From: Spirochaetota bacterium
GTDB taxonomy: Bacteria > Spirochaetota > Spirochaetia > SPDA01 > JAJSAL01
Direction of reading: 5' to 3'
DNA: 64,000 bases
Assembly: GCA_024274705.1 (NCBI GenBank)
Contig: JAJSAL010000067.1
Span: forward strand, 1 to 64,000
Part shown: one piece after another, positions 1 through 64,000 of the stretch
Position numbering within the stretch: position 1 is the stretch's first letter
Layout: the number at the start of each line of letters is the position of its first letter
Notes under the pieces: model-generated
Database searches by the model: none
What the model saw: the letters and a program-made list of their open reading frames with translations, nothing else
What the model was told of the DNA's origin: nothing
Made by a program: the position numbers and the translations under genes

Positions 1-1
1 G

Positions 2-694
2 CTGGGCTGCGGTATCATGATGCACATGGCCGATGACAGGTGGCACAACTTTGATGCCACCAGGAGATACGGCAAAAGACCTGCCCGGTACTTACGGGAC
101 ATCGGGTTCCTCGGTCCCGACGTTATCCTCTTTCATTGTTCATACATGAATCTCCTGGAAGACCCGGGGATATTTAAGGAATACGATGTAAAAATAGCCC
201 ATAACGCCGAATCCAATGCAATTTTCGGTTTCTGGCCGGACATGGTCCCCTTTATCAAGGAAGGGGTCTGTGTCGGCCTCGGAACGGACGGCCAGACCCA
301 TTCGATGTTTGAAATTATGAGGACCGCCCAGATGCTCCACAGGCTCAAGTATGAAGATCCTGAACTTCTGCCGGATTCCCAGGTCTTGAGTATGGCCACG
401 AACAAGGGAGCCCGGGCGTTACTCATGGAAGATGAAATAGGCTCCATTGAAGCCGGGAAAAAGGCGGACATTGTCCTGCTGAAGGACCGAAGTGCCGTGC
501 CAATTTTCGAAGCAAACGTTGAAAACTATATTACCGGCACGTGTGAGCGGTCCGATGTGGATACCGTCATAATCGATGGGGAAATCGTTCTCGAAAAAGG
601 TGAGTTCACCGCTGTCGATGAAGAAGCCGTCTACCGGAAATGTAAACTGGAGGCCGTCGACCTCTGGAAAAGGAATAACTGGCCTTTACCTTGA
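2..694 (+). CDS. Amidohydrolase (SsnA/TrzA/MTA-SAH deaminase-like), C-terminal part; 5' end outside window
   Basis: The frame is open from the first bases, so this is the C-terminal ~230 residues of a larger protein. Visible landmarks of the cytosolic metal-dependent amidohydrolase fold are MMHMADD (usual metal/substrate helix region), ILFHCSYMN (metal His strand), HNAESNAIFG (the HNPxSN loop) and GLGTDGQTHS with the metal-binding Asp. The C-terminal GSIEAGKKADIVLL strand is the typical return to the small beta domain. In this family ring-amino groups of purines, pterins or triazines are hydrolysed; the substrate here is not readable. It lies 69 bp upstream of the nucleoside-type binding protein and is paralogous to the amidohydrolase at 5387-6796. 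Function is inferred from family motifs; family assignment is firm, substrate is not. Confidence 0.85.
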   Translation: MGCGIMMHMADDRWHNFDATRRYGKRPARYLRDIGFLGPDVILFHCSYMNLLEDPGIFKEYDVKIAHNAESNAIFGFWPDMVPFIKEGVCVGLGTDGQTHSMFEIMRTAQMLHRLKYEDPELLPDSQVLSMATNKGARALLMEDEIGSIEAGKKADIVLLKDRSAVPIFEANVENYITGTCERSDVDTVIIDGEIVLEKGEFTAVDEEAVYRKCKLEAVDLWKRNNWPLP

Positions 695-763
695 AAATAT
701 GGATCCAATAAATCTCTCATGCCGCGGAGAGAAAAAAAGATGCGGTAGAAACAGGAGGCTATT

Positions 764-1807
764 ATGAATAGAAAAAAACTTCTCATCACCCTGGGCATAC
801 TGATTACCCTCTGTATGTTCACCACTTTCCTCTGGGCCGGAGGGGGGCAGGAACCCTCTGCAGTGGAAACCGCCCCTGAGAAACAAAAGGTCATGGCGAT
901 GGTAACCAATCAATCAGGTCTTGGGGACCAGGCGTTCAACGACGCTACCTGGGCGGGATTTAAGCTGGCCGAGGAAAAGCTGGGGATTACCCCCAAGGTC
1001 CTGGAAGCGAGGGAGCAGTCCCAGTATGTTCCCAATTTAAGCGCCTTAGCGGAACAGAAATGCGATCTTGTTGTCGGCGTGGGATTCATGATCAAGGACG
1101 CCGTTCAAGAGGTAGCTGAACTGTATCCAGATGTGAACTTCGGTCTTGTGGACGGAACCGTGGATGCACCGAATGTGGCTTGTCTCCTCTTCAATGAGAA
1201 CGAAGGTGCTTTTCTCATGGGGATCATTGCTGCAAAGATGACGAAAACCGGGACAGTCGGTTTTGTCGGGGGAATGTCCACCCCGATCACGAATAAATTC
1301 GAAGCGGGATACAGGGCCGGTGTCATGACGGTAAACCCGGATATCGATGTGTTGGTTTCCTATGCCGGTACGTTTGCAGACCCTGCGAAAGGGGAAGAAA
1401 TGGCGAATCCCCAGTACGACCAGGGGGCGGACGTTATATTTCAGGTTGCCGGCGGGACCGGAATGGGTGTCATTAACGCCGCCAAGAAGAAAAATAAGTG
1501 GGTAATAGGGGTGGACAGGGACCAGAATTATCTGGCTCCGGACAATGTTATCTCTTCCATGATAAAAAGACTCGACATTGCCGTGTTCAATGCAATTGAA
1601 ATGGTACTGGATGGAAATTTCAAGGGTGGGAAATACAGGTATGGAATCGCCGAAGGCGGTATTGATTATGCCCCCACGACAAGTAAGAATGTACCGGCGG
1701 ACATCATAACCTTCGTGGACATGGTGAAGGATAAAATAAAGAACGGGGAGATAAAACCACCGGGGACGTATGAAGAGCTGGACGCTTTCATACCGCCCTC
1801 ACTGTAG
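764..1807 (+). CDS. BMP-family (Med/BmpA) ABC substrate-binding protein, probable nucleoside binder
   Basis: 347 residues, starting at an ATG behind a good AGGAGG ribosome site. The N-terminus is an export signal (basic MNRKK, hydrophobic core, then FLWAGGGQE), a form frequent in spirochaetes; Cys17 lies inside the core and is not a convincing lipobox, so cleavage by signal peptidase I is likelier. The mature part has BMP hallmarks: QSGLGDQAFND near the start, GFVGGMSTPITNKFEAGYRAG in the hinge region and VIGVDRDQNY. BMP proteins such as PnrA/TmpC of Treponema bind purine nucleosides, so a nucleoside ligand is inferred. It opens the importer genes 1877-5394 and is separated from them by a terminator-like hairpin, which would favour excess binding protein. 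Confidence 0.93.
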   Translation: MNRKKLLITLGILITLCMFTTFLWAGGGQEPSAVETAPEKQKVMAMVTNQSGLGDQAFNDATWAGFKLAEEKLGITPKVLEAREQSQYVPNLSALAEQKCDLVVGVGFMIKDAVQEVAELYPDVNFGLVDGTVDAPNVACLLFNENEGAFLMGIIAAKMTKTGTVGFVGGMSTPITNKFEAGYRAGVMTVNPDIDVLVSYAGTFADPAKGEEMANPQYDQGADVIFQVAGGTGMGVINAAKKKNKWVIGVDRDQNYLAPDNVISSMIKRLDIAVFNAIEMVLDGNFKGGKYRYGIAEGGIDYAPTTSKNVPADIITFVDMVKDKIKNGEIKPPGTYEELDAFIPPSL

Positions 1808-1828
1808 TGTAGTCAAGATGTAAGGACA

Positions 1829-1858
1829 AGGCTGGCTGTCCCAGCCAGCCTGTTTTTA
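1829..1858 (+). terminator. Hairpin plus T-run after the binding-protein gene (partial terminator)
   Basis: Perfect 10-bp stem AGGCTGGCTG (1829-1838) / CAGCCAGCCT (1842-1851) with a 3-nt loop, followed by TGTTTTT. The next gene starts at 1877 with the same orientation and no obvious promoter between, so this is probably a leaky terminator or mRNA-stabilising hairpin giving more binding protein than transporter subunits. Confidence 0.85.
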
Positions 1859-1876
1859 CCTTAATTAAGGTCGTTT

Positions 1877-3388
1877 ATGGCACCGATTATCAGGATGGAG
1901 AATATTGTAAAACGATTTCCCGGGGGAACCGTGGCGAACAACCATGTCGATCTTGAAATCGAGGAGGGGGAAATTCACTGCCTGCTTGGAGAGAACGGTG
2001 CGGGTAAATCCACCCTTATGAATGTTCTTTACGGTTTATATGGTTTTGATTCCGGAAGAGTGTTCATAAAGGATGAAGAGGTCCGGTTTAAAAACCCATT
2101 ACAGGCGATTAAACGGGGAATTGGAATGGTGCACCAGCATTTTATGCTGGTACCTGTTTTTACAGTCACGGAAAATTTGATTCTCGGGTCTGAACCTGTT
2201 AAAGGGTTATCCCTGGATATTCCAAAAGCGGAACAGGAAATCGTACCCCTTTCCGAAAAATACGGTCTCAATATCGACCCGAAAGCGTATATTCAGGACA
2301 TTTCCGTGGGAATGCAGCAAAGGGTCGAGATACTCAAACTTCTGTACAGGGGCGCGGATATTATGATATTCGACGAACCTACCGCTATTTTAACGCCCCA
2401 GGAAGTTGAAGAGTTGTATAAAATCATGCGCTTCCTGAAAAGCCAGGGAAAGACGTTGATCTTCATTACCCATAAACTTAGGGAAGTAATGGAAATATCC
2501 GATCGTGTAACGGTGTTAAGGGATGGCAGGGGTATCAGCACTATAGAAACGGAAGCTACCAATCCCAAGGAACTCGCAAAAAAGATGGTTGGCCGGGAAG
2601 TTTTGTTTCGGGTTGATAAACCGGTGGTACATAGAGGGAAAAAAGTTCTGCATGTCCTGGATGTTCATGTGAATAACCAGCGGGGACTCCCCGCGTTGAA
2701 TGGAATCAGTTTTAATGTCTGTGAGGGTGAAGTAGTCGGTATCGCGGGAATAGACGGAAACGGACAAACCGAGCTCGTGGAGGTTCTTACAGGTCTTCGG
2801 GATGTGGAGGCCGGAAGGATTGTGCTGGAGGGGACGGAACTTACCCATAAGAACCCGAAAGCTTACCTTGCCGCAGGGGTCGCGCATATTCCGGAAGACA
2901 GGCAGCTCCGGGGACTTATTCTTGAGTTCCCTCTTTATGAAAACATGCTGCTGGGCTACCAGGATACGGCCCCATTTGCAAAAGGCCCTGTTCTCGATAT
3001 CAAGAAAGCAAGAGAGTGGGCGGTGGAAAGTATAAAAAAATACGATGTTCGTGCGCCGGGTGTGGATTCCGCCGCGGGAACGCTTTCCGGTGGAAATCAG
3101 CAAAAACTGGTGATTGCGAGAGAGTTTCAGAGGGATCCAAAGCTCCTCCTTGCGGCGCAGCCGACAAGGGGGCTCGATGTGGGTGCAACCGAGTTTGTAC
3201 ATAATCAAATAATGGATATTAAAAAACAGGGGAAAGCCGTTCTCCTGGTCTCTCTTGACTTAAGTGAAATTATGAACCTGAGTGACAGGATTCTCGTTAT
3301 CTTTGAGGGGGAAATTCGGGGAGAGTTTTCAGGGACGGAAGCGAAAGAATCGGAACTTGGTTTGATAATGGCCGGAGGGCATCGCTGA
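1877..3388 (+). CDS. Nucleoside/sugar ABC importer ATPase with two fused ABC domains (NupO/YufO type)
   Basis: 503 residues with two nucleotide-binding domains. The first has Walker A GENGAGKST (about residues 38-46), the signature-like SVGMQQRVEILK and Walker B IMIFDEPTAILTP. The second has a degenerate P-loop GIDGNGQTE, a good signature LSGGNQQKLVIARE and LLLAAQPTRGLDVGA where the Walker B acidic residue region is altered. This asymmetry (degenerate second P-loop) is normal for the CUT2/BMP importer ATPases. With the two permeases that follow (1-bp gap, then overlap) and the binding protein before it, it forms a complete importer. It acts at the cytoplasmic face of the inner membrane to energise uptake; a nucleoside substrate is inferred from the BMP partner. 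Confidence 0.95.
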   Translation: MAPIIRMENIVKRFPGGTVANNHVDLEIEEGEIHCLLGENGAGKSTLMNVLYGLYGFDSGRVFIKDEEVRFKNPLQAIKRGIGMVHQHFMLVPVFTVTENLILGSEPVKGLSLDIPKAEQEIVPLSEKYGLNIDPKAYIQDISVGMQQRVEILKLLYRGADIMIFDEPTAILTPQEVEELYKIMRFLKSQGKTLIFITHKLREVMEISDRVTVLRDGRGISTIETEATNPKELAKKMVGREVLFRVDKPVVHRGKKVLHVLDVHVNNQRGLPALNGISFNVCEGEVVGIAGIDGNGQTELVEVLTGLRDVEAGRIVLEGTELTHKNPKAYLAAGVAHIPEDRQLRGLILEFPLYENMLLGYQDTAPFAKGPVLDIKKAREWAVESIKKYDVRAPGVDSAAGTLSGGNQQKLVIAREFQRDPKLLLAAQPTRGLDVGATEFVHNQIMDIKKQGKAVLLVSLDLSEIMNLSDRILVIFEGEIRGEFSGTEAKESELGLIMAGGHR

Positions 3389-3389
3389 T

Positions 3390-4481
3390 ATGAAAAAAGA
3401 ACCGCTACTGGGAAGATTATTGGAGGACAATACCCTGTTTTCGGTTTTTAAGGTAGTTGTTACGATAATCCTCGCCCTCCTTTTTGGTTTTCTCATCCTT
3501 TTTCTAACACGCTACAATCCTGTTGAAGCGTATGCAGCTCTTTTCAGGGGGGCTTTCGGCAGCAAACGGGGATTCGGGGAAACCGTCCTTTCCACGACAC
3601 CCCTTCTGTTCAGCGGCCTGGGCTTCGCTCTCGCTTACCAGTGTAAACTTTTCAATATCGGGCTTGAGGGCCAGATTGCAATGGGCGGGCTGGTAGCCGC
3701 TTTCCTTGGGTATTCGATTACGGGTCTTCCGCCGTTCCTCCATCTTCCGGTTTGTATCCTCGGGGCGGCTCTTGCCGGTGCCGTATGGGGTTTCGGACCG
3801 GGGTACCTGAAGGCCCGGTACGGTATCCATGAAGTAATAAGTGTTATTATGATGAATCACATCGCATTCAAAATAAGCGCGTACATGGTTTCCGTCCAGG
3901 GGCCCATGAAAGACAGGCTGGATGAAATGCCTGCCTCACCGTTTGTTATGGACTCCGCAAAGATTATCAGGATATGGAAAGGCACCCGTCTCCATTGGGG
4001 GATTTTTATAGCTGTCGGTGTAAGTGTTCTTGTCTGGTTCTTGTTGTATAAAACGCGGACCGGTTACAAAATCCGGGCTGTAGGCAAGAACCGGTTCGCA
4101 GCTGAGACCGGAGGAATCGATGTCAAACGTCATATTATCCTGGCAATGTCTCTAAGCGGTGCTCTTGGTGGTCTTGCCGGAGGAGTGGAAATACTTGGAA
4201 TGCACTACAGGCTCTTCTCCGCTTTTTCACCGGGATACGGTTTCGATGCGATAGCTGTCGCTCTTCTCGGCATGCTCAATCCCTTCGGTATTATAGGATC
4301 GGCTTTTCTTTACGGTGTTCTACGGAGCGGATCGATCCTGATGCAGGCCATGGTCGGCGTAAGCAAAGACATGGTATCTGTCATTACTGCGATAATCATC
4401 TTTTTTATGGGGGTGGGTGATCCCCTGGGCAGGGTCATCCAGGAAAAAATGGTAAGGAAAAGGCATGGAGCTGTTAAGTAA
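3390..4481 (+). CDS. ABC importer permease 1 (NupP/YufP type, BPD_transp_2)
   Basis: 363 residues with about nine hydrophobic segments and an N-terminal basic tail. The signature stretch LFNIGLEGQIAMGG (near residue 90) and the C-terminal ALGGLAGGVEILGMHYR are typical of branched-chain/BMP-type permeases. It begins 1 bp after the ATPase stop and overlaps the next permease by 17 bp, which points to translational coupling. It would form the heterodimeric membrane channel with the protein encoded at 4465-5394. Confidence 0.94.
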   Translation: MKKEPLLGRLLEDNTLFSVFKVVVTIILALLFGFLILFLTRYNPVEAYAALFRGAFGSKRGFGETVLSTTPLLFSGLGFALAYQCKLFNIGLEGQIAMGGLVAAFLGYSITGLPPFLHLPVCILGAALAGAVWGFGPGYLKARYGIHEVISVIMMNHIAFKISAYMVSVQGPMKDRLDEMPASPFVMDSAKIIRIWKGTRLHWGIFIAVGVSVLVWFLLYKTRTGYKIRAVGKNRFAAETGGIDVKRHIILAMSLSGALGGLAGGVEILGMHYRLFSAFSPGYGFDAIAVALLGMLNPFGIIGSAFLYGVLRSGSILMQAMVGVSKDMVSVITAIIIFFMGVGDPLGRVIQEKMVRKRHGAVK

Positions 4482-5394
4482 GTTATTCAACCTGATAATA
4501 GTAGCTTCCACTTTGAGAATCGCCACGCCGATTCTGCTTGCTTCCCTTGGGGGTGTCATGTCCGAAAGGTCCGGGGTGATCAATATCGGGCTCGAGGGAA
4601 TGATGCTGATGGGCGCGTTTGCGGCAGCAGCGGGATCGTATTTTTTAGGACCTTGGCCGGGGCTTCTCTTCGGAGTTCTTGTCGGCGGCCTGATGGGATT
4701 GGTCCATGCCTTTATGAGTGTTACTGTAAGGGCGAACCAGATAATCAGTGCGACAGCCATTAATATTCTTGCCGTGGGACTGCCTAACATTCTTGTTCCG
4801 ATAATCTGGCCGGGGCATTTTGCCATGACCCCTGTCGTTCCAGTAATAAATGACATCAATATTCCCATTATTGAGAATATTCCTGTGATTGGCCCGGTTA
4901 TAGGGCACCAGAACCCGATCGTGTATATCGCATTTATCCTGGTACCGGTTATTCATTTTGTATTGTTCAAAACCCGCCTGGGGCTGCGAATTCGATCTGT
5001 TGGAGAGCATCCGCGTGCTGCCGACACCCTTGGCGTCAATGTCTATAGAATGCGTTACATCGCGGTAACAACCAGCGGTTTACTCGCCGGTTTGGGCGGG
5101 GCATTCCTCTCCATTGCATACCAGTCACAATTCTCGATGGCAATGACCGCCGGGCGGGGTTTTATCGGTTTAGCCGCAATGATTTTCGGCAGGTGGAAAC
5201 CCTTCGGCGCATTGATCGCGTGCCTTATCTTTGGATTTGCCGATGCTTTTCAGGCGGCGGCCCAGGCCGCCGGTGTTCCCGTGCCCCCGGATTTGTTCCT
5301 TGCCCTCCCTTACGTTCTGACCCTGGTCGCCCTGGTTGGGCTCGCCGGTAAAACAGCTGTCAGCCCTGCTGCGAATGGAAAACCATATGTTTGA
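4465..5394 (+). CDS. ABC importer permease 2 (NupQ/YufQ type, BPD_transp_2)
   Basis: 309 residues, multi-spanning. The diagnostic VINIGLEGMMLMGAF lies near residue 40 and the C-terminal part has GRGFIGLAAMIFGRWKPFGAL, both characteristic of the second permease of BMP-type nucleoside importers. The start overlaps the preceding permease by 17 bp and the stop overlaps the following amidohydrolase start by 8 bp (ATGTTTGA), so the transporter and the first catabolic enzyme are translationally linked. That link is the best evidence that the amidohydrolase acts on the imported compound. Confidence 0.94.
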   Translation: MELLSKLFNLIIVASTLRIATPILLASLGGVMSERSGVINIGLEGMMLMGAFAAAAGSYFLGPWPGLLFGVLVGGLMGLVHAFMSVTVRANQIISATAINILAVGLPNILVPIIWPGHFAMTPVVPVINDINIPIIENIPVIGPVIGHQNPIVYIAFILVPVIHFVLFKTRLGLRIRSVGEHPRAADTLGVNVYRMRYIAVTTSGLLAGLGGAFLSIAYQSQFSMAMTAGRGFIGLAAMIFGRWKPFGALIACLIFGFADAFQAAAQAAGVPVPPDLFLALPYVLTLVALVGLAGKTAVSPAANGKPYV

Positions 5395-6796
5395 TATTTT
5401 GATTAAGAACTGCTGTGCCGTGACAATGGATAACAGTCGCCGGATTATCGATGGGTGTTCAATCGGGATAAAAGACCACCTGATTATGGATGTCGGGAGA
5501 GATGTGCCGGAAAACGCGGAAGAAATCATAGATGGCTCTTCATGCTTTGCCCTGCCGGGACTGGTTAATTGTCATACCCACGTTTACCAGTCTCTCATTA
5601 AAGGGGTGGGGTATGACATGCATTTCAACCCATGGAATATCAGGTACCTGGTTCCTATTATTTCCCATATGGGTCCGGATCATGCGAGGGCGAGTGCGGA
5701 ACTGGCGGCACTGGAAATGATAAAAAGCGGGACAACGGCGTTCTCCGACCACTGGTATCTGCATACCGATTTCAGAAATATCGAGGAAGTTGCGGCTGGT
5801 TTCGACCGTGCGGGACTCCGGAATCACGCCGTGTTCGGGTTCTTAAACGAAAGTTTCGCCGGGCGAAAAAATGGAAACACCGAGGCGGATGTTCTCAAAG
5901 GGGAAGAACAATTACTCGCCCAGGCGGAAAGGTTTGTAAAGACCTGGAACGGCAGAAACCTGACCACCGCCGCATTAGGGCCGGGTTCCACGGAAGATGT
6001 GAGCCGTGAGCTTTTCAAAGAAATTATCGGTTTAAGCCGGAAACTGGACGTTTCGGTTGTTACCCACATCTCAGGCTGGGTCGAGATCGTCTCCCGCTCA
6101 TTGGAAAAACACCATTTGAGGGATTTCGAGTACGCCCATTCCCTCGGTTTTACGGGACCTAGGTCAATTGCAATTCACTGTGTCTGGCTCTCCGAGGAAG
6201 AGATCGCCATCGCGGCTGAGACAGGAACGATGGTTGTGCATAACCCGGTTGCGAATATGCATCTCGGGTATGGAATAGCACCCGTACCGGAAATGATTTC
6301 CCGGGGGGTGACCGTCGGGCTTGGTACCGACGGAGCGGCAAGCTACACGTATGACATGTTCGAAATAGGTAAAACCGCCGCGATGCTGCAGAAGGTGCGC
6401 ACACTGAATCCGGAAGCTTTAACCGCGGAGAAAGCCCTCGAAATGATGACCCTGGACGGAGCAAAGGTGCTCGGACTGGACGGGCTCGTCGGGTCTATTG
6501 AGAAGGGGAAACGGGCGGATATCATCCTTGTAAAGAGGGGAACTCCCCATCTCCTTAAGGGGGGGCGCCCGGTCCCGCAAATCGTCTACAGTACGGGAGG
6601 CCCGGATGTAATAACTTCCATTATTGACGGAATCATCGTCATGCGAAACAGGGAAGTGCTCACGTTGAACGAGGGGGAAGTTCTGGCGCGAGCCCAGAAC
6701 ATGCGGGATGAACTGCTTAAGGCAGGCGGCAATGACACGGACATGTTGCTCAAAGCGCCATGGCCTGCGGGAAAAGCTTCATGGAGGATGCCCTAG
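5387..6796 (+). CDS. Amidohydrolase, SsnA/atrazine-chlorohydrolase/SAH-deaminase-like
   Basis: About 469 residues from the ATG at 5387 (MFDILIKN); ATGs at 5375 and 5336 are in frame but lie deeper inside the permease gene and lack a better ribosome site. Metal-site motifs are complete: NCHTHVYQS (HxH), VVTHISGWVE, AIHCVWLSEEE, HNPVANMHLGYG and GLGTDGAASYTYDMFE with the metal Asp. The family hydrolytically deaminates or dechlorinates aromatic nitrogen rings (guanine, S-adenosylhomocysteine, s-triazines). Together with the partial copy at the left edge, the operon contains two related enzymes. The product feeds, by inference, into the redox enzymes that follow. Substrate cannot be named from sequence. 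Confidence 0.9.
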   Translation: MFDILIKNCCAVTMDNSRRIIDGCSIGIKDHLIMDVGRDVPENAEEIIDGSSCFALPGLVNCHTHVYQSLIKGVGYDMHFNPWNIRYLVPIISHMGPDHARASAELAALEMIKSGTTAFSDHWYLHTDFRNIEEVAAGFDRAGLRNHAVFGFLNESFAGRKNGNTEADVLKGEEQLLAQAERFVKTWNGRNLTTAALGPGSTEDVSRELFKEIIGLSRKLDVSVVTHISGWVEIVSRSLEKHHLRDFEYAHSLGFTGPRSIAIHCVWLSEEEIAIAAETGTMVVHNPVANMHLGYGIAPVPEMISRGVTVGLGTDGAASYTYDMFEIGKTAAMLQKVRTLNPEALTAEKALEMMTLDGAKVLGLDGLVGSIEKGKRADIILVKRGTPHLLKGGRPVPQIVYSTGGPDVITSIIDGIIVMRNREVLTLNEGEVLARAQNMRDELLKAGGNDTDMLLKAPWPAGKASWRMP

Positions 6797-8569
6797 GTGG
6801 CCAGGTACGGCAAACTGTTACGAATCGATTTACACTCGGCCTCATGGATGGTGGAACCGATTTCGAAAAGGGACGAACGTAAATTCCTCGGTGGAAAGGG
6901 GTTGGGAACCGCCTATCTTGTCCGGGAACTGGCGGCGGGGACAGACCCCCTTGGACCGGGGAACAAGATGATCCTGGCTGCAGGCCCTTTGACCGGTACT
7001 TCCGCTCCCGGGTCCTCCAGGTTTGAAATCGTAACGAAGTCTCCCCTGACCGGAATATATCTCGACTGCAACTCCGGGGGACACTTCGGCCAGGAACTGA
7101 AGGCAACCGGTTTCGATATGGTTATTCTCGAGGGCGTTTCACCGGCCCCGGTTATCGTGTCCATAAGAAACGATTCGGTAACATTTCTCGATGCTTCCGG
7201 CGTATGGGGGAAGAATATATATGAGACCGAAAACGAAGTACGAAGGATGGTGGGCGACCCGGAAGCGAGGGTCCTCTCCATCGGGCCTGCCGGGGAAAAC
7301 CTGGTAAAGTTCGCTTCCCTGTCCAATGATTATTCGAGAAATGCGGCACGGGGGGGCGGAGGCGCGGTACTAGGTTCGAAAAAAGTAAAAGCTATTGCAG
7401 TCCGCGGGACCCGGGACATTCCCGTTGTAAACTTACGTGCTTTCCAGGAAACCGTCGAAAGAGCGAAACAAATAATTTTCAACAATCCATGGGTCCCGGA
7501 CCAGCGGAGATACGGTACGCCCAGGGCTGCGGGGCCGGTAAATGAGAACGGTCTAATGCCGGTAGATAACTTCAGAAGCGGAAAAGCTTCCTCCGTAGAA
7601 GCGATAAACGCTAACGCTTTCGAGGCGCTGACATTTAAGCGGCTCTCCTGCGGTGAATGCCCGGTGGCGTGTTCGAAAGGATACAGGAAGAATGAGGTTC
7701 GCCTGGAAGGACCGGAATATGAAACCATCGCCCTTTTCGGTCCCAACATGGGGCTGTTCGATCCGGAATGCATCGCCGAAATAAACTACTGGTGCAACCA
7801 GTACGGTATCGATACCATCACCGCGGGTTCCCTGATCGGGGCGGTCCTGGAAACAGGGGTGGTCGGGATCCCAGGGAATACACCAAAACACGAAATAGTA
7901 AAGGATACCCTTCATGCGATTACCTTCCGCCAGGGGACCGGGGATATCCTGGCAGAGGGTCCCAGGATCGCCGGAAGGGAACTTGGTATTGAATACTTTG
8001 TCCCTGAAATTAAAGGGATGGGATTCCCCGGATATGATCCCCGCTGTTCTCACGGTACCGCACTCGCGTATATGACTGCCGACAGGGGAGCATGCCATCT
8101 CCGGGCATGGCCTTTGGGAAGGGAACTGGGAGGTACCTGGGAAGAGGACGATCTTGACGGCAGGATTATGTTCGTAAAAGAACAGCAGGATGAAAAAGCT
8201 GCCCAAGAGAGCACCATCGTATGCCAGTTTCCATACGGTATCGGTCTCCTGGATCCTGTTCTGGCCGAACTGATAAGTCTCTCTACCGGAGAAGAATGGA
8301 CACTGGATACGATGAAGGAAGCAGGTGAGAGGACCTGGAATCTTGCAAGGGTATTCAATGTACGGGAAGGGATAACACGGGGGGATGATTATCTTCCCGG
8401 GAAGTTCTCACAGGACGGGATAGAATCGGGTCCTCTTAAGGGAAAAGTTATAAGCCGGGGGGACCAGGATTATATGCTTGATACGTACTACGCGTATCGC
8501 GGCTGGACTGCCGACGGGATACCTACAGGGGAAACACTGAAACGATTGGAAATAGAGGAAGAGACGTGA
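6797..8569 (+). CDS. Aldehyde ferredoxin oxidoreductase family protein (tungstopterin enzyme)
   Basis: 590 residues, GTG start at 6797 with GGAGG at 6783-6787, directly after the amidohydrolase stop. N-terminal FLGGKGLGTAYLV is the pterin-binding start of the AOR fold. Cluster ligands for one [4Fe-4S] are visible: SCGECPVACS gives Cys285, Cys288 and Cys292, and IVCQF gives Cys476, matching the 288/291/295/494 arrangement of the archaeal enzyme. DRGACHLRA is also conserved in the family. AORs use a tungsten bis-pterin cofactor to oxidise aldehydes to acids with ferredoxin as acceptor. The next gene, overlapping by 4 bp, is a ferredoxin-type protein that is the obvious partner. The true aldehyde is unknown; a deoxy- or ring-derived aldehyde from the imported compound is only inference. 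Confidence 0.93.
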   Translation: MARYGKLLRIDLHSASWMVEPISKRDERKFLGGKGLGTAYLVRELAAGTDPLGPGNKMILAAGPLTGTSAPGSSRFEIVTKSPLTGIYLDCNSGGHFGQELKATGFDMVILEGVSPAPVIVSIRNDSVTFLDASGVWGKNIYETENEVRRMVGDPEARVLSIGPAGENLVKFASLSNDYSRNAARGGGGAVLGSKKVKAIAVRGTRDIPVVNLRAFQETVERAKQIIFNNPWVPDQRRYGTPRAAGPVNENGLMPVDNFRSGKASSVEAINANAFEALTFKRLSCGECPVACSKGYRKNEVRLEGPEYETIALFGPNMGLFDPECIAEINYWCNQYGIDTITAGSLIGAVLETGVVGIPGNTPKHEIVKDTLHAITFRQGTGDILAEGPRIAGRELGIEYFVPEIKGMGFPGYDPRCSHGTALAYMTADRGACHLRAWPLGRELGGTWEEDDLDGRIMFVKEQQDEKAAQESTIVCQFPYGIGLLDPVLAELISLSTGEEWTLDTMKEAGERTWNLARVFNVREGITRGDDYLPGKFSQDGIESGPLKGKVISRGDQDYMLDTYYAYRGWTADGIPTGETLKRLEIEEET

Positions 8570-8943
8570 GTTATCTGCATGTGGACAGGAAATTATGCAC
8601 AGGTTGCAGGATGTGTGAGACGGCCTGTTCGATAGGTAAAGAGGGTACGATAAACCGGGCGCGAAGCAGAATACGGATACTCAGGAAAGAAGTCCTCCAC
8701 ATTGCTCCAAAGGTATGCATCCAATGTAAAAGACCACTCTGCGTTGAATCTTGTCCTGTACAGGCTCTTTCGCAGCGTGAAGGGGCGGTCCGGATAGATG
8801 AAACTCTCTGTAACGGCTGCGGGGAATGTGTAAAAGTCTGCGATAAACTCTTCCTCTCTCCCGAAGGGGATAGGGCGATCATGTGTGATCAATGCGGGAC
8901 GTGTGTGCCGGTATGCCCTGAAAAGGCACTTCGTATCAGTTAA
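8566..8943 (+). CDS. Polyferredoxin-type [4Fe-4S] electron-transfer protein
   Basis: 125 residues, GTG start inside a GTGA overlap with the AOR stop. Four Cys clusters are visible: CTGCRMCETACS, CIQCKRPLCVESCP, CNGCGECVKVCD and CDQCGTCVPVCP, so up to four cubane clusters, as in the HycB/AOR-associated ferredoxin subunits. It should accept electrons from the aldehyde oxidoreductase encoded just upstream, and could hand them to the flavoprotein encoded 11 bp downstream. Electron routing is inferred from gene order. Cytoplasmic; no signal peptide. Confidence 0.92.
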   Translation: MSYLHVDRKLCTGCRMCETACSIGKEGTINRARSRIRILRKEVLHIAPKVCIQCKRPLCVESCPVQALSQREGAVRIDETLCNGCGECVKVCDKLFLSPEGDRAIMCDQCGTCVPVCPEKALRIS

Positions 8944-8954
8944 AAGAGAGATTT

Positions 8955-10034
8955 ATGTCGTTATCGGTAGATTTCTTGGATTTCAGGTTAAAAAATCCTC
9001 TTATGTTGACGGAAGGACCGTTATCGGGAACCAAAGAACTGATTGAGAAAGCCTCCCGTTCCGCGGCAGGACTTATCTTTACCAAGGGGATCAGGCCGAA
9101 AGCGGCGCTGTCACCGGTCCCATACATCAGGAAATACCAGGGTAGCCTGCTGAACGCCGACTGGTCCTGCATAGGGTTTGAACAATGGATTGATGTTATA
9201 CACTCTCTCGATATCGAAACACCTTTAGTTGCAAGTATTGCAAAGAACTACGTGACTCCGGATCAAGCCGTGGAAATGGCTGAAAAGCTTGTACAGGCAG
9301 GGTCCAGAGCGGTTTCTTTTGTTGATTATAAACCGGTGCAGCTTTCAGAAACGGTGAAAATAGCGAAACGAAGGCTGACTGTTCCCGTTATGGTAAAACT
9401 CCCCCCGTTTCTTCCCGATTTAGAGGAGGTTTTAACTTCCCTTGTGTCCGCCGGGGTCGACGCAATAGCCGCCATGGATTCTGTCGGACCGGTGTTGTCG
9501 ATAAATGCAGAAACCGGGGAACCCCTCATGGGGAGCCCGGACGGGTCTGCCTACCTTTCGGGGAAATATATTCTTCCTGTTGCCCTTAAGTATATTTACG
9601 AGATTGCCCGGTTCGTCGATGTGCCTGTTGTCGGCGTCGGCGGGGTAACCGGCTGTGATTCCGCCCTGCAAATGATCATGGCGGGTGCAACGGGTGTCGG
9701 AATGGTAACAACTCCAATGCTCAAAGGGCTTGAAGTTTTCAGCATAGTGGAAAACGGTCTCATAGAATACTGCACGGAGAAGAGCATCGAAAAACTTTCC
9801 AGTATCAGGGGCCTGACACGAAAAAAAATAAGGGAAAGAAAAACGTCACTGTCCGTAAGGGCGGAGATCGATCCGTTGCTGTGCACCTCCTGTGGTGCCT
9901 GCCGCAGCGTATGCTACTCCCTGGCCATAAACCCAGGGGTGGACTCGTATTCCGTTCGAAAGGACACCTGCGTAGGTTGTGGTCTTTGTGACAGTGTCTG
10001 CCCCGCCGGGGCTGTTTCGTTTGGAGAATGGTAA
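8955..10034 (+). CDS. PreA/dihydroorotate-dehydrogenase-like flavoprotein with C-terminal 2[4Fe-4S] domain
   Basis: 359 residues. Residues 1-300 are a DHODH-type FMN barrel (DFLDFRLKNPLML at the start, PVMVKLPPF, PVVGVGGVTGCDSALQMIMAGATGVGMVT at the phosphate-binding end). The C-terminus carries CTSCGACRSVCY and CVGCGLCDSVCP, a bacterial-type 2[4Fe-4S] ferredoxin domain. This is the arrangement of PreA, the catalytic subunit of NAD-dependent dihydropyrimidine dehydrogenase, but the NAD/FAD partner PreT is not encoded nearby. Electrons may therefore pass directly to or from the ferredoxin at 8566. Reduction or oxidation of a cyclic amide is the family reaction; substrate inferred only by context. 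Confidence 0.88.
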   Translation: MSLSVDFLDFRLKNPLMLTEGPLSGTKELIEKASRSAAGLIFTKGIRPKAALSPVPYIRKYQGSLLNADWSCIGFEQWIDVIHSLDIETPLVASIAKNYVTPDQAVEMAEKLVQAGSRAVSFVDYKPVQLSETVKIAKRRLTVPVMVKLPPFLPDLEEVLTSLVSAGVDAIAAMDSVGPVLSINAETGEPLMGSPDGSAYLSGKYILPVALKYIYEIARFVDVPVVGVGGVTGCDSALQMIMAGATGVGMVTTPMLKGLEVFSIVENGLIEYCTEKSIEKLSSIRGLTRKKIRERKTSLSVRAEIDPLLCTSCGACRSVCYSLAINPGVDSYSVRKDTCVGCGLCDSVCPAGAVSFGEW

Positions 10035-12040
10035 TGTACAAGAGAAAAAAACTTTCCGAAAAAGAGCTGATCGAAGCTGCGTCCCGGATGAGATACTACA
10101 TTCTGCTCAGCATCTATGCGGCCCGTTCGGGACATCCCGGGGGTTCACTCTCTATCGCGGATATAACTGCGGCTTTATACTTGCACGAAGCGGTCCTGTA
10201 CCCGGACAACCCGGGACATCCCCGTCGGGACAGGATCATTTTTTCCGCGGGGCACAAGGCACCGGCCCAGTATGCGGGCCTTGGAATGGCCGGTTTTTTC
10301 GATATCAGGGAAATGGTTGCTTTAAGAAAATTCGGAAGCCCTTTCCAGGGTCACCCGCATGCGCCGGACCTTCCCGGTATTGAAGTGTCTACCGGGTCCC
10401 TTGGGCAGGGGCTGAGTGTAGCCTGCGGGATCGCCCTGTCGTTAAAACTGAAAGAAGAAGAAAACCGGGTTTTCTGTATAATGGGAGACGGAGAGCAGCA
10501 GGAGGGTAGTATCTGGGAAGCAGCCATGGCAGCGGGGAATTACAGCCTTGATAACATTATCGGTATTGTCGACAGAAACAGGCTTCAGATCGACGGTGAA
10601 GTCGATTCTCTAATGAATGTTTCCCCGTTGGATGAAAAATACCGGAGTTTCGGATGGAACGCGCTGGTCATCGACGGCCACGACATGGGGGAAATACTCG
10701 GGGCATTCAGGGCCGCGAAGAAAACCGTGGGACGGCCCACCGTTATCATAGCTGAAACGGTAAAAGGCAAAGGGGTCTCTTTCATGGAGAACAAGGTTGA
10801 ATGGCACGGCAAGGCTCCCGGGGATGAAAACCAGCTGTTACGCGCCCTGGAAGAACTTCCTTTTCAGCCGATGTCCTGGGAAGAAGCACGGGACAGCTTA
10901 CGGAAAATCGAGTGTTCCGCCGGGGAAAAAACAAAAAGTGTTCAGGAAAAAGTTCCCGCCTATTCCGTGGATTACTGGTGGAATCAGAGGGAAGTGATGC
11001 GGGCCCGGATGCAACCGAACCGGGATGGTTTCGGAAAGGGGCTTGCAGCAGCGGGAAAGGACAAACGGGTTGTAACAATCCACGCGGATATTTCAGATTC
11101 GATAAAAATAACCGAGTTTGAAAAAGCCGGTCCCTCTAGACGAACCAGGGTGTTAAACGCAGGGATAGCGGAACAGGACATGATAACAATGGCCGCGGGA
11201 CTGGCAAAGGAAGGATGGATCCCGGTTGCGGGAACCTACGGGGTCTTCGCCGCGGGAAGACCCTGGGACCAGATTCGAACAACCGTGTGCAACGACAATT
11301 TAAATGTAAAGATTATCGGGGCTCATGGGGGTATTTCCGTCGGACCTGATGGGGGAACACACCAGGCCCTCGAGGATATCTCGCTGATGCAGATCCTACC
11401 GAACATGCATGTCGGTGTACCCTGTGATGCGGAGGAAGCCGGGAAAATGACGGAGCACATGATCCTGAAGGTAGACGGCCCCTGTTATCTCCGGTTAGCC
11501 AGGGAAAGCACCCCGGTTGTAACCGGCGGGGATACGGTTTTTCAGTTTGGAAATGCGAATGTAATACGCTTCAGGGGCGAACAGGAGCGTTTTGAGAATG
11601 CCTTCTCCATCACCCTGGCGAGGGATTATGAAAATGAAGGGGAAGCCGTCACAATGATCGCCTGCGGGCCCATTGTTACGGAGGTGATGAGGGCTGCGTA
11701 TATACTGAAAAGGGAACAGGAAATAGAAGCACGTATTCTCAATGTACATACGGTGAAGCCTCTGGATGTGGAGGCTGTAACCCGGGCAGCGGATGAAACC
11801 GGGAGTATACTGGTATGCGAAGAACACCAGGTTGGCGGGTTCGGAAATCTTGTGGCTGCTTGCATCCTGAATACCGGCAAAACTCTTGTACAATGCAGTT
11901 TCGGTATGGTAGGAGTACAGGACACGTTCGGTGTTTCCGGGACCGTTAAAGAACTATTTCATGCATTTGAAATTTCCGCGGAATTTATCGCGGAAAAAGC
12001 CCTCTCCCTCCTGGGGAAAGGGACTAGGGGGAACAAGTGA
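10034..12040 (+). CDS. tkt: Transketolase, single-chain, full length
   Basis: About 668 residues; I prefer the ATG at 10034 (TAATG overlap with the previous stop, GGAG at 10023-10026) over the in-frame ATG at 10028. The N-terminal half has HPGGSLSIAD and the thiamine-diphosphate motif GDGEQQEGSIWEA ... NRLQIDG. The C-terminal half has IAEQDMITMAAGLA and GAHGGISVGPDGGTHQALED, the pyrimidine-binding and transketolase C-terminal parts. It transfers two-carbon ketol units between sugar phosphates. Its place inside an uptake/catabolic operon, rather than with pentose-phosphate genes, suggests that the sugar part (ribose) of a nucleoside is processed here; this is inference. It overlaps the downstream regulator by 4 bp. 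Confidence 0.92.
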   Translation: MYKRKKLSEKELIEAASRMRYYILLSIYAARSGHPGGSLSIADITAALYLHEAVLYPDNPGHPRRDRIIFSAGHKAPAQYAGLGMAGFFDIREMVALRKFGSPFQGHPHAPDLPGIEVSTGSLGQGLSVACGIALSLKLKEEENRVFCIMGDGEQQEGSIWEAAMAAGNYSLDNIIGIVDRNRLQIDGEVDSLMNVSPLDEKYRSFGWNALVIDGHDMGEILGAFRAAKKTVGRPTVIIAETVKGKGVSFMENKVEWHGKAPGDENQLLRALEELPFQPMSWEEARDSLRKIECSAGEKTKSVQEKVPAYSVDYWWNQREVMRARMQPNRDGFGKGLAAAGKDKRVVTIHADISDSIKITEFEKAGPSRRTRVLNAGIAEQDMITMAAGLAKEGWIPVAGTYGVFAAGRPWDQIRTTVCNDNLNVKIIGAHGGISVGPDGGTHQALEDISLMQILPNMHVGVPCDAEEAGKMTEHMILKVDGPCYLRLARESTPVVTGGDTVFQFGNANVIRFRGEQERFENAFSITLARDYENEGEAVTMIACGPIVTEVMRAAYILKREQEIEARILNVHTVKPLDVEAVTRAADETGSILVCEEHQVGGFGNLVAACILNTGKTLVQCSFGMVGVQDTFGVSGTVKELFHAFEISAEFIAEKALSLLGKGTRGNK

Positions 12041-12738
12041 TAGACGAAGTCAAAACTCTGACAATTGCCGACGCTGTAGCTGAGAAGCTGCTGGGAAGAA
12101 TATCCGATGGCCGGCTTACATGGGGGCAGAAGCTTCCTTCTCAACGAGACCTCGCAAAAATGTTGAATGTTGGTATTGCTTCACTTCGGGAGGGTCTTCA
12201 GATTCTTCAGGCGATGGGTTTTGTCGAACTCAAAAGGGGACAGGGTACATATATAACTAAAAACCCGGCAACTCCCTTTTCAAAGAACATAGCTATGTCC
12301 ATCTATTTAGATACAAATGTGCAGAACCTTATGGAGGCCCGGGAGGTCCTGGATACCGGACTTGCCGTGCTCGCCGCTAAAAAGGCGAATGGAAAGGATA
12401 TAAAGAAAATGGACGAACTTCTGCATTGCCTGGAGGAAACCGTGGCTTCCGGAGCCCGGAGTGCAATGAAAAGTGATTTAAGTTTCCATATGGCCCTGGT
12501 GGAAAGTGTAAAGAATCCGCTCCTTGAAAAGTTTTCTTATGCTATCCGGTCTTCTTTAGAAGAATTTATCGGTACTATTGCACATACGAAAAGGGGTGTT
12601 GAATTACACTGGAAAGTGTTGGAAGCGATAAAAAACAAGGATGCCATGGAAGCGAGGGACACCATGATCGAACTCTTAAAACACACAAGGCAGATATACT
12701 TGAAATACCATTACGGAAATGAGAAACGCGATGCATAG
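12037..12738 (+). CDS. FadR/GntR-family transcriptional regulator (wHTH + FCD domain)
   Basis: 233 residues, GTG start within a GTGA overlap. The N-terminal winged helix is clear (WGQKLPSQRDLAKMLNVG ... SLREGLQILQAMGFVELKRGQGTYI, residues about 25-75). The C-terminal helical FCD ligand domain contains the metal/ligand acidic-histidine positions typical of the family (DLSFHMALVESVKNPLLEKF). FadR-type regulators of catabolic operons usually bind a pathway acid and repress the operon. Being encoded in the middle of the run of genes, it probably autoregulates the same operon. No operator could be assigned by eye. Confidence 0.92.
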   Translation: MIDEVKTLTIADAVAEKLLGRISDGRLTWGQKLPSQRDLAKMLNVGIASLREGLQILQAMGFVELKRGQGTYITKNPATPFSKNIAMSIYLDTNVQNLMEAREVLDTGLAVLAAKKANGKDIKKMDELLHCLEETVASGARSAMKSDLSFHMALVESVKNPLLEKFSYAIRSSLEEFIGTIAHTKRGVELHWKVLEAIKNKDAMEARDTMIELLKHTRQIYLKYHYGNEKRDA

Positions 12739-13711
12739 TGTACTGGTGGACAGGCCCCTTAACGCTGAAGCTCTTACCCTGTTATCGAATAATGCGAGGG
12801 TTGTTGCAATATATGACGATGATAGGGAAAAGATCCGCAAAGCCCTGGCAGAAGTCGACGGTGTAATATGTTCCGCCGCTCTTAAAATGGGAGAAGAGGA
12901 AATCACTCTCGGCAAAAACCTTAAAGTAATCGGCCGCCCCGGTGCCGGGTATGATAGTGTTGATATTAAAGCGGCGACAAGGATAGGAATTCCCGTAGTC
13001 TATACTCCCGATGGGCCCACGGAATCGGTTGCGGAACATGTTATCGGGTTGATGATCATGCTCGCAAAGAAAATCCCCGTGGTTGAAAAAGCTCTGAAGG
13101 AAGAGGGGGATTTCGGAGTTCGGACCAGGGTAACGGGCATGGAATTGTTCGGGAAAACCCTGGGAATCATCGGGGCCGGCCGGATCGGCCGGCGAACGGC
13201 GGAAATCGCCTCCCTTGGGCTTGGAATGAAAATCATAGTATTCGATCCTTACATGGGCGAAAACGGTCTATCAACACAACATGAGTTCACACGCACAGAC
13301 AAGATGAAGACCTTGTTGGAAAATGCCGATTTCGTTTCCCTCCATGTCCCCTTCACCGAAGAGACAAGGAGACTTATTGGGAAAGATGAATTTAAACTCA
13401 TGAAAGAGACGGCATATTTCATCAATACCGCCAGGGGAGGTATTGTCGATGAACCCGCCCTTATCGATGCGCTTGTTTCCGGGTCAATCGCAGGGGCGGG
13501 ACTCGATGTTTTTGAAAAGGAACCTCCCGATCCTGACAATCCTCTTTTTAAGCTGGATAATACCGTTGTCACTCCCCATTTAAGCAGCTTTACCAGTGAC
13601 GGGAAGAGAAAGATGGGGGTAGCTGTCGTACAAAGCTCTTTAGACGTTCTTTCCGGAAAGGTCCCGGAGTTTATGGTAAATCCCGAAGTCTGGGAAAAAA
13701 GGCGAAAATGA
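12731..13711 (+). CDS. D-2-hydroxyacid dehydrogenase (phosphoglycerate dehydrogenase-like)
   Basis: About 326 residues from the ATG at 12731, preceded by GAGA; an in-frame ATG at 12719 adds four residues but has no spaced ribosome site. The Rossmann motif is GIIGAGRIGRRTAE, with INTARGGIVDEPALIDAL (catalytic Arg), DVFEKEPPDP (catalytic Glu) and TPHLSSFT (catalytic His). The protein lacks the C-terminal ACT domain of biosynthetic SerA, so a catabolic role in NAD-linked interconversion of a 2-keto and D-2-hydroxy acid is more likely. It overlaps the regulator gene's 3' end and the following peptidase start (ATGA). Confidence 0.92.
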   Translation: MHSVLVDRPLNAEALTLLSNNARVVAIYDDDREKIRKALAEVDGVICSAALKMGEEEITLGKNLKVIGRPGAGYDSVDIKAATRIGIPVVYTPDGPTESVAEHVIGLMIMLAKKIPVVEKALKEEGDFGVRTRVTGMELFGKTLGIIGAGRIGRRTAEIASLGLGMKIIVFDPYMGENGLSTQHEFTRTDKMKTLLENADFVSLHVPFTEETRRLIGKDEFKLMKETAYFINTARGGIVDEPALIDALVSGSIAGAGLDVFEKEPPDPDNPLFKLDNTVVTPHLSSFTSDGKRKMGVAVVQSSLDVLSGKVPEFMVNPEVWEKRRK

Positions 13712-14877
13712 ACGTAGTCGAAGAGGTGAAAAAGCTAATATCCATTCCCAGCGTAACAGGTAATGAAAAAGAGATCGGTACATACATTGCTGAAAAATTT
13801 CGTTCTCTTGGATGCCGGACAGAGATATTCCAGGTCGATAAAGACCGTTTCAATATTCTTGCGGTCCTGGGCCCGGAAAAAAATGACCCGATGGGGGTCC
13901 TTTTTCATGGACACATGGATACGGCAGCCCCCTTCGGGATGGTGTTCCCTTTCACCCCTTCCATCAGGGAGAACCATATTTGGGGAAGAGGTTCCGTGGA
14001 TCAGAAAGGCGGTATCGCAGCGGTTATATCATGTTTTGAGCAGGTTATATCTTCGGGGATGAACCTTCACAGGAAAGTCGGATTTGTATGTGTCGTGGAT
14101 GAGGAAGAGGAGCATAGGGGAAGTATGCACCTTGCCGATATGGGTATCCAGGCTGAATGTGCAATTATCACGGAACCTTCGGCTCTTAAACTCGGCATCG
14201 GATGCAAGGGTACTGTACCCATCAAAATGAGTGTCAAGGGAAAAGCGAGCCATGGGTGCAGGCCGTGGCTCGGAGAGAGTGCGGTTATTCATGGAATGAA
14301 TATCACCCGGGAATTGTTGAACAGCACACTACCGGTTTATCATGTTGAAGGTATAGGCGATACGAAGGCTACACTGAATCTCGGTATTGTGAATGGAGGT
14401 ACGGCGTATAACATGGTCCCCGGCGAGTGCGTCTTCTGGTTCGACCGGAGGCTTGTTCCCGGAGAGAACCCGAAGGAGGTCCTGGATGATTTTGAATCGC
14501 TTATCACGGGGTATGAAAGTCCCGGTGGCGTTTCTTTCAAAGTGGAAGTCGACAGGCCCGATTGGCATTGGGAGCCGATAAAGCAACGAGGTTTGCTTCC
14601 CGCACTTACTGATATCAATTCCGGGTTGGTACAAACCGTGAAAACAGCCCACAATACAATCTTAGGGACCGGTCCTGAACTTTATTTTACCGATGGATAC
14701 CAGGAAATGGATTTCCTGGTCAACGATCTTGGTATCCCTGCTGTCCAGTATGGCCCCGGTGATGGAGGCCTCTGTCACACCGATAGGGAAAGTCTCGATA
14801 TCGAACAACTGAAAACCGCCGTTTCCGTGTATAGTGAAATTGTTCGGATGCTATGCGGTGGGACCGATGAAGATTAA
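13708..14877 (+). CDS. M20-family metallohydrolase (YgeY/ArgE/DapE-like)
   Basis: 389 residues starting in an ATGA overlap. Metal-binding motifs are present: FHGHMDTAAPFG (His and Asp), WGRGSVDQKGGIAA (bridging Asp), DEEEEHRGS (catalytic and metal Glu), ITEPSALKLGIG, and LCHTDRESL near the C-terminus (last His). M20 enzymes hydrolyse amide bonds of N-acyl or N-carbamoyl amino acids. In enterobacteria the related YgeY sits in the purine-degradation cluster with SsnA and XdhD; the same combination (amidohydrolase, M20 enzyme, Mo-hydroxylase) appears here, which supports a nitrogen-ring breakdown role. The exact amide is unknown. Confidence 0.9.
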   Translation: MNVVEEVKKLISIPSVTGNEKEIGTYIAEKFRSLGCRTEIFQVDKDRFNILAVLGPEKNDPMGVLFHGHMDTAAPFGMVFPFTPSIRENHIWGRGSVDQKGGIAAVISCFEQVISSGMNLHRKVGFVCVVDEEEEHRGSMHLADMGIQAECAIITEPSALKLGIGCKGTVPIKMSVKGKASHGCRPWLGESAVIHGMNITRELLNSTLPVYHVEGIGDTKATLNLGIVNGGTAYNMVPGECVFWFDRRLVPGENPKEVLDDFESLITGYESPGGVSFKVEVDRPDWHWEPIKQRGLLPALTDINSGLVQTVKTAHNTILGTGPELYFTDGYQEMDFLVNDLGIPAVQYGPGDGGLCHTDRESLDIEQLKTAVSVYSEIVRMLCGGTDED

Positions 14878-17653
14878 CCTCGAAATAAACGGGAAGGAAT
14901 ACTCGCCTGGAATCTCCCGGGACGATATGACCCTCCTCCGTTACCTCCGGGACCGTCTTTTATTTACCGGGGCGAAAAACGGGTGCGGCGAGGGACATTG
15001 CGGTGCCTGTACCGTGATTATCGACGGTAAGGCGAAACTTTCCTGCCTGGTAAAAATGAAGACATTGGAAGGATGCCGGGTGGAAACCCCTGAAGCATTG
15101 AGCACCGGGGGCAGTGTCCACGCCATTGTGTATTCCTATGTTGCAGAAGGTGCGGTGCAGTGCGGGTTCTGTACACCGGGATGTATCATGTCGACAAAAG
15201 CCCTTCTGGACCGGGTCCCGGACCCTTCCGTACAAGAGATTCAAAAAGCCCTGACCCGCAATATATGCCGTTGTACAGGATATACAAAGATAGTGAAAGC
15301 TGTTCAAAGGGCCTCTTCCCTGATCCTGGAAGGGAGAGTATGGATCGAAAGGGAGAAGATTTTCCCCGAAACGGTAAGACCTGTGGGAGTCTCCGTGCCC
15401 CGGGTCGATGCAGTTGCGAAAGCTACAGGGGAACTTCGGTTCGCAGACGATCTTTTTTTCCCGGATATGCTCTACGCAAAGGTTTTACGAAGTGAGTACC
15501 CCCACGCGGAAATAACCGGAATTGATGTATCCCGGGCAAGAAAAACGAAAGGTGTGGCAGCAGTGCTGACAGCCGGGGATATACCGGGAAGGAACGCCTT
15601 CGGTCCCATTACGGCGGACCAACCGGTTTTCGCGGATAAAAAGGTAAGATACTTAGGGGACGCGATCGCCGCCGTATACGCGGAAACGGAATCAGCCGCT
15701 GAAGAAGCGCTGTCAAAAATATCGGTAGAGTATGCGCCCCTGCCGGTGGTGTCCACCGAGGAAAACGCACTGAAAGAGGGCGCTGTACTGCTACACGGTA
15801 CTGAAAGGACGGGTAATATCTTTTCCCATATGGAATCCGGCAGGGGCGACACCGTGCAGGGGTTTTCTGAAGCGGATATAGTGTTAGAGGGGGAATATAC
15901 GACCCAATACGTGGAACATGGATATCTCGAACCCGAATCCGGTGTCGGTGTTCCCGGGGAGAACGGGAGAATAACTATCTATGTGGGAAGCCAGGGACCG
16001 GAAGCGGATATAAAAGAAATAGCCCCGGTCCTGGGTGTCCCCGCTGAAAAAATCCATATAGCCCATATGCCCGTTGGAGGAGCCTTCGGAGGAAAAGAAG
16101 ATGTCTCCGTTCAGATAATCATCGCCCTGGGTGTGATGAAAACCGGGCGCCCTGTAAAGTATACCTTCACGAGAAGGGAATCGATCCGTACAAGCGGAAA
16201 GATAAATTCGCAACGCCTCCGTTACAAAACAGGTGTTACAAGGGATGGGAAAATAACGGCTGTAAAAGCGGAGATTCTCGCCCGTGCCGGAGCGTACGCG
16301 TCGGTAGAAGAAGCGGTTATTCTCCGTTCAGTCAGCTTCGCTGCCGGTCCGTACATGGTCCCCCACGGGGAAATCAAAGCAGACGCATACTATTGCAACA
16401 ATATGCCGACGTGTGCGATGCGGGGTTTCGGCAACCCCCCTGTGACGTTTGCGGCGGAAACCCAGATGAACCGCCTGGCCGCCCTGCTCGGCATGGACCC
16501 CTTTGAGATAAGGCTTGTAAACGCCCTGGAAGAAGGACTCCCTTCTATTACAGGTGAGAGGATTCCGTACAGTGTCGGCATTAAGAAATGCCTTAACGCA
16601 GTTCGGGATTCATTGCAGAAGGAAGAAATACCTGCTCCCCGAAAAGGTTGGAAAACAGGAGTCGGAATCGCCGCTTCATATAAGAATGTCGGTTTTGGAA
16701 TCGGCATGAATGATTCAGCAGGAGCATTCGGAAAGATAATAAAAGGTGGAAAACTGCTCCTCCGTGTAGGGAGCGTTGATATGGGTCAGGGGGCGGATAC
16801 TGCCATGGCCCAGATTGTTTCCGAAGAGGTGGGATGGCCCTATTCGATGATAGTCGTCGAGTCGGCGGATACCGACAGGGATCCCAGGGCGGGTATGACT
16901 ACCGCGTCACGCCAGACCTTTGTTTCCGGAAACGCCGTGTATGAGATGTCGAAACGGCTTAAACGGAAACTGTACGCTTTCATCGGAAAAGAATTCCATA
17001 TGCCTGTTGAAGATATCTGTATCCATGGTTCATGTGTCCGTTCACTGAAGAGGGACGCCGTTATTCTTTCTCTACCGGAACTATCCCGGCTCCTTGTAAG
17101 CCGGGGTATAGATATGTCCGAAGAGTTTCGCTACTTCGCCCCCCACACCAGTTTCAGCCTGAAAGAACCTGTCGGCGGTTATCCGAAAGGAGAAGGGCGT
17201 CTGCACGTGGCGTATTGCTTCGCTGTCCAGGCAGTTATTCTCGAAGTTAATCCCGATAGCGGGAAGGTTGTTGTTCTCAAGGTAATTGCGGCAAGTGATA
17301 CCGGCCGGCCGGTCAATCCACAGGCAGTGGAAGGTCAGATCGAAGGGGGGATTGCAATGGGGCTTGGATACGGGCTTTCAGAGGAATTTCGAATAGAAAA
17401 CGGATACATACAATCCGATTCCTACGGCAAACTGGGCTTAAGGAGGATCGGGCAGACACCTGAGATCGAGAGTATTATCGTGGAAAACCCGCACCCGGAA
17501 GGACCATACGGGGCAAAAGGGATGAGCGAGTTGACGATCTCCCTGGGCGCACCTGCGGTAGTTCACGCACTCTATAATGCTCTCGGCGTCTGGATCACTT
17601 CCCTCCCTGCGACACCGGAGAAGGTACGCAGGGCTTTAGCTGAAAACAGGTAA
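14867..17653 (+). CDS. Xanthine dehydrogenase/aldehyde oxidoreductase-like molybdoenzyme, [2Fe-2S] and Mo domains fused, no FAD domain
   Basis: About 928 residues. I choose the ATG at 14867 (MKINLEING), overlapping the peptidase stop; the in-frame GTG at 14834 would add 11 unlikely residues. Residues 1-160 carry two [2Fe-2S] clusters: CGEGHCGACTVIIDGKAKLSC and CGFCTPGCIMS ... NICRCTGY. The rest is the molybdopterin part, with GGAFGGKEDV, CAMRGFGNP and GPYGAKGMSELTISLGAP, the last holding the active-site Glu. Order and lack of FAD domain match Desulfovibrio Mop and the selenium-dependent xanthine dehydrogenase/XdhD group. The reaction would be hydroxylation of a purine-like ring or oxidation of an aldehyde. 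Last gene of the operon. Confidence 0.92.
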   Translation: MKINLEINGKEYSPGISRDDMTLLRYLRDRLLFTGAKNGCGEGHCGACTVIIDGKAKLSCLVKMKTLEGCRVETPEALSTGGSVHAIVYSYVAEGAVQCGFCTPGCIMSTKALLDRVPDPSVQEIQKALTRNICRCTGYTKIVKAVQRASSLILEGRVWIEREKIFPETVRPVGVSVPRVDAVAKATGELRFADDLFFPDMLYAKVLRSEYPHAEITGIDVSRARKTKGVAAVLTAGDIPGRNAFGPITADQPVFADKKVRYLGDAIAAVYAETESAAEEALSKISVEYAPLPVVSTEENALKEGAVLLHGTERTGNIFSHMESGRGDTVQGFSEADIVLEGEYTTQYVEHGYLEPESGVGVPGENGRITIYVGSQGPEADIKEIAPVLGVPAEKIHIAHMPVGGAFGGKEDVSVQIIIALGVMKTGRPVKYTFTRRESIRTSGKINSQRLRYKTGVTRDGKITAVKAEILARAGAYASVEEAVILRSVSFAAGPYMVPHGEIKADAYYCNNMPTCAMRGFGNPPVTFAAETQMNRLAALLGMDPFEIRLVNALEEGLPSITGERIPYSVGIKKCLNAVRDSLQKEEIPAPRKGWKTGVGIAASYKNVGFGIGMNDSAGAFGKIIKGGKLLLRVGSVDMGQGADTAMAQIVSEEVGWPYSMIVVESADTDRDPRAGMTTASRQTFVSGNAVYEMSKRLKRKLYAFIGKEFHMPVEDICIHGSCVRSLKRDAVILSLPELSRLLVSRGIDMSEEFRYFAPHTSFSLKEPVGGYPKGEGRLHVAYCFAVQAVILEVNPDSGKVVVLKVIAASDTGRPVNPQAVEGQIEGGIAMGLGYGLSEEFRIENGYIQSDSYGKLGLRRIGQTPEIESIIVENPHPEGPYGAKGMSELTISLGAPAVVHALYNALGVWITSLPATPEKVRRALAENR

Positions 17654-17889
17654 CCTAGGGGATGAGCGACGCGGCTGCTTTGATCCTGCCACTACATTTT
17701 ATCACAGTACTCAACCCCGGCATATTACGTTTCCTCCGCGGTTCCCCCGATCCTCTTGTTATAACAGGTCTCTTTCCTGGTTGCCAAGGGCGTTCGCCGG
17801 GAATCAGGACCCGCGCAGCCCTCCATGGGAATACAAAAGACAAACTCCAGGAATCAATCTCCGTCCAAGTATAATCATCTACATACAAG

Positions 17890-17929
17890 CCGGTGTAACG
17901 CACCGGCGTAGTCAGTTGCGTTACACCGG
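17890..17929. terminator. 13-bp perfect inverted repeat, likely bidirectional terminator
   Basis: CCGGTGTAACGCA (17890-17902) pairs perfectly with TGCGTTACACCGG (17917-17929). The left arm also overlaps a smaller hairpin of its own (CCGGTG-taacg-CACCGG, 17890-17906), so two folds are possible. It lies between the end of the big operon (17653) and the convergent gene ending at 17943. There is no long T-run, so termination is inferred from position. The rest of 17654-17942 holds nothing I can support as a gene. Confidence 0.6.
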
Positions 17930-17942
17930 TTGTTGTGTGTAA

Positions 17943-18539
17943 TTAACCTAAACTTGCCTCGTATTTATCCCATTCCCCAGACCAAACAAAAATGATTTTT
18001 ATAAAAACCGGTTTTACATTCTCGCCGGATACTTGTACGGTGAAACGGAACCTACCTGTTTGTTTAAAAAGGATGTCGTAACTGAATGGATACGGTTTTA
18101 TCTCCGGCTTGAAGTAAGTAGATATGCTTCTCGTTGATACAACATCGACAAACTGCACAACACCTCTTGGTAAGTTTAATGGGACGTATGCCTGAGCGCC
18201 TCTACAAGACCAGGATAGGGGAATGCTGTCTCCATAAATTGTCGATTCAAATTCTCCGGAGTCATCAGCCTTCTCGACTCGTACCAAATACGCACTGCAA
18301 TTTTTTGCAATGGCAGGTTTTACGTTTCTAACTTTTATTCTAATGTAGTCTGCTTCATGGGTACTGTCTTGTTCTACCTGTTCAGGTGTACGCACTCTAC
18401 AACCAGGATCGTTTCCAAATTCCAACTCAAGTTTTGGACGATAAAGCCGGCGCATTAAGGGTTCTGCGAAGACTGCGGCAGCAAAGCCCAAAACAGCACC
18501 GACAAATGTATTAAGTACGGCACTCAACTCGGTTGACAT
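17943..18539 (-). CDS. Hypothetical protein with N-terminal membrane anchor
   Basis: About 198 residues from the ATG at 18539, which has GGAAG seven bases upstream; a GTG at 18575 would add 12 residues. The first ~25 residues (STELSAVLNTFVGAVLGFAAAVFAEPLM) form one hydrophobic helix, followed by RRLYRPKLELEFGND and a mainly beta-strand region ending QVSGENVKPVFIKIIFVWSGEWDKY. No family recognised. The short anchor followed by a beta-rich domain resembles small membrane-tethered proteins of accessory islands. It is the first gene of the scrambled region and points toward the operon end. Confidence 0.6.
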   Translation of the reverse strand: MSTELSAVLNTFVGAVLGFAAAVFAEPLMRRLYRPKLELEFGNDPGCRVRTPEQVEQDSTHEADYIRIKVRNVKPAIAKNCSAYLVRVEKADDSGEFESTIYGDSIPLSWSCRGAQAYVPLNLPRGVVQFVDVVSTRSISTYFKPEIKPYPFSYDILFKQTGRFRFTVQVSGENVKPVFIKIIFVWSGEWDKYEASLG

Positions 18540-18835
18540 TATTTCGCTTCCATTACCCTTAATGACTAAGTTCACCAGCTATTCTACTACGGTATCGATC
18601 TCCACGCAATATCGATGTTCCTCTGCATCAAGGACCAGCCCGGCCACGCTCTTTACATGAAAGCCGTACACGGCCGGGCGTGTACTTACGCGAAGCATAT
18701 ATGTACTGTTGTGTGCAGTTCCGGCCCCAAACGATTCAGGCTGTCGATTAAACTCCTCCCTATATCCATAACAGCCGGTAAACTTTTCTCATGTCTGACT
18801 AGCGAGGGATATATGAGAGGGTATAAGCAACCAAT
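18540..18835. other. Non-coding stretch without a supported gene
   Basis: No credible reading frame. Two small inverted repeats are visible: CCCGGCC (about 18639) with GGCCGGG (about 18673), and TACACG-gccggg-CGTGTA partly overlapping it. Probably decayed flank of the transposase remnant that follows. Confidence 0.4.
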
Positions 18836-19400
18836 ATGCGATATTTAATTGGAATGGAAGGGTGTCAGGATAAAGAGCCCTCTGATCCATCGATGATGGT
18901 CCACTTTCGGAAGCGGAACAATGAGGAAATGCTGAGTGAAATCAATAAACGGATACAGGAAAAGTTGCGAAAAAAAACGAAAGATCGGGCAAAAGATAGC
19001 GAAGAAGACATAACAAACCAAGGGAAATTATTGATAGACGCGAACTGCGCGCCTTCTGATCTTCGCTCCGCGAGCTTAGCAAACGGTGATACCGGGATGT
19101 AGTGGCCATCAATGAACTGTACCGCAGCAGAAATGGATGTATGGACAGAATACGTATTCGATTGCAGGAAGAATTGGTAGGTATCAGCCGATACCGCACA
19201 ACAGGCCAATGGTTCGGGGGAAGGTATCAGCGCCTGTCGAGTTTTGAGCGAAGCTCTCTGTAAGTGTTGTTTCCGGCCGGGTATTTCCTGTAAACGGTTG
19301 AGCTGGGAACCGTACCATGAGGCTTGGGACCTAAAGGGGCGGGTTGAGAAATATCGAAACAGATATGGCTATTATCCTGAATCGGTACACGCAGACACAA
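18836..19400 (+). pseudogene. Decayed IS5-like (DUF772-type) transposase
   Basis: Three transposase fragments survive in the right order. The first frame (18836-19102) reads YLIGMEGCQDKEPSDPSMM then VHFRKR, the conserved DUF772 N-terminal segment, and QGKLLIDANCAPSDLR, the catalytic Asp strand (usually LIIDATCAPADIRYP). The second piece, in another frame around 19300-19400, reads LSWEPYHEAWDLKGRVEKY and GYYPESVHADT, equivalent to the family's second Asp region (GHYPESVHADQIY). The N-terminus, the middle and the C-terminal Glu region are missing or frameshifted. It cannot encode an active enzyme. The decay is older than that of the intact IS to the right. Confidence 0.75.
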
Positions 19401-19825
19401 CCTGTAATCACTTCAATATCCAGGTTTTTCAGCTCCTCAAGAAAACCACTATCTGCCTTTGAGTCTGTAACAAAAACATCGATATCATCTATTGATGGAA
19501 AAAATAGAGGTCGGTTTTATTGATTTTTGAATGGTCTGCAAGAACAATGACCTAATTGGCCATCTCTCTTAAGCCCTTTTTTATTTCCGCTTCCAAGCGA
19601 TTTGGTACCATCAAGTCCTTATCAATCGATATCCCGCTGACTCCCAAAAAGGCCTTATCTGCATGATAATGTTTTAACATATTTATAGCATCCGGTCCTA
19701 CGACTGAAAGTTTTGAGTTACGTATTGAACCCCCGAGAATGATTGTGCTGATGTTCGCGCTGGTAGTAGCGAATGCGATGTTGAGAGCGTCGGTGACGAT
19801 GGTGAGATCATTTTTTTCAATAATG
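19401..19825 (-). pseudogene. Truncated DeoR-family sugar regulator
   Basis: The minus strand reads TIVTDALNIAFATTSANIS, TIILGGSIRNSKLSVVGPDA, ADKAFLGVSGISIDKDL and EAEIKKGLREMAN, the phosphosugar-sensing domain of DeoR regulators. It then has an in-frame TAG, continues as VIVLADHSKINKTDLYF, and needs a frameshift to continue as FPSIDDIDVFVTDSKADSG ... NLDIEVITGCV, the normal C-terminus. The helix-turn-helix N-terminal part is cut off exactly at the left end of the IS element (19826). Three independent lesions make it a clear pseudogene. Confidence 0.82.
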
Positions 19826-19845
19826 TGAGCCTCTTGCAAAAATCG
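19826..19845 (+). repeat. Left terminal inverted repeat of the IS
   Basis: 20 bp, identical in reverse complement to 21276-21295. Confidence 0.9.
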
Positions 19846-19978
19846 ACTTGTAGTGGATTTTTTCTTAAGCACGTACCCATTTTATTTTCAATTTTGAGCA
19901 AAATAAATGGATAGAGTTCCTCTCTTCCTATATGATGAGATTGACAAAAAACCATCAGCAGAAGGAGTAGCCCTATCC

Positions 19979-21106
19979 ATGAAGAGTGTAACAGAAATCC
20001 TTGGCGGTGCCCAGATTCTTTTTGGCATTTCTTTCGATGTGCAAGACATTTTTGAAGACTATCTTACTGAACAACATCGGGCGTTTCTGGCGATGTTGCG
20101 GGTGATCGAAGAACATCTGCCCGCGATAGGAATTACCTACAAAGGCAGAGGGCGGAAACCGCATGAATCTCAACCGATGGTACGAGCGTTTCCGGCAAAG
20201 TCGTTTTTCACTATTGAGACCACTACAGATTTGCTACGGCGGCTGAAAAGCGATTCATCGTTGAGAATGATCTGCGGTTTTACTCAGGTCCCCAGTGCGT
20301 CAACCTTTTCCAGGCGACTCAAACTCTTCTCAGATCACCATATTATGGAGCAAACACTGTACAAGATGGTACGTACTTACCTTGCGGGACGTCTGGTTGG
20401 ACATGTCTCCCGTGATTCAACGGCCATTGCCGCCAGGGAGGCACCGGTAAATAAGAAAAAGGATGTGAAACCGTCACATAAGCCAAAACGGAAGCGGGGA
20501 AGACCACGAAAAGATGAAATCAGACCGCCGAAAGAACCGACCCGGCTGCGGAAACAGCTTTCCATGTCTCCTGCTGAAGCGTTCAGGGACCTGGATACCG
20601 CCTGCGCGTGGGGCTGTAAAAAGAACAGCCAGGGCAACGTCCAGTTTTGGAAAGGGTACAAACTGCATCTGGATGTAACTGATGTGGGTATACCGGTTGC
20701 AGCTGTGGTGACCGGGGCCAATGTACACGATTCACAGACTGCTATTCCCATGGAAAAACTCACTGAACGGAACATTACCCATCTCTATTCGCTGATGGAT
20801 TCGGCCTACGATGCTTCTGAAATTCGGGAATACATTACCGCCCGGGGACGGGTGGCCCTTATTGATCAAAATAAGCGCCGTAATGATTCTTGTCACCCAA
20901 TGGACCCGGCCGGCAAAAAGCGCTTTCGGATTCGCTCGACAGTGGAGCGTTCCAATTCCCATCTGAAGGACTGGCTGCTGCCCTCAAAACGTATGGTCCG
21001 TGGTTACTCCAAAGTTACCTTCTGTCTCATGACCGGTGTGGTCTGCTTAGCGGCGATAAAGCTCTTGCAGTATTATATTCTCCCTGTCCTCGAAGCAGCA
21101 GCGTAA
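19979..21106 (+). CDS. DDE transposase of the IS4/IS5 superfamily, intact
   Basis: About 375 residues from the ATG at 19979 (MKSVTEILGG), which has GGAG at 19964-19967; an in-frame ATG at 19907 has no ribosome site. N-terminal residues 40-140 form a DUF772-like helical domain (RAFPAKSFFTIETTTDLLRR). A basic, proline-rich linker (PKRKRGRPRKDE) follows. The RNase H-like catalytic residues are visible: Asp146 in RDSTAI, Asp274 in DSAYD and Glu323 in STVERSNSHLK, the last with the Y/R-E signature region of IS4-type enzymes. Spacing is normal and there are no frameshifts, so it is probably functional. Confidence 0.9.
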   Translation: MKSVTEILGGAQILFGISFDVQDIFEDYLTEQHRAFLAMLRVIEEHLPAIGITYKGRGRKPHESQPMVRAFPAKSFFTIETTTDLLRRLKSDSSLRMICGFTQVPSASTFSRRLKLFSDHHIMEQTLYKMVRTYLAGRLVGHVSRDSTAIAAREAPVNKKKDVKPSHKPKRKRGRPRKDEIRPPKEPTRLRKQLSMSPAEAFRDLDTACAWGCKKNSQGNVQFWKGYKLHLDVTDVGIPVAAVVTGANVHDSQTAIPMEKLTERNITHLYSLMDSAYDASEIREYITARGRVALIDQNKRRNDSCHPMDPAGKKRFRIRSTVERSNSHLKDWLLPSKRMVRGYSKVTFCLMTGVVCLAAIKLLQYYILPVLEAAA

Positions 21107-21275
21107 ACTAGCAAAACAATAGAAATCCACTGAACAACGGGAGAGGTCTGTCCGCAGAGCTCCGGCAGAGGTGTTTCCTATCTTAATAGTGGCCTTTTAC
21201 CCAGAATTTTCGATGGCCTTGCTTGGTACTTGGTTGGGAAAAATCGTCCAATAATCTAATTTCATTTCATACAGC

Positions 21276-21295
21276 CGATTTTTGCAAGAGGCTCA
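21276..21295 (-). repeat. Right terminal inverted repeat of the IS
   Basis: 20 bp, exact reverse complement of 19826-19845. Confidence 0.9.
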
Positions 21296-21658
21296 TCTTA
21301 TATTGGAAAAACAGGCTATAGAAATTGGTGCTGATATTATCCATGACGGTGAAGATTATTGCGGCAATACCGGTCTCCTGATGCCCATGGAACACTTTAA
21401 AGAATTTGTGTTACCCGGGTTGAGGAGAGTCATTGAAGTGGTAAAAGAAAACAACAAGCCGTTTGTTAAGCACTGTGATGGAAACATCTGGCCTCTACTG
21501 GATCTCTTTGTGGAGGAGGGCATCGATGCAAGTCAGGGCGGCGGCCATATCCTAGCTTCCAGCAACAGTATTCACGCGGGGTTTCCCCGGAGAATTTCAT
21601 TGCCATGGTAGAAGCGGCAAGGGAATATGGAAGATATCCGCTATCGATATAGGATGTA
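21296..21658 (+). pseudogene. URO-D/MtaA-type methyltransferase fragment
   Basis: Reads EIGADIIHDGEDYCGNTGLL, EHFKEFVLPGLRRVIEVVKE and NNKPFVKHCDGNIWPLLDLF, the central part of uroporphyrinogen-decarboxylase-fold proteins (many are corrinoid methyltransferases). It then jumps from EEGIDASQ straight to GGGHILASSNSIHAG, so the normal ~60 residues between are deleted, and a one-base frameshift is needed to read SPENFIAMVEAAREYGRYPL. The N-terminal half is removed by the IS at 21295. Not functional. Confidence 0.82.
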
Positions 21659-21664
21659 AAGAGA

Positions 21665-22050
21665 TTGACGAAGAAGGAAAATAGAGTCCGTACCATTAAA
21701 CGGGATTGCCCGCTCTGGGTTCCTTATCGATATGACGGCTCGTTAACCTTTCTGCTCCCGGATATCGTGACTCAGCGGGCTGAAGGGGGATTGGATGATT
21801 GGGGAACAAACTGGGTGAAGGCTCAAGGGCTGGAAGGAGAATTTTCGGATGAAAACCGGTTATTTCAATTGATGAGGTTGCGGGTTTCAAAGCGCCTGAT
21901 ACGGATTTCAAACATATTACGGAAGATTTGAAGTAAAAACTGGGAAAGCTTACCGAAAAAGACACTTTGGGCATTGTCCTTCGCATACCATTTCCATCCC
22001 GGAGGAAAACAGACGGGCTTTAGGAGAAGCTTTTGAGGAATTTAACGGGT
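21665..22050 (+). pseudogene. Second URO-D-fold methyltransferase remnant
   Basis: Starts MTKKENRVRTIKRDCPLWVP then YRYDGSLTFLLPDIVTQ and GGLDDWGTNWVK, the N-terminus of a URO-D-like protein related to but distinct from the neighbour. A frameshift near 21855 restores KPVISIDEVAGFKAPDTDFK, a stop follows ITEDLK, and a possible C-terminal scrap (PEENRRALGEAFEEFNG) ends about 22050. The catalytic core is lost. With the preceding fragment this indicates a former corrinoid-methyltransferase gene pair eroded after the IS-linked rearrangement. Confidence 0.7.
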
Positions 22051-22067
22051 AATGCCTGTCTTCATTC

Positions 22068-22138
22068 GGTATGCATATTGCCGTATATTGTGGTAAATAT
22101 GCATACCATGTTAAAATACAAGCGAGTATTTTAACATG
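22068..22138. promoter_or_regulatory. Two consecutive perfect inverted repeats upstream of the DUF4143 ATPase
   Basis: Repeat 1: GGTATGCATATT (22068-22079) and AATATGCATACC (22096-22107), 16-bp spacer. Repeat 2: CATGTTAAAATAC (22107-22119) and GTATTTTAACATG (22126-22138), 6-bp loop. The second abuts the GGAGG ribosome site (22138-22142) of the gene starting at 22148. They could be operators or an mRNA hairpin controlling translation. Confidence 0.65.
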
Positions 22139-22147
22139 GAGGTTAAA

Positions 22148-23278
22148 ATGGTCTCAAGATATTTGGAAAATCCTGTGTGCGAAGATCTTCAAAAAAAGAT
22201 GGTGTTCATTTCTGGTCCAAGACAGTCTGGGAAAACCACCCTCGGAAAGTCACTTCTTCCACAGTTTCCTTCTGAGTTGTCAGAAAACTATTTAAATTGG
22301 GATTCTGGGAATGATCGCAATAAAATCCTTAAGGAGCAGTTTCCTTCCGGAAAAGGTTTGTTGATTCTTGATGAGATACATAAATACGGACGGTGGCGCC
22401 AGACGGTTAAGGGCCTTTTCGATAAACGAAAGGAGGATTTAAAAATTCTTGTTACCGGTAGCGGCAGGCTGGATTATTACAGCCATGGAGGAGATTCCCT
22501 GCAGGGGCGGTACCATATGTACAGACTGCATCCTTTCTCTTTGGCTGAACTCGAAGGAGATCCGAATGAAAATTTAACAAAGTTGATGCGCTTCAGCGGG
22601 TTTCCGGAACCATTTCTGGAAGCAACAGATCGTGCCGTGCGTCGGTGGAGCCGGGAATATCATAGGCGGGTTATCGATGAGGACCTGAACTCGCTGGAGA
22701 ATGTAAAGGATGTCAGCATTATTTCCCTTCTGGTTTCGAGGTTGCCCGCTCTGTGCGGATCACCCTTATCTTTAAATAGTCTCAGCACTGCGCTTCAGGT
22801 GTCTCACAATTCGATAAAAAGGTGGTTGTGTATGCTTGAAAACATTTACCTTATTTTCAGGCTGTATCCATTTGGTGCTCCTGCAGTCAAGGCTGTTAAA
22901 AAGGAGGCTAAGCATTACCATTTTGATTGGACAATGATTGATGATGAAGGTATCCGGTTTGAAAATTTAGCGGCCTGTCACCTGCTCAAATGGGTCCATT
23001 TTCAGCAGGATTATGATGGTTGGGATTATGAACTCAGGTATTTTCGCGATATCGATAGAAGAGAAGTCGATTTTGTGATCACTTTAGATGGAAAACCGGT
23101 TCGATTCATCGAGTGTAAAATGCGGTACCGCGAAACAAACCGCAGCTTGATATATTTGAAGAGAAAATTCCCGGAAGTGGAAGCTGTTCAGCTCAATTAT
23201 TACGGGGAGGATGATTTTATCGATAAAAACGGTGTTTTAATTCTCCCTGCAGTACAATACCTAAAAAGGCTGGTATAA
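22148..23278 (+). CDS. AAA-type ATPase with C-terminal DUF4143 (accessory-region ATPase)
   Basis: About 376 residues from the ATG at 22148, six bases after GGAGG. The AAA_14 domain has Walker A FISGPRQSGKTTLGKS, Walker B GLLILDEIHKY and sensor-like ILVTGSGRLDYY. The C-terminal DUF4143 part ends in a nuclease-fold-like DRREVDFVITLDGKPV ... FIECKMRY, reminiscent of the PD-(D/E)xK core (D, ExK). These proteins are scattered in bacteria and archaea, move horizontally and have no settled role. It stands alone between pseudogenes and IS remnants, consistent with acquisition by transfer. Confidence 0.88.
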   Translation: MVSRYLENPVCEDLQKKMVFISGPRQSGKTTLGKSLLPQFPSELSENYLNWDSGNDRNKILKEQFPSGKGLLILDEIHKYGRWRQTVKGLFDKRKEDLKILVTGSGRLDYYSHGGDSLQGRYHMYRLHPFSLAELEGDPNENLTKLMRFSGFPEPFLEATDRAVRRWSREYHRRVIDEDLNSLENVKDVSIISLLVSRLPALCGSPLSLNSLSTALQVSHNSIKRWLCMLENIYLIFRLYPFGAPAVKAVKKEAKHYHFDWTMIDDEGIRFENLAACHLLKWVHFQQDYDGWDYELRYFRDIDRREVDFVITLDGKPVRFIECKMRYRETNRSLIYLKRKFPEVEAVQLNYYGEDDFIDKNGVLILPAVQYLKRLV

Positions 23279-23334
23279 CCTTGAGAGGAATGCATTCGAG
23301 ATATAATCAAAAGTTGTGGACGGAGAAAATAAAA

Positions 23335-23391
23335 GAGCATATCCTTCGGTAAAAATACAACCACATAAATTACCGAATGGAGGATATGCTC
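23335..23391. promoter_or_regulatory. Near-perfect 18-bp inverted repeat covering the ribosome site of the IS256 remnant
   Basis: GAGCATATCCTTCGGTAA (23335-23352) pairs with 23370-23391, whose complement differs only by a 4-nt bulge. The right arm contains GGAGG (23379-23383). A transcript reading in from outside would fold and hide the ribosome site, a known way for transposase genes to resist read-through expression. Inference from sequence only. Confidence 0.55.
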
Positions 23392-23722
23392 ATGAAAAAG
23401 ACTACACAAGAAATACCGTTATGTACAGATCCGGAACACTGGTCAGTGTTGGAACAGATAGCTCGTGAGGGAGCCCGGCAGATGCTGAAGCAGGCATTGG
23501 AAAATGAGGTGAATGAATACCTTGAAGCCCATAAGGACCTCAAAGTGGATGATCGAACACTCATCGATTATCGCGATACAAGGCGGTTCAGCAGCAAGAT
23601 TCTTCCCCGGTATGTGAGGAGGATCCCCAGTATCGACAATCTGATACCGGTAAATGATTTCCCGGCCGCCTTGTCTGCAGTACAGGGAGAAGGAGTGAAA
23701 GGATATTCCCGAAGGGTGTACC
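23392..23722 (+). pseudogene. IS256-family (Mutator-like) transposase remnant
   Basis: Reads EQIAREGARQMLKQALENEV then NEYLEAHKDL, the family N-terminus, jumps to FSSKILPRYVRRIPSIDNLI and then DFPAALSAVQGEGVKGYS, corresponding to the family's LPPYLRR-S-(x)-LIP and GDFPEAL-LLG-GAKGLS segments. The parts between (including the expected VRNGY region and WLYLKGVST) are missing, and the whole catalytic DDE portion is absent. The frame then runs on antisense to the HDOD gene ending at 23740. A deleted copy, not functional. Confidence 0.78.
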
Positions 23723-23739
23723 GGTTGCCCCGGAACTTC

Positions 23740-25227
23740 TCAGGGCATGAGGTTTTCAGTTTCGAAGGATTTTTCCAGGGTGGAAAAAGCTTCGAGGAAT
23801 TCTTCCGCAGAGGGAAATTCGAAGAAATGAAGGGGATAGGGATCTACCATATCCGGCGAGAGATATCCCTGTTCGATATTATCCAGGGCATCGGCTAACG
23901 ATACGATACAGGCGATGTCCCTGTATTCTTCGGGTGCCTGTCCGGGGTGATGATGATACCGCATTACATCCGCAAAGAGTGTTGGAAAGTTCCACTTTTG
24001 TGCCATCTTGAAGCCGATTTCACTGTGGTTTATACCCCCGATCACCTCTTCAAAAATGTCATTCGAAATCGATTTACATGAGCAAAAAAATTTCAGTTTT
24101 GCAACCAGTGAAGGAAAGAGGGTGGAAAACGGTATTTTCCCGATGTCGTGGAGTATGGCACTGGAAAACACACAGTCGATTTTCGACGGCGAGAGGCGAA
24201 GCGCTTTTGCCATCTGCAGAGCATAGAAGGCGGTCTTATAAGAATGCCGCCAGTGTTCTTCGCTGTTCTGATCGTGATTTTTCAGTATGGTCTGCACACC
24301 CAGGGTAAGGATGAGATGTTTCAACTCCTTCAGCCCGAGGAATTTTATCGCCTCCACTATACTATCGATACGATAGTTCAGCATAAAAGCACCTGAGTTG
24401 ACGATTTTCAGAATATCCGCAGTAAGGTATGGGTCGATGTTCACCTGTTCCGCAATCCGGGTAAAAGAGACATCCCTTGTATCGATAAGGTGCTGAAGAG
24501 CCACGAGGTTTTCAGGGAAGGGCGGCAGATTGTCTATATCCGTAACAATGATATCCGAGAGTTCATCGATGGCCCCCCTTCGGATGCGGGAAAGTTGCCA
24601 GCATAGGGTTGTGACCGTTTCTTCTCCCCGGGTATTCAGGGAAAACGCGTAGTCTCCCAGTCCTGCATTTTTAAGAGCTAAGAGCATGATGAGGAAACTG
24701 GTCTGCAGTGTAAGGGGTTCGTCATTCAGCTCTTTGAGTGTTTTATCCAGTGATTGATGTCCCGAAGCCAATTCCACACTGCTCAGAATGATTTGTTTTT
24801 CCAGGTCTGACAGGAGGCAGTTGCTCCGTAGAATGATGTCGAACCGGTCCTCCTCTGTCCTGAACTGTATTTTTGTATAGATGTTTTTTTCTTTCTGGGC
24901 GTTGATGTACCGTTTGAACTCCATTTTCGGTTCAGCCCTGAACTGTTCCGATCCTTTCATATATTCATCAGGATCTGCAATGTTCAACCCTTTCTCCTGG
25001 AAGAAGATCCTCTTCACGTTGATTTCCTGGGTCTGATCCGCGAGTTGATGTACACAGTAGGAGAACTGGGGTTTCAGCCGTTCCAGGTCAATGTAGCGAA
25101 GGATAAAAGAGAGGACCTGGTCGATTTCCTGATGAACTTTTGGTGTGTATGCAAATGTACGCAAGGTAAGTGGTTTTGAGGTCCGCAGTATCTCCTGAAT
25201 CACTGAATAATTCAGCTTTTTGGCCAT
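23740..25227 (-). CDS. HDOD-domain protein with HD hydrolase-like motif
   Basis: About 495 residues from the ATG at 25227, preceded by AGGGAG four bases away; 25281 is an alternative upstream ATG without a ribosome site. Residues 1-200 are of unknown fold. From about 235 the HDOD domain begins (LPPFPENLVALQHLI ... FTRIAEQVNIDPYLTADIL KIVNSGAF). HD-type residues follow: SSAILHDIGKIPFS and later GINHSEIGFKMAQKW and VMRYHHHPGQAPE. HDOD proteins act as scaffolds in signal transduction; some retain phosphodiesterase-like metal sites, and the HD and HH motifs here look intact. Its 3' end adjoins the IS256 remnant, so the last few residues may be altered. Confidence 0.88.
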   Translation of the reverse strand: MAKKLNYSVIQEILRTSKPLTLRTFAYTPKVHQEIDQVLSFILRYIDLERLKPQFSYCVHQLADQTQEINVKRIFFQEKGLNIADPDEYMKGSEQFRAEPKMEFKRYINAQKEKNIYTKIQFRTEEDRFDIILRSNCLLSDLEKQIILSSVELASGHQSLDKTLKELNDEPLTLQTSFLIMLLALKNAGLGDYAFSLNTRGEETVTTLCWQLSRIRRGAIDELSDIIVTDIDNLPPFPENLVALQHLIDTRDVSFTRIAEQVNIDPYLTADILKIVNSGAFMLNYRIDSIVEAIKFLGLKELKHLILTLGVQTILKNHDQNSEEHWRHSYKTAFYALQMAKALRLSPSKIDCVFSSAILHDIGKIPFSTLFPSLVAKLKFFCSCKSISNDIFEEVIGGINHSEIGFKMAQKWNFPTLFADVMRYHHHPGQAPEEYRDIACIVSLADALDNIEQGYLSPDMVDPYPLHFFEFPSAEEFLEAFSTLEKSFETENLMP

Positions 25228-25378
25228 GTTTCTCCCTGAATCGATCAAAACGTACCGGTTTTCCTTATGGAACTTTATCAAAATACTAAAATTTACAAAA
25301 ATCTTCTATATTATTTTTCTGAATTTTCTAATAAAAATCAATCCTGAAAAATTACGTAGATATTACTTATGAAAATTA

Positions 25379-25391
25379 GGTATTTAATACC
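25379..25391. promoter_or_regulatory. 13-bp palindrome in the 330-bp gap 25228-25556
   Basis: GGTATTTAATACC is a perfect odd palindrome in an AT-rich stretch upstream of the HDOD gene. It could be an operator. Nothing else in this gap is supportable as a gene. Confidence 0.4.
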
Positions 25392-25556
25392 GGTAAAACA
25401 GACCATATACAGAGAGAAAAGACGGGACCGGTATCCTGGTGTTCAACGGACATATATTCGGTCTTCTCCCTGCTCCCGTATCCGCCGCCCCTGTTATCCG
25501 GCGTATGTATAGATGTGAGGTGCTTTCTGCCGCAGATCCCAGGGGTATATCCGCAG

Positions 25557-26015
25557 TTACTCCATGGCTCTCCGCAGGTAATTGAGCTGGCCGGCGTGAT
25601 ACGAAAGGTGATGAAAAAGATGGAGCATGAACTCCAGGCAGTTCATGGTTTCATTCCCGAATACAGGGGCGGGAAAATCTCCGTCTAGCATCTCCATCCT
25701 CATCTCCGACAGGACACTGTCAACCAGTTCGCGGGAATGCTTCAGCTGATCTTCCAACTGTGATTTCCCGGTACCCGGATCCGCGTCGAATTCCTGGTCA
25801 CGCCGGCGTGTATAACCGGTACCCCCCAGGGCATGCCCGAAAAAGTGATTCAGATTGCCGATCATGTGTTGAATAAGGACTCCGGCGGAATTACTGATGG
25901 TCCCCGGGGTTTTCCACAGGAGTTCCTCCGGAAACAGAGATACTTCCCCGATAAACTGATCAAGGTTATGGATGAATCGGGCCTGATAATAATGTAATAC
26001 CCGGCTGTCTGTCAT
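25557..26015 (-). CDS. DinB-like (DUF1572-type) four-helix protein
   Basis: About 152 residues from the ATG at 26015, which has a strong GGAGG six bases upstream; the frame extends to 26189 but lacks a ribosome site and would overlap the divergent gene. Typical DinB/YfiT metal histidines are visible: LIQHMIGNLNHFFGHAL in helix 2 and LFHHLSYHAGQLNYLRR near the C-terminus (HxxxH). Members are metal-binding proteins, some acting as thiol-dependent transferases; the specific role is unknown. Divergent from the alpha-2-macroglobulin gene at 26150, so the 135-bp gap should hold promoters for both. Confidence 0.85.
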   Translation of the reverse strand: MTDSRVLHYYQARFIHNLDQFIGEVSLFPEELLWKTPGTISNSAGVLIQHMIGNLNHFFGHALGGTGYTRRRDQEFDADPGTGKSQLEDQLKHSRELVDSVLSEMRMEMLDGDFPAPVFGNETMNCLEFMLHLFHHLSYHAGQLNYLRRAME

Positions 26016-26149
26016 AAACGCCTCCTTTCCTGCTATCCTTACCGGAGTGTACTGCTGAACTGCCGGGGAATCAATGATCTCCTGATGTATTCCACCGGAT
26101 CCTTTATCGTTTATCACTGTTGCGGTATAGTTGATATCCAGGGGGCTCC

Positions 26150-29100
26150 ATGGCAAGAAAAAGAATATTCCTTCCGGTCCTGACGGCACTATCTCTGGCG
26201 GGACTTCTCCTGATGTTCACCGGATGCCCGGAAGACGAGGGGGCGGCTGAAGGTACCGGCCTTGTTCAGGAGCAGGATGTCCTGTTGAACCAGAACGGTT
26301 CCGGAATCACCGGGTTTCCCGGGTTTGAAGCCTCAAAGGTAACCTACTTTACCAAGGAGGAAACAATATCTTCCGGTGCTCCCATTGGGGAAAGCGCCGA
26401 TCCTTTTATCATCATCGATTACGGTCCAAGGGACGAACTGCCCGCCGAAGTGGAAAAGCCCGGTATTTTCGTGATGTTCTCCCAGCCGGTTGTCCCCCTT
26501 GCCATGCTCGGGAAGCCTTCCGGCACTTCTGATATCATGTCCGTCTCTCCCCCCTTAGGCGGTGTTTTTCGCTGGTACGGCACCAAGCTGCTCAGTTTTG
26601 AGTCTGACGCCCCGGCCCTGCCTCAGCATGAATACACCGTTACCATTCATTCCGATACCAGGTCACTGGGTGGAAAACGGTTGGAAGGGGATACGACTTT
26701 TTCATTCCGGACGGAATATCTTTCGGTGAAAGAGATGTTTCTCGGTGAAAACCGGTACAGGTATTCCCTGGAGGATATCCCCCCGGAAGAAGAGGGACGG
26801 ATACATCTCGTTTTTTCATATCCTGTGAACACCGGGATCATCAAGGAGTATCTCCGGGTAGAGTCCCGGGGGAGGACCTATCCATTCTCCGTATCCCGTC
26901 CCGGGAGAGATAGTACCTTCCTTTCACCGGAAGAACGGGAGAGGACCATACTCATCTCCCTAGGGGAACGGTTCCGGCAGAACAGCCGGGTAACTGTGGT
27001 CCTGGAAAAGGGTGCCCGGTCGGAAAAGGATTTCCTGGGTACCCCGGAACCGGTGGAACTCACCTTTTCAACCCTGCAGCCCTTTACCTTTCTGGATTAC
27101 GATACCTATTCCTGGACAATCCCGCAAAGTGAACAGGGTGATACAAATCCTCTCTATCTTACCTTCAGCCATCCTGTTGACGGGGACTCCCTTCGGGGCA
27201 GGATCCGAACCAGTCCTCCAATGGATATCTTCGGTGATATGGAGGTGTGGGGGGATACGGTGAAGCTGAACAATCTTCCCGTAGAGCCGGAAACGGAGTA
27301 TACCGTGTACATCGATCCTTCAATACGGGACATATACGGAAGGTCCCTGGGAAGGAGAGAAACCGTGGCGGTAACTGTTCCCCCGGCCAGACGATACGCC
27401 TGGTTTCCCAATACCGGGACCCGGATGCTCGAATCTGTTTTCGACCCGAAAATCGTGTATGAGTATCAGAACGTGGCAGGTGGAGAGTGGAAGATCGGTG
27501 CTATCGATGATCCGTACAAGGCGTTCCCCGCCAACCGGCTCTATCCGTATAACTTTGACAGGGCCGCCAGGAATGTCCGTCATTTCGAAGTCCTCGATCT
27601 CTCCCCCTATTTGAATGATCAGGGTAAGGGGTTTGTCGGAGTGTCCTGGAACTTCGAAGAGAGAGACACCAAGGGTAAAAGACCCGGATGGGGAAAGGAA
27701 GACCTGATGCTCCAGGTAACGGATCTCGCTGTAAGTGTTCGGTTCGGTTACAACAGGGTTATTGCATGGGTCAATTCCATCTCCACAGGGCTCCCGGTAT
27801 CCGGTGCCCGGGTTTCTCTCCTTCACGATCACCGGGAGGTGCTGCAGGGCAGAAGCGATGACCAGGGGCTCGCCGTGTTTCAGCTAAAGCCTGGTGAATA
27901 CAGGGAGTTGTTCCGGGACAGGGAAAATTCATGGGAAGACGCCATCAGGATAGGTGTACAAAAGGGCTCCGATAAAATCGAATTCAAACCCAACTACAGC
28001 CACAACCAGTGGCGGTTCGGTGTATACAACTCGGTATCCCCGGTTGAAATCAGTACACCCCGGATGGAGACGTATGCATTCACCGACAGGGGAGTGTACA
28101 GACCCGGAGAAACCGTCACATTCAGGGGAATCGACCGGTCCTGGGACCTGGGAGACTATGTTCCCTACACCGGCAGGTACAGGATAGAAATCAGAGAGTC
28201 CCGGTACAGCGGGAAGGTGCTTCATGTGGAAGAAGGGCGCTCCTCCCTGTCCGGAGGATTTTACGGTTCTTACCCCCTGCCGGAAGACATTTCCCCGGGA
28301 TACTACCAGATCGTGTATGAACGGCCCGGGGGGAAGGAGAGGATACCTTTCCAGGTAGCCCTCTTCAGACGGGTAGGTTTTAGTCTCGATATATCCGAAC
28401 CGGGAGGGATTCTCTTTCAGGGGGACACCATCCGGTTTCTTACGAAAGCGGAGTATCTTTCAGGGGGAGCGGTATCGAAGGGCCGGTACGATTACTACTG
28501 GACAAAGGAACCTGCCCGGTACAGGCCGCCGGGAGAGGAGTGGGAACCCTACCGCTTCGGTCCTGACGGCTGGGATCAACGCTACAGCCTTTCCGAAGGG
28601 AGTGGCACCCTGCCGGCTTCCGGGACGGTTTCCGCGGTACAGGTTACAACCCCGGAAGGGAGAGAGGGGATGCCCTATACGTACGGGCTGGAAATAATGG
28701 TGTCCGATGTGAGCAATCAGCAGGTTGCCGGCAGGTCGCAGGTTACCGTGCATCCGGCGTCTTTTTATATCGGCGCCAGGCTGGGAACCGGTGATGAGGA
28801 GTACTTTTCTCCTTTCGTTGAGAAAGGGAGGGCTTTCGATGTGGCATACGTGCTCACCACTCCCGGCGGGGAAAAGCCGTCTTCGAAGGAATTGCCCGGT
28901 ACCCTTAAGGTTCAGCTCCTGCGGGTAGAATGGAAACTGGCACAGCAGCAAGGCGTGTACGACTACTACACAACCCGGTATGAAAGAATAGAAACCGAGG
29001 AGTCGGCGCTCTCCATAAACGGGACAAAACGGAAAGGTACCTTCTCCCTTATACCGGTGCAGAGCGGTTCCTACCTCCTCCGTCTCAAGGCGGAAGACGG

Positions 29101-31933
29101 TACAGGGAGGGAAGCTGTTACCGAAATTCCCCTGTATTCCACCGGTGCCGGCTGGGTACGGTGGAACTTAGGCGATGCCGGCGCTATCGAACTGGTAGCG
29201 GATAAACCGGAATACGCTCCAGGAGAGACTGCAAGGCTGCTCCTGAAATCACCCCTGCCTGAAGGGACGTACCTGGTTACCCTGGAACGGGAAGGTATCT
29301 TCGAAGAGAAACTGATCCAGGTGGAGGGGGCTTCGGAGGTGATCGATATACCCATCGAAGAAGAATACCTCCCAGTGGTGTATGTTTCGGTAAGCTCCTT
29401 TACAACCAGGAAAGGGGAACCCGTCAATACCTATTTCGAACCCGACCTGGACAAGCCGAAAGGACTTTTCGGCATTGTATCCCTTAAGATCAATCCGTCG
29501 TCCCGGGTTATCTCCCTTACCATGGAGACGGACAAAGAGGTTTACCGGCCGGGCGAGGAAGTGGAGGTAACATTCAGGGTAACCTACCGGGGCCTGCCCG
29601 CTGCCGGTGTGGAGATAACCTACCTGGCAGCCGACAGGGGAGTGCTGGACCTGATCAATTATCATGTGCCTGACCCGGTTGAATTTTTCTATTCCCCGGA
29701 CAGGTTCCCCCTGGGTGTTTACGGGGCAGACAGCCGTTCCCTCCTGATCGACCCGGTTACCTATACGGTCCGGGACCTTCAGGGCGGGGATGATGAAGAT
29801 CTCAAGGGTGATTCCGAGGGTGCCCCCGGTGCGGGGGGAATGAACACCCGAAAGGATTTCCGGGCCACCGCAGTGTTCGAGCCTTTCATTACAACAGGCG
29901 GAAACGGGGAAGCCCTGGTGCGGTTCACCCTGCCGGATAATCTTACCACCTACAGGGCCACCGCAGTAGCTGTAAAAGGGAATACCTTCGGATACCTGGA
30001 AGGTGAGCTTAAGGTGAGTAATCCCGTTGCCATGAAGGTCTCCTTTCCCAGGAAACTGCGTGTACGGGATACCGGGGAAGCCCTGGTTCTGCTCACCAAT
30101 CTCGATACCCGGGTCCATACGGTCGAGATAGGCGTAGCGTCTGATCTCCTGGAATTCGAAGAGACCCGGCGGAAGTCCGTAACCCTTTCCCCGGGTGCCA
30201 CGGAAGGGGTGTCCTTCCTCATGTCCGCACTGGAAGAAGGAACGGCGGAGGTAACGGTTACTCTTGAGTCGGACGTACTGGATGAGAAGGTGCTCCACAG
30301 GGTGGATATAGAGAAACCGTATATCTATGAAGCCTTCTCCACCATAGGGCAGACAGACGAGACAGGTACTGCCCGGGAAGGAGTAATCATACCGCCGAAT
30401 GCAGAAGACGGGGTTGGTTCCCTGACCCTTATGCTGGATGCGACCCGGCTCTCCACGGTGCGGGAGGCTTTTTCCTATGTATTGAATTATCCCTTCGGTT
30501 GTTTCGAGCAGCGGGCGAGTAAAGTCCTCTCTCTTCTCCTCCTGGTAGATAAAGTGGATGCTTTTGGACTCGATATCGACCCCGGAGAGGCGGGCACCAT
30601 CATCCGGAAAGAGCTGGAGTACTGGGCGGATTATCAGCTCGATGACGGAAGCTTCCCCTTCTGGCCCGGGTCCGGTACACATGGTTCCTACTACGTGACC
30701 GCCAGGGTGGGACACGTTCTGGCAACGGCCCGGGAAAGAGGGTATTCCATACCCGGGGGTATAGATACTGGCAGGCTCCTTTCGTACCTGCGCAAACCCG
30801 GCAGCGTTGTGCGCCGGTCCCCGTATCTTACGAGTTACGGGCTCTATGTGCGGGCCCTCTTAGGGCAGCGTATCCTGTCCGAGGGAATAAGGCTCCTCCG
30901 TACAGGAGACTCTCTCGGCTTGAGCGGCTATGCTTTTATCGGCCTCGCTTTTCTTAAGAACGGCGACGATGGACAGGCTGAAAGGGCGCTGAATGAGATG
31001 AAACGGTTTTTAAAACCCGGAACCCGGGGCATCGACCTGACAGACACGTACGAAACCAGGGGGTTTTACAATTCCAGGGTGGAACAGGTAGCCCTTTTTA
31101 TCCTGCTTACCCACCGCCTGGATGGAAACAGTGAATGGGTTACCCGCGGGGCTGCCACCCTGGTCCGTATGCAGGAAGCGGGAAGGTGGCGTAATACTGT
31201 TGACAATAACTGGGCTATCCAGGCCATGTCTGAACTTTTTGGTACAGCCGAAGGGGAAGAGATCGATTATACGGCAGATGTATTGTTAGGTGATGAACTC
31301 CTGGTCTCAGCCCCCTTTCATGGGATTACCGCCTCGGGTGTTATCAAAGAGTTTTCTTTTACGGAACAGCCGGTGGATGCCATGGAGCGGGGAACCCTCT
31401 ATCCCCTTTCATTCATTCGAAGGGGCACAGGAACCCTCTATTATACCGCAACCCTGCGGTACGCCCTTCCATCGGAACTGCTCTATCCCAGGGATGAAGG
31501 GCTCGGTGTTTTTACGGAAATTCTGGACCTTTCCGGTACCCCTGTAACAGGTAACACCCTTTCTATAGGGGCTACCTACAGGATGAAGGTGCATCTCTCT
31601 TCATCCCGGGACAGGACGTTCCTGGCTCTCCGGGTACCCCTTCCATCCGGGGCTGAAATTCTGGATACCTCTTTTGTAACTACAGGACGTGTTCCGGGAC
31701 TGCCGGATGCAGAGGAAGGGAACCCCTGGTGGAGACCCCTGCCGGTTAAGGAGATCCTGGACAACGAGGTCCGGTATGTGTGGGACTCCTTTCCAAAGGG
31801 GAAAGAGTCCCTGGAATTCCTGTTCCGGGCTACAAGCAGGGGGGTGTTCCCGACGCCCCCGGCGACAGCGGAATGTATGTATGAACCTGAGGTTTTCGGC
31901 AGGGATGAAGGTAAAATTCTGGTCATTCGTTAA
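26150..31933 (+). CDS. Bacterial alpha-2-macroglobulin lipoprotein (YfhM-like) with thioester motif
   Basis: 1927 residues. The N-terminus is a lipoprotein signal with lipobox LMFTGC (Cys26). The following ~1300 residues are beta-sandwich MG repeats (FSQPVVPLAM, YVPYTGRYRIEIR, VEVTFRVTYRGLPAAG). The A2M family core is present: AVFEPFITTGGNGEALVRFT and then the thioester motif GCFEQ, Cys1451 to Gln1454, inside NYPFGCFEQRAS. C-terminal alpha-helical complement-like domain and a final beta domain follow. Such proteins trap proteases in the periplasm or at the outer membrane. The gene overlaps pbpC by 29 bp, the conserved pairing with a peptidoglycan synthase that is thought to repair wall damage after outer-membrane breach. 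Confidence 0.95.
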   Translation: MARKRIFLPVLTALSLAGLLLMFTGCPEDEGAAEGTGLVQEQDVLLNQNGSGITGFPGFEASKVTYFTKEETISSGAPIGESADPFIIIDYGPRDELPAEVEKPGIFVMFSQPVVPLAMLGKPSGTSDIMSVSPPLGGVFRWYGTKLLSFESDAPALPQHEYTVTIHSDTRSLGGKRLEGDTTFSFRTEYLSVKEMFLGENRYRYSLEDIPPEEEGRIHLVFSYPVNTGIIKEYLRVESRGRTYPFSVSRPGRDSTFLSPEERERTILISLGERFRQNSRVTVVLEKGARSEKDFLGTPEPVELTFSTLQPFTFLDYDTYSWTIPQSEQGDTNPLYLTFSHPVDGDSLRGRIRTSPPMDIFGDMEVWGDTVKLNNLPVEPETEYTVYIDPSIRDIYGRSLGRRETVAVTVPPARRYAWFPNTGTRMLESVFDPKIVYEYQNVAGGEWKIGAIDDPYKAFPANRLYPYNFDRAARNVRHFEVLDLSPYLNDQGKGFVGVSWNFEERDTKGKRPGWGKEDLMLQVTDLAVSVRFGYNRVIAWVNSISTGLPVSGARVSLLHDHREVLQGRSDDQGLAVFQLKPGEYRELFRDRENSWEDAIRIGVQKGSDKIEFKPNYSHNQWRFGVYNSVSPVEISTPRMETYAFTDRGVYRPGETVTFRGIDRSWDLGDYVPYTGRYRIEIRESRYSGKVLHVEEGRSSLSGGFYGSYPLPEDISPGYYQIVYERPGGKERIPFQVALFRRVGFSLDISEPGGILFQGDTIRFLTKAEYLSGGAVSKGRYDYYWTKEPARYRPPGEEWEPYRFGPDGWDQRYSLSEGSGTLPASGTVSAVQVTTPEGREGMPYTYGLEIMVSDVSNQQVAGRSQVTVHPASFYIGARLGTGDEEYFSPFVEKGRAFDVAYVLTTPGGEKPSSKELPGTLKVQLLRVEWKLAQQQGVYDYYTTRYERIETEESALSINGTKRKGTFSLIPVQSGSYLLRLKAEDGTGREAVTEIPLYSTGAGWVRWNLGDAGAIELVADKPEYAPGETARLLLKSPLPEGTYLVTLEREGIFEEKLIQVEGASEVIDIPIEEEYLPVVYVSVSSFTTRKGEPVNTYFEPDLDKPKGLFGIVSLKINPSSRVISLTMETDKEVYRPGEEVEVTFRVTYRGLPAAGVEITYLAADRGVLDLINYHVPDPVEFFYSPDRFPLGVYGADSRSLLIDPVTYTVRDLQGGDDEDLKGDSEGAPGAGGMNTRKDFRATAVFEPFITTGGNGEALVRFTLPDNLTTYRATAVAVKGNTFGYLEGELKVSNPVAMKVSFPRKLRVRDTGEALVLLTNLDTRVHTVEIGVASDLLEFEETRRKSVTLSPGATEGVSFLMSALEEGTAEVTVTLESDVLDEKVLHRVDIEKPYIYEAFSTIGQTDETGTAREGVIIPPNAEDGVGSLTLMLDATRLSTVREAFSYVLNYPFGCFEQRASKVLSLLLLVDKVDAFGLDIDPGEAGTIIRKELEYWADYQLDDGSFPFWPGSGTHGSYYVTARVGHVLATARERGYSIPGGIDTGRLLSYLRKPGSVVRRSPYLTSYGLYVRALLGQRILSEGIRLLRTGDSLGLSGYAFIGLAFLKNGDDGQAERALNEMKRFLKPGTRGIDLTDTYETRGFYNSRVEQVALFILLTHRLDGNSEWVTRGAATLVRMQEAGRWRNTVDNNWAIQAMSELFGTAEGEEIDYTADVLLGDELLVSAPFHGITASGVIKEFSFTEQPVDAMERGTLYPLSFIRRGTGTLYYTATLRYALPSELLYPRDEGLGVFTEILDLSGTPVTGNTLSIGATYRMKVHLSSSRDRTFLALRVPLPSGAEILDTSFVTTGRVPGLPDAEEGNPWWRPLPVKEILDNEVRYVWDSFPKGKESLEFLFRATSRGVFPTPPATAECMYEPEVFGRDEGKILVIR

Positions 31934-34139
31934 ACTCGGTGCCATTCTCCCGGGAATCATAATCCTCTTATCCGTGTTGTCAGCCCGCCCGTTTCCGGAG
32001 CTGGACGATTTCCTGGGAAGGGATTACAGTAAAACGATTCTCGACAGAAAGGGAGAGCTTATCTCCATTACTACTCTCGATGAGGGACTGCTGCGGCTGT
32101 ACCTTCCCCTGGAGGAGTATCCCCGGTCCCTGGTGGATATCGTTCTCGGGAGTGAAGACCGCAGGTTCTATATACACCCCGGTGTGGATCCCTTCGCCCT
32201 CTTAAGAAGCGGGATTCTGAATATCCGGGCCCGGTCCGTTGTCTCCGGGGGGTCCACCATTTCCATGCAGCTCGCCGGGATGATAAAACCCCGGGGAAGG
32301 TCTCTTTACGGCAAGCTGAAAGAGTGTACCGATGCTTTGCGGCTGGAATACCGTCTGGGCAAAAGGCGTATACTGGAACTCTATTTGAACAGTGTTCCCT
32401 TCGGTTTTCAGACCGAAGGGTATGCTTCCGGGGCACGGCGTTTTTTCGGGCGAAATATCGATGAGCTGACACAGGCTGAAATGGCCGTCCTGGTTATCAT
32501 TCCGAGAAACCCTTCCTATTATAATCCCTACAGGTATCCCGAAAGAATTGCCCAAAGAGGCGCCGGACTGACACAACAGGGAGGCAATCCCTTTTTTGAA
32601 GAGGAAATGGTTCAGGCACTTAAAGGTATGTCCCGGACTCCCCTCCCTTCCGGTGCTCCCCATTTTACCCGTTTCCTGTTTTCTACATACGGAGGTTTTC
32701 CGGGGGGTGACCAGGTCATCCGGACCACCCTGGACGGGACTTTGAACGATTCCATAACACACCGTTTGAACTACTATCTTAAGCAGTATACTTCCAGCAG
32801 GATAACCAACGGCGCGGTTTTACTGTTGGAAAACCGCACCGGGGGGATCCTGGCATACGTGGGTTCCGGTGATTTTTATGACCGTAAGGCAGGGCAGATC
32901 GATGGTGTGCAGGTTCGGAATCAGCCCGGTTCATGCCTGAAACCCTTTCTCTATGCCCTGGCCATGGAGAACGGGTTCAGGCCTAATACGATTCTGCCGG
33001 ATATCCCCACCGAGTTCGGCGGAGAAGAGGTGTACGTTCCCCTCAATTTCGACAACCGGTTTCATGGACCCCTGCGGTTGAGAGTGGCCCTGGCCTCATC
33101 TCTCAATGTCCCTGCGGTGTACACCCTTCAGCGGCTTTCCGTTAGGAAGTTTACCGGTTTTTTGGAGGACCTGGGTTTCCGGAGCGTGGGGGAGCAGAAA
33201 AACAGTCCCGGTGTGGGCCTTGCCCTGGGCAACGTGGAAGTATCCCTCTTCGAACTGGTTCAGGCCTTCTCCCTTTTCCCCGGGAGGGGTATTCCTGTTC
33301 AGGCGACACCCCTTCTAAGGGAGAGCCATGAGGACCGGCAGCGCAGGCCTTTGATCTCACCCTATTCCGCGGATATCATCTGTGACATCCTGTCCGATCC
33401 TGCATCCCGGACCCTCGCCTTCGGTGCCGGGGAAACCTTTCGGACACCGGTGCCCATGATGTTTAAGACCGGGACGTCGAATCAATATCAGAATATCTGG
33501 GCCCTGGCAGCCACACCTGCTTTTACCATGGGTGTCTGGATGGGCAACCACTCCGGTGATACCGTGGTGGGCAGGACCGGAAGTTCCGTTCCTGCGCTCC
33601 TGGCTAAGGAAATCCTGGCGGAACTGCAGGTTCGGGCTGAACCTTTTCCCGGTCCGGCGGGGTCGAAAGAGGTGGAAATCTGTACGGTTTCGGGGCAGGC
33701 TGCAGGACCCTGGTGTGAAAGTACAACCCGGGAATTCCTTCCGGTTCAGGAACAGGTGGTTCCCTGTACATTTCACCGGTTCGATGGAGAGAGGGATATA
33801 ACGGTTCTCCCTGAAGAGTACAGGGCATGGGTGGAACGCCGGCAGGGGCGGGAATCGAGCTCTTTTTCCCCTGTCCCCGGTAACGGACTGCATATCGTCT
33901 ACCCCGTTGACGGTGCGGTATTTGTCCGGGATCCCGGGCAGGACCCCGGGGACCAGGCCGTGAGGATCGAGGCAGCCGGTGCGGACCCTGACGGGGAGCT
34001 CTCTGTAGTCATAAACGGCAGATTAAAAACATCCGTTGCCTACCCATTCGTCTACTATTTCCCTCTCGAAACCGGCGAATGGCACATTACAATCCTCGGC
34101 ACCGGGGATTCTGCAGAAATAACTATTACGGTACGGTAA
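31905..34139 (+). CDS. pbpC: Penicillin-binding protein 1C (bifunctional glycosyltransferase/transpeptidase)
   Basis: About 744 residues from the ATG at 31905 (MKVKFWSF), overlapping the macroglobulin gene by 29 bp; the longer frame upstream is antisense-like noise. After a membrane anchor, the GT51 domain (residues ~45-230) has LGSEDRRFYIHPGVDP with the catalytic Glu, GGSTISMQLAGM and KRRILELYLNSVPFG. The transpeptidase domain has SCLK in NQPGSCLKPFLYALA, SSLN and KTGTSN. The C-terminal ~100 residues form the BiPBP_C beta domain characteristic of PBP1C (IVYPVDGAVFVRDPG). It polymerises and cross-links peptidoglycan at the periplasmic face. Confidence 0.95.
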   Translation: MKVKFWSFVKLGAILPGIIILLSVLSARPFPELDDFLGRDYSKTILDRKGELISITTLDEGLLRLYLPLEEYPRSLVDIVLGSEDRRFYIHPGVDPFALLRSGILNIRARSVVSGGSTISMQLAGMIKPRGRSLYGKLKECTDALRLEYRLGKRRILELYLNSVPFGFQTEGYASGARRFFGRNIDELTQAEMAVLVIIPRNPSYYNPYRYPERIAQRGAGLTQQGGNPFFEEEMVQALKGMSRTPLPSGAPHFTRFLFSTYGGFPGGDQVIRTTLDGTLNDSITHRLNYYLKQYTSSRITNGAVLLLENRTGGILAYVGSGDFYDRKAGQIDGVQVRNQPGSCLKPFLYALAMENGFRPNTILPDIPTEFGGEEVYVPLNFDNRFHGPLRLRVALASSLNVPAVYTLQRLSVRKFTGFLEDLGFRSVGEQKNSPGVGLALGNVEVSLFELVQAFSLFPGRGIPVQATPLLRESHEDRQRRPLISPYSADIICDILSDPASRTLAFGAGETFRTPVPMMFKTGTSNQYQNIWALAATPAFTMGVWMGNHSGDTVVGRTGSSVPALLAKEILAELQVRAEPFPGPAGSKEVEICTVSGQAAGPWCESTTREFLPVQEQVVPCTFHRFDGERDITVLPEEYRAWVERRQGRESSSFSPVPGNGLHIVYPVDGAVFVRDPGQDPGDQAVRIEAAGADPDGELSVVINGRLKTSVAYPFVYYFPLETGEWHITILGTGDSAEITITVR

Positions 34140-34158
34140 AAAAAGTGAAAAAAACTGA

Positions 34159-34222
34159 TTGACAGGAGGTCCGATATCCATAATCATTATCCTTAAATAA
34201 AAAGCATCTTTTTTTAAGGAGG
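34159..34222 (+). promoter_or_regulatory. Putative promoter and ribosome-site hairpin of the DUF4190 gene
   Basis: TTGACA (34159-34164) is followed 16 bases later by TAATCA (34181-34186), a plausible sigma-70 promoter. The leader then folds: CCTTAAATAAAAAG (34191-34204) with CTTTTTTTAAGG (34208-34219), imperfect. The right arm overlaps the AAGGAGG ribosome site (34216-34222), so translation may depend on melting. Confidence 0.45.
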
Positions 34223-34227
34223 AAGAC

Positions 34228-34536
34228 ATGGCAGTTGCCTCATTGATCCTTGGTATCTTATCGATCATTCTTTCCTGGATTCCTGTTGCGGGCTGGATAA
34301 TCTGTCTGATTATGGGAATCGTGGCGGTCGTGCTCGGCGTTCTGGCCCGGAAAAAACAGCCGGCAAAGAAGGGTATGGCTATGACTGGTATGATTCTTGG
34401 AATCATCGGAATAGTGTTCTCCCTGATCTGGGTCATCGCCTGCGGAGCTCTTATGGGCGCAGGTGCAAAGGCTCTGAAAGATTCCGGGATAGACCTGAAA
34501 GAACTGTCCGATGCGGCCAAGGATGCTATGGAGTAG
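34228..34536 (+). CDS. DUF4190-type small membrane protein
   Basis: 102 residues with two long hydrophobic helices (about 2-43 and 52-80), the sequence MAVASLILGILSIILSWIPV at the start and KGMAMTGMILGIIGIVFSLI later, the pattern of DUF4190 proteins. AAGGAGG six bases upstream of the ATG is an excellent ribosome site. Short polar C-tail GIDLKELSDAAKDAME. Function unknown in the family. A strong terminator follows at 34589, so it is probably monocistronic. Confidence 0.85.
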   Translation: MAVASLILGILSIILSWIPVAGWIICLIMGIVAVVLGVLARKKQPAKKGMAMTGMILGIIGIVFSLIWVIACGALMGAGAKALKDSGIDLKELSDAAKDAME

Positions 34537-34588
34537 GCCCGGTAGAGGGTATTCCATACAACTTTTCGTGTACGATTACTAAACAGCG

Positions 34589-34621
34589 AGAGAGAGTGGA
34601 TCATTTCACTCTCTCTTTTTG
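34589..34621 (+). terminator. Intrinsic terminator after the DUF4190 gene
   Basis: AGAGAGAGTG (34589-34598), 8-nt loop, CACTCTCTCT (34607-34616), then a T-run. Perfect 10-bp stem. It excludes 34596 as the start of the following lgt gene, since that ATG lies inside the stem. Confidence 0.92.
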
Positions 34622-34637
34622 TATCCCCGGAGGGCAT

Positions 34638-35507
34638 GTGTATCCATATCTGATCGACTATTACATCGGTGAATTCCATATCCTTATACCTACGTATCCC
34701 CTCCTCGCCATAGCCGGTATCATTCTCGCAGGGTGTATCTACTTTTCCCAGGTACCGGACATAAAAACAAAGCCCGTGGCCCACATTATTTTTTTCGGTG
34801 TTGTTCTCCTTGCGGGCCTCGTGGGCGGCAGGATATCCCAGTTCATCATCGATATCTTTATTAAAAGGCCTTTAGGATTCTCCTTTGGGGAAATCTTAAA
34901 GACTGCAGGTTCCACCGTTACCGGGGGAATCGTCTTTGCCACGACAGCCGCCCTTATCTATGCCCGGTTTGATCCCCACCGGATTGTCACATGGAACGTG
35001 CTGGATGTTCTGGCCCTCTCCTTCCCCTTCGGGCATATGCTGGGAAGGCTGGGATGTTTTGCCGGAGGCTGCGGTTATGGAAAGCTCACGGACCCCGGAT
35101 TCTTCACCCTGACGTACCCGGATAACTGGATTGTCAACGCGTTTACCGATTCGCCCATCCCCCGGGGTCCGAGGATTGCCTCCCCCTTGATAGCGGCTGC
35201 CGGTCTGGGGATTATCGGCATTGTTCTTTTTATCCTTCTTAAACGTTCAAAAACCAGGGGACATATTTCCGCCCTCTATTTCCTGCTCTACGGACCCTTC
35301 CGTTTTATCCAGGAGTTTACCCGGGGTGATCTTATCCGGGGTATACTGAAGGGACTGTCAACAGGGCAGTGGTTCGGTATAATCGCCTTTTGCTTCGGTC
35401 TCGGCCTTATGATCCGGTATATCATCCGGAGGCGCCGGGGAGTTGCCGGACCCCCTTATGTACCGTTAAACGGAAAAGCTCCCACGGATAAAGATGCATT
35501 TGAATGA
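34638..35507 (+). CDS. lgt: Prolipoprotein diacylglyceryl transferase family protein
   Basis: About 289 residues using the GTG at 34638 (encoding YPYLIDYYIG after the first residue), just after GGAGGG; the longer ATG start at 34596 falls in the upstream terminator and is rejected, although the GGAGGG-to-GTG spacing is short. Seven hydrophobic helices. Family motifs: LVGGRISQFIID (Arg-containing loop), PFGHMLGRLGCFAGGCGYGK (His/Arg catalytic region) and YGPFRFIQEFTRGD near the C-terminus. Lgt adds diacylglycerol to the lipobox Cys of prolipoproteins in the inner membrane; this window contains several client lipoproteins (26150, 48479, 49610). Confidence 0.9.
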   Translation: MYPYLIDYYIGEFHILIPTYPLLAIAGIILAGCIYFSQVPDIKTKPVAHIIFFGVVLLAGLVGGRISQFIIDIFIKRPLGFSFGEILKTAGSTVTGGIVFATTAALIYARFDPHRIVTWNVLDVLALSFPFGHMLGRLGCFAGGCGYGKLTDPGFFTLTYPDNWIVNAFTDSPIPRGPRIASPLIAAAGLGIIGIVLFILLKRSKTRGHISALYFLLYGPFRFIQEFTRGDLIRGILKGLSTGQWFGIIAFCFGLGLMIRYIIRRRRGVAGPPYVPLNGKAPTDKDAFE

Positions 35508-35553
35508 TTCACTCCGATAGTTTACACTTACGGTACCTAAGGAGGAATGTTCC

Positions 35554-36114
35554 ATGGAAGAAACAAAGCGGCCCGTGGCCGGGACCGTATTAGGAATCCT
35601 CAATATTGTTTTCTGTTCATTCGGCATCGTGAGTGTTCTGTTTTCCTTTGTCGGGTTCGGGATCTTAAACGCAATTGTGGGAAGTGTTCCTGCGGAACCC
35701 TACGATGAGGTTGCCACGTTTTTAATGGCGGCACGGTCGTTTTTTACCATCAGTCTGGTTATATCTATCCTGCAGGCGGGCTTGAATGGTACCGGACTTG
35801 CCGGGGGAATTTACCTCCTGAACGGGGGAAAACGAAGCATCCTCCTTTCCAATATTTACGCTATCGGTACTATTGCCCTGGTTATTATCAGCTTCATCCT
35901 CAATAAGGTGGTGGTGAACAGGATGTTCGATAATCTCCTGGTATACTCGGACCTTTCGTCAGATGAGATCATGGCAATGAATATATTGAAGAGGGTCATT
36001 CCGGGGTTTACCGGTGTATTCAGCATCGTATTCGGATCTGCGTACCCGGTTGTACTCCTGGCCCTGCTCAACCGGAAGCACATACTTGCATTTTACAGAG
36101 GAACCGATGGATAG
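35554..36114 (+). CDS. Hypothetical four-helix membrane protein
   Basis: 186 residues, four predicted hydrophobic segments (VLGILNIVFCSFGIVSVLFSF; a second around 65-90; ALVIISFILNKV; GVFSIVFGSAYPVVLLALL). AAGGAGG precedes the ATG at good distance. It resembles the N-terminal ~150 residues of the next protein (same order: TVLGILNIVF/TAFSILNFIF, then helices, then VYPVLLLVFLN/AYPVVLLALLN), so the two look like paralogues. Its stop overlaps the next start by 8 bp (ATGGATAG). Probably part of the same exporter operon; function unknown. Confidence 0.75.
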   Translation: MEETKRPVAGTVLGILNIVFCSFGIVSVLFSFVGFGILNAIVGSVPAEPYDEVATFLMAARSFFTISLVISILQAGLNGTGLAGGIYLLNGGKRSILLSNIYAIGTIALVIISFILNKVVVNRMFDNLLVYSDLSSDEIMAMNILKRVIPGFTGVFSIVFGSAYPVVLLALLNRKHILAFYRGTDG

Positions 36115-37555
36115 GGTAGTCAGGCCGGGTGGTCTTACGGCATTCAGTATCCTCAACTTCATTTTCGGGGGAATCCAGGCCTTCGGTGTCCTGTTCTCCC
36201 TCCTGGCCTTAGGGTGCGCCGCCGCGTTTCAGACAAATGTAACCGGCCAGAGTACGGCTATTACCGTTTTCTCCCTTGTGATGGATACCGGAATAGCCGT
36301 GTTCCTTATTATTTCCGGGGTCGGCTGTCTGAAAGGGAATAATATTTCAGGACGGTGGTTCGGCAACCTGTATGCTGTTTTTGCCATAGTCAAGATTATC
36401 ATTGTTGCTGTTTTCGGGGAACACTTTTTCTCCAACTTCTCCATGTTCACCATACTGGGGCTGGTGTATCCGGTGCTCCTCCTGGTGTTTCTCAACCTGG
36501 TGTTCAGAGATATCTGGGCAGATACCCACCCGGTTTTCAGAAAGGGTGAAAAGCCGGGGGAAACAAAGAAGACCGGGAGGAACGTGCCTCCTCTTTTTCT
36601 CGTCTGTTTCAACAGCTACCGGCAAACCTTGAGAAGTTTTGCCGGGATACTCCTGTGCATGACCATTATGATCGTCGGCCTGTTTACCGCCCAGCTTGTA
36701 CTTCTGCCTGTGGAGATCTTTGTCCGCCAGGCAGCGGCAAACAGGGTGGAGATAACCGAGCAGGAGCTGGTAGAGCAGATGGAACAGGTTGCCATACCAA
36801 TCCTGAGCAAAATTCTGGGTGCCATTTCCGGAGAAGAGCTTCCGGAAACCCCGGATTTCCTCGATTTTCAGCCTCTCAAAATCTCTTACGTGAGCAGGAC
36901 ATCGGCGGACCTGGAAAATCCAAAGGCGGAACAGTGGGCCTATTATCTCCTCCGGGAGAACCCGGGGGTTCTCTCCCTCCTCTTTATCCTCCTTGTCCTC
37001 ATCATACCCGGGGTTATCATTTTCAGCGGATTCAACCAGATTTCCGGAGACTCGAAAAATAAAGGCTTACGGTACCTCCTTATGCGGGCAAAGAGACGGG
37101 ATATCTTTATAGGGAAGTTTTTAGGGAGTATGATCATAACGGTGATCATGCTTTTTATATTGATCGTCTCTGTGATCCTGTACATGCAGCTCAAGCTGGG
37201 TATATACGATCTGGACCGTATGGTCAGGTGGGGAATGGGAGGGTTCGGAATGTTTATCCTGTTGGCCCTTCCGTATATTGCCCTTTCGGTTACCTTTTCC
37301 GGCCTTATCGATTCACCTGTGGGATCTCTCGGGGCGAGCCTGGGAGTGCTTGCGCTGTTTCCCCTCTTTGCGTTTTTCCTGCAGGATACCTGGAAACCGT
37401 TAGGTGCTCTCCAGTACCTGCTCCCGTTGAAGATGGGGTTTTTTCTCTTTCACTACGAGTGGTGGTGGGTCCTGTTCGCGGCACTGGCTATGATCGGGTA
37501 CGCAGCGGTGTACCTCTCCCTCGGCTTTCTCTATTTCAGGAAAAGGAATCTCTGA
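36107..37555 (+). CDS. ABC-2-type exporter permease with an extra N-terminal four-helix domain
   Basis: About 482 residues from the ATG at 36107 (MDRVVRPGG), with AGAGGA upstream. Residues 1-150 repeat the fold of the preceding small membrane protein. Residues ~165-482 are an ABC-2 permease: a first helix (FAGILLCMTIMIVGLFTAQL), a large periplasmic loop, then LRYLLMRAKRRDIFIGKFLGSMI (the conserved cytoplasmic coupling region) and four more helices. The ATPase gene follows with a 1-bp gap. The fusion of a DUF-like four-helix module to an ABC-2 permease is unusual. Substrate unknown. Confidence 0.8.
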   Translation: MDRVVRPGGLTAFSILNFIFGGIQAFGVLFSLLALGCAAAFQTNVTGQSTAITVFSLVMDTGIAVFLIISGVGCLKGNNISGRWFGNLYAVFAIVKIIIVAVFGEHFFSNFSMFTILGLVYPVLLLVFLNLVFRDIWADTHPVFRKGEKPGETKKTGRNVPPLFLVCFNSYRQTLRSFAGILLCMTIMIVGLFTAQLVLLPVEIFVRQAAANRVEITEQELVEQMEQVAIPILSKILGAISGEELPETPDFLDFQPLKISYVSRTSADLENPKAEQWAYYLLRENPGVLSLLFILLVLIIPGVIIFSGFNQISGDSKNKGLRYLLMRAKRRDIFIGKFLGSMIITVIMLFILIVSVILYMQLKLGIYDLDRMVRWGMGGFGMFILLALPYIALSVTFSGLIDSPVGSLGASLGVLALFPLFAFFLQDTWKPLGALQYLLPLKMGFFLFHYEWWWVLFAALAMIGYAAVYLSLGFLYFRKRNL

Positions 37556-37556
37556 T

Positions 37557-38501
37557 ATGACGGATATAGTTATCGATATAAAAAATATTACAAAGCGGTT
37601 TGGTCCTGTTACAGCTTTGGAGAATGTCTCGTTTTCCATCCCCCGGCACTCCATATTCGGGGTGCTGGGACCGAACGGAGCAGGAAAGACCACCCTGTTC
37701 TCGGTTATCGCAGGATTTATACGGCCCGAGGAGGGGAGTGTCACCGTTCTCGAAGAGAGCCGTATGGACCATCTTCTGGGAAGGGTTGGGATCCTCCCCC
37801 AGGATGCATTATTCCAGGCGAATATCCCCATTATCGACCAGCTTACCTACTTCCTTCGTCTCACCGGCTGGTCTCTGGAGGACGCCCGGGAGGAGGTCGT
37901 GCGGGTCTTGAGGATTGTCGGTCTCGATGCCATTCTTCTCCGCGAAGCATCCACCCTCTCTCACGGTATGTATAAACGCCTCGCCCTTGCCCAGGCGTTT
38001 CTGGGCAGCCCGGAAATCATCATTCTCGATGAACCCACGGCCGGGCTGGACTGGAGGAGCGCAAAAACCGTGCGAAAGACGATTAAAAAGCTTCAGGAAA
38101 ATGTCACCATCGTCGTGAGCTCCCACAACATGAGCGAAATGCAGGAACTCTGCGACCACGTGGCTGTTCTCGAAAGGGGAAGTCTCGTTGCTGTAGGTCC
38201 GGTGGATGAAGTCACCGGCACTTCCCAATCCATCACGATTGTACTCAACAGGGACCTTTCTCCGGAGCTGACCGATGAAAGTATTTCCCGGCCGGGGATA
38301 AAGGACATGAGTCAGGTGGAGGAGCACACGTACCGTGTGTTTTTCGAACCCGGTCTCTCTCCTGAGGAAGTCGATCGAACCATGCACGGCTTCCAGAAAT
38401 TCATCATCGAAAAGGGTATTACCCTCAGATCGTTTCAGGAAGACAACAGGATAGAAGATCTTTACCTCAAAGTGACGGAAAAAGAGGGAGATCACCCTTA
38501 G
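37557..38501 (+). CDS. ABC exporter ATPase
   Basis: 314 residues. Walker A GPNGAGKTTLF (about residue 39), Q-loop GILPQDALF, signature LSHGMYKRLALAQ, Walker B EIIILDEPTAGLDW and switch His in VVSSHNMSE. The C-terminal ~100 residues after the ABC domain are the usual extra domain of DrrA/CcmA-type exporters (NRDLSPELTDESISRPG ...). It energises the permease encoded just upstream. Its last 35 bp overlap the convergent methyltransferase gene, and no terminator is visible between them. Confidence 0.95.
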   Translation: MTDIVIDIKNITKRFGPVTALENVSFSIPRHSIFGVLGPNGAGKTTLFSVIAGFIRPEEGSVTVLEESRMDHLLGRVGILPQDALFQANIPIIDQLTYFLRLTGWSLEDAREEVVRVLRIVGLDAILLREASTLSHGMYKRLALAQAFLGSPEIIILDEPTAGLDWRSAKTVRKTIKKLQENVTIVVSSHNMSEMQELCDHVAVLERGSLVAVGPVDEVTGTSQSITIVLNRDLSPELTDESISRPGIKDMSQVEEHTYRVFFEPGLSPEEVDRTMHGFQKFIIEKGITLRSFQEDNRIEDLYLKVTEKEGDHP

Positions 38502-39450
38502 GCTCCGCGATCTCCGGGAAGGGGTGCCCGCACTGCCACCCGGTTTTTCCGGTACTGCGGAAATGTTCGAGCCTTCGAATCGTGAGTTCCGCGAACACCG
38601 GATCCATATCACAGACTATACATTTCCTCCCGAGACGCTCGGCGGAGATGAGGGTTGTCCCGGAGTGGCTGAAAAAGTCGATCACCAGGTCATTTTCCAG
38701 GCTGCTGGTTGAAAGAATTCGGTCTATCGCAGAAAGGGGCTTCTGGGCGTACGCCCCGGGAACATTTTCCTCCATGCGATAGAAGACCTGCTGAATATCG
38801 AGCCACACATTTCCCGGCCGAATGGTAGAAGAACGGCTCCGGGACAGGTTCTCCGTCCATTTACCATTGACCTCTTTATAGTACCCCCGGAGAACCTTCG
38901 GGATATCCGTATATACCACCTGGAACTTAGGGCGCCCCTTTACATAGTAGAGCAGTTCCTGGCGGACACTCATCCAGTTTTTCTGGGTACCGTACCCCCG
39001 CTGATTCCGAAGGGTGATATAACTTCTCGATGTGAGCGCGGTAAACTTTCGCAGCAGCAGCATCATTTCAGGCAGCGGCTGGAACCCCTCCCTCTGGTCA
39101 GCCCCGAGCCAGAGATAGAGATGGCTATCCTCCAGCATGGAAGCGAGGGAATTGAGAATCCACCGTTCCGAAAACCCGGTGTACCCCTGGATATCCTGTT
39201 TAAAGAGCTGCTGTGTCGTTTTCCCGCCGACACTGAAGTTGTACGGCGGATCATGGACTGCCAGAATAGCCCTTTCCCCCTTCATCAGGGCTGCTATCTG
39301 GACGGGATCAGTCGCATCGCACACTCCCACCCGGTGTCCCTTTACAGGATCTGTCCAGACTTCGCCTTTCTGCAATCTGCACAGCGGGAGAATTTTCTCT
39401 TTAAGAACATTGGTATCATCGAGACGCCTTATTGGTTCCGATAAGCCCAC
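38467..39450 (-). CDS. Orphan DNA methyltransferase, N4/N6-type (beta class)
   Basis: 327 residues with a GTG start at 39450, GGAAGG eight bases upstream, 3 bp after the stop of the patatin gene. The catalytic motif IV is DPPY (residues 67-70, AVHDPPYNFSVGG). The S-adenosylmethionine motif is DLVIDFFSHSGTTLISAERLG near residue 268, followed by RKCIVCDMDPVFAELTIRRL. Motif order IV before I places it in the beta group. DPPY indicates adenine-N6 or cytosine-N4 methylation. No restriction enzyme is nearby, so it is likely a solitary, regulatory or protective methylase. Recognition sequence not predictable. Confidence 0.88.
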   Translation of the reverse strand: MGLSEPIRRLDDTNVLKEKILPLCRLQKGEVWTDPVKGHRVGVCDATDPVQIAALMKGERAILAVHDPPYNFSVGGKTTQQLFKQDIQGYTGFSERWILNSLASMLEDSHLYLWLGADQREGFQPLPEMMLLLRKFTALTSRSYITLRNQRGYGTQKNWMSVRQELLYYVKGRPKFQVVYTDIPKVLRGYYKEVNGKWTENLSRSRSSTIRPGNVWLDIQQVFYRMEENVPGAYAQKPLSAIDRILSTSSLENDLVIDFFSHSGTTLISAERLGRKCIVCDMDPVFAELTIRRLEHFRSTGKTGWQCGHPFPEIAEPKGDLPLFPSL

Positions 39451-39453
39451 GGG

Positions 39454-40371
39454 TTACACCTTCCGGAATATGCGGAGACCCCGCCTGGATTGTTCGTACT
39501 GTCTGAGCCAGTGTTTCATATCGTTATATCCGATTTCAATGAGGTCATGCTGGTGAGGATCGACAAAACTCCTGTCCCCGATACCGGAAATCTGAAAACC
39601 GATGTCCGCAAGTTCCAGGCTTTTCCGTACCTGCTGGAGACTCATAACGCCCACCAGGGAGGGAAGGAGTGCCCTGCCTGGAGAGCCCTTTTTCTGTCCG
39701 AAGGGTTTGGTGAGACTGACGCCTATGGTAAACCTGGCTCCCATGGCCCGCACGATGTCTACGGGTACCTGGTCTAAGAGCCCGCCATCCACAAGGGTCA
39801 TATTGTTGATACATACAGGCTGGAAAATACCCGGAACCGCGCAGCTTGCCCGGACTGCCATTCCGATATCGTCACAATCCGAAACGATCAGGGTTTCACA
39901 GCCGGGTTTTCCCTCTGTTTCCCGCGGCAGGTAGTGTTCGATGACCTCCCTCTTCAGTGCATGTGCGACCTTTTCCGAAGTGAAGATAATTCTACTTCCA
40001 TTCTCCAGGTCACTTGCGGTTATGGCAAGATCGATGGAAAGGTCGGAAAATTTTTTACCCCCGATAAGTTCGTTCAAAGTACGTCCCAGTTTTTCATTCG
40101 ATACAAGCCCTTTACCCTTTCGTTCGAAGAAATTCCGGAGGGTGTCTCCTATATTCAGGACATGCCGAAACCAGTCAAATTCCTTCCCCACGGTTTCAAT
40201 GGTATCCTGGGGAATTTCACAGGCATACATGGCTGCCATAATCGAACCCGCAGATGTCCCCGCCACTATAACCGGCTGGTACCGCTTTTCTTCTTTCAGG
40301 GCCCGGAGTACTCCGATATGAGCGAGCCCCCTGGCGGCCCCTCCTCCCAAGGCTAATCCAACACGTTTCAT
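39454..40371 (-). CDS. Patatin-like phospholipase
   Basis: 305 residues. Oxyanion loop GGGAARGLAHIG (residues 9-20), nucleophile elbow GTSAGS with Ser40, and the dyad Asp195 in VDGGLLDQVPV, all intact. No signal peptide. The family (RssA/PlpD) hydrolyses acyl esters, commonly of phospholipids. It precedes the methyltransferase on the same strand and is divergent from the gene at 40452. The ribosome site before ATG is weak (GTGGG). Confidence 0.92.
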   Translation of the reverse strand: MKRVGLALGGGAARGLAHIGVLRALKEEKRYQPVIVAGTSAGSIMAAMYACEIPQDTIETVGKEFDWFRHVLNIGDTLRNFFERKGKGLVSNEKLGRTLNELIGGKKFSDLSIDLAITASDLENGSRIIFTSEKVAHALKREVIEHYLPRETEGKPGCETLIVSDCDDIGMAVRASCAVPGIFQPVCINNMTLVDGGLLDQVPVDIVRAMGARFTIGVSLTKPFGQKKGSPGRALLPSLVGVMSLQQVRKSLELADIGFQISGIGDRSFVDPHQHDLIEIGYNDMKHWLRQYEQSRRGLRIFRKV

Positions 40372-40451
40372 CCCACTATTCTACCATACGTTTTGTTGTT
40401 GCTGTACCGGTGAGATGCAGTTTATAATCGATTCTAAGGGGAGTTGCTATC

Positions 40452-41204
40452 GTGAATAAAGTAATCATAGTCATTATCATTCTCGTCGTTGCAGGAGGAG
40501 GGGCGTTTGCTTATTTCCTGCTGCCGGGTATTCTTGCATCCTCAGAGACCTACTCGGAAATACGGGAAGTTACGCTGCCCTCATCTTCGGTAGACACCCT
40601 GGTTATCGAATCCGATATAAACGAAATCGCAGTGGCTGCAGGTGAAAACACGGAGGAAATCCGGGCGGTCGGAGAATTGCAGGTCAACCTGGGGGAAGAA
40701 AAGGGAAAGGAAACCTTCGAAAAGCAGTTTGTCATGGTCCTGTCTAAAAGGGGAAGCCGGGCAGCCTTACGAATCAGTTATAATACCGGTATACTCGACC
40801 ATTTTGCAGGAAAAAATGCGTATCTCTACGTTACCGTGTATCTTCCCCCGGGGGTGGAAGGGGAAATACACCCCGGGAAAGGGGATCTTTATATCGGAAA
40901 TGTAAAAAATGATATTTCCGTCGAATATTCTCAAGGGGAAACGGTAATAGAAGATGTCAGGGGCCGGATCCACATAATCGATGAAGCGGGCAGTATTTCG
41001 CTGTCCCGGATCCAGGGAGATGTATGGATACGGGATGAAAAGGGGGATATCGAGATCCGGGAGGTCTCGGGAAATGTGGAGATTGAAGATACAGCCGGGG
41101 GCATCGATGTGGACATGGTAAAAGGCGATCTGAGCATTACGGGAAGAGGCAAAGGTGATGTAAAGGTGCGTTCCATAACCGGTAGCCTGAATATCAACAA
41201 CTAA
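40452..41204 (+). CDS. DUF4097-type putative adhesin/beta-helix envelope protein
   Basis: 250 residues, GTG start with GGGGAG ten bases before. An N-terminal hydrophobic segment (VIIVIIILVVAGGGAFAYFLL) anchors or exports it. The rest is a repetitive beta solenoid of DUF4097 style: short strands with G-D and I-x-I spacing, such as GDLYIGNVKNDISVEYSQG, GSISLSRIQGDVWIRDEKG and GDIEIREVSGNVEIEDTAG. Such proteins often sit beside PspC-domain proteins, as here (12 bp downstream). Role in envelope stress sensing is inferred from that pairing. Confidence 0.8.
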   Translation: MNKVIIVIIILVVAGGGAFAYFLLPGILASSETYSEIREVTLPSSSVDTLVIESDINEIAVAAGENTEEIRAVGELQVNLGEEKGKETFEKQFVMVLSKRGSRAALRISYNTGILDHFAGKNAYLYVTVYLPPGVEGEIHPGKGDLYIGNVKNDISVEYSQGETVIEDVRGRIHIIDEAGSISLSRIQGDVWIRDEKGDIEIREVSGNVEIEDTAGGIDVDMVKGDLSITGRGKGDVKVRSITGSLNINN

Positions 41205-41216
41205 GGAGAAATTCGT

Positions 41217-41420
41217 ATGGCTGATGTAAAGAAACTGTACCTGTCGGAAAGTGATAAGAAAATCGCCGGTGTGTGCGGAGGAATCGCCGAGTACTTCGGT
41301 ATCGATCCGACACTGGTACGGATTGGGTGGATCATTATTTCTCTTTTAGGCGGTGCCGGGCTTCTGGCATACATCATTGCATGGATTATCATACCAGCTA
41401 AGGATATCGATCGATATTAG
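41217..41420 (+). CDS. PspC-domain membrane protein
   Basis: 67 residues, essentially one PspC domain: KLYLSESDKKIAGVCGGIAE, YFGIDPTLVRIGWIIISLLG and LLAYIIAWIIIPA, with two hydrophobic segments. TAAGGAG lies before the ATG. PspC proteins modulate envelope-stress responses in other bacteria; the single-domain form here lacks a separate sensor. Co-transcribed with the preceding DUF4097 gene. Confidence 0.93.
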   Translation: MADVKKLYLSESDKKIAGVCGGIAEYFGIDPTLVRIGWIIISLLGGAGLLAYIIAWIIIPAKDIDRY

Positions 41421-41534
41421 CGTTCATGGCCTTCTCCGTCATCAGGTTATCGATAAAAGAGTTACAGCCCTTACCGAAACAATGGGTAAAGGTTGAAATA
41501 CCCGGAGGAGAGGGATAGATTTGGAAGGGAAAAG

Positions 41535-42848
41535 GTGAAACATCCATATTATATGCAACTTAAGGTTGTACTTTTAACGATTTTCTTTTTCCTCGCCGTT
41601 ATCCCTGTTCTGTTGTGTCAGGAAGGAAAAGAGGCGTTACTGTTCATCACGACGGAACCTCTGGGGGCCGGTGTACGTATCGACGGAGAACCCCTTCCGC
41701 AAGCCACGCCGTTACTCCTGCGGGACCTGCTACCCGGCCCGCACAGGGTGGAATTCACCAAGAAAGGTTTCGAATCCGCCGGCATAACCATAGACCTGGA
41801 ATCCGGGGAGACATCTTCCATCGACGTCGCCCTGGATGCACGGTACTTTTCCCCGTCATTCCCGGCCCGGAACGATATCATCTACAACGGAACCGACCTG
41901 TACGAAGGGTGGGATCAGTTCAAGTTCCCCAACGGTTCCTACCGTATCGAGCAGAAGGGTGATTATCTGTATATAGATCCAATCTATCCAAAGCAGGGTA
42001 TTGTAACGGGATTACATATCGCGGTTCCCCTGTCTCTCCTGATGAGCGGTATCCTCACCGCTGGTGACCTCTTCTACGAACGGAGTTCCACCCGGCTTTT
42101 TTCACCTGGTACGATTACCAGTTATGCCGTAAGCGCCGGTGTAGTGAGCCTGGACATAATCTTCAGCCTGGGGAAAAGAAGGTTTTTACGGAACCGCCGC
42201 ATAGACCCGATTCCCCTGGAATCGGCACCCCAGGTAGCTCAGGAATACTACACACGGGCAGAAGGGTTTCTATCCCTGGGAAGGCTTACAGAGGCTTTGA
42301 GGGACTACTCGTTTATCGTGCAGCATCATAACGATTCGGCTTACTTTCCCCTGGCACTGTACAAGATCGCGAAAATACACAACATTACCGGGGAGTATGC
42401 CCTGGCTGCATCTGAACTCAATCTTATTCTCACCGACTATCCTCTCCCGGATCTGTATGATAAAACCTGTAAAAATCTGGCTGATCTTTACGTACGGACA
42501 GAACAATTCCAGAAGGGTATCGATCAGCTGGATCGAATGGTGTTCTATGATCCCCTCTATTCGAAGGAGGATATCGACAGGTACCGGGCGGATATCCTGG
42601 AGGTGTGGTACGGGTCTGACGAATCGGTACTTCCCAGGCTGATTTCATCATACGTAACCATGGTTACTGCCTATGCCGATTCGGCACAAACAAATTTTTA
42701 TCAGTATAAAACAGCGTTTTATCTTCAGCAGGCAGGGAGAGGTGACGCAGCACTCAAGATCCTGAATACGATTTCCACAGCAGATCAAAGCTTAAGTAAA
42801 TTGATAGAGGCCCTCAAGGAGCGTATACAGGGAAAGGAAGGACGTTGA
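41535..42848 (+). CDS. PEGA-domain/TPR envelope protein
   Basis: About 437 residues from the GTG at 41535 with GGAAGGG five bases upstream; the longer frame would start at a TTG (41493) without ribosome site. After a signal peptide (VVLLTIFFFLAVIPVLLCQEG) comes a PEGA domain (LFITTEPLGAGVRIDGEPLP ... LLPGPHRVEFTKKGFES). Two membrane segments follow near 165-225, then TPR-like helical repeats (AQEYYTRAEGFLSLGRLTEAL, YALAASELNLILTDYP). Spirochaetes carry many PEGA/TPR envelope proteins. Its stop overlaps the TTG start of the next gene, so the two form an operon. Confidence 0.78.
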   Translation: MKHPYYMQLKVVLLTIFFFLAVIPVLLCQEGKEALLFITTEPLGAGVRIDGEPLPQATPLLLRDLLPGPHRVEFTKKGFESAGITIDLESGETSSIDVALDARYFSPSFPARNDIIYNGTDLYEGWDQFKFPNGSYRIEQKGDYLYIDPIYPKQGIVTGLHIAVPLSLLMSGILTAGDLFYERSSTRLFSPGTITSYAVSAGVVSLDIIFSLGKRRFLRNRRIDPIPLESAPQVAQEYYTRAEGFLSLGRLTEALRDYSFIVQHHNDSAYFPLALYKIAKIHNITGEYALAASELNLILTDYPLPDLYDKTCKNLADLYVRTEQFQKGIDQLDRMVFYDPLYSKEDIDRYRADILEVWYGSDESVLPRLISSYVTMVTAYADSAQTNFYQYKTAFYLQQAGRGDAALKILNTISTADQSLSKLIEALKERIQGKEGR

Positions 42849-44329
42849 GCTGGTTACGATTTTCTGCTCTGATGCTGATTCTTATCATGTTTCTTCTCCC
42901 CGTGTGTCTTACGGCGCAGGATGTGGACCCTTCTCCTTACGGTGGGGAGTATGAAGCCTTTCAGAATCGTCTTGCCCGGGAGGAACAGCTCCTTGAAAAA
43001 GGTGTTCCTGTTGAGTCCGGGGACCTGGAGCGGCTTAAGGCCCTGTATAACCGGCTACAGGAGCTGCCCTATGAGGACCTCCTCCTCCAGGCGGAAATGC
43101 TCCTCTTCCTGGTAAAATCGAAATTCGCGCATCTGTCGGAAGAAGTGCCGCAGGAACCGGAGGGGAATGTGGCATCGGCACCAGCCCCGGTGAACGGCCG
43201 GAGAGATTCTCCGGAAAGATACAACATGAAACTGGTGGTTGGCCTTACATCCAGTGCTGTGTCAGCGGGACTGTTCAACCTGTTCTGGATGTTCGGAGAT
43301 TATTCCTACAATAACTATCTGGCCACAGAGTATTCTGAAGAGGCTGCACGGTATAAACAGCTTACCCGTTTATATGATACCCTCTCCCTGGCTGCTCTCT
43401 CTGCAGCAGTATTGAGCTTTGGATTGACGATACCCCTCCTTCTCTCGGGCCCTGATGCAGTGCCTGTACCCGCTGTTAATGCCGCTGCCGGGGATGACCT
43501 GGATCCGGAAGACTATACGGCGGATTTGATACGCAAGCGGGACAGAGTTCAGAAAAAATTGGAAAAGACCGGGGACAGGACCTATGCGGCGGTTCCCAGG
43601 ACCTTTTTAGCCATCAGTATGGTTACCGGTATCGGAAACACACTGCTTTTCAGTGTCGGTTCCGAACTCTACTACGACAGGGATCCCCGGGATAATTATT
43701 CCCAGGGGACGGATCCTCTTACCATTACGGGAATAGCCGTGGGATCGTTGGCCAATGCGGCCCTTCTCTCAGCCCTTGCAACATCCTTCACCCACCCGGC
43801 ACACCTCAACCTGGAAACAGAGGCAGCCGCGATAGACCTTCAGCTGAGAACAATTGAACAGCAGTACGGTATCGATACCCGGTGGAAGGAAAGAGGCGAA
43901 GAGACCTTAGGCCGCCTTGAATCGAGAAGAGAAGTACTCCTGGCGCGGCTGATCAGGGCGAGAGAAAAAAAAAGGGCGTATACAACCGGTACGCTCCTCT
44001 CCTTCGGTATCGGCGCTCTTTCCCTCGCCGCTACGGCAGTAGAGATGAAGATGTACAGGAATTCCCGGTACAACGATGAAGGTGGAGGCCTTCGATTCGT
44101 TCCGGGACCGGGGCTCATCGTCGGGACTGCTTCGGCAGGCGGACTCGGAATAACCACAGGTACGATCATATCCCTGTTCAGGCCAAGGGTTCGGAGAATC
44201 CAGCGGGAGATCGATTATATAGATAACAGGATTGCAATTCTGAAAAGTACTATTTCGACGTCAGGATTTCGAGACCGTTCCAGTCAGGCGGCGGCGGGTT
44301 CTTCAGATACCCCCGGCACCGCTCCATGA
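42845..44329 (+). CDS. Hypothetical multi-pass envelope protein
   Basis: 494 residues with a TTG start (TTGA overlap) preceded by AAGGAAGG. Signal peptide FSALMLILIMFLLPVCLTAQD. Several hydrophobic segments come in pairs (VVGLTSSAVSAGLFNLFWMF, LSLAALSAAVLSFGLTIPLLL, TGIAVGSLANAALLSALATSF, AYTTGTLLSFGIGALSLAATA), separated by coiled-coil-like charged helices. No family recognised. It accompanies the PEGA/TPR gene and shares its style of a repeated two-helix membrane module. The last 80 bp overlap the convergent cyclase gene, so the C-terminal tail is uncertain. Confidence 0.7.
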   Translation: MSWLRFSALMLILIMFLLPVCLTAQDVDPSPYGGEYEAFQNRLAREEQLLEKGVPVESGDLERLKALYNRLQELPYEDLLLQAEMLLFLVKSKFAHLSEEVPQEPEGNVASAPAPVNGRRDSPERYNMKLVVGLTSSAVSAGLFNLFWMFGDYSYNNYLATEYSEEAARYKQLTRLYDTLSLAALSAAVLSFGLTIPLLLSGPDAVPVPAVNAAAGDDLDPEDYTADLIRKRDRVQKKLEKTGDRTYAAVPRTFLAISMVTGIGNTLLFSVGSELYYDRDPRDNYSQGTDPLTITGIAVGSLANAALLSALATSFTHPAHLNLETEAAAIDLQLRTIEQQYGIDTRWKERGEETLGRLESRREVLLARLIRAREKKRAYTTGTLLSFGIGALSLAATAVEMKMYRNSRYNDEGGGLRFVPGPGLIVGTASAGGLGITTGTIISLFRPRVRRIQREIDYIDNRIAILKSTISTSGFRDRSSQAAAGSSDTPGTAP

Positions 44330-45908
44330 ACATACCGGCAACGAAATCCTTAGGCAGAAGTTTTTCTACCGATTTGAACAGCCGTATCGCTTCTTTAAAA
44401 TCCTGCTTGTAGTAGTACCGGAGGGCCTTGTGATGATACGCCCAGGCCTCTTTCTCCCGTTCATTGAGAGACTTTTTTGCAGTAAAAATTTTCTCTCCCT
44501 GGGTTTTCCCTTTCACTACCACCTTGTCGACGAGACGGCAGGGATATGCGACCTTTACCTTCTGATACACACTTTCTGAAAAGATAACGTCCTGTTTATA
44601 CGGTTTTGTGAGTCCTTCCAGCCGGGATCCTAAGTTTACCATATCACCGATGATGGTATAGTCCATTTTCTTTTCGGAACCAATATTCCCGACAGTCACC
44701 ACACCGTAGTTGATCCCTATCCCGGTCACGAAGGCAGGTTTGCCCCGGGCTGTCTGGTCTTCGTTGAAGAGCAGCAATGCTTCCTGCATTTCCAATGCGG
44801 CGGTAACAGCCTGAATAGCGTCATCCGCACGTTTGACCGGGGCCCCAAAAAACGCCATGATGGCATCGCCGATATACTTATCAATGATGCCGTTGTGGCT
44901 CATAATAATGTCTACCATGAACTCGAAATATTTATTCAGGGCATTCACCAGTTCGTCCGGCATAAAACCCTAGGAAATAGTGGTAAAACTCCTTATATCC
45001 GAGAAGAGGATCACCATAACACGGTTTTCCCCTACAAGCATCGATTCCGGATTGGCAAAAAAAGAATCGATTACGTCTTTAGGGACATATTTCTGGAATA
45101 TATTCCGGACTTTGTGCTCGTTTTTCTGGGCTACTACTGCACGGAGGGCAAATTCCTTTATCTGTTTATATGCCTTTTCCAGTTCATCGATCATGATGTT
45201 GAAGGTGTGGGCCAGGTTCCCGATCTCGTCCTGATATTCCACGCTTACCCGCTCTGAGAGGTCGTTTTTTGTGATGATGTCCCTCATGGTGACTACCACA
45301 TTCTGTACCGGCCGGGTAAGGACCGTGGAAAAAATAATGAGAAGAACTACGGAGACAATAAGGGAAGCCGCCAGAATAATTCCGGTGAGCATTGTAATTG
45401 CCGTTACTTCCTGGTAGAACACGTCCCTTTCCTCTGTCGTATATAAGAGCCAGTCGAAGGGGACATAATAAAAGGCACTGCCTACCCGGGCCACCCCGCC
45501 TGCATCGAATTCAATCCACCCTTCCTGCTTGTTTTCAAAGGCGTCCCTGAGCACCCTTCTTTCTTCATCCAGGAGTTCGATGGCAGAAGTGGAAAAGGTG
45601 ACTTCCTGTTCACTGTCAATGGCAAAAACGAGTTCGGACCCGCTCCGGACCAGGGTGTCTGCATATGATGCGATAGCCGATTTGGTTACAGCCACGTATT
45701 CAGGGTTCGTATCCAGGTCGTTGGATACCAGCAGGTTCCATTGGTTGTCGATATATTTTTTCAGCTCCTGGGATTTGAATCCGAGAAACCGCATGGCTAC
45801 CCTGGTCAGGCCGCTTCGTGCAGAAAGGGCGGATATGGTACCTGTAACGATAAGTGCCGAAGCCAGAAGGGGGAGTACTATGAGTATGATTTTGCTTCGT
45901 ATTTTCAA
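44250..45908 (-). pseudogene. Adenylate/guanylate cyclase (Cache-HAMP-class III) interrupted by one in-frame TAG
   Basis: TTG start at 45908 with AGGGA upstream. Codons 1-312 encode a first membrane helix, an extracellular sensor domain, a second helix (LTGIILAASLIVSVVLLIIF), a HAMP domain (STVLTRPVQNVVVTMRDII) and the beginning of a class III cyclase (VMVILFSDIRSFTTIS). Codon 313 is TAG (44970-44972), after which the same frame continues GFMPDELVNALNKYF ... GIIDKYIGDAIMAFFG to the end at 44250, giving 552 codons in all. The usual text is S-E-G, so a GAG to TAG change is the simplest cause. The two metal-binding Asp residues fall on opposite sides of the stop. AGGG and ATG (44963) just after the stop could permit re-initiation. 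Confidence 0.85.
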
Positions 45909-45967
45909 TGTTGTATGTCCCTATCTAACAATCGGCCGTAAGATGTACCTCCTTAAGCCGAATGTAG

Positions 45968-46015
45968 TGCCTCGAATCATGATGATAACCTCCATCATTC
46001 GAGGCAACATATAAT
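45968..46015. promoter_or_regulatory. Palindrome and -10 box in the divergent promoter region
   Basis: TGCCTCGAAT (45968-45977) and ATTCGAGGCA (45997-46006) form a perfect 10-bp inverted repeat with 19-bp spacing, extended inward by TGATG/CATCA. TATAAT at 46010-46015 follows and fits the plus-strand gene at 46082. The palindrome overlaps the expected -35 region, so an operator is likely. Confidence 0.6.
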
Positions 46016-46081
46016 CATTACCTGACAATTTGCCGATAGTGATAGAGAAATATTCTAAATCCACCGGTATAGAGAGAATTG

Positions 46082-48472
46082 ATGTCGGCTAATACAACAA
46101 TATCCCCTCCAGGATCGGATACTGACTCAGAACTGCTGGAAAGTGCAGAAATGAGTGAAGAGGATAAGCAGGAAATCCTCCAGGAGATTGACAAACTTGT
46201 AGAAAGAAACAAGATCCCGGTAACGGATGACCTGTTCAAATTAAAACCCAGGAAGAAAGGCGGGGTGTTCCCCCTGGTCCTTAACCTGGTGATGCTCCTC
46301 CTGGTCGGGGGCGGGGTGTATTTCGCCTTCCGGTATTTCGATGACCGCCAGGAGAATCTCTCCCTCGAAACAGAACAGTATTTTTCAACGGAAGGAAAGC
46401 TGATCGAAGAGCTCAAAAAAGAATCGGAAATCAAGCTACGAAAAAAAGATGAAGAAATCCAGAAAATTCAGAACGAAATTGTAGAACTGGACAGGCAGAG
46501 TGCGGCCCTCCGGGAGAACATGGAAGAGCAGATCCGGTCGCGGGAGGAACAGCTCCGGCAGACTCTGGAAGCTGAACTGGAAACTGAACGCCAGCGACTG
46601 CAGGCGCTGGGCCAGTCCCGGGAAGAGATAGACCAGCAGTTGCAGGTTCTGGAAGCTCAGCGGCAGGCCGAATTCGAACAGGAACTTACATTGTTCCGGG
46701 AGGAATCCCAGGCAAAGCTCCAGGCTAAAGAAGAGGAATTGATACAGGCCAAAGCACTTACCCAGGAGATACTGGACAAGGCAAACAAGGAAAAACGGGA
46801 ACTGGCGGAGGAGACCCGCCAGCGGGAAGAGGAACTGAGACAGCAGTTCGAAGCGGAAACCGAAGCTCTCCGGACCCAGACCACCAAGGCCGAGGAGAGA
46901 CTTCAGCAACTCTCCCGGCTCCGGGAGCAGGAACAACTCGTGGCGGACCAGATCGTTGGTTCCTTCAACACTATCATAGACAAGATTGAGAATGGAGACA
47001 TTCCAGGTGCAGGGGCGGACCTTTCAAAGCTGGAGACACTTCTGAAAGACGGGAACATCAGCAATCTGACTTCGATTGCAAAGAGAAGGGACATTGACCT
47101 TTTTCTTATTGACATGGTCCGTGAGAATATTGCTGCCACTGCTGCCACTGCCTCCACGGAAACCACATCCCTGGTACAGGCAGCGAACATGGTACTCTCC
47201 GTACGGGAGATCGTTGCTCGGGGTGAAGCCGCCCGTACCAAGGGTAATCTGGTAGATGCGGAGCGTCTCTTCGACCGCGCTATCCGGGAGATACCGTCCA
47301 TTACCACGGCATACTCCGGGCTCAATGTGATTCAGGAACAGCAGGAAGCTGCCCGGGTAAATGCTTTTCTCGAAGAGGGCGATTCCTATCTTGCCACCGG
47401 TGATCTGGAGAACGCCGTCAACCGGTATCAGGAGGCTGCAGTAGAACCCGCCGGCACTAACGGGGAACTGGTCCGCCAGGCGTTGAACGGCATCCAGCGT
47501 TCCCTCGGTGTTCGTGAAGACGGCAGGATAGCAGTGGTGAACCAGGAGATCGACAGGCTGGAAGAAGAAATTTCCCGGGGGGAGCAGACCATACGGGAGC
47601 GGGAAGATAAGATCGATGAACTTAACAGCGATATAGAATCCCTCTATCAGGACATAGAGGATCTTGAGGATGAAATCGTTGCTCTTAACCGTTCCATAGG
47701 TGTGGGTGAAGAGGAAATAGCAGATCTGAATCAGAAGATACGGTTGAAAGAGGCGGAGATAGTTCAGATTACCGAAGAAAAGCGTTCCCTGGAGAGCAGC
47801 CTGGAAGACCTGGCATCCAGGTTTGTCCAAGCCAGGAGAAGGGCAGAGAGGCTTCTCGACTCGGAGGATCCGGATAACCACAACCGGGCAAAGAAGGTCC
47901 TGGTCGATATCTTCGAACTCCCCCAGGCAAAAAGGCTCTTTCCCGGGATTGGCGAAATACTGGAAAATATCGATATTGCTGTCATAGCCGATGAAAGGGA
48001 AGATGCTTCGGCAATGGGCAGGGAATCGGCTTTGAAGGATATCCTCAGGTTCGTCGATTATCTGGCAGGGTTGACTCCCGCTGGACGGGACGAAGCGAGA
48101 ATAGATATCGTTAACCAGGTGAAGGATGATCTTCTGTTCAAGACAACTATCGAAGGAATTCAGGACCTTGCGGTGTCCGGTGGTGCCGAAGTAGAACGGC
48201 AGGTCCTCCGTGCCAGGGAGAAACTGCTGGGAACGGTATCCTCCGTCACCTCCGGAAAGGTCATTATCGAGCGGCTGGTAAACATCGAAGTGAATCCAGG
48301 GGATACGGTAATCATAAAGCGGAAATCACCTCTGGCAGGGGAGGTCATCCTGGCTGAAGGCGAGGTGCTGGAAGTAAAGGGCGGCAGAATTTCCGCCAGG
48401 ATAGACAGGGTCTCCTCGGTGGATCAGCCGCCGGCGATCATGGACCTGGTGTATGTTGCAGTCCCGGAATAA
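46082..48472 (+). CDS. Large membrane-anchored coiled-coil/TPR-like protein, function unknown
   Basis: 796 residues from the ATG at 46082 (a TTG immediately before is in frame). Order: acidic N-terminus (1-60), one transmembrane helix (FPLVLNLVMLLLVGGGVYFAF), a long coiled coil rich in E, Q and R (about 100-300), a helical region with TPR-like repeats (NAFLEEGDSYLATGDLENAV), a second coiled coil (IDRLEEEISRGEQTIREREDK), and a C-terminal beta-rich domain (VNPGDTVIIKRKSPLAGEVI ... YVAVPE). N-in, C-out topology is likely given the charge balance. No known family. The size and layout suggest a cell-envelope spanning structural protein. Confidence 0.78.
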   Translation: MSANTTISPPGSDTDSELLESAEMSEEDKQEILQEIDKLVERNKIPVTDDLFKLKPRKKGGVFPLVLNLVMLLLVGGGVYFAFRYFDDRQENLSLETEQYFSTEGKLIEELKKESEIKLRKKDEEIQKIQNEIVELDRQSAALRENMEEQIRSREEQLRQTLEAELETERQRLQALGQSREEIDQQLQVLEAQRQAEFEQELTLFREESQAKLQAKEEELIQAKALTQEILDKANKEKRELAEETRQREEELRQQFEAETEALRTQTTKAEERLQQLSRLREQEQLVADQIVGSFNTIIDKIENGDIPGAGADLSKLETLLKDGNISNLTSIAKRRDIDLFLIDMVRENIAATAATASTETTSLVQAANMVLSVREIVARGEAARTKGNLVDAERLFDRAIREIPSITTAYSGLNVIQEQQEAARVNAFLEEGDSYLATGDLENAVNRYQEAAVEPAGTNGELVRQALNGIQRSLGVREDGRIAVVNQEIDRLEEEISRGEQTIREREDKIDELNSDIESLYQDIEDLEDEIVALNRSIGVGEEEIADLNQKIRLKEAEIVQITEEKRSLESSLEDLASRFVQARRRAERLLDSEDPDNHNRAKKVLVDIFELPQAKRLFPGIGEILENIDIAVIADEREDASAMGRESALKDILRFVDYLAGLTPAGRDEARIDIVNQVKDDLLFKTTIEGIQDLAVSGGAEVERQVLRAREKLLGTVSSVTSGKVIIERLVNIEVNPGDTVIIKRKSPLAGEVILAEGEVLEVKGGRISARIDRVSSVDQPPAIMDLVYVAVPE

Positions 48473-48478
48473 GGGCTT

Positions 48479-49606
48479 TCAGAGCGTCTTGAATGTGGTT
48501 CCCAGTACGCCGATGTATGAAAACGGCACACTATGAGTAAGACCAAAATGGACAATGAGATTGTCAACAGCATAACTGGAAGCCGTTGTAAGCATGTTCG
48601 GTTCTATTACATCATTGAAAGCTAAAATGGCCAGCTTGTAGGTTGTTGTCGTGCCTAACGTATTCGCCGGTATCGATGTATAAGTGACCCCGCCTCCCAG
48701 TACAGCCCCGAATTTCAGGGGCGATTTCGGATCGTCTTCCGGGTAGGCGACTACCACGATGGAACTGTATTCCCCGTTGTTGTTCCAGCTTACAGGTATG
48801 GTAACCGTGGGGTCCTGCTTCGGAGATGTATCATCAGGATTTACACCGGTGGGAGGGCCGAATATGTCCAGGTCGGCATCGATCCTCCTTGTTGCCGTTA
48901 CAACGGCTCCAGCGGTATCAAAGAGCTGAAGTACATATTCACCCCGGTCGAAATAATTCTGACGGATCACGAAGACAGCGTTGTCATCGGACTGAATAAA
49001 ATAAGCGGATTCCTCGCCCGCCCTGCTCCCTGAAAAGACGGAGTCGCCGTCAGGATAAAGCATCGCAATACCCGCAAGTACCCTGAAATCCCCGATTGAT
49101 ATCATTGCCGTATGCTCCTGCCACTCCCCCGTGGTGTACCGCTCCTCCCGGAAGTAGATCAGCATGTCATCGATGGCTATATCCGCATCCTGGTCCCCAG
49201 GGGACCAGCTTATAACCATCCGGACCGTGCCGTTTTCATAATACCCGGTTATCTCCGCCTCGAGGGGAACGTCTTCCGTTACCTCGATGGTGGCGTAGGT
49301 ATCCTCCAGTTCTGATCCGTTTTCAAGAAACAGGATACGGATATCCCACATACCGGATCTGATCCCTTCAAACAGGGTTTCTCCCCCCCCTTCGGGGCTT
49401 AGGGCAATATCCCGGCTGTGAGATTCTTTTCCATCATCCGTTTCCAGTTCGATTCGTAAGGCGTATTCATTTCCCCCTGGAAGGCTGTCAAACTGAACGG
49501 AGAAGGTGATGCTGCCGCCGTAACTGCCGCTGTCGGCTACGCAACCGGACATCATGATGAGAAGGATACCAAAAAGCAGTACTGGAAGGGGTGATTTCAT
49601 TGTCAC
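48479..49606 (-). CDS. Hypothetical lipoprotein
   Basis: 375 residues. GTG start at 49606 with AGGGA nine bases before; ATG at 49600 is an alternative. Signal peptide and lipobox (LIMMSGC, Cys near residue 22). The mature protein is beta-rich with an acidic character (SGSYGGSITFSVQFDSLPGG, DVPLEAEITGYYENGTVRM) and no recognised domain. Ends convergent with the coiled-coil gene, 6 bp apart. It is followed upstream by a second small lipoprotein gene, so the pair is likely one transcript. Confidence 0.75.
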   Translation of the reverse strand: MTMKSPLPVLLFGILLIMMSGCVADSGSYGGSITFSVQFDSLPGGNEYALRIELETDDGKESHSRDIALSPEGGGETLFEGIRSGMWDIRILFLENGSELEDTYATIEVTEDVPLEAEITGYYENGTVRMVISWSPGDQDADIAIDDMLIYFREERYTTGEWQEHTAMISIGDFRVLAGIAMLYPDGDSVFSGSRAGEESAYFIQSDDNAVFVIRQNYFDRGEYVLQLFDTAGAVVTATRRIDADLDIFGPPTGVNPDDTSPKQDPTVTIPVSWNNNGEYSSIVVVAYPEDDPKSPLKFGAVLGGGVTYTSIPANTLGTTTTYKLAILAFNDVIEPNMLTTASSYAVDNLIVHFGLTHSVPFSYIGVLGTTFKTL

Positions 49607-49609
49607 AGT

Positions 49610-50008
49610 TTATGTCCCTGAAAGGCGGATGGTGAATTCACGGGTCTGGTCCATACTGGCTATCACCTCTTTTCGCAATCCCCGGTTTGATAATACGGAG
49701 AATCGAATACGGTAGGTGCCCTCAGCCAGTTCAATATTGAGGGAGCCTTCGGGGGGAAGCCGTTCCTCACTGAAATACACCTGTATATCTGAGGAGTACG
49801 AGACCTTTTCTACAGTAACCCGGCAGGTCTGGTAATCCGGTTCCCCGTAGAACTTGTAATTGACATCGATACTTGTAGTGTCGTACACATCCCGCACATC
49901 CAGTTCAAGACGGGGGAAGTCCTGTTCACAGGCAAAAAGGATCAGCCATAAGCACCCTGTTACCAGGAGGAAGGAAATGCGACAGGTACCGGTTTTCCGC
50001 CTCATCAT
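49610..50008 (-). CDS. Small hypothetical lipoprotein
   Basis: 132 residues. Lipobox LILFAC after a basic, hydrophobic signal (MMRRKTGTCRISFLLVTG). The mature part is a short beta-strand domain (YKFYGEPDYQTCRVTVEKVS ... GTYRIRFSVLSNRG). Its stop lies 3 bp before the start of the larger lipoprotein, and the two share a theme of strand-rich domains ending in a similar style, so co-function is inferred. Confidence 0.7.
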   Translation of the reverse strand: MMRRKTGTCRISFLLVTGCLWLILFACEQDFPRLELDVRDVYDTTSIDVNYKFYGEPDYQTCRVTVEKVSYSSDIQVYFSEERLPPEGSLNIELAEGTYRIRFSVLSNRGLRKEVIASMDQTREFTIRLSGT

Positions 50009-50058
50009 CTATTTAAGTATACCACACCAGGAAAATTATACACAAGTTGGTTTCCCTC

Positions 50059-50104
50059 CTCCGGCGGGCCGGAGAGTTTCCAATAACCGGGATTCTGTTA
50101 TAAT
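50059..50104 (+). promoter_or_regulatory. Putative promoter with small GC palindrome before the histidine kinase
   Basis: CTCCGG (50059-50064) and CCGGAG (50069-50074) flank a 4-base loop, followed by TTTCCA (50077-50082) and TATAAT (50099-50104), 16 bases apart. The kinase starts at 50144 with GAGGAGG upstream. Confidence 0.45.
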
Positions 50105-50143
50105 TGTTGTATTCTTTGAGCAGAGCAAGAGGAGGAAGGTAAG

Positions 50144-52069
50144 ATGTCGATTCGCACGATATTGATAGGTGGAATGCTTGTGATTACTGTAGTTTCCACA
50201 TTTCTGGTCGGAGCGCTTGGTGTCTATAGCATCAGTCAAAGCGTTGAGAGCGAAGCCCAAACAAGGGTAACCCATGATCTTGAAATCGTAAGCGGCTATC
50301 TTCAGAATCATATCGAAGTGCTTGCACAATCCATAGAAGAGACCGCCGCCTCACTATCGATCACCGAGAGTGACATCACCCGGAAAATAAGCACTCTCAG
50401 ACAAGAGTTGGATTTGGATGTCTTAAACCTCTGTGACGCCGATGGAAGGGGAATAGCAGGAACATATCCTGATTTCGGGATTACCGTCCCTGTTATCCAG
50501 GATCCTGTCTTACGTAAGGCCCTTAAAGGAAAAACCGCTTGGGGAATGATGGCACTCGATTCCGGTCGTCTTGACATTGAAGGCGGAGCGGCATTGCGAA
50601 AGTCTGTCATTGTATACTCGAAGGCCCCGAAAAATGAAATCGCCTCACAGACCGGGTTTTTTTTATGGGCGGCAAGCCCTCTATACGATGATAAAGGACG
50701 GGTTATTGCGCTGCTTTACGGAGGAAGACTCCTTAACTACAATTTTGACCTCGTTGATGATCTGCGGGACAAAATTTTTACCTCGGACTTATATAATGGC
50801 AAACCCTTAGGGACAGTCACGATCTTTCTCGGGGGCTTACGGGTTGCGACGAATGTGCTCGGACCCGATGGTAAACGTGCTGTAGGAACCTTCGTTTCCA
50901 GGGAAGTACAAGAGGCTGTGCTTGAGGAAAATCAGAACTATATTGGCCGTGCCTGGGTTGTTGATCAGTGGTATTTAAGTGGATATAAACCGATTCACAA
51001 TCCCGACGGGCATACAATCGGAATCCTTTATGTCGGGCTGTTGGAAGAACCGTATAAAGATTTACGGACACGATTAATCAGCAGGTTTCTCGTACCGACG
51101 GCCTTTGTCGTTCTGGTGGTATTTGGGGTCTCGTTTTTTATTGTCAACCGTATTATAGGTCCGATACAAACGCTTAGAGATGCAGCCTCCCGGGTAGCGG
51201 TGAGAGACTGGCAGGAGGACATCACGATCCCTAGAACCTATTCCGAAATTGCCGAATTGGCATCCGTGTTCCGGGAAATGCAACAGGCCATTAAGACGCG
51301 TGATCACCAATTGACGGCACAAAACCAACAATTGACCGTCACCAATGAGCAACTGGAAACGACCAATCGAAACTATATGCAAACCTTAGGGTTTGTCACT
51401 CACGAATTAAAATCCCCCCTGGCTGCGATGCAGAGCATGGTTTCGCTAGTGGTGGACGGGTATGTAGGAGAGGTTTCGGATAAAGTCAGGGAACCCCTTG
51501 TCCGGATCAAGCGAAACTGCGAAGAACTGCAGGATATGGTCAAGAATTATCTGGACTTATCACGCGCAGAGAGGGGCGAACTGGCGGCGAAGAAATCGCA
51601 CATCCATTATCACCAGGAGGTCGTAGAACCGTGTGTTGAGCAAACTCAGGCACTTTTTAATTCACGCGGTGTCACGCTTACAGTAACATCACCTGAGGAC
51701 CTGGTCGTCCTGGCCGACCCTGAACTAATGCGGATTGCCCTGACCAACTATCTGACGAACGCGGCCAAGTACGGCGCCGGGAATAAAACGGCAAGACTGA
51801 CGGTCAATGTGGAACAGGAGGTACTGACTGTCACTGTCTGGAATGAAGGGGCAGGCTTCACGGCTGAGGAAAAGGAATCGCTCTTCAAAAAGTTCTCCCG
51901 TCTCAAGAACCCTAATACCGCCAATAAACGCGGCAGCGGGCTGGGACTCTTTCTTGTTGAGCGCATCCTGGAACTGCATGATGGTAAAGTGTGGGCCGAA
52001 TCAAACCCGGGACAGTGGGCGGAATTCAGCTTTTCCTTTCCAACGAATTCCGAAACGGAAAAAAATTGA
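50144..52069 (+). CDS. Sensor histidine kinase with Cache sensor and HAMP
   Basis: 641 residues. Two membrane helices (TILIGGMLVITVVSTFLVGA at the N-terminus; VPTAFVVLVVFGVSFFIVN near 310) enclose a double-Cache-like periplasmic sensor (GFFLWAASPLYDDKGRVIAL). HAMP follows, then a dimerisation helix with the phospho-acceptor His420 in FVTHELKSPLAAMQS. The ATPase domain has the N box NYLTNAAKYGAG, G1 WNEGAGFTAEEKE, and G2 GSGLGLFLVERILELHDG. No response regulator lies next to it, so the partner is elsewhere. The sensed ligand is not predictable. Confidence 0.93.
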   Translation: MSIRTILIGGMLVITVVSTFLVGALGVYSISQSVESEAQTRVTHDLEIVSGYLQNHIEVLAQSIEETAASLSITESDITRKISTLRQELDLDVLNLCDADGRGIAGTYPDFGITVPVIQDPVLRKALKGKTAWGMMALDSGRLDIEGGAALRKSVIVYSKAPKNEIASQTGFFLWAASPLYDDKGRVIALLYGGRLLNYNFDLVDDLRDKIFTSDLYNGKPLGTVTIFLGGLRVATNVLGPDGKRAVGTFVSREVQEAVLEENQNYIGRAWVVDQWYLSGYKPIHNPDGHTIGILYVGLLEEPYKDLRTRLISRFLVPTAFVVLVVFGVSFFIVNRIIGPIQTLRDAASRVAVRDWQEDITIPRTYSEIAELASVFREMQQAIKTRDHQLTAQNQQLTVTNEQLETTNRNYMQTLGFVTHELKSPLAAMQSMVSLVVDGYVGEVSDKVREPLVRIKRNCEELQDMVKNYLDLSRAERGELAAKKSHIHYHQEVVEPCVEQTQALFNSRGVTLTVTSPEDLVVLADPELMRIALTNYLTNAAKYGAGNKTARLTVNVEQEVLTVTVWNEGAGFTAEEKESLFKKFSRLKNPNTANKRGSGLGLFLVERILELHDGKVWAESNPGQWAEFSFSFPTNSETEKN

Positions 52070-52525
52070 ATCATAGAGGTACAAAGGACGAATGATTTTT
52101 TATCTTATCTTCGTGTTCCCCGGGCCTTTGCGGTGAGATGAATAAAAATCTCATAGCTGTCCGGAACAACAAATAGAAATTAGAAGTTACGGGTTTACTC
52201 TTCTTGTCCACTTTTATGAGGTGTCCTTACCAAAGGTCTGGCCCTTATTATTGCACCGACGCCTTTACCTTAGGACTATAACGGTGAAATGATAGTATTC
52301 CTTGTTTCGAGGATCGAGCTGTAAACTCACAAATTAGCGAACCACTACCGGCGGTGAGTTGCTATCGCAACCGGTTCGTTACAATTTCGAGTTGCATTGG
52401 AATATTGTTATATAGTACAATTCAAGAGCAGCAACAAATCTGTCGTATCCGGTTTGTTCTTCTCGATTGAATATCTGTAATACGCAGTCACCGGGTATAA
52501 AGCATACATGTAAAGGGAGTAGAAT
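52070..52525. promoter_or_regulatory. 456-bp gap: nested hairpin and promoter upstream of citrate synthase
   Basis: No gene seen, and no tRNA-like cloverleaf. A nested fold is visible: CGAACC (52338-52343) with GGTTCG (52373-52378) around GTTGC-tatc-GCAAC (52358-52371). Downstream, TTGCAT (52392-52397) and TACAAT (52416-52421), 18 bases apart, fit a sigma-70 promoter, giving a ~100-nt leader before the GTG at 52526. Confidence 0.45.
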
Positions 52526-53932
52526 GTGAAAAAGACTTTCAGCAGCGAAACAGAACAAATATCTGAAGTTATTCTTAAAGCCAAAGAGAAAGCCTGCAGC
52601 GAAACGAGTGCTGAACCGGAGCCGGATTTAACCCAAAAGATCGAATGGCCTCTCACCTGTACCGTCGGACCAGGGCTGGAAGGTGCAATAGCTTGTGAAA
52701 CCGAAGTGGGGTATGTAAACGGTTCGAAAGGATGGCTTATCTACCGGGGGTACGATATTTTCGATCTCTGTGCCTATTCGACATTCGAAGAAGTATCCTA
52801 CCTGCTGGTCAACGGCAAGCTGCCAAAAGAAAAACAGCTTGCAGCCTTTAAGAAGAAACTGGCGGAGAACCGGCACCTGAATGAGACCCAGCGTCTTCTC
52901 ATGAGTTTTCCTGTAGAGAACATGAATCCCATGGCTGCCTTAAGACTGGGCACCAATCTTATGAGGCAGAAGCAGACATTCAGGGATGAAGAAGCGGCGG
53001 AGCTCAAGGCGGAAGCAATAGCCGCGGACGAAGATTCGATTGCCATGGAAACCAAGCCCCACGGTGATGCCCATGCGATCTACGAATTCAAACGGAGTCA
53101 GGTAAAACGGCCCCGCAGTTCGGATATTACCCTTCTCAACGCCGAGAGCCTGGAAAGCTGTTACTGCCTCATTTCCGGTGTTGCAACTATTGCTGCCGCA
53201 ATCGCCCGCTTAAGAAACCGGAAGCTTCCCCTGGAACCCCTTACCGAATTGAGTCATGCAGCGAATCTTTTATACATGATTACCGGAAAGATCCCGACGC
53301 CGGTAGAAGAACGCATCATGGATATCTGCCTTATTCTGCATGCGGACCATGGCATGAATGCCAGTACGTTTGCCTCCATGGTGGTAGCCTCCACCCTGTC
53401 GGACGTATACTTCTCTATCGGAGCAGGAATCGCAGCTCTCAACGGGCCGCTTCACGGCGGTGCTAATGAGCAGGTAATGAGGATACTGAGGGAAATCGGC
53501 GACCCTAAGGAAGTTCCTTCCTGGTACGCAGCTCAGAGGGAGGCAAAACAGAAAATATCAGGTTTCGGTCACCGGGTGTATAAAACGTATGATCCGAGAG
53601 CCCGGATCCTTGCGCCTCTGGCTAAAATCCTTGTGGCCTCTCATCCGGAAATGAAAAAACTGTATAAAGTAGCAACAGCCCTGGAAAAAGAAGTGGTAGC
53701 TACCCTTGGAAAGAACAAGAATATTTTTCCCAATGTGGATTACTATTCCGGATTTATCTACAATTCTCTTAGTATACCCACCGACTTTTTTACACCTATG
53801 TTTGCCGTTGCCAGAGTTTCCGGCTGGACCGCCCGGGTCTTCGAATATCTGCAGAATAACAGAATATTCCGTCCCAGGGCCATGTATGTAGGTAAATTTG
53901 ACAGGAAATACACTCCATTGACAAAGAGATGA
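52526..53932 (+). CDS. gltA: Citrate synthase with N-terminal extension and inserted segment
   Basis: 468 residues, GTG start with GGGAG upstream (an ATG two bases earlier is followed at once by a stop). The core is standard: HADHGMNASTFASMVVAST, GPLHGGANEQV with the catalytic His at 310, GFGHRVYKTYDPRA, and NVDYYSGFIYNSL with the catalytic Asp. The first ~45 residues (SETEQISEVILKAKEKACSE) are extra, and an additional charged stretch (about 155-200, KAEAIAADEDSIAMETKPHG) interrupts the helical domain. It condenses acetyl-CoA and oxaloacetate. In an apparently fermentative spirochaete it probably supports glutamate synthesis rather than a full cycle (inference). Confidence 0.93.
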   Translation: MKKTFSSETEQISEVILKAKEKACSETSAEPEPDLTQKIEWPLTCTVGPGLEGAIACETEVGYVNGSKGWLIYRGYDIFDLCAYSTFEEVSYLLVNGKLPKEKQLAAFKKKLAENRHLNETQRLLMSFPVENMNPMAALRLGTNLMRQKQTFRDEEAAELKAEAIAADEDSIAMETKPHGDAHAIYEFKRSQVKRPRSSDITLLNAESLESCYCLISGVATIAAAIARLRNRKLPLEPLTELSHAANLLYMITGKIPTPVEERIMDICLILHADHGMNASTFASMVVASTLSDVYFSIGAGIAALNGPLHGGANEQVMRILREIGDPKEVPSWYAAQREAKQKISGFGHRVYKTYDPRARILAPLAKILVASHPEMKKLYKVATALEKEVVATLGKNKNIFPNVDYYSGFIYNSLSIPTDFFTPMFAVARVSGWTARVFEYLQNNRIFRPRAMYVGKFDRKYTPLTKR

Positions 53933-53953
53933 TAACCAACTCAGGTGAGAGCT

Positions 53954-55468
53954 GTGACAGAAAAACGGTATGTACTTTCCCTCGATCAGGGGACCACGAG
54001 TTCCAGGGCCGTACTGTTCGATAAAACGAGCACGATAATCGGGATTGTTCAAAAAGAATTTCCCCAGATCTATCCGAAAAACGGCTGGGTGGAACACGAT
54101 CCGGAAGCCATCTGGACCAGTCAGAAAGGGGTAATGGAGGAAGTATTACAGTGTACAGGCGTACTTCCGGAAGAGATAGCCTGTATCGGTATAACGAACC
54201 AGAGAGAAACAGCTATACTCTGGGACAGGCAGACGGGAAAACCCGTGCATAATGCGATCGTGTGGCAATGCAGGCGGACCGCCCCGATATGCGAGGAAAT
54301 GAAAGAACGGGGTATAGAGGATTACGTGCACCATAGTACGGGTCTTATTCTGGATGCGTACTTTTCCGGAACAAAAATCAAGTGGATGTTTGACAACGTG
54401 GAAGGGGTAAAGGAACTGGCTGATCAGGACCGGCTGATGTTCGGAACGGTGGACACCTGGCTGGTGTGGAATCTGACCCGAGGGAAAAAGCATGTAACAG
54501 ATGTAACCAACGCATCGAGAACGATGCTGTTCAACATCCGGACCATGCAGTGGGACAAGAAACTCCTTGCCATACTCCACATACCCTTCTCTATCCTTCC
54601 CCAGGTATGCAGTTCTTCCCACGTGTTCGGTACTACTCATCCATCCTTTTTTGATGGACGGGAAATCCCCATAACAGGTATTGCCGGAGATCAGCAGGCG
54701 GCCCTGTTCGGGCAGGTGTGCTTCGAATCCGGGGATGTGAAGAGCACCTATGGAACAGGGTGTTTTCTTATGATGAATACCGGGGTGGAGCCTGTAGTAT
54801 CGAAAAACCGGCTTCTCACCACCCTCGCCTGGAGGGTGGGAAACCGTGTCGAATATGCCCTGGAAGGAAGCATTTTTACCGGCGGTGCAGTGGTACAGTG
54901 GCTCCGGGACGAAATGAAGTTGATTTCCTCATCCGGAGAGAGTGAAACTGCAGCAAGATCCCTGGACGACACGGGGGGAGTGTATGTCGTTCCCGCATTT
55001 GTGGGTCTCGGGGCTCCCTTCTGGGATATGTATGCCCGGGGAACCATCCTGGGGATGACAAGGAACACTAACAGGAATCATATCATTCGCGCTTCGTTGG
55101 AAGCTATCGCATACCGGACAAAGGATGTTCTGGATGCGATTATCGAGGACAGCGGGCTTACGGTTTCCAGTCTGAAAGCTGACGGAGGGGCCTCGGTAAA
55201 CGATTTTCTTATGCAGTTTCAGGCGGATATCCTCTCCGTACCGGTGGTAAGACCAAAAGTGATCGAAACCACCGCCCTGGGGGCGGCGTATCTCGCAGGA
55301 TTGGCTGTCGGGTTCTGGCAGGATATGAAGGAGGTGCAGGAATCCTGGGTGGCTGGAGCTGAATTCGAGCCGGCCATGGAAATCGGGAAACGTACCACCC
55401 TCTATGAAGGATGGAAAAAAGCGGTAAAATGTGCTTCTTCCTGGAATATCGAAGGAAAGCGAATTTAA
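53954..55468 (+). CDS. glpK: Glycerol kinase
   Basis: About 504 residues from the GTG at 53954 ([14 protein letters not shown]), with AGGTGAG four bases upstream; a GTG at 53945 adds three residues. FGGY-family landmarks: [72 protein letters not shown] and the C-terminal signature [17 protein letters not shown]. It phosphorylates glycerol to sn-glycerol-3-phosphate. No glpF or glpD lies nearby. Follows citrate synthase on the same strand with a 21-bp gap. Confidence 0.96.
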
Positions 55469-55477
55469 ACCTTGTTT

Positions 55478-55545
55478 TTGGAAATTCGGTAAATTAGTAT
55501 AGATATGGTTGCTCATATTAATAGAACAGGGGATAGATACCCCTG
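55478..55545 (+). promoter_or_regulatory. Leader before rubrerythrin with short palindrome
   Basis: A TATAGA element (55498-55503) follows a T-rich stretch, and CAGGGG (55527-55532) pairs with CCCCTG (55540-55545) over a 7-base loop, just downstream of the likely start of transcription. No PerR-type box is recognisable. Confidence 0.4.
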
Positions 55546-55574
55546 GACAATCACTTAAGCAAGGAGAAATCGAT

Positions 55575-56150
55575 ATGAAAAGTATCAAAGGATCCCAAAC
55601 TGAGAAAAACCTGATGGGAGCATTCGCCGGTGAGTCCCAGGCCCGAAACCGCTATACGTATTTCGCATCAAAGGCGCGAAAGGAAGGCATGGTCCAGATC
55701 AGCCTTATTTTCGAAGAAACGGCAAATCAGGAGAAGGAACACGCGAAAAGGCTGTTCAAGTTCCTTGAAGGCGGAGAGGTGGAAATTACTGCCGGGTTTC
55801 CTGCAGGAGTCATCGGAACCACTGCGGACAATCTGAAAGCCGGGGCTGCGGGTGAAAACTACGAATGGACCGATATGTATCCGGGTTTTGCTGAAACGGC
55901 TGAACAGGAAGGTTTCACGGAGATCGCCGGTGTATTCAAATCGATTGCCAATGCGGAAAAACAGCATGAGAAACGGTACAATGATCTCCGGGCAAATATC
56001 GAGGGCGGGACGGTGTTCAGGAAGGAGAAAACAGTAACCTGGCGCTGTATCAACTGTGGATACCTGCAGGAAGGGACGGAAGCTCCCCAATTATGTCCTG
56101 CCTGTGCACATCCGCAGTCCTATTACGAGGTGCTCGGTGAAAACTGGTAA
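55575..56150 (+). CDS. rbr: Rubrerythrin
   Basis: 191 residues from the ATG at 55575, AAGGAGA upstream; the longer frame from 55509 is leader. Diiron domain with ExxH-type pairs ([24 protein letters not shown], and later [11 protein letters not shown]) and C-terminal rubredoxin domain with [10 protein letters not shown] and [11 protein letters not shown]. It reduces hydrogen peroxide using electrons from rubredoxin, whose gene follows two positions downstream (56753). Standard length for the family. Confidence 0.96.
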
Positions 56151-56168
56151 ACAGGAGGTATACGTTGT

Positions 56169-56702
56169 ATGATTAAAAAAAATGTACAGGATGCTCTGAA
56201 TAATCAGATCATGGAAGAATTCAATTCCGCGTATTTATACTTGGCAATGGCTGCGGATTTCGAAGAAAAAAAACTTAAAGGCTTTTCAACCTGGATGAAA
56301 GCCCAGGCCGGCGAAGAGATGATCCACGCGATGAAGCTCTACAATTTTGTAAACGATAGAGACGGGAAAGTGGAACTTCAGGGCCTGGACAAACCACAGG
56401 CCACCTGGAAAGACCCGCTGGAAGCTTTCAAGTCTGCTTACAACCATGAACAGTATATTACCGGATGTTTCAATGATCTGATTAAACGGGCCCGTGAAGA
56501 AATCGATACGGCAACAGAAATAATGCTTCAGTGGTTTGTAATGGAACAGGTGGAAGAAGAAGCTGCGGCGGGCGAAATTGTTCAAAAACTCGAAATGATG
56601 GGAGGGTCCAAAGAAGGGCTCTATCTTCTGGACCAGGAACTGGGCACGCGGACCCTGCCTTCTCCGGGACTGGCAGTCGCCGGCGGTGCAGAGGGTGAAT
56701 AA
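56169..56702 (+). CDS. ftn: Ferritin
   Basis: 177 residues, AGGAGG upstream. Four-helix ferritin: [39 protein letters not shown] and [20 protein letters not shown] carry the ferroxidase Glu and His residues. It stores iron in the cytoplasm, limiting Fenton chemistry beside the peroxide-reducing rubrerythrin encoded 18 bp upstream. C-terminal tail [13 protein letters not shown] is slightly long. Confidence 0.95.
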
Positions 56703-56752
56703 CGTGCCCGGATATGGTAAGTTGGAACATCCAACACGAGAGAGGTGAAGCT

Positions 56753-56914
56753 ATGAAAAAGTACGTATGTAATTTATGCGGTTATGTGTACGACCCGGCC
56801 GAGGGAGATCCGGACAACGGTGTTGCTGCCGGTACCGCCTTCGATGATCTTCCGGAAGACTGGGTGTGTCCGGTCTGCGGCGCAGGCCAGGATGATTTCA
56901 GTGTGAGCGATTAA
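56753..56914 (+). CDS. Rubredoxin
   Basis: 53 residues from the ATG at 56753 after GAGAGGTG; the longer frame from 56714 is not convincing. Iron ligands CNLCGY and CPVCGA, with the typical [16 protein letters not shown] and [11 protein letters not shown]. Electron donor to rubrerythrin in the peroxide-defence set. Last gene of the trio, followed by a terminator. Confidence 0.97.
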
Positions 56915-56920
56915 AGCTTG

Positions 56921-56967
56921 AAAAAGTGCAGGGGCTGTCCATTCATCCGGGCAGCCTACTGCTTTTT
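56921..56967. terminator. Bidirectional terminator between rubredoxin and rlmKL
   Basis: AAAAAG (56921-56926), stem GGCTGTCC (56933-56940) with GGGCAGCC (56949-56956, one G-U pair), then CTGCTTTTT (about 56959-56967). A-run on one side and T-run on the other suit termination from both directions. It overlaps the stop of the convergent gene. Confidence 0.8.
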
Positions 56968-59094
56968 CGTGATAATCCAAACGTTATGGACGTTCTTCTT
57001 CCTTTCAAAATCTTTTGGAATCGTAGATCCTGTAATATTCTCCGTATAAAAATCTTCACATAGTGATTCGTCCAGTCGGAATTTTCTATAATTGTTGGAG
57101 AATAAGACGATCCCTTCCGGGGTGAGTAATTCTGAAGCCTGGCGAATGAGCTCTGAGTGGTCTTTCTGCAGTGTAAAATCATCCCCTCCGGTTCTGTTGG
57201 AAAACGTGGGCGGATCGATGAATATCAGGTCGAATTGCCCGGGGTCACTCTCGAGAAAACCGCGAAAATCAGAACGTATAAATTCGTTACTCCTCCCTGT
57301 TAATCCATTGATTGTCATGTTCTGCCTGGCCCATGCAAGGTAGGTGCCCGAGATATCGACGGTGACGGTAGAAACGGCCCCCCCGGCGGCAGCGTAAACT
57401 GTTGCAGACCCTGTATAGGCGAACAGGTTGAGGAACCGTTTCCCGTGAGCCAGTTTTCGAATGAGGGCACGGGTTTTCCTGTGATCGAGAAAAAGTCCGG
57501 TGTCGATATAGTCTGAAAGGTTGACCAGGAATGAAAGGCCCCCTTCATGAACGGTGACAACGGTTCGTTTCTGCCTGGCCTGCCGGGAATACTGGTTTTT
57601 TCCCCTTTGAGGTTTCCGCTGTTTCAGGAAGATATGGTCCGGAGGGATCGAGAGGAGCCCGGGAAGTACCTTCATGATGTCCTTGAGCCGCTGTTCCGCC
57701 TTCGTGGGATCGATCGTGACGGGAGGTGCATATTCCTGTACAACCGCCCAGTTGTTTTCATACAGATCCAGGGCAACAGCGTATTCGGGCATGTCTGCAT
57801 CATAGAGCCGGTAACAGGATATGTTCTCTTCCTTTAACCATTTTTTCAGGTGTTTTTTGTTTTTTATAATCCGGTTTTCAAACATCCGGGCCCCGGGAGA
57901 AGGCATTCCCGCATTCTCGTTGAAACGGTTGTATTCATCCAGGACAAAATGGGCAAGGGTACATTTAATGTTTCCGTTGTACAGCACATTAGTACTGGCC
58001 GCTTTTAACCCGATAGAGTGTGCCAGCTGGTTATCACCGGTTATCACCGAAGCAGACCAGCCATGGAAATACCGGTGAAGCTGTTTACCTATATCATTAT
58101 ACAGCTGATCCAGGTCCGCCGTTTCGGTTATACGTTTCCCATAGGGCGGATTGGTAGCTACCAGCCCTGTTCCAACGTTCTCCGGAGGCAGTGCATCCTT
58201 CAGCTCTTTTTGCCGGACTATCACAACATCTTCTAAACCTGCGGCGCGGATGTTGAGCCTGGCCATTTCAACCGCGTAGCCGCTTTTGTCGAAACCCAGG
58301 ATTGGTGGGATTTTTCGAAGCCCATGTTCTTTCTGCCGACTGTATCTGTTCCATGTCCGTGTCCACATTTCTCCATCGTGTGCTGACCAATGGAAAAATC
58401 CAAAGTGTTTTCGATCCAGTCCCGGGGGAATATTGCCGGCGATAAGTGCCGCTTCAATGGGAAGGGTTCCTGACCCGCACATGAGATCGATAAAGGCACC
58501 TCCCTGCGCGGCGATAGCCGGCCATCCTGCACGGGTAAGGAGAGCAGCCGCTGTATGTTCCTTCAACGGAGCCGGCCCCTCATGTTTTCTGTATCCCCTC
58601 CTGTTCAGGCTCTCTCCGGACAGATCGATTGACAGGTGGGCGGTATTCCTTTCGAGAAAGAGGCGGATGATGATGTCCGGCTTTTTCGGGTCTACGTCGG
58701 GCCTGGTTCCGGTCTTTTTCCTGAAGGCATCGGCAATACCATCTTTTACAACCTGGGAAGCGTAATGAGAATGAGTGATGTTCGATGAACGGAGATCACT
58801 ATGGATCAGGATAGAACAGCGGTTATTAAAATAGTCGAACCAGGGAACAGATAAGGCTCCTCTGTAAAGTTCTTTCTCCGAGACGGCGGGAAAGGAAGCC
58901 GTTTTGAGGAGAACCCGGCTTATTACTCGTGAGCATAGGCATGTGGTATAGATGCACTGAAGATCGGCTGTGCAGGACACGCCCGCCCGGGTAAGCTGTA
59001 TATCCCGGGCCCCGAAACCGTTCAATTCTTCCTTCACCAGGTCTTCCAGGTGCAGCGGGGAGGTGCAAAAAATGGAAAAAGGTGTATCCGGCAT
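56956..59094 (-). CDS. rlmL: Bifunctional 23S rRNA methyltransferase RlmKL (G2069-N7 / G2445-N2)
   Basis: 712 residues. N-terminal THUMP region, then the RlmL part with DLMCGSGTLPIEAALIAG and the catalytic NPPYGKRI. The second, RlmK, part has FAYTGSATVYAAAGG, VTVDISGTYLAWARQNM and IDPPTFSN. The order and size match the fused E. coli YcbY. It modifies the large ribosomal RNA during ribosome assembly. Divergent from grpE (promoters in the 80-bp gap) and convergent with rubredoxin. Confidence 0.95.
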   Translation of the reverse strand: MPDTPFSIFCTSPLHLEDLVKEELNGFGARDIQLTRAGVSCTADLQCIYTTCLCSRVISRVLLKTASFPAVSEKELYRGALSVPWFDYFNNRCSILIHSDLRSSNITHSHYASQVVKDGIADAFRKKTGTRPDVDPKKPDIIIRLFLERNTAHLSIDLSGESLNRRGYRKHEGPAPLKEHTAAALLTRAGWPAIAAQGGAFIDLMCGSGTLPIEAALIAGNIPPGLDRKHFGFFHWSAHDGEMWTRTWNRYSRQKEHGLRKIPPILGFDKSGYAVEMARLNIRAAGLEDVVIVRQKELKDALPPENVGTGLVATNPPYGKRITETADLDQLYNDIGKQLHRYFHGWSASVITGDNQLAHSIGLKAASTNVLYNGNIKCTLAHFVLDEYNRFNENAGMPSPGARMFENRIIKNKKHLKKWLKEENISCYRLYDADMPEYAVALDLYENNWAVVQEYAPPVTIDPTKAEQRLKDIMKVLPGLLSIPPDHIFLKQRKPQRGKNQYSRQARQKRTVVTVHEGGLSFLVNLSDYIDTGLFLDHRKTRALIRKLAHGKRFLNLFAYTGSATVYAAAGGAVSTVTVDISGTYLAWARQNMTINGLTGRSNEFIRSDFRGFLESDPGQFDLIFIDPPTFSNRTGGDDFTLQKDHSELIRQASELLTPEGIVLFSNNYRKFRLDESLCEDFYTENITGSTIPKDFERKKNVHNVWIITKKQ

Positions 59095-59116
59095 CTCTCA
59101 TTACATCCCAAAATGC

Positions 59117-59145
59117 TTGACGGTACATATCAGCGTTAGTATTTT
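59117..59145 (+). promoter_or_regulatory. Sigma-70-type promoter of the grpE-dnaK-dnaJ operon
   Basis: TTGACG (59117-59122), exactly 17 bases, TATTTT (59140-59145); grpE starts at 59175 after CAGGGGAAG. No CIRCE element (TTAGCACTC with inverted copy) is present in the gap. Confidence 0.6.
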
Positions 59146-59174
59146 AACAACAAGAATCTCACACAGGGGAAGTT

Positions 59175-59828
59175 ATGTCAAAGGATCGAACCAGGAAAGG
59201 TACGGCTGTGTCTCAAGACAAAAAAGGCGATGAAATGAAGGAAGCCGTAGAGATTCAGACAGAATCAGGAGATAAGGATGCCGAAACTGAAGCTGATGAA
59301 CAGGATAATGCAGCACCGGTACCGGAGATGAACCCGGAATTGAAGATAGAAGAATTACAGAAGGAATTGAGCGATCTTAAGGATCAATATTTACGAAAAC
59401 AGGCTGACTTCGAGAATTTCAGGAAAAGGATGTTCCGTGAAAAAGAAGAAGCCATTAAATTTGCAAACTCGAATCTTATTATGGATTTGATACCGATTAT
59501 CGATGATTTTGAGAGGGCTATCAGGTCCGGGGAAGATTCACAGGATTTTTCTTCGTTTCACCAGGGAATAGAGCTGATAGAGAAGCAGTTTATCGGTATG
59601 CTGGACAGAAAATGGGGATTGAAAAGGTTTGATTCCGGGGGAGATGACTTCGATCCGGAGAGGCATGAAGCTCTTCTTATGGAAGAATCCGACGAGGTTG
59701 AGAAACCAAAAGTGGTAGAAGATTTTCAGAAGGGGTATATGCTCCATGACCGTGTACTGCGCCACGCAAAAGTAAAGGTTCACATGCCTAAGGCCGATGC
59801 TGCTGAGAACGAAGAAGACGATGATTAG
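59175..59828 (+). CDS. grpE: Nucleotide exchange factor GrpE
   Basis: 217 residues with an acidic, disordered N-terminus (~60 residues, EAVEIQTESGDKDAETEADE), then the coiled-coil (KIEELQKELSDLKDQYLRKQ), and the conserved FENFRKRMFREKEEAIKFAN and VVEDFQKGYMLHDRVLRHAKV at the C-terminus. It releases ADP from DnaK. First gene of the chaperone operon, 46 bp before dnaK. Confidence 0.97.
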   Translation: MSKDRTRKGTAVSQDKKGDEMKEAVEIQTESGDKDAETEADEQDNAAPVPEMNPELKIEELQKELSDLKDQYLRKQADFENFRKRMFREKEEAIKFANSNLIMDLIPIIDDFERAIRSGEDSQDFSSFHQGIELIEKQFIGMLDRKWGLKRFDSGGDDFDPERHEALLMEESDEVEKPKVVEDFQKGYMLHDRVLRHAKVKVHMPKADAAENEEDDD

Positions 59829-59874
59829 TGTGAGTGTATATTCGTTGAGAAATAATCATAGATAGGAGAAAAAA

Positions 59875-61821
59875 ATGGGACGTATTATTGGAATAGACCT
59901 GGGAACGACATACTCCTGTGTAGCCGTAATGGAAGGCGGCGAACCCGTTGTAATCCAGAATTCTGAAGGACAGCGTACAACCCCGTCGGTTGTCGCCTTT
60001 ACTTCAAAGGAGGAGCGTCTTGTTGGTCAGCCTGCAAAGAACCAGATGGTGACCAACCCGGAGAACACCATATTCTCCATTAAACGGTTTATGGGAAGAC
60101 GTTTCAATGAGGTTCCCACGGAAATACAGATGGTTCCCTATACGATAAAAGAGGCGGGCAACACGGAAGTCAAGGTTGTAGCCCGGGGTAAAGAGTATTC
60201 TCCCCAGGAAATTTCCGCTGCAGTACTCCAGAAGATGAAAAAAACCGCGGAGGACTATCTTGGAGAAACAGTCTCCGAAGCGGTAATCACGGTTCCTGCC
60301 TACTTTAACGATGCACAGCGGCAGGCCACCAAAGATGCGGGTAAAATCGCGGGACTTGAAGTCAAACGAATCGTCAATGAACCGACTGCCGCTTCCCTTG
60401 CATATGGTTTCGGCAAGGACCAGAAGGAAGAGAAGATTGTCGTTTACGACCTGGGTGGAGGGACCTTCGACGTATCGATTCTCGAACTCGGCGATGGCGT
60501 GTTCGAAGTTAAATCGACGAATGGGGATACCCATCTCGGTGGTGACAATTTCGACCAGCGGATTATCGACTGGCTCATAGACAGCTTTAAAAAGGACTAC
60601 GGAATAGACCTTGCACAGGACAGGATGGCCCTTCAGCGCCTCAAAGAGGCGGCTGAGAAAGCGAAAATCGAGCTTTCCAGTACGCAGTCCACGGATATCA
60701 ATCTTCCGTTTATCACAGCCGATTCTTCCGGACCGAAACATCTGCAGTATAACCTGTCCCGTTCGAAATTCGAGCAGATGGTGGAGGATCTGGTAAATAA
60801 AACGAAAGGACCGTGTCAGAAAGCCCTGAAAGATGCGGGGCTCGCACCGGAAGGAATAGATGAAGTCATCCTCGTAGGAGGTTCCACCCGAATACCGGCA
60901 GTGCAGGCGCTGGTAAAGGATCTTTTCAAGAAAGATCCCAACAGGGGAGTGAATCCTGATGAGGTCGTGGCAATGGGAGCCGCTATCCAGGGAGGGATCC
61001 TCGGCGGAGACGTAAAGGATGTGCTCCTTCTGGATGTTACTCCCCTTTCTCTGGGTATCGAGACTCTTGGCGGAGTATTTACCAAGCTCATCGAGAGGAA
61101 TACGACTATTCCGACCCGGAAGAGCCAGATATTCTCTACTGCCGCGGAAAACCAGACTGCCGTTTCGATCCATGTACTCCAGGGTGAGCGGGAGATGTCA
61201 ACACAGAACCGGAGCCTGGGAAGGTTTGATCTGGTGGGTATACCTCCTGCACCCCGGGGAGTTCCCCAGATAGAAGTTACCTTTGATATAGACGCCAATG
61301 GAATCGTCCATGTTTCGGCCAAAGACCTGGGTACCGGAAAAGAGCAGAAGATCAGAATAGAATCATCTTCCGGCCTTTCTGAAGATGAAATCGACAGAAT
61401 GGTAAAGGAAGCTGAAGCCCACGCAGAGGAAGACAGGGCGGAAAAAGAGAAGGCGGAAACCAGGAACGAAGCGGATACCCTGGTGTACACTACAGAGAAG
61501 GCTTTGAAAGATTACGGTGATAAAGTGAGCGAAGAAGATAAGAGTAAGATCGAATCTGCAATCGCAGCACTCAGGTCGGCCATAGAGTCCGGTGATCTTG
61601 CCCAGTTAAAAACGAAAATTGAAGAATTGAAACAGGCGAGTTACAAACTGGCGGAAGAAATCTATAAAAACGCGAATCCTGAAGACCCTGCCCAGGGTCA
61701 GCCGGGGCCGGGTTTTGAAGGCTCCCGGGAAGAGCAAAGCGGCGGTAATGCCGAAGAGAATAAGGCCTCGGACAATGTGGAAGATGTAGACTACGAAGTC
61801 GTCGATGATGACGATCAATAA
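59875..61821 (+). CDS. dnaK: Chaperone DnaK (Hsp70)
   Basis: 648 residues, AGGAG upstream. N-terminal [19 protein letters not shown], the phosphate loop [17 protein letters not shown] and the adenosine motif [17 protein letters not shown]; the substrate-binding domain and the lid end in an acidic tail [11 protein letters not shown]. Usual length. ATP-dependent folding of nascent and stress-damaged proteins with GrpE and DnaJ. Confidence 0.99.
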
Positions 61822-61856
61822 TCTGCCTTAAATTAAACAGGGGAAGCATCAATAGT

Positions 61857-62984
61857 TTGGCAAAGAGGGATTATTATGAGGTCCTGGGAGTCCCGAAAGG
61901 GGCTTCACTGGACGAGATTAAAAAGGCATATCGAAAACTCGCGATACAATATCACCCCGATAAGAATGCAGGAAATCAGGAAGCCGAAGAAAAGTTTAAA
62001 GAATCCACTGAAGCTTACGAAGTCCTTGCAGACCCGAAGAAAAGACAGGCCTACGATCAGTTCGGTTTCGCCGGTGTCGAAGGTTTGGGTAGCAGCGGTG
62101 GGGCTCACGATTTCTCCTCTGTTTTCCGGGATTTCGAAGATATTTTTGGAGATTTTTCCGGTATATTCGATTCATTCTTCGGCGGAGGGGGGAGACGCAG
62201 AAGTTCCAGGGACTCTGTTCGAAGAGGTGCGGATCTCCGGTACAACCTGGAGATCACCTTTGAAGAGGCAGTGTTCGGGACAAAGAAGGAACTCTCCTTT
62301 TCCAAGAACCATTCCTGTTCCGCCTGCAAAGGAACAGGAACCGAATCGGGAAGTGGGAAAAAGGTGTGCTCCACCTGCAACGGAAGCGGACAAGTGCGCA
62401 GAAGCTCCGGATTCTTTTCTATTGCATCCCCTTGTCCCACCTGTAATGGTGAGGGATACCTTCTGGAAAATCCCTGCCGCCAGTGCGGGGGAACCGGTCT
62501 GGAAAGGAAACGGCAGAAGCTGAAAGTTACCATTCCCCCGGGAATAGAAACCGGGAAAAGAATCAATATTCCGCAGCAGGGCGAGGCAGGGATGAACGGG
62601 GGACCCCCGGGGGACCTCTACGTGTATGTCAGTGTTCACCCTCACGAACACTTCGAGAGAGACGGTACTGATATTTACTGTGTTATTCCTATTTCGATTA
62701 CCCAGGCTTCTTTGGGAACGGACATATACGTTACCACCATCGACGATAAAAAAGTAAAAGTAAAAATACCTGCCGGAACTCAGAACGGCAAAGTCCTGCG
62801 GCTGCGTAACGAAGGGATTCCATATCTGCATAATGCAAACCGGCGGGGAGATATGTATATTAAAATTCTGGTGGAAGTTCCCACCAGGCTCTCTTCCAAA
62901 GCGAAAAACCTCCTTCAGGAATTGGCGGAAATGCATGGAGAGAAGGATAATCCGAAGCCTATAAGGCTTTCTGAGCTTCGATAG
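61857..62984 (+). CDS. dnaJ: Co-chaperone DnaJ
   Basis: 375 residues with a TTG start (61857) after GGGGAAG, so translation is probably weaker than dnaK's. J domain with HPD in YHPDKNAGN, a G/F-rich linker ([10 protein letters not shown]), and the zinc-finger region with four CxxCxGxG repeats: [32 protein letters not shown]. It stimulates DnaK ATPase and delivers substrates. Confidence 0.98.
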
Positions 62985-63063
62985 TTGCATTTCGTCCTTT
63001 CCCCTGAAGGTAATGTGGGGTATAATGTGTGAACCGGATAATCTGCAGGAATCGGAGCGAAAC

Positions 63064-63582
63064 ATGGAAAAGTTCAAGCGAAAAAATGTAGTAATCGATA
63101 GAAGGTTTCAGTATGGGTTGATCGCAACGTTTCTTATCTCCATACTCGTCTCCCTTGCCATGTTTACCCTTGTCATTAGTTTGTATTACTGGTTCTCCTC
63201 CGTGGCAGGAGACAATGTCTTCAAAGAGTTTATCACAATAGAGCGCCAGGTGACGGCACAGCGGGAAGTGATGGAAGACGGTGATCTGAAGAAAGAAACG
63301 TACACCACCACGAAGACGATTCCAGGTGTTAAACGATGGGAGATTGTTGTTCCGCCGATCCTTATCAATAACCTGGTGATCATGATCGTTATCATCATCA
63401 TCGGGATATATTATTCTCACAAGATTGCAGGTCCGGCATACAGGATGATTGTCGATATCCAGCGCGTCCTGGATGGCGAGACCAGTGTACGGGTCAAGCT
63501 GCGAAAGAAGGATAAGCTTAAAGAGCTCTCCGACCGGGTCAATCTCCTCATTGAAAAAGTAGAAAAGCTCAAACAGCCTTAG
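63064..63582 (+). CDS. Membrane protein with HAMP-like linker and no output domain
   Basis: About 172 residues from the ATG at 63064 (MEKFKRKNVV), with GGAG six bases before. Two hydrophobic helices (YGLIATFLISILVSLAMFTL and ILINNLVIMIVIIIIGIYYS) flank a small loop with KKETYTTTKTIPGVK, followed by a HAMP-like coiled helix (RVKLRKKDKLKELSDRVNLL). It ends there, without kinase, cyclase or MCP domain. Possibly a regulatory scaffold. A weak inverted repeat (CAAACAG/CTGTTTG, 63570-63598) follows the stop. Function unknown. Confidence 0.7.
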   Translation: MEKFKRKNVVIDRRFQYGLIATFLISILVSLAMFTLVISLYYWFSSVAGDNVFKEFITIERQVTAQREVMEDGDLKKETYTTTKTIPGVKRWEIVVPPILINNLVIMIVIIIIGIYYSHKIAGPAYRMIVDIQRVLDGETSVRVKLRKKDKLKELSDRVNLLIEKVEKLKQP

Positions 63583-63654
63583 GCAGAAACTCTGTTTGGA
63601 TTTCCTCGGAAGGTGTCGATACTAAACACGAACCCTATATGAGGAGAGACATTT

Positions 63655-64000
63655 ATGAGATTCGCCAGTGCTTTACTGCTGCTTCTTTGCTTCTCTTCCC
63701 TCTCTATCTACGGTATCTCAGGAGTCGCTTTGGATACAAATAACGATGGAAAGGCGGACCGCTGGGAAGAATTGGATGAAGAAGGAAATACCATTTTCCA
63801 GTTCGATCGTGATTATGACGGAACCATAGATTATCTGTTGAAAATGAGTGAATTCGGAAATAAAATAATCGAGGAACTCGATTATAACTTTGACGGTGTC
63901 ATGGACGATTTCTATTTTTATACCGGTGGTGTTCTAGAGAAAAGGGAAGTAGATACCAATTTTGATACCAGAATCGATCTCTGGGTATACCTGAAAGAGG
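63655..64000 (+). CDS. Secreted protein with repeated acidic EF-hand-like loops; 3' end outside window
   Basis: Begins at ATG 63655 with GAGGAGAG upstream; the frame stays open to the last base, so at least 115 residues. Signal peptide FASALLLLLCFSSLSIYGIS. The mature part repeats a ~20-residue unit with D-x-N/D-x-D-x-(K/T)-I/A-D character: DTNNDGKADRW, DRDYDGTIDYL, DYNFDGVMDDF, DTNFDTRIDLW. These look like calcium-binding loops of the EF-hand/dockerin kind (inference). No family can be assigned from the part seen. Confidence 0.72.
   Translation, partial: MRFASALLLLLCFSSLSIYGISGVALDTNNDGKADRWEELDEEGNTIFQFDRDYDGTIDYLLKMSEFGNKIIEELDYNFDGVMDDFYFYTGGVLEKREVDTNFDTRIDLWVYLKE

Follow-up and report, generated by a model that had tools for sequence, protein, structure and literature searches.

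What links a nucleoside-type importer with a tungsten enzyme, a molybdenum enzyme, a flavoprotein and a transketolase, so that their genes lie side by side in a spirochaete genome? The genes occupy the left end of the window, by which we mean the whole stretch of 64,000 nucleotides that was analysed. As judged from the sequence comparisons, it is reasonably probable that they form an operon dedicated to the reductive, ferredoxin-linked catabolism of an N-heterocycle carried on a nucleoside, most likely a purine.

Gene order and conservation

An earlier sequence-only reading of this DNA had described an unbroken plus-strand run with repeated overlaps, and this holds. All 14 genes were found at the positions claimed, with the listed reading frames (2–17653) all on the plus strand and the named families matched (Table 1). 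The intergenic gaps are short where the genes do not overlap, and the AOR/ferredoxin, transketolase/FadR and dehydrogenase/M20 pairs each share 4 nt. The window starts at base 1 of its contig (C29), and the leftmost amidohydrolase, AH1, is therefore truncated at its 5' end. For AH2 the likely start is 5378 or 5390 rather than the TTG at 5336, and for XDH it is the ATG at 14867.

Table 1. Features of the operon in the window.
Feature	Position	Strand	Evidence
AH1, SsnA-like amidohydrolase, 5' end lost at contig end	2..694	+	clusters with full-length AH1 orthologs, support 100/100
BMP-family (PnrA-like) substrate-binding protein	764..1807	+	Pfam Bmp 262 bits; best solved relatives Lbp 7x0r, PnrA/TmpC 2fqw
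Terminator-like hairpin, gap between BMP and ATPase genes	1829..1851	+	position conserved, sequence not
ABC transporter ATP-binding protein, BMP-type, double ATPase	1877..3388	+	
ABC permease 1	3390..4481	+	
ABC permease 2	4465..5394	+	
AH2, amidohydrolase, SAH/8-oxoguanine deaminase group	5378..6796	+	HxxE Glu replaced by Gly (HISGW)
AOR, tungsten-type aldehyde:ferredoxin oxidoreductase	6797..8569	+	Pfam AFOR_N/AFOR_C
Polyferredoxin-like protein, 4Fe-4S	8566..8943	+	
PreA/UacX-like flavoprotein, FMN TIM barrel and two 4Fe-4S, without FAD/NAD domain	8955..10034	+	catalytic Cys loop lost
Transketolase, single-chain	10028..12040	+	NCBIfam PRK05899.2-5 610 bits, cut-off 488
FadR/GntR-family regulator, FCD domain	12037..12738	+	
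D-2-hydroxyacid dehydrogenase, PGDH/glyoxylate reductase group	12719..13711	+	
M20 amidohydrolase, ArgE/DapE type, YgeY-like under cut-off	13708..14877	+	
XDH, fused 2Fe-2S and Mo-subunit xanthine-dehydrogenase-type hydroxylase, without FAD subunit	14867..17653	+	

The gap after the binding-protein gene holds a strong hairpin resembling a terminator. A hairpin of unrelated sequence sits at the equivalent site in five of the six orthologous loci, and the run is therefore read as one co-directional operon, in which the hairpin is a probable attenuation or stabilisation element. No Rfam match was found between positions 1 and 19000, and a sigma-70 promoter scan gave sites no more often than in shuffled sequence.

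Six other spirochaete loci (L047, L048, L049, L050, L051 and L074) carry the same 13–14 genes in identical order and on one strand, which shows that their association is not due to chance, and partial copies were found in five more (L068, L069, L070, L073 and L076). The transketolase is the only gene that changes place among the conserved loci. An HpaI-type aldolase gene lies upstream in all five relatives where the region is visible, a hydantoinase gene downstream in four, and a gene for a pyrimidine-nucleoside phosphorylase adjoins one copy (L051). The BMP importer, AOR, PreA-like protein and Mo-enzyme occur together in every relative in which a close PreA-like gene is present and the sequence extends far enough; homologues scattered over the genomes of relatives, named beforehand as speaking against a common pathway, were not seen. 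This type of operon appears to be rare, as a phylum-wide sample of 393 genomes gave no further close copy.

The importer and the enzymes

The BMP protein keeps the nucleoside contacts F36, F186, D238 and K261 (PnrA numbers), among them the stacking Phe and the ribose Asp and Lys. Asp27 of PnrA, which contacts the inosine carbonyl, is replaced by Asn. The only NCBIfam match of the protein is to a putative B6 transporter family, at 107 bits against a cut-off of 400.

In XDH, the equivalents of bovine E802, R880, F914, F1009 and E1261 are all kept. The families assigned to the operon from sequence alone were all right, but "XdhD-like" was a loose label for this enzyme, which shares 27% identity with E. 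coli XdhD and has E/R in the active site where XdhD has Q/N. Neither the XDH protein (P0014) nor the operon contains an FAD domain or subunit, which suggests that XDH exchanges electrons with ferredoxin. The AH1 orthologs score 267–279 bits, below the SsnA family cut-off of 455.5 (TIGR03314), the M20 enzyme scores 149 bits against 321 for the YgeY model NF009555, and in AH2 the usual catalytic glutamate is missing. The transketolase is above its family cut-off and retains in the alignment the ThDP and sugar-phosphate residues. The latter are consistent with the suggestion that it may recycle the sugar carbon, but every genome carries other transketolases besides the operon copy.

The best fold match of the PreA-like protein is dihydropyrimidine dehydrogenase. 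It has the FMN TIM barrel and the ferredoxin domain and lacks the FAD/NAD(P)H domain, but the N-x-S-C-P loop and the I-N-T motif of that enzyme are changed to SFVDY and MDS-GP. With the catalytic loop missing, its assignment as a dihydropyrimidine dehydrogenase (PreA/PydA) had to be given up. It was also rejected as a homologue of the YgfK barrel, to which it has no similarity by profile. Its domain make-up, the level at which the two were compared, is UacX-like.

By its domains and catalytic residues the AOR (P0007) belongs to the tungsten AOR family. Its score against the AOR of P. furiosus (1aor) is 396 bits, and it retains the Cys ligands of the 4Fe-4S cluster, E313 and H448. A role as a BamB-like ring reductase is unlikely, since BamB gives 164 bits.

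A recurring set of four enzymes

What had appeared to be a one-off association turned out to contain a recurrent core. The AOR, the PreA-like protein, AH1 and XDH form a quartet of which three paralogous modules exist. The members of a module co-evolve, and every module has an active-site signature of its own. The pairwise distance correlations among the four enzymes are 0.87–0.94, values reached in none of 2000 permutations, and the PreA-like, AH1 and AOR trees contain parallel clades. The co-evolution of the AOR with the rest of the quartet implies that it is an integral part of the module. The source genome holds about 20 AORs.

Proposed pathway and its alternatives

The BMP ABC transporter would bring in a nucleoside, the base of which would be hydroxylated or dehydroxylated by XDH with the ferredoxin as its likely electron partner. 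The adjacent ferredoxin may also feed the PreA-like flavoprotein for a reductive dearomatisation of the ring. AH1 would then open the ring and thereby pull the unfavourable reduction, by analogy with SsnA and YgfK. The ureido pieces would be cut by the M20 enzyme and the hydantoinase, the latter encoded beside the operon in relatives. The AOR would oxidise an aldehyde, either from the sugar or from an opened fragment, and return the electrons to ferredoxin, while a pentose or C2/C3 fragments could pass to the transketolase, the HpaI-type aldolase of the relatives and the D-2-hydroxyacid dehydrogenase, under the control of the FadR-type regulator. Both the substrate and the aldehyde are what we infer. 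The importer residues, the hydantoinase and the one nucleoside phosphorylase fit the earlier proposal of nucleoside or N-heterocycle import and ring opening; the base is probably a purine but may be another N-heterocycle. Several observations count against the pathway: the operon in the window has no nucleoside-cleaving enzyme of its own and no YgeX or YgeW/UacY, Asp27 of the importer and the loop of the PreA-like protein are changed, AH2 is without its Glu, and the AOR is one of many in the genome.

A bolder version, which we put forward only tentatively, is that the nucleoside is dismutated at its own expense. The AOR would oxidise the sugar or an aldehyde derived from it, and the reduced ferredoxin would pay for the reductive dearomatisation, by the PreA-like enzyme, of the base of the same nucleoside. 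The AOR, ferredoxin, PreA-like protein, AH1 and XDH would then be a general module, used three times in one genome for different N-heterocycles.

It is rather unlikely that the operon is a second uric-acid or xanthine cluster of the C. difficile type, where XDH would produce yanthine, the PreA-like protein, AH1 and the M20 enzyme would be UacX, SsnA and YgeY, and the rest would be incidental. The functional classes do match, four relatives have the hydantoinase, and UacX, too, stands alone as a DHO_dh protein and presumably uses ferredoxin (PMC12507026). However, a canonical ygeW-ygeY-ssnA-ygfK-xdhD-ygfM cluster is already present on another contig (C138) of the same genome (G000), including a true SsnA of 611 bits. 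Orthology of the operon genes to E. coli XdhD, SsnA and YgeY was therefore rejected, the true orthologs being those at C138. The E/R pair of XDH, the low AH1 scores and the co-evolving AOR also argue against such a cluster. No YgeX (diaminopropionate ammonia-lyase) scored above the cut-off in eight genomes or in the operon, G120 having one near the cut-off elsewhere, and YgeW/UacY is absent from the operon; the end of the route thus differs from that of the known uric-acid pathway.

An equally doubtful explanation is a ring that is not part of a nucleoside, for example a pyridine or a vitamin-like ring, degraded in analogy with anaerobic nicotinate fermentation. The pathway of Eubacterium barkeri has analogous enzyme classes. 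In the operon, a Mo-hydroxylase, a ferredoxin-linked ring reductase and a ring-opening amidohydrolase would lead to an aldehyde, and an AOR and an aldolase to pyruvate. The ring-opened aldehydes would give the AOR a direct substrate, the HpaI aldolase would have a place, and the B6 transporter match of the BMP protein, far below its cut-off, would fit. On the other hand, the binding protein retains its nucleoside contacts, XDH has purine-type residues, and ureides suit the hydantoinase and the M20 enzyme. Plain reductive pyrimidine (Pyd) degradation, supplied by pyrimidine nucleosides, is improbable: it would account for the PreA-like protein, the hydantoinase, the M20 enzyme and the phosphorylase at L051, but not for the lost dihydropyrimidine dehydrogenase motifs, a purine-type XDH, which is foreign to Pyd, or two SsnA-type amidohydrolases.

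Anaerobic reductive purine breakdown was worked out only recently (uric acid, 2025). The ferredoxin-linked operon proposed here indicates that uncultured spirochaetes have several parallel versions, which draw on a ferredoxin-type supply of electrons and include a tungsten enzyme. As each version has its own active-site signature, N-heterocycles beyond uric acid may be degraded likewise. The operon would also offer a plausible role for a number of the orphan AOR genes that abound in anaerobes, and the binding protein, ferredoxin, PreA-like protein, AH1, XDH and AOR make up a ready gene set with which to assay how nucleosides are turned over in anoxic environments.

Comparison with known systems

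In the open-access literature searched, no paper describes an AOR combined with a purine or nucleoside cluster, an absence that is weak evidence. The operon, ferredoxin-style in its make-up, is related to the reductive clusters for uric acid in E. coli and C. difficile but lies outside that group. The likeness to the enterobacterial ssnA-ygeY-xdhD cluster noted earlier is thus one of kinship, and the cluster of enterobacterial type sits elsewhere in the genome, at a locus of its own. The coupling of SsnA to YgfK and the UacX precedent come from uric-acid degradation (PMC12507026). A Mo-hydroxylase, an SsnA-type amidohydrolase and an M20 enzyme are shared with that cluster (E. coli ygeW-X-Y-hyuA-ygfK-ssnA-xdhD; C. 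difficile UacX/UacY), as are a putative DHO_dh-type ring reductase with the C. difficile form and, in the relatives, the hydantoinase. The operon differs in the XDH active site, the sub-threshold AH1 and M20 and the missing YgeX and YgeW/UacY, and adds the BMP importer, the AOR, an extra ferredoxin, the transketolase, the D-hydroxyacid dehydrogenase and the HpaI aldolase. The neighbourhood of Dehydrogenase X1, predicted in 2013 (PMC4016543), places an uncharacterised DHODH-superfamily protein beside hyuA, ygeY, ssnA and xdhABC; the part of that paper describing it mentions no AOR, BMP importer or transketolase.

Judging from sequence, the PreA-like protein and the separate ferredoxin reading frame beside it match the make-up of the ferredoxin-dependent PydAc, which in C. 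chromiireducens has been shown to use reduced ferredoxin (PMC7332683). Both have FMN and ferredoxin domains without an FAD/NADPH part, and a separate Fdx reading frame is known from C. pasteurianum. The PreA-like protein lacks the pyrimidine-binding and catalytic loop, which suggests a different ring substrate. With the PnrA/BMP nucleoside importers (T. pallidum PnrA, B. burgdorferi BmpD) the binding protein has the fold family and the ribose and stacking residues in common, but apart from its Asn at position 27 it differs in that the importer is here joined to catabolic genes.

Conservation of the operon

The sequence-only reading described an unbroken plus-strand run joining a nucleoside importer to tungsten, molybdenum, flavin and transketolase enzymes, and both the gene run and the family names were confirmed (table below). 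The window covers bases 1-64000 of a 96.7 kb contig (C29), in an assembly of 4.59 Mb and 198 contigs (G000; completeness 96.6%, contamination 7.7%).

Features of the operon and of related clusters in the same genome
Feature	Contig	Coordinates	Strand	Content	Basis
Operon	C29	2-17653	+	14 genes, spacing short or overlapping	
Transport genes	C29		+	BMP (PnrA-like) binding protein, ABC ATPase, two permeases	family matches
Hydrolases	C29		+	AH1 (SsnA-like amidohydrolase, cut at contig end), AH2 (amidohydrolase), M20	family matches
Redox genes	C29		+	AOR (aldehyde:ferredoxin oxidoreductase), ferredoxin, PreA-like flavoprotein, D-2-hydroxyacid dehydrogenase	family matches
XDH	C29		+	fused Fe-S/Mo hydroxylase, xanthine dehydrogenase family	family match
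Others	C29		+	transketolase, FadR-type regulator	family matches
Hairpin	C29	1829-1851		between BMP and ATPase genes	
Transposases, just 3' of operon	C29	19907-21106; 23377-23898		IS1182/IS5-type gene; truncated second transposase (by eye)	
Type C module (L053)	C107	11962-19688		adjoins reductase-like genes	
Canonical cluster (L108)	C138	5213-15256		ygeW, ygeY, ssnA, ygfK, xdhD, ygfM	

The operon is real and conserved. The PreA-like protein was searched against 148 relatives and 84,980 species genomes, and its close relatives (identity of at least 58%) all came from spirochaete MAGs, apart from one unassigned bacterial bin and one Atribacterota-labelled bin. Six loci (L047-L051 and L074) have the full region, the same 13-14 genes in identical order on one strand, and five more contigs carry partial copies. 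The transketolase lies 3' of PreA or 3' of XDH in the full loci and is missing from L051; in the partial copy L073 the interval between PreA and M20 lacks the transketolase, FadR and D-hydroxyacid dehydrogenase genes. This operon type is rare: 393 genomes sampled from the phylum contained no additional close copy. The copy in the Atribacterota-labelled bin (L070) sits on a 12-kb contig, is very close to L068, and may reflect horizontal transfer or misbinning.

The position of the hairpin is kept in five of six relatives, with a sequence unrelated to that in the window. Such a placement is as expected for an element that boosts or protects the binding-protein message.

A recurring module of four enzymes

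Two further contigs of this genome, C2 and C107, hold other clusters with an AOR, a PreA-like protein, an SsnA-like amidohydrolase and an XDH, and relatives have their counterparts. The PreA-like, AH1 and AOR trees each divide into the same well-supported clades: type A (the window), type B, accompanied by YgeW/YgeY-like genes, and type C, accompanied by a BMP importer. Distances are smaller within a type across genomes than between types in one genome. For the four proteins the pairwise correlations between distance matrices are 0.87-0.94, values reached by 0 of 2000 permutations; the comparison uses the partial AH1 of the window, and its permutation test cannot tell type apart from common ancestry inside a type. 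The matching clades and correlated distances make it very likely that the AOR belongs to the module. The types also differ in the PreA loop (VDY, VSY or THCPHMGEI) and in the two XDH residues matching bovine E802/R880, which are E/R for type A, mostly D/R for B and D/K for C, against Q/N in canonical XdhD. These type-specific signatures suggest that the types act on different substrates.

In G000 and at L118, type C adjoins genes resembling glycine/sarcosine/betaine reductase, including one for a fused protein of 868 aa that combines DUF5940 and FA_synthesis domains and, by eye, starts like those of GrdE and GrdB and a gene resembling thioredoxin reductase. Hydantoinase/oxoprolinase-like genes are also near, and a route from ring to glycine/sarcosine reductase is possible. 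A fourth cluster type (L114, L115) has XdhD-like and SsnA-like proteins, YgeY and YgeX-like genes and a short DHO_dh protein that lacks an Fe-S domain, in a layout resembling C. difficile. The Mo/W enzyme load of this 4.6 Mb genome is unusual, about 20 AOR-family and about a dozen XDH-family genes.

Enzymes and proposed mechanism

In the XDH the positions equivalent to bovine E802, R880, F914, F1009 and E1261 are conserved. The enzyme has no FAD partner, so ferredoxin would be its simplest electron partner. The AOR is nearest to that of P. furiosus, with the cluster cysteines, E313 and H448 kept. In the BMP protein PnrA F36, F186, D238 and K261 are kept and D27 is Asn. The transketolase has the same sugar-phosphate residues as the human enzyme, and every genome has other transketolases. 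AH2 keeps its metal ligands; the glutamate of HxxE is Gly in AH2 and Asp in AH1. The predicted PreA-like structure (pLDDT 84.5) best matches the FMN/ferredoxin half of dihydropyrimidine dehydrogenase and has no NAD/FAD part; in its active site the Asn-x-Ser-Cys-Pro loop is missing and INT is replaced by MDS-GP. The separate ferredoxin gene 5' of it gives the same two-ORF layout as C. pasteurianum PydAc, and C. chromiireducens PydAc accepts reduced ferredoxin (PMC7332683).

An HpaI/GarL-type aldolase gene stands immediately 5' of AH1 in all relatives with visible sequence (L048-L051 and L074), and therefore the window operon probably begins with one past the contig end. A hydantoinase/dihydropyrimidinase lies 3' of the transketolase in L048, L049 and L074. 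It is also present in L052, a divergent version where a DHDPS-fold aldolase and an IlvD/EDD-type dehydratase replace the transketolase and D-hydroxyacid dehydrogenase. In L051 a pyrimidine-nucleoside phosphorylase adjoins XDH.

The families, gene order and residues described above are established from the sequences, and each of the following reaction steps is inferred. A nucleoside would be imported and its base hydroxylated or dehydroxylated by XDH. The PreA-like protein would reduce the ring with ferredoxin electrons, pulled by AH1 hydrolysis, and hydantoinase and M20 would cleave ureides. The AOR may re-reduce ferredoxin by drawing on an aldehyde, with transketolase, HpaI aldolase and D-hydroxyacid dehydrogenase processing C2/C3 or pentose fragments. 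A more speculative reading, drawn from gene adjacency and the aldolase and dehydratase genes of relatives, is that the nucleoside's own sugar could pay for reducing its base. A tungsten-dependent oxidation of sugars linked to ferredoxin has been suggested for Wolframiiraptor (PMC9246946).

Comparison with the reductive uric-acid pathway

Enzymes of E. coli and C. difficile served to demonstrate this pathway in 2025: XdhD, YgfK or stand-alone UacX, SsnA, HyuA, YgeW or UacY, YgeY and YgeX (PMC12507026). YgfK activity was detectable only with SsnA present, and ferredoxin was proposed as partner of C. difficile XdhD and UacX (PMC12507026). A study from 2013 had pointed out that a DHODH-type dehydrogenase, itself uncharacterised, neighbours hyuA, ygeY, ssnA and xdhABC (PMC4016543). 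Although the functional classes in the window operon are those of the uric-acid pathway, its XDH is only 27% identical to XdhD and has other active-site residues, window-type AH1 and M20 score well under the family cut-offs, and YgeX and YgeW are absent from the operon. The same genome also has a canonical cluster, separate from the operon, with identities to E. coli of 62% (ygeW), 47% (ygeY), 60% (ssnA), 55% (ygfK) and 57% (xdhD); another BMP importer flanks it. The window operon therefore probably resembles the uric-acid pathway in its working, yet is another system. Among clusters for reductive N-heterocycle degradation it is a variant in which the AOR is new and very likely integral.
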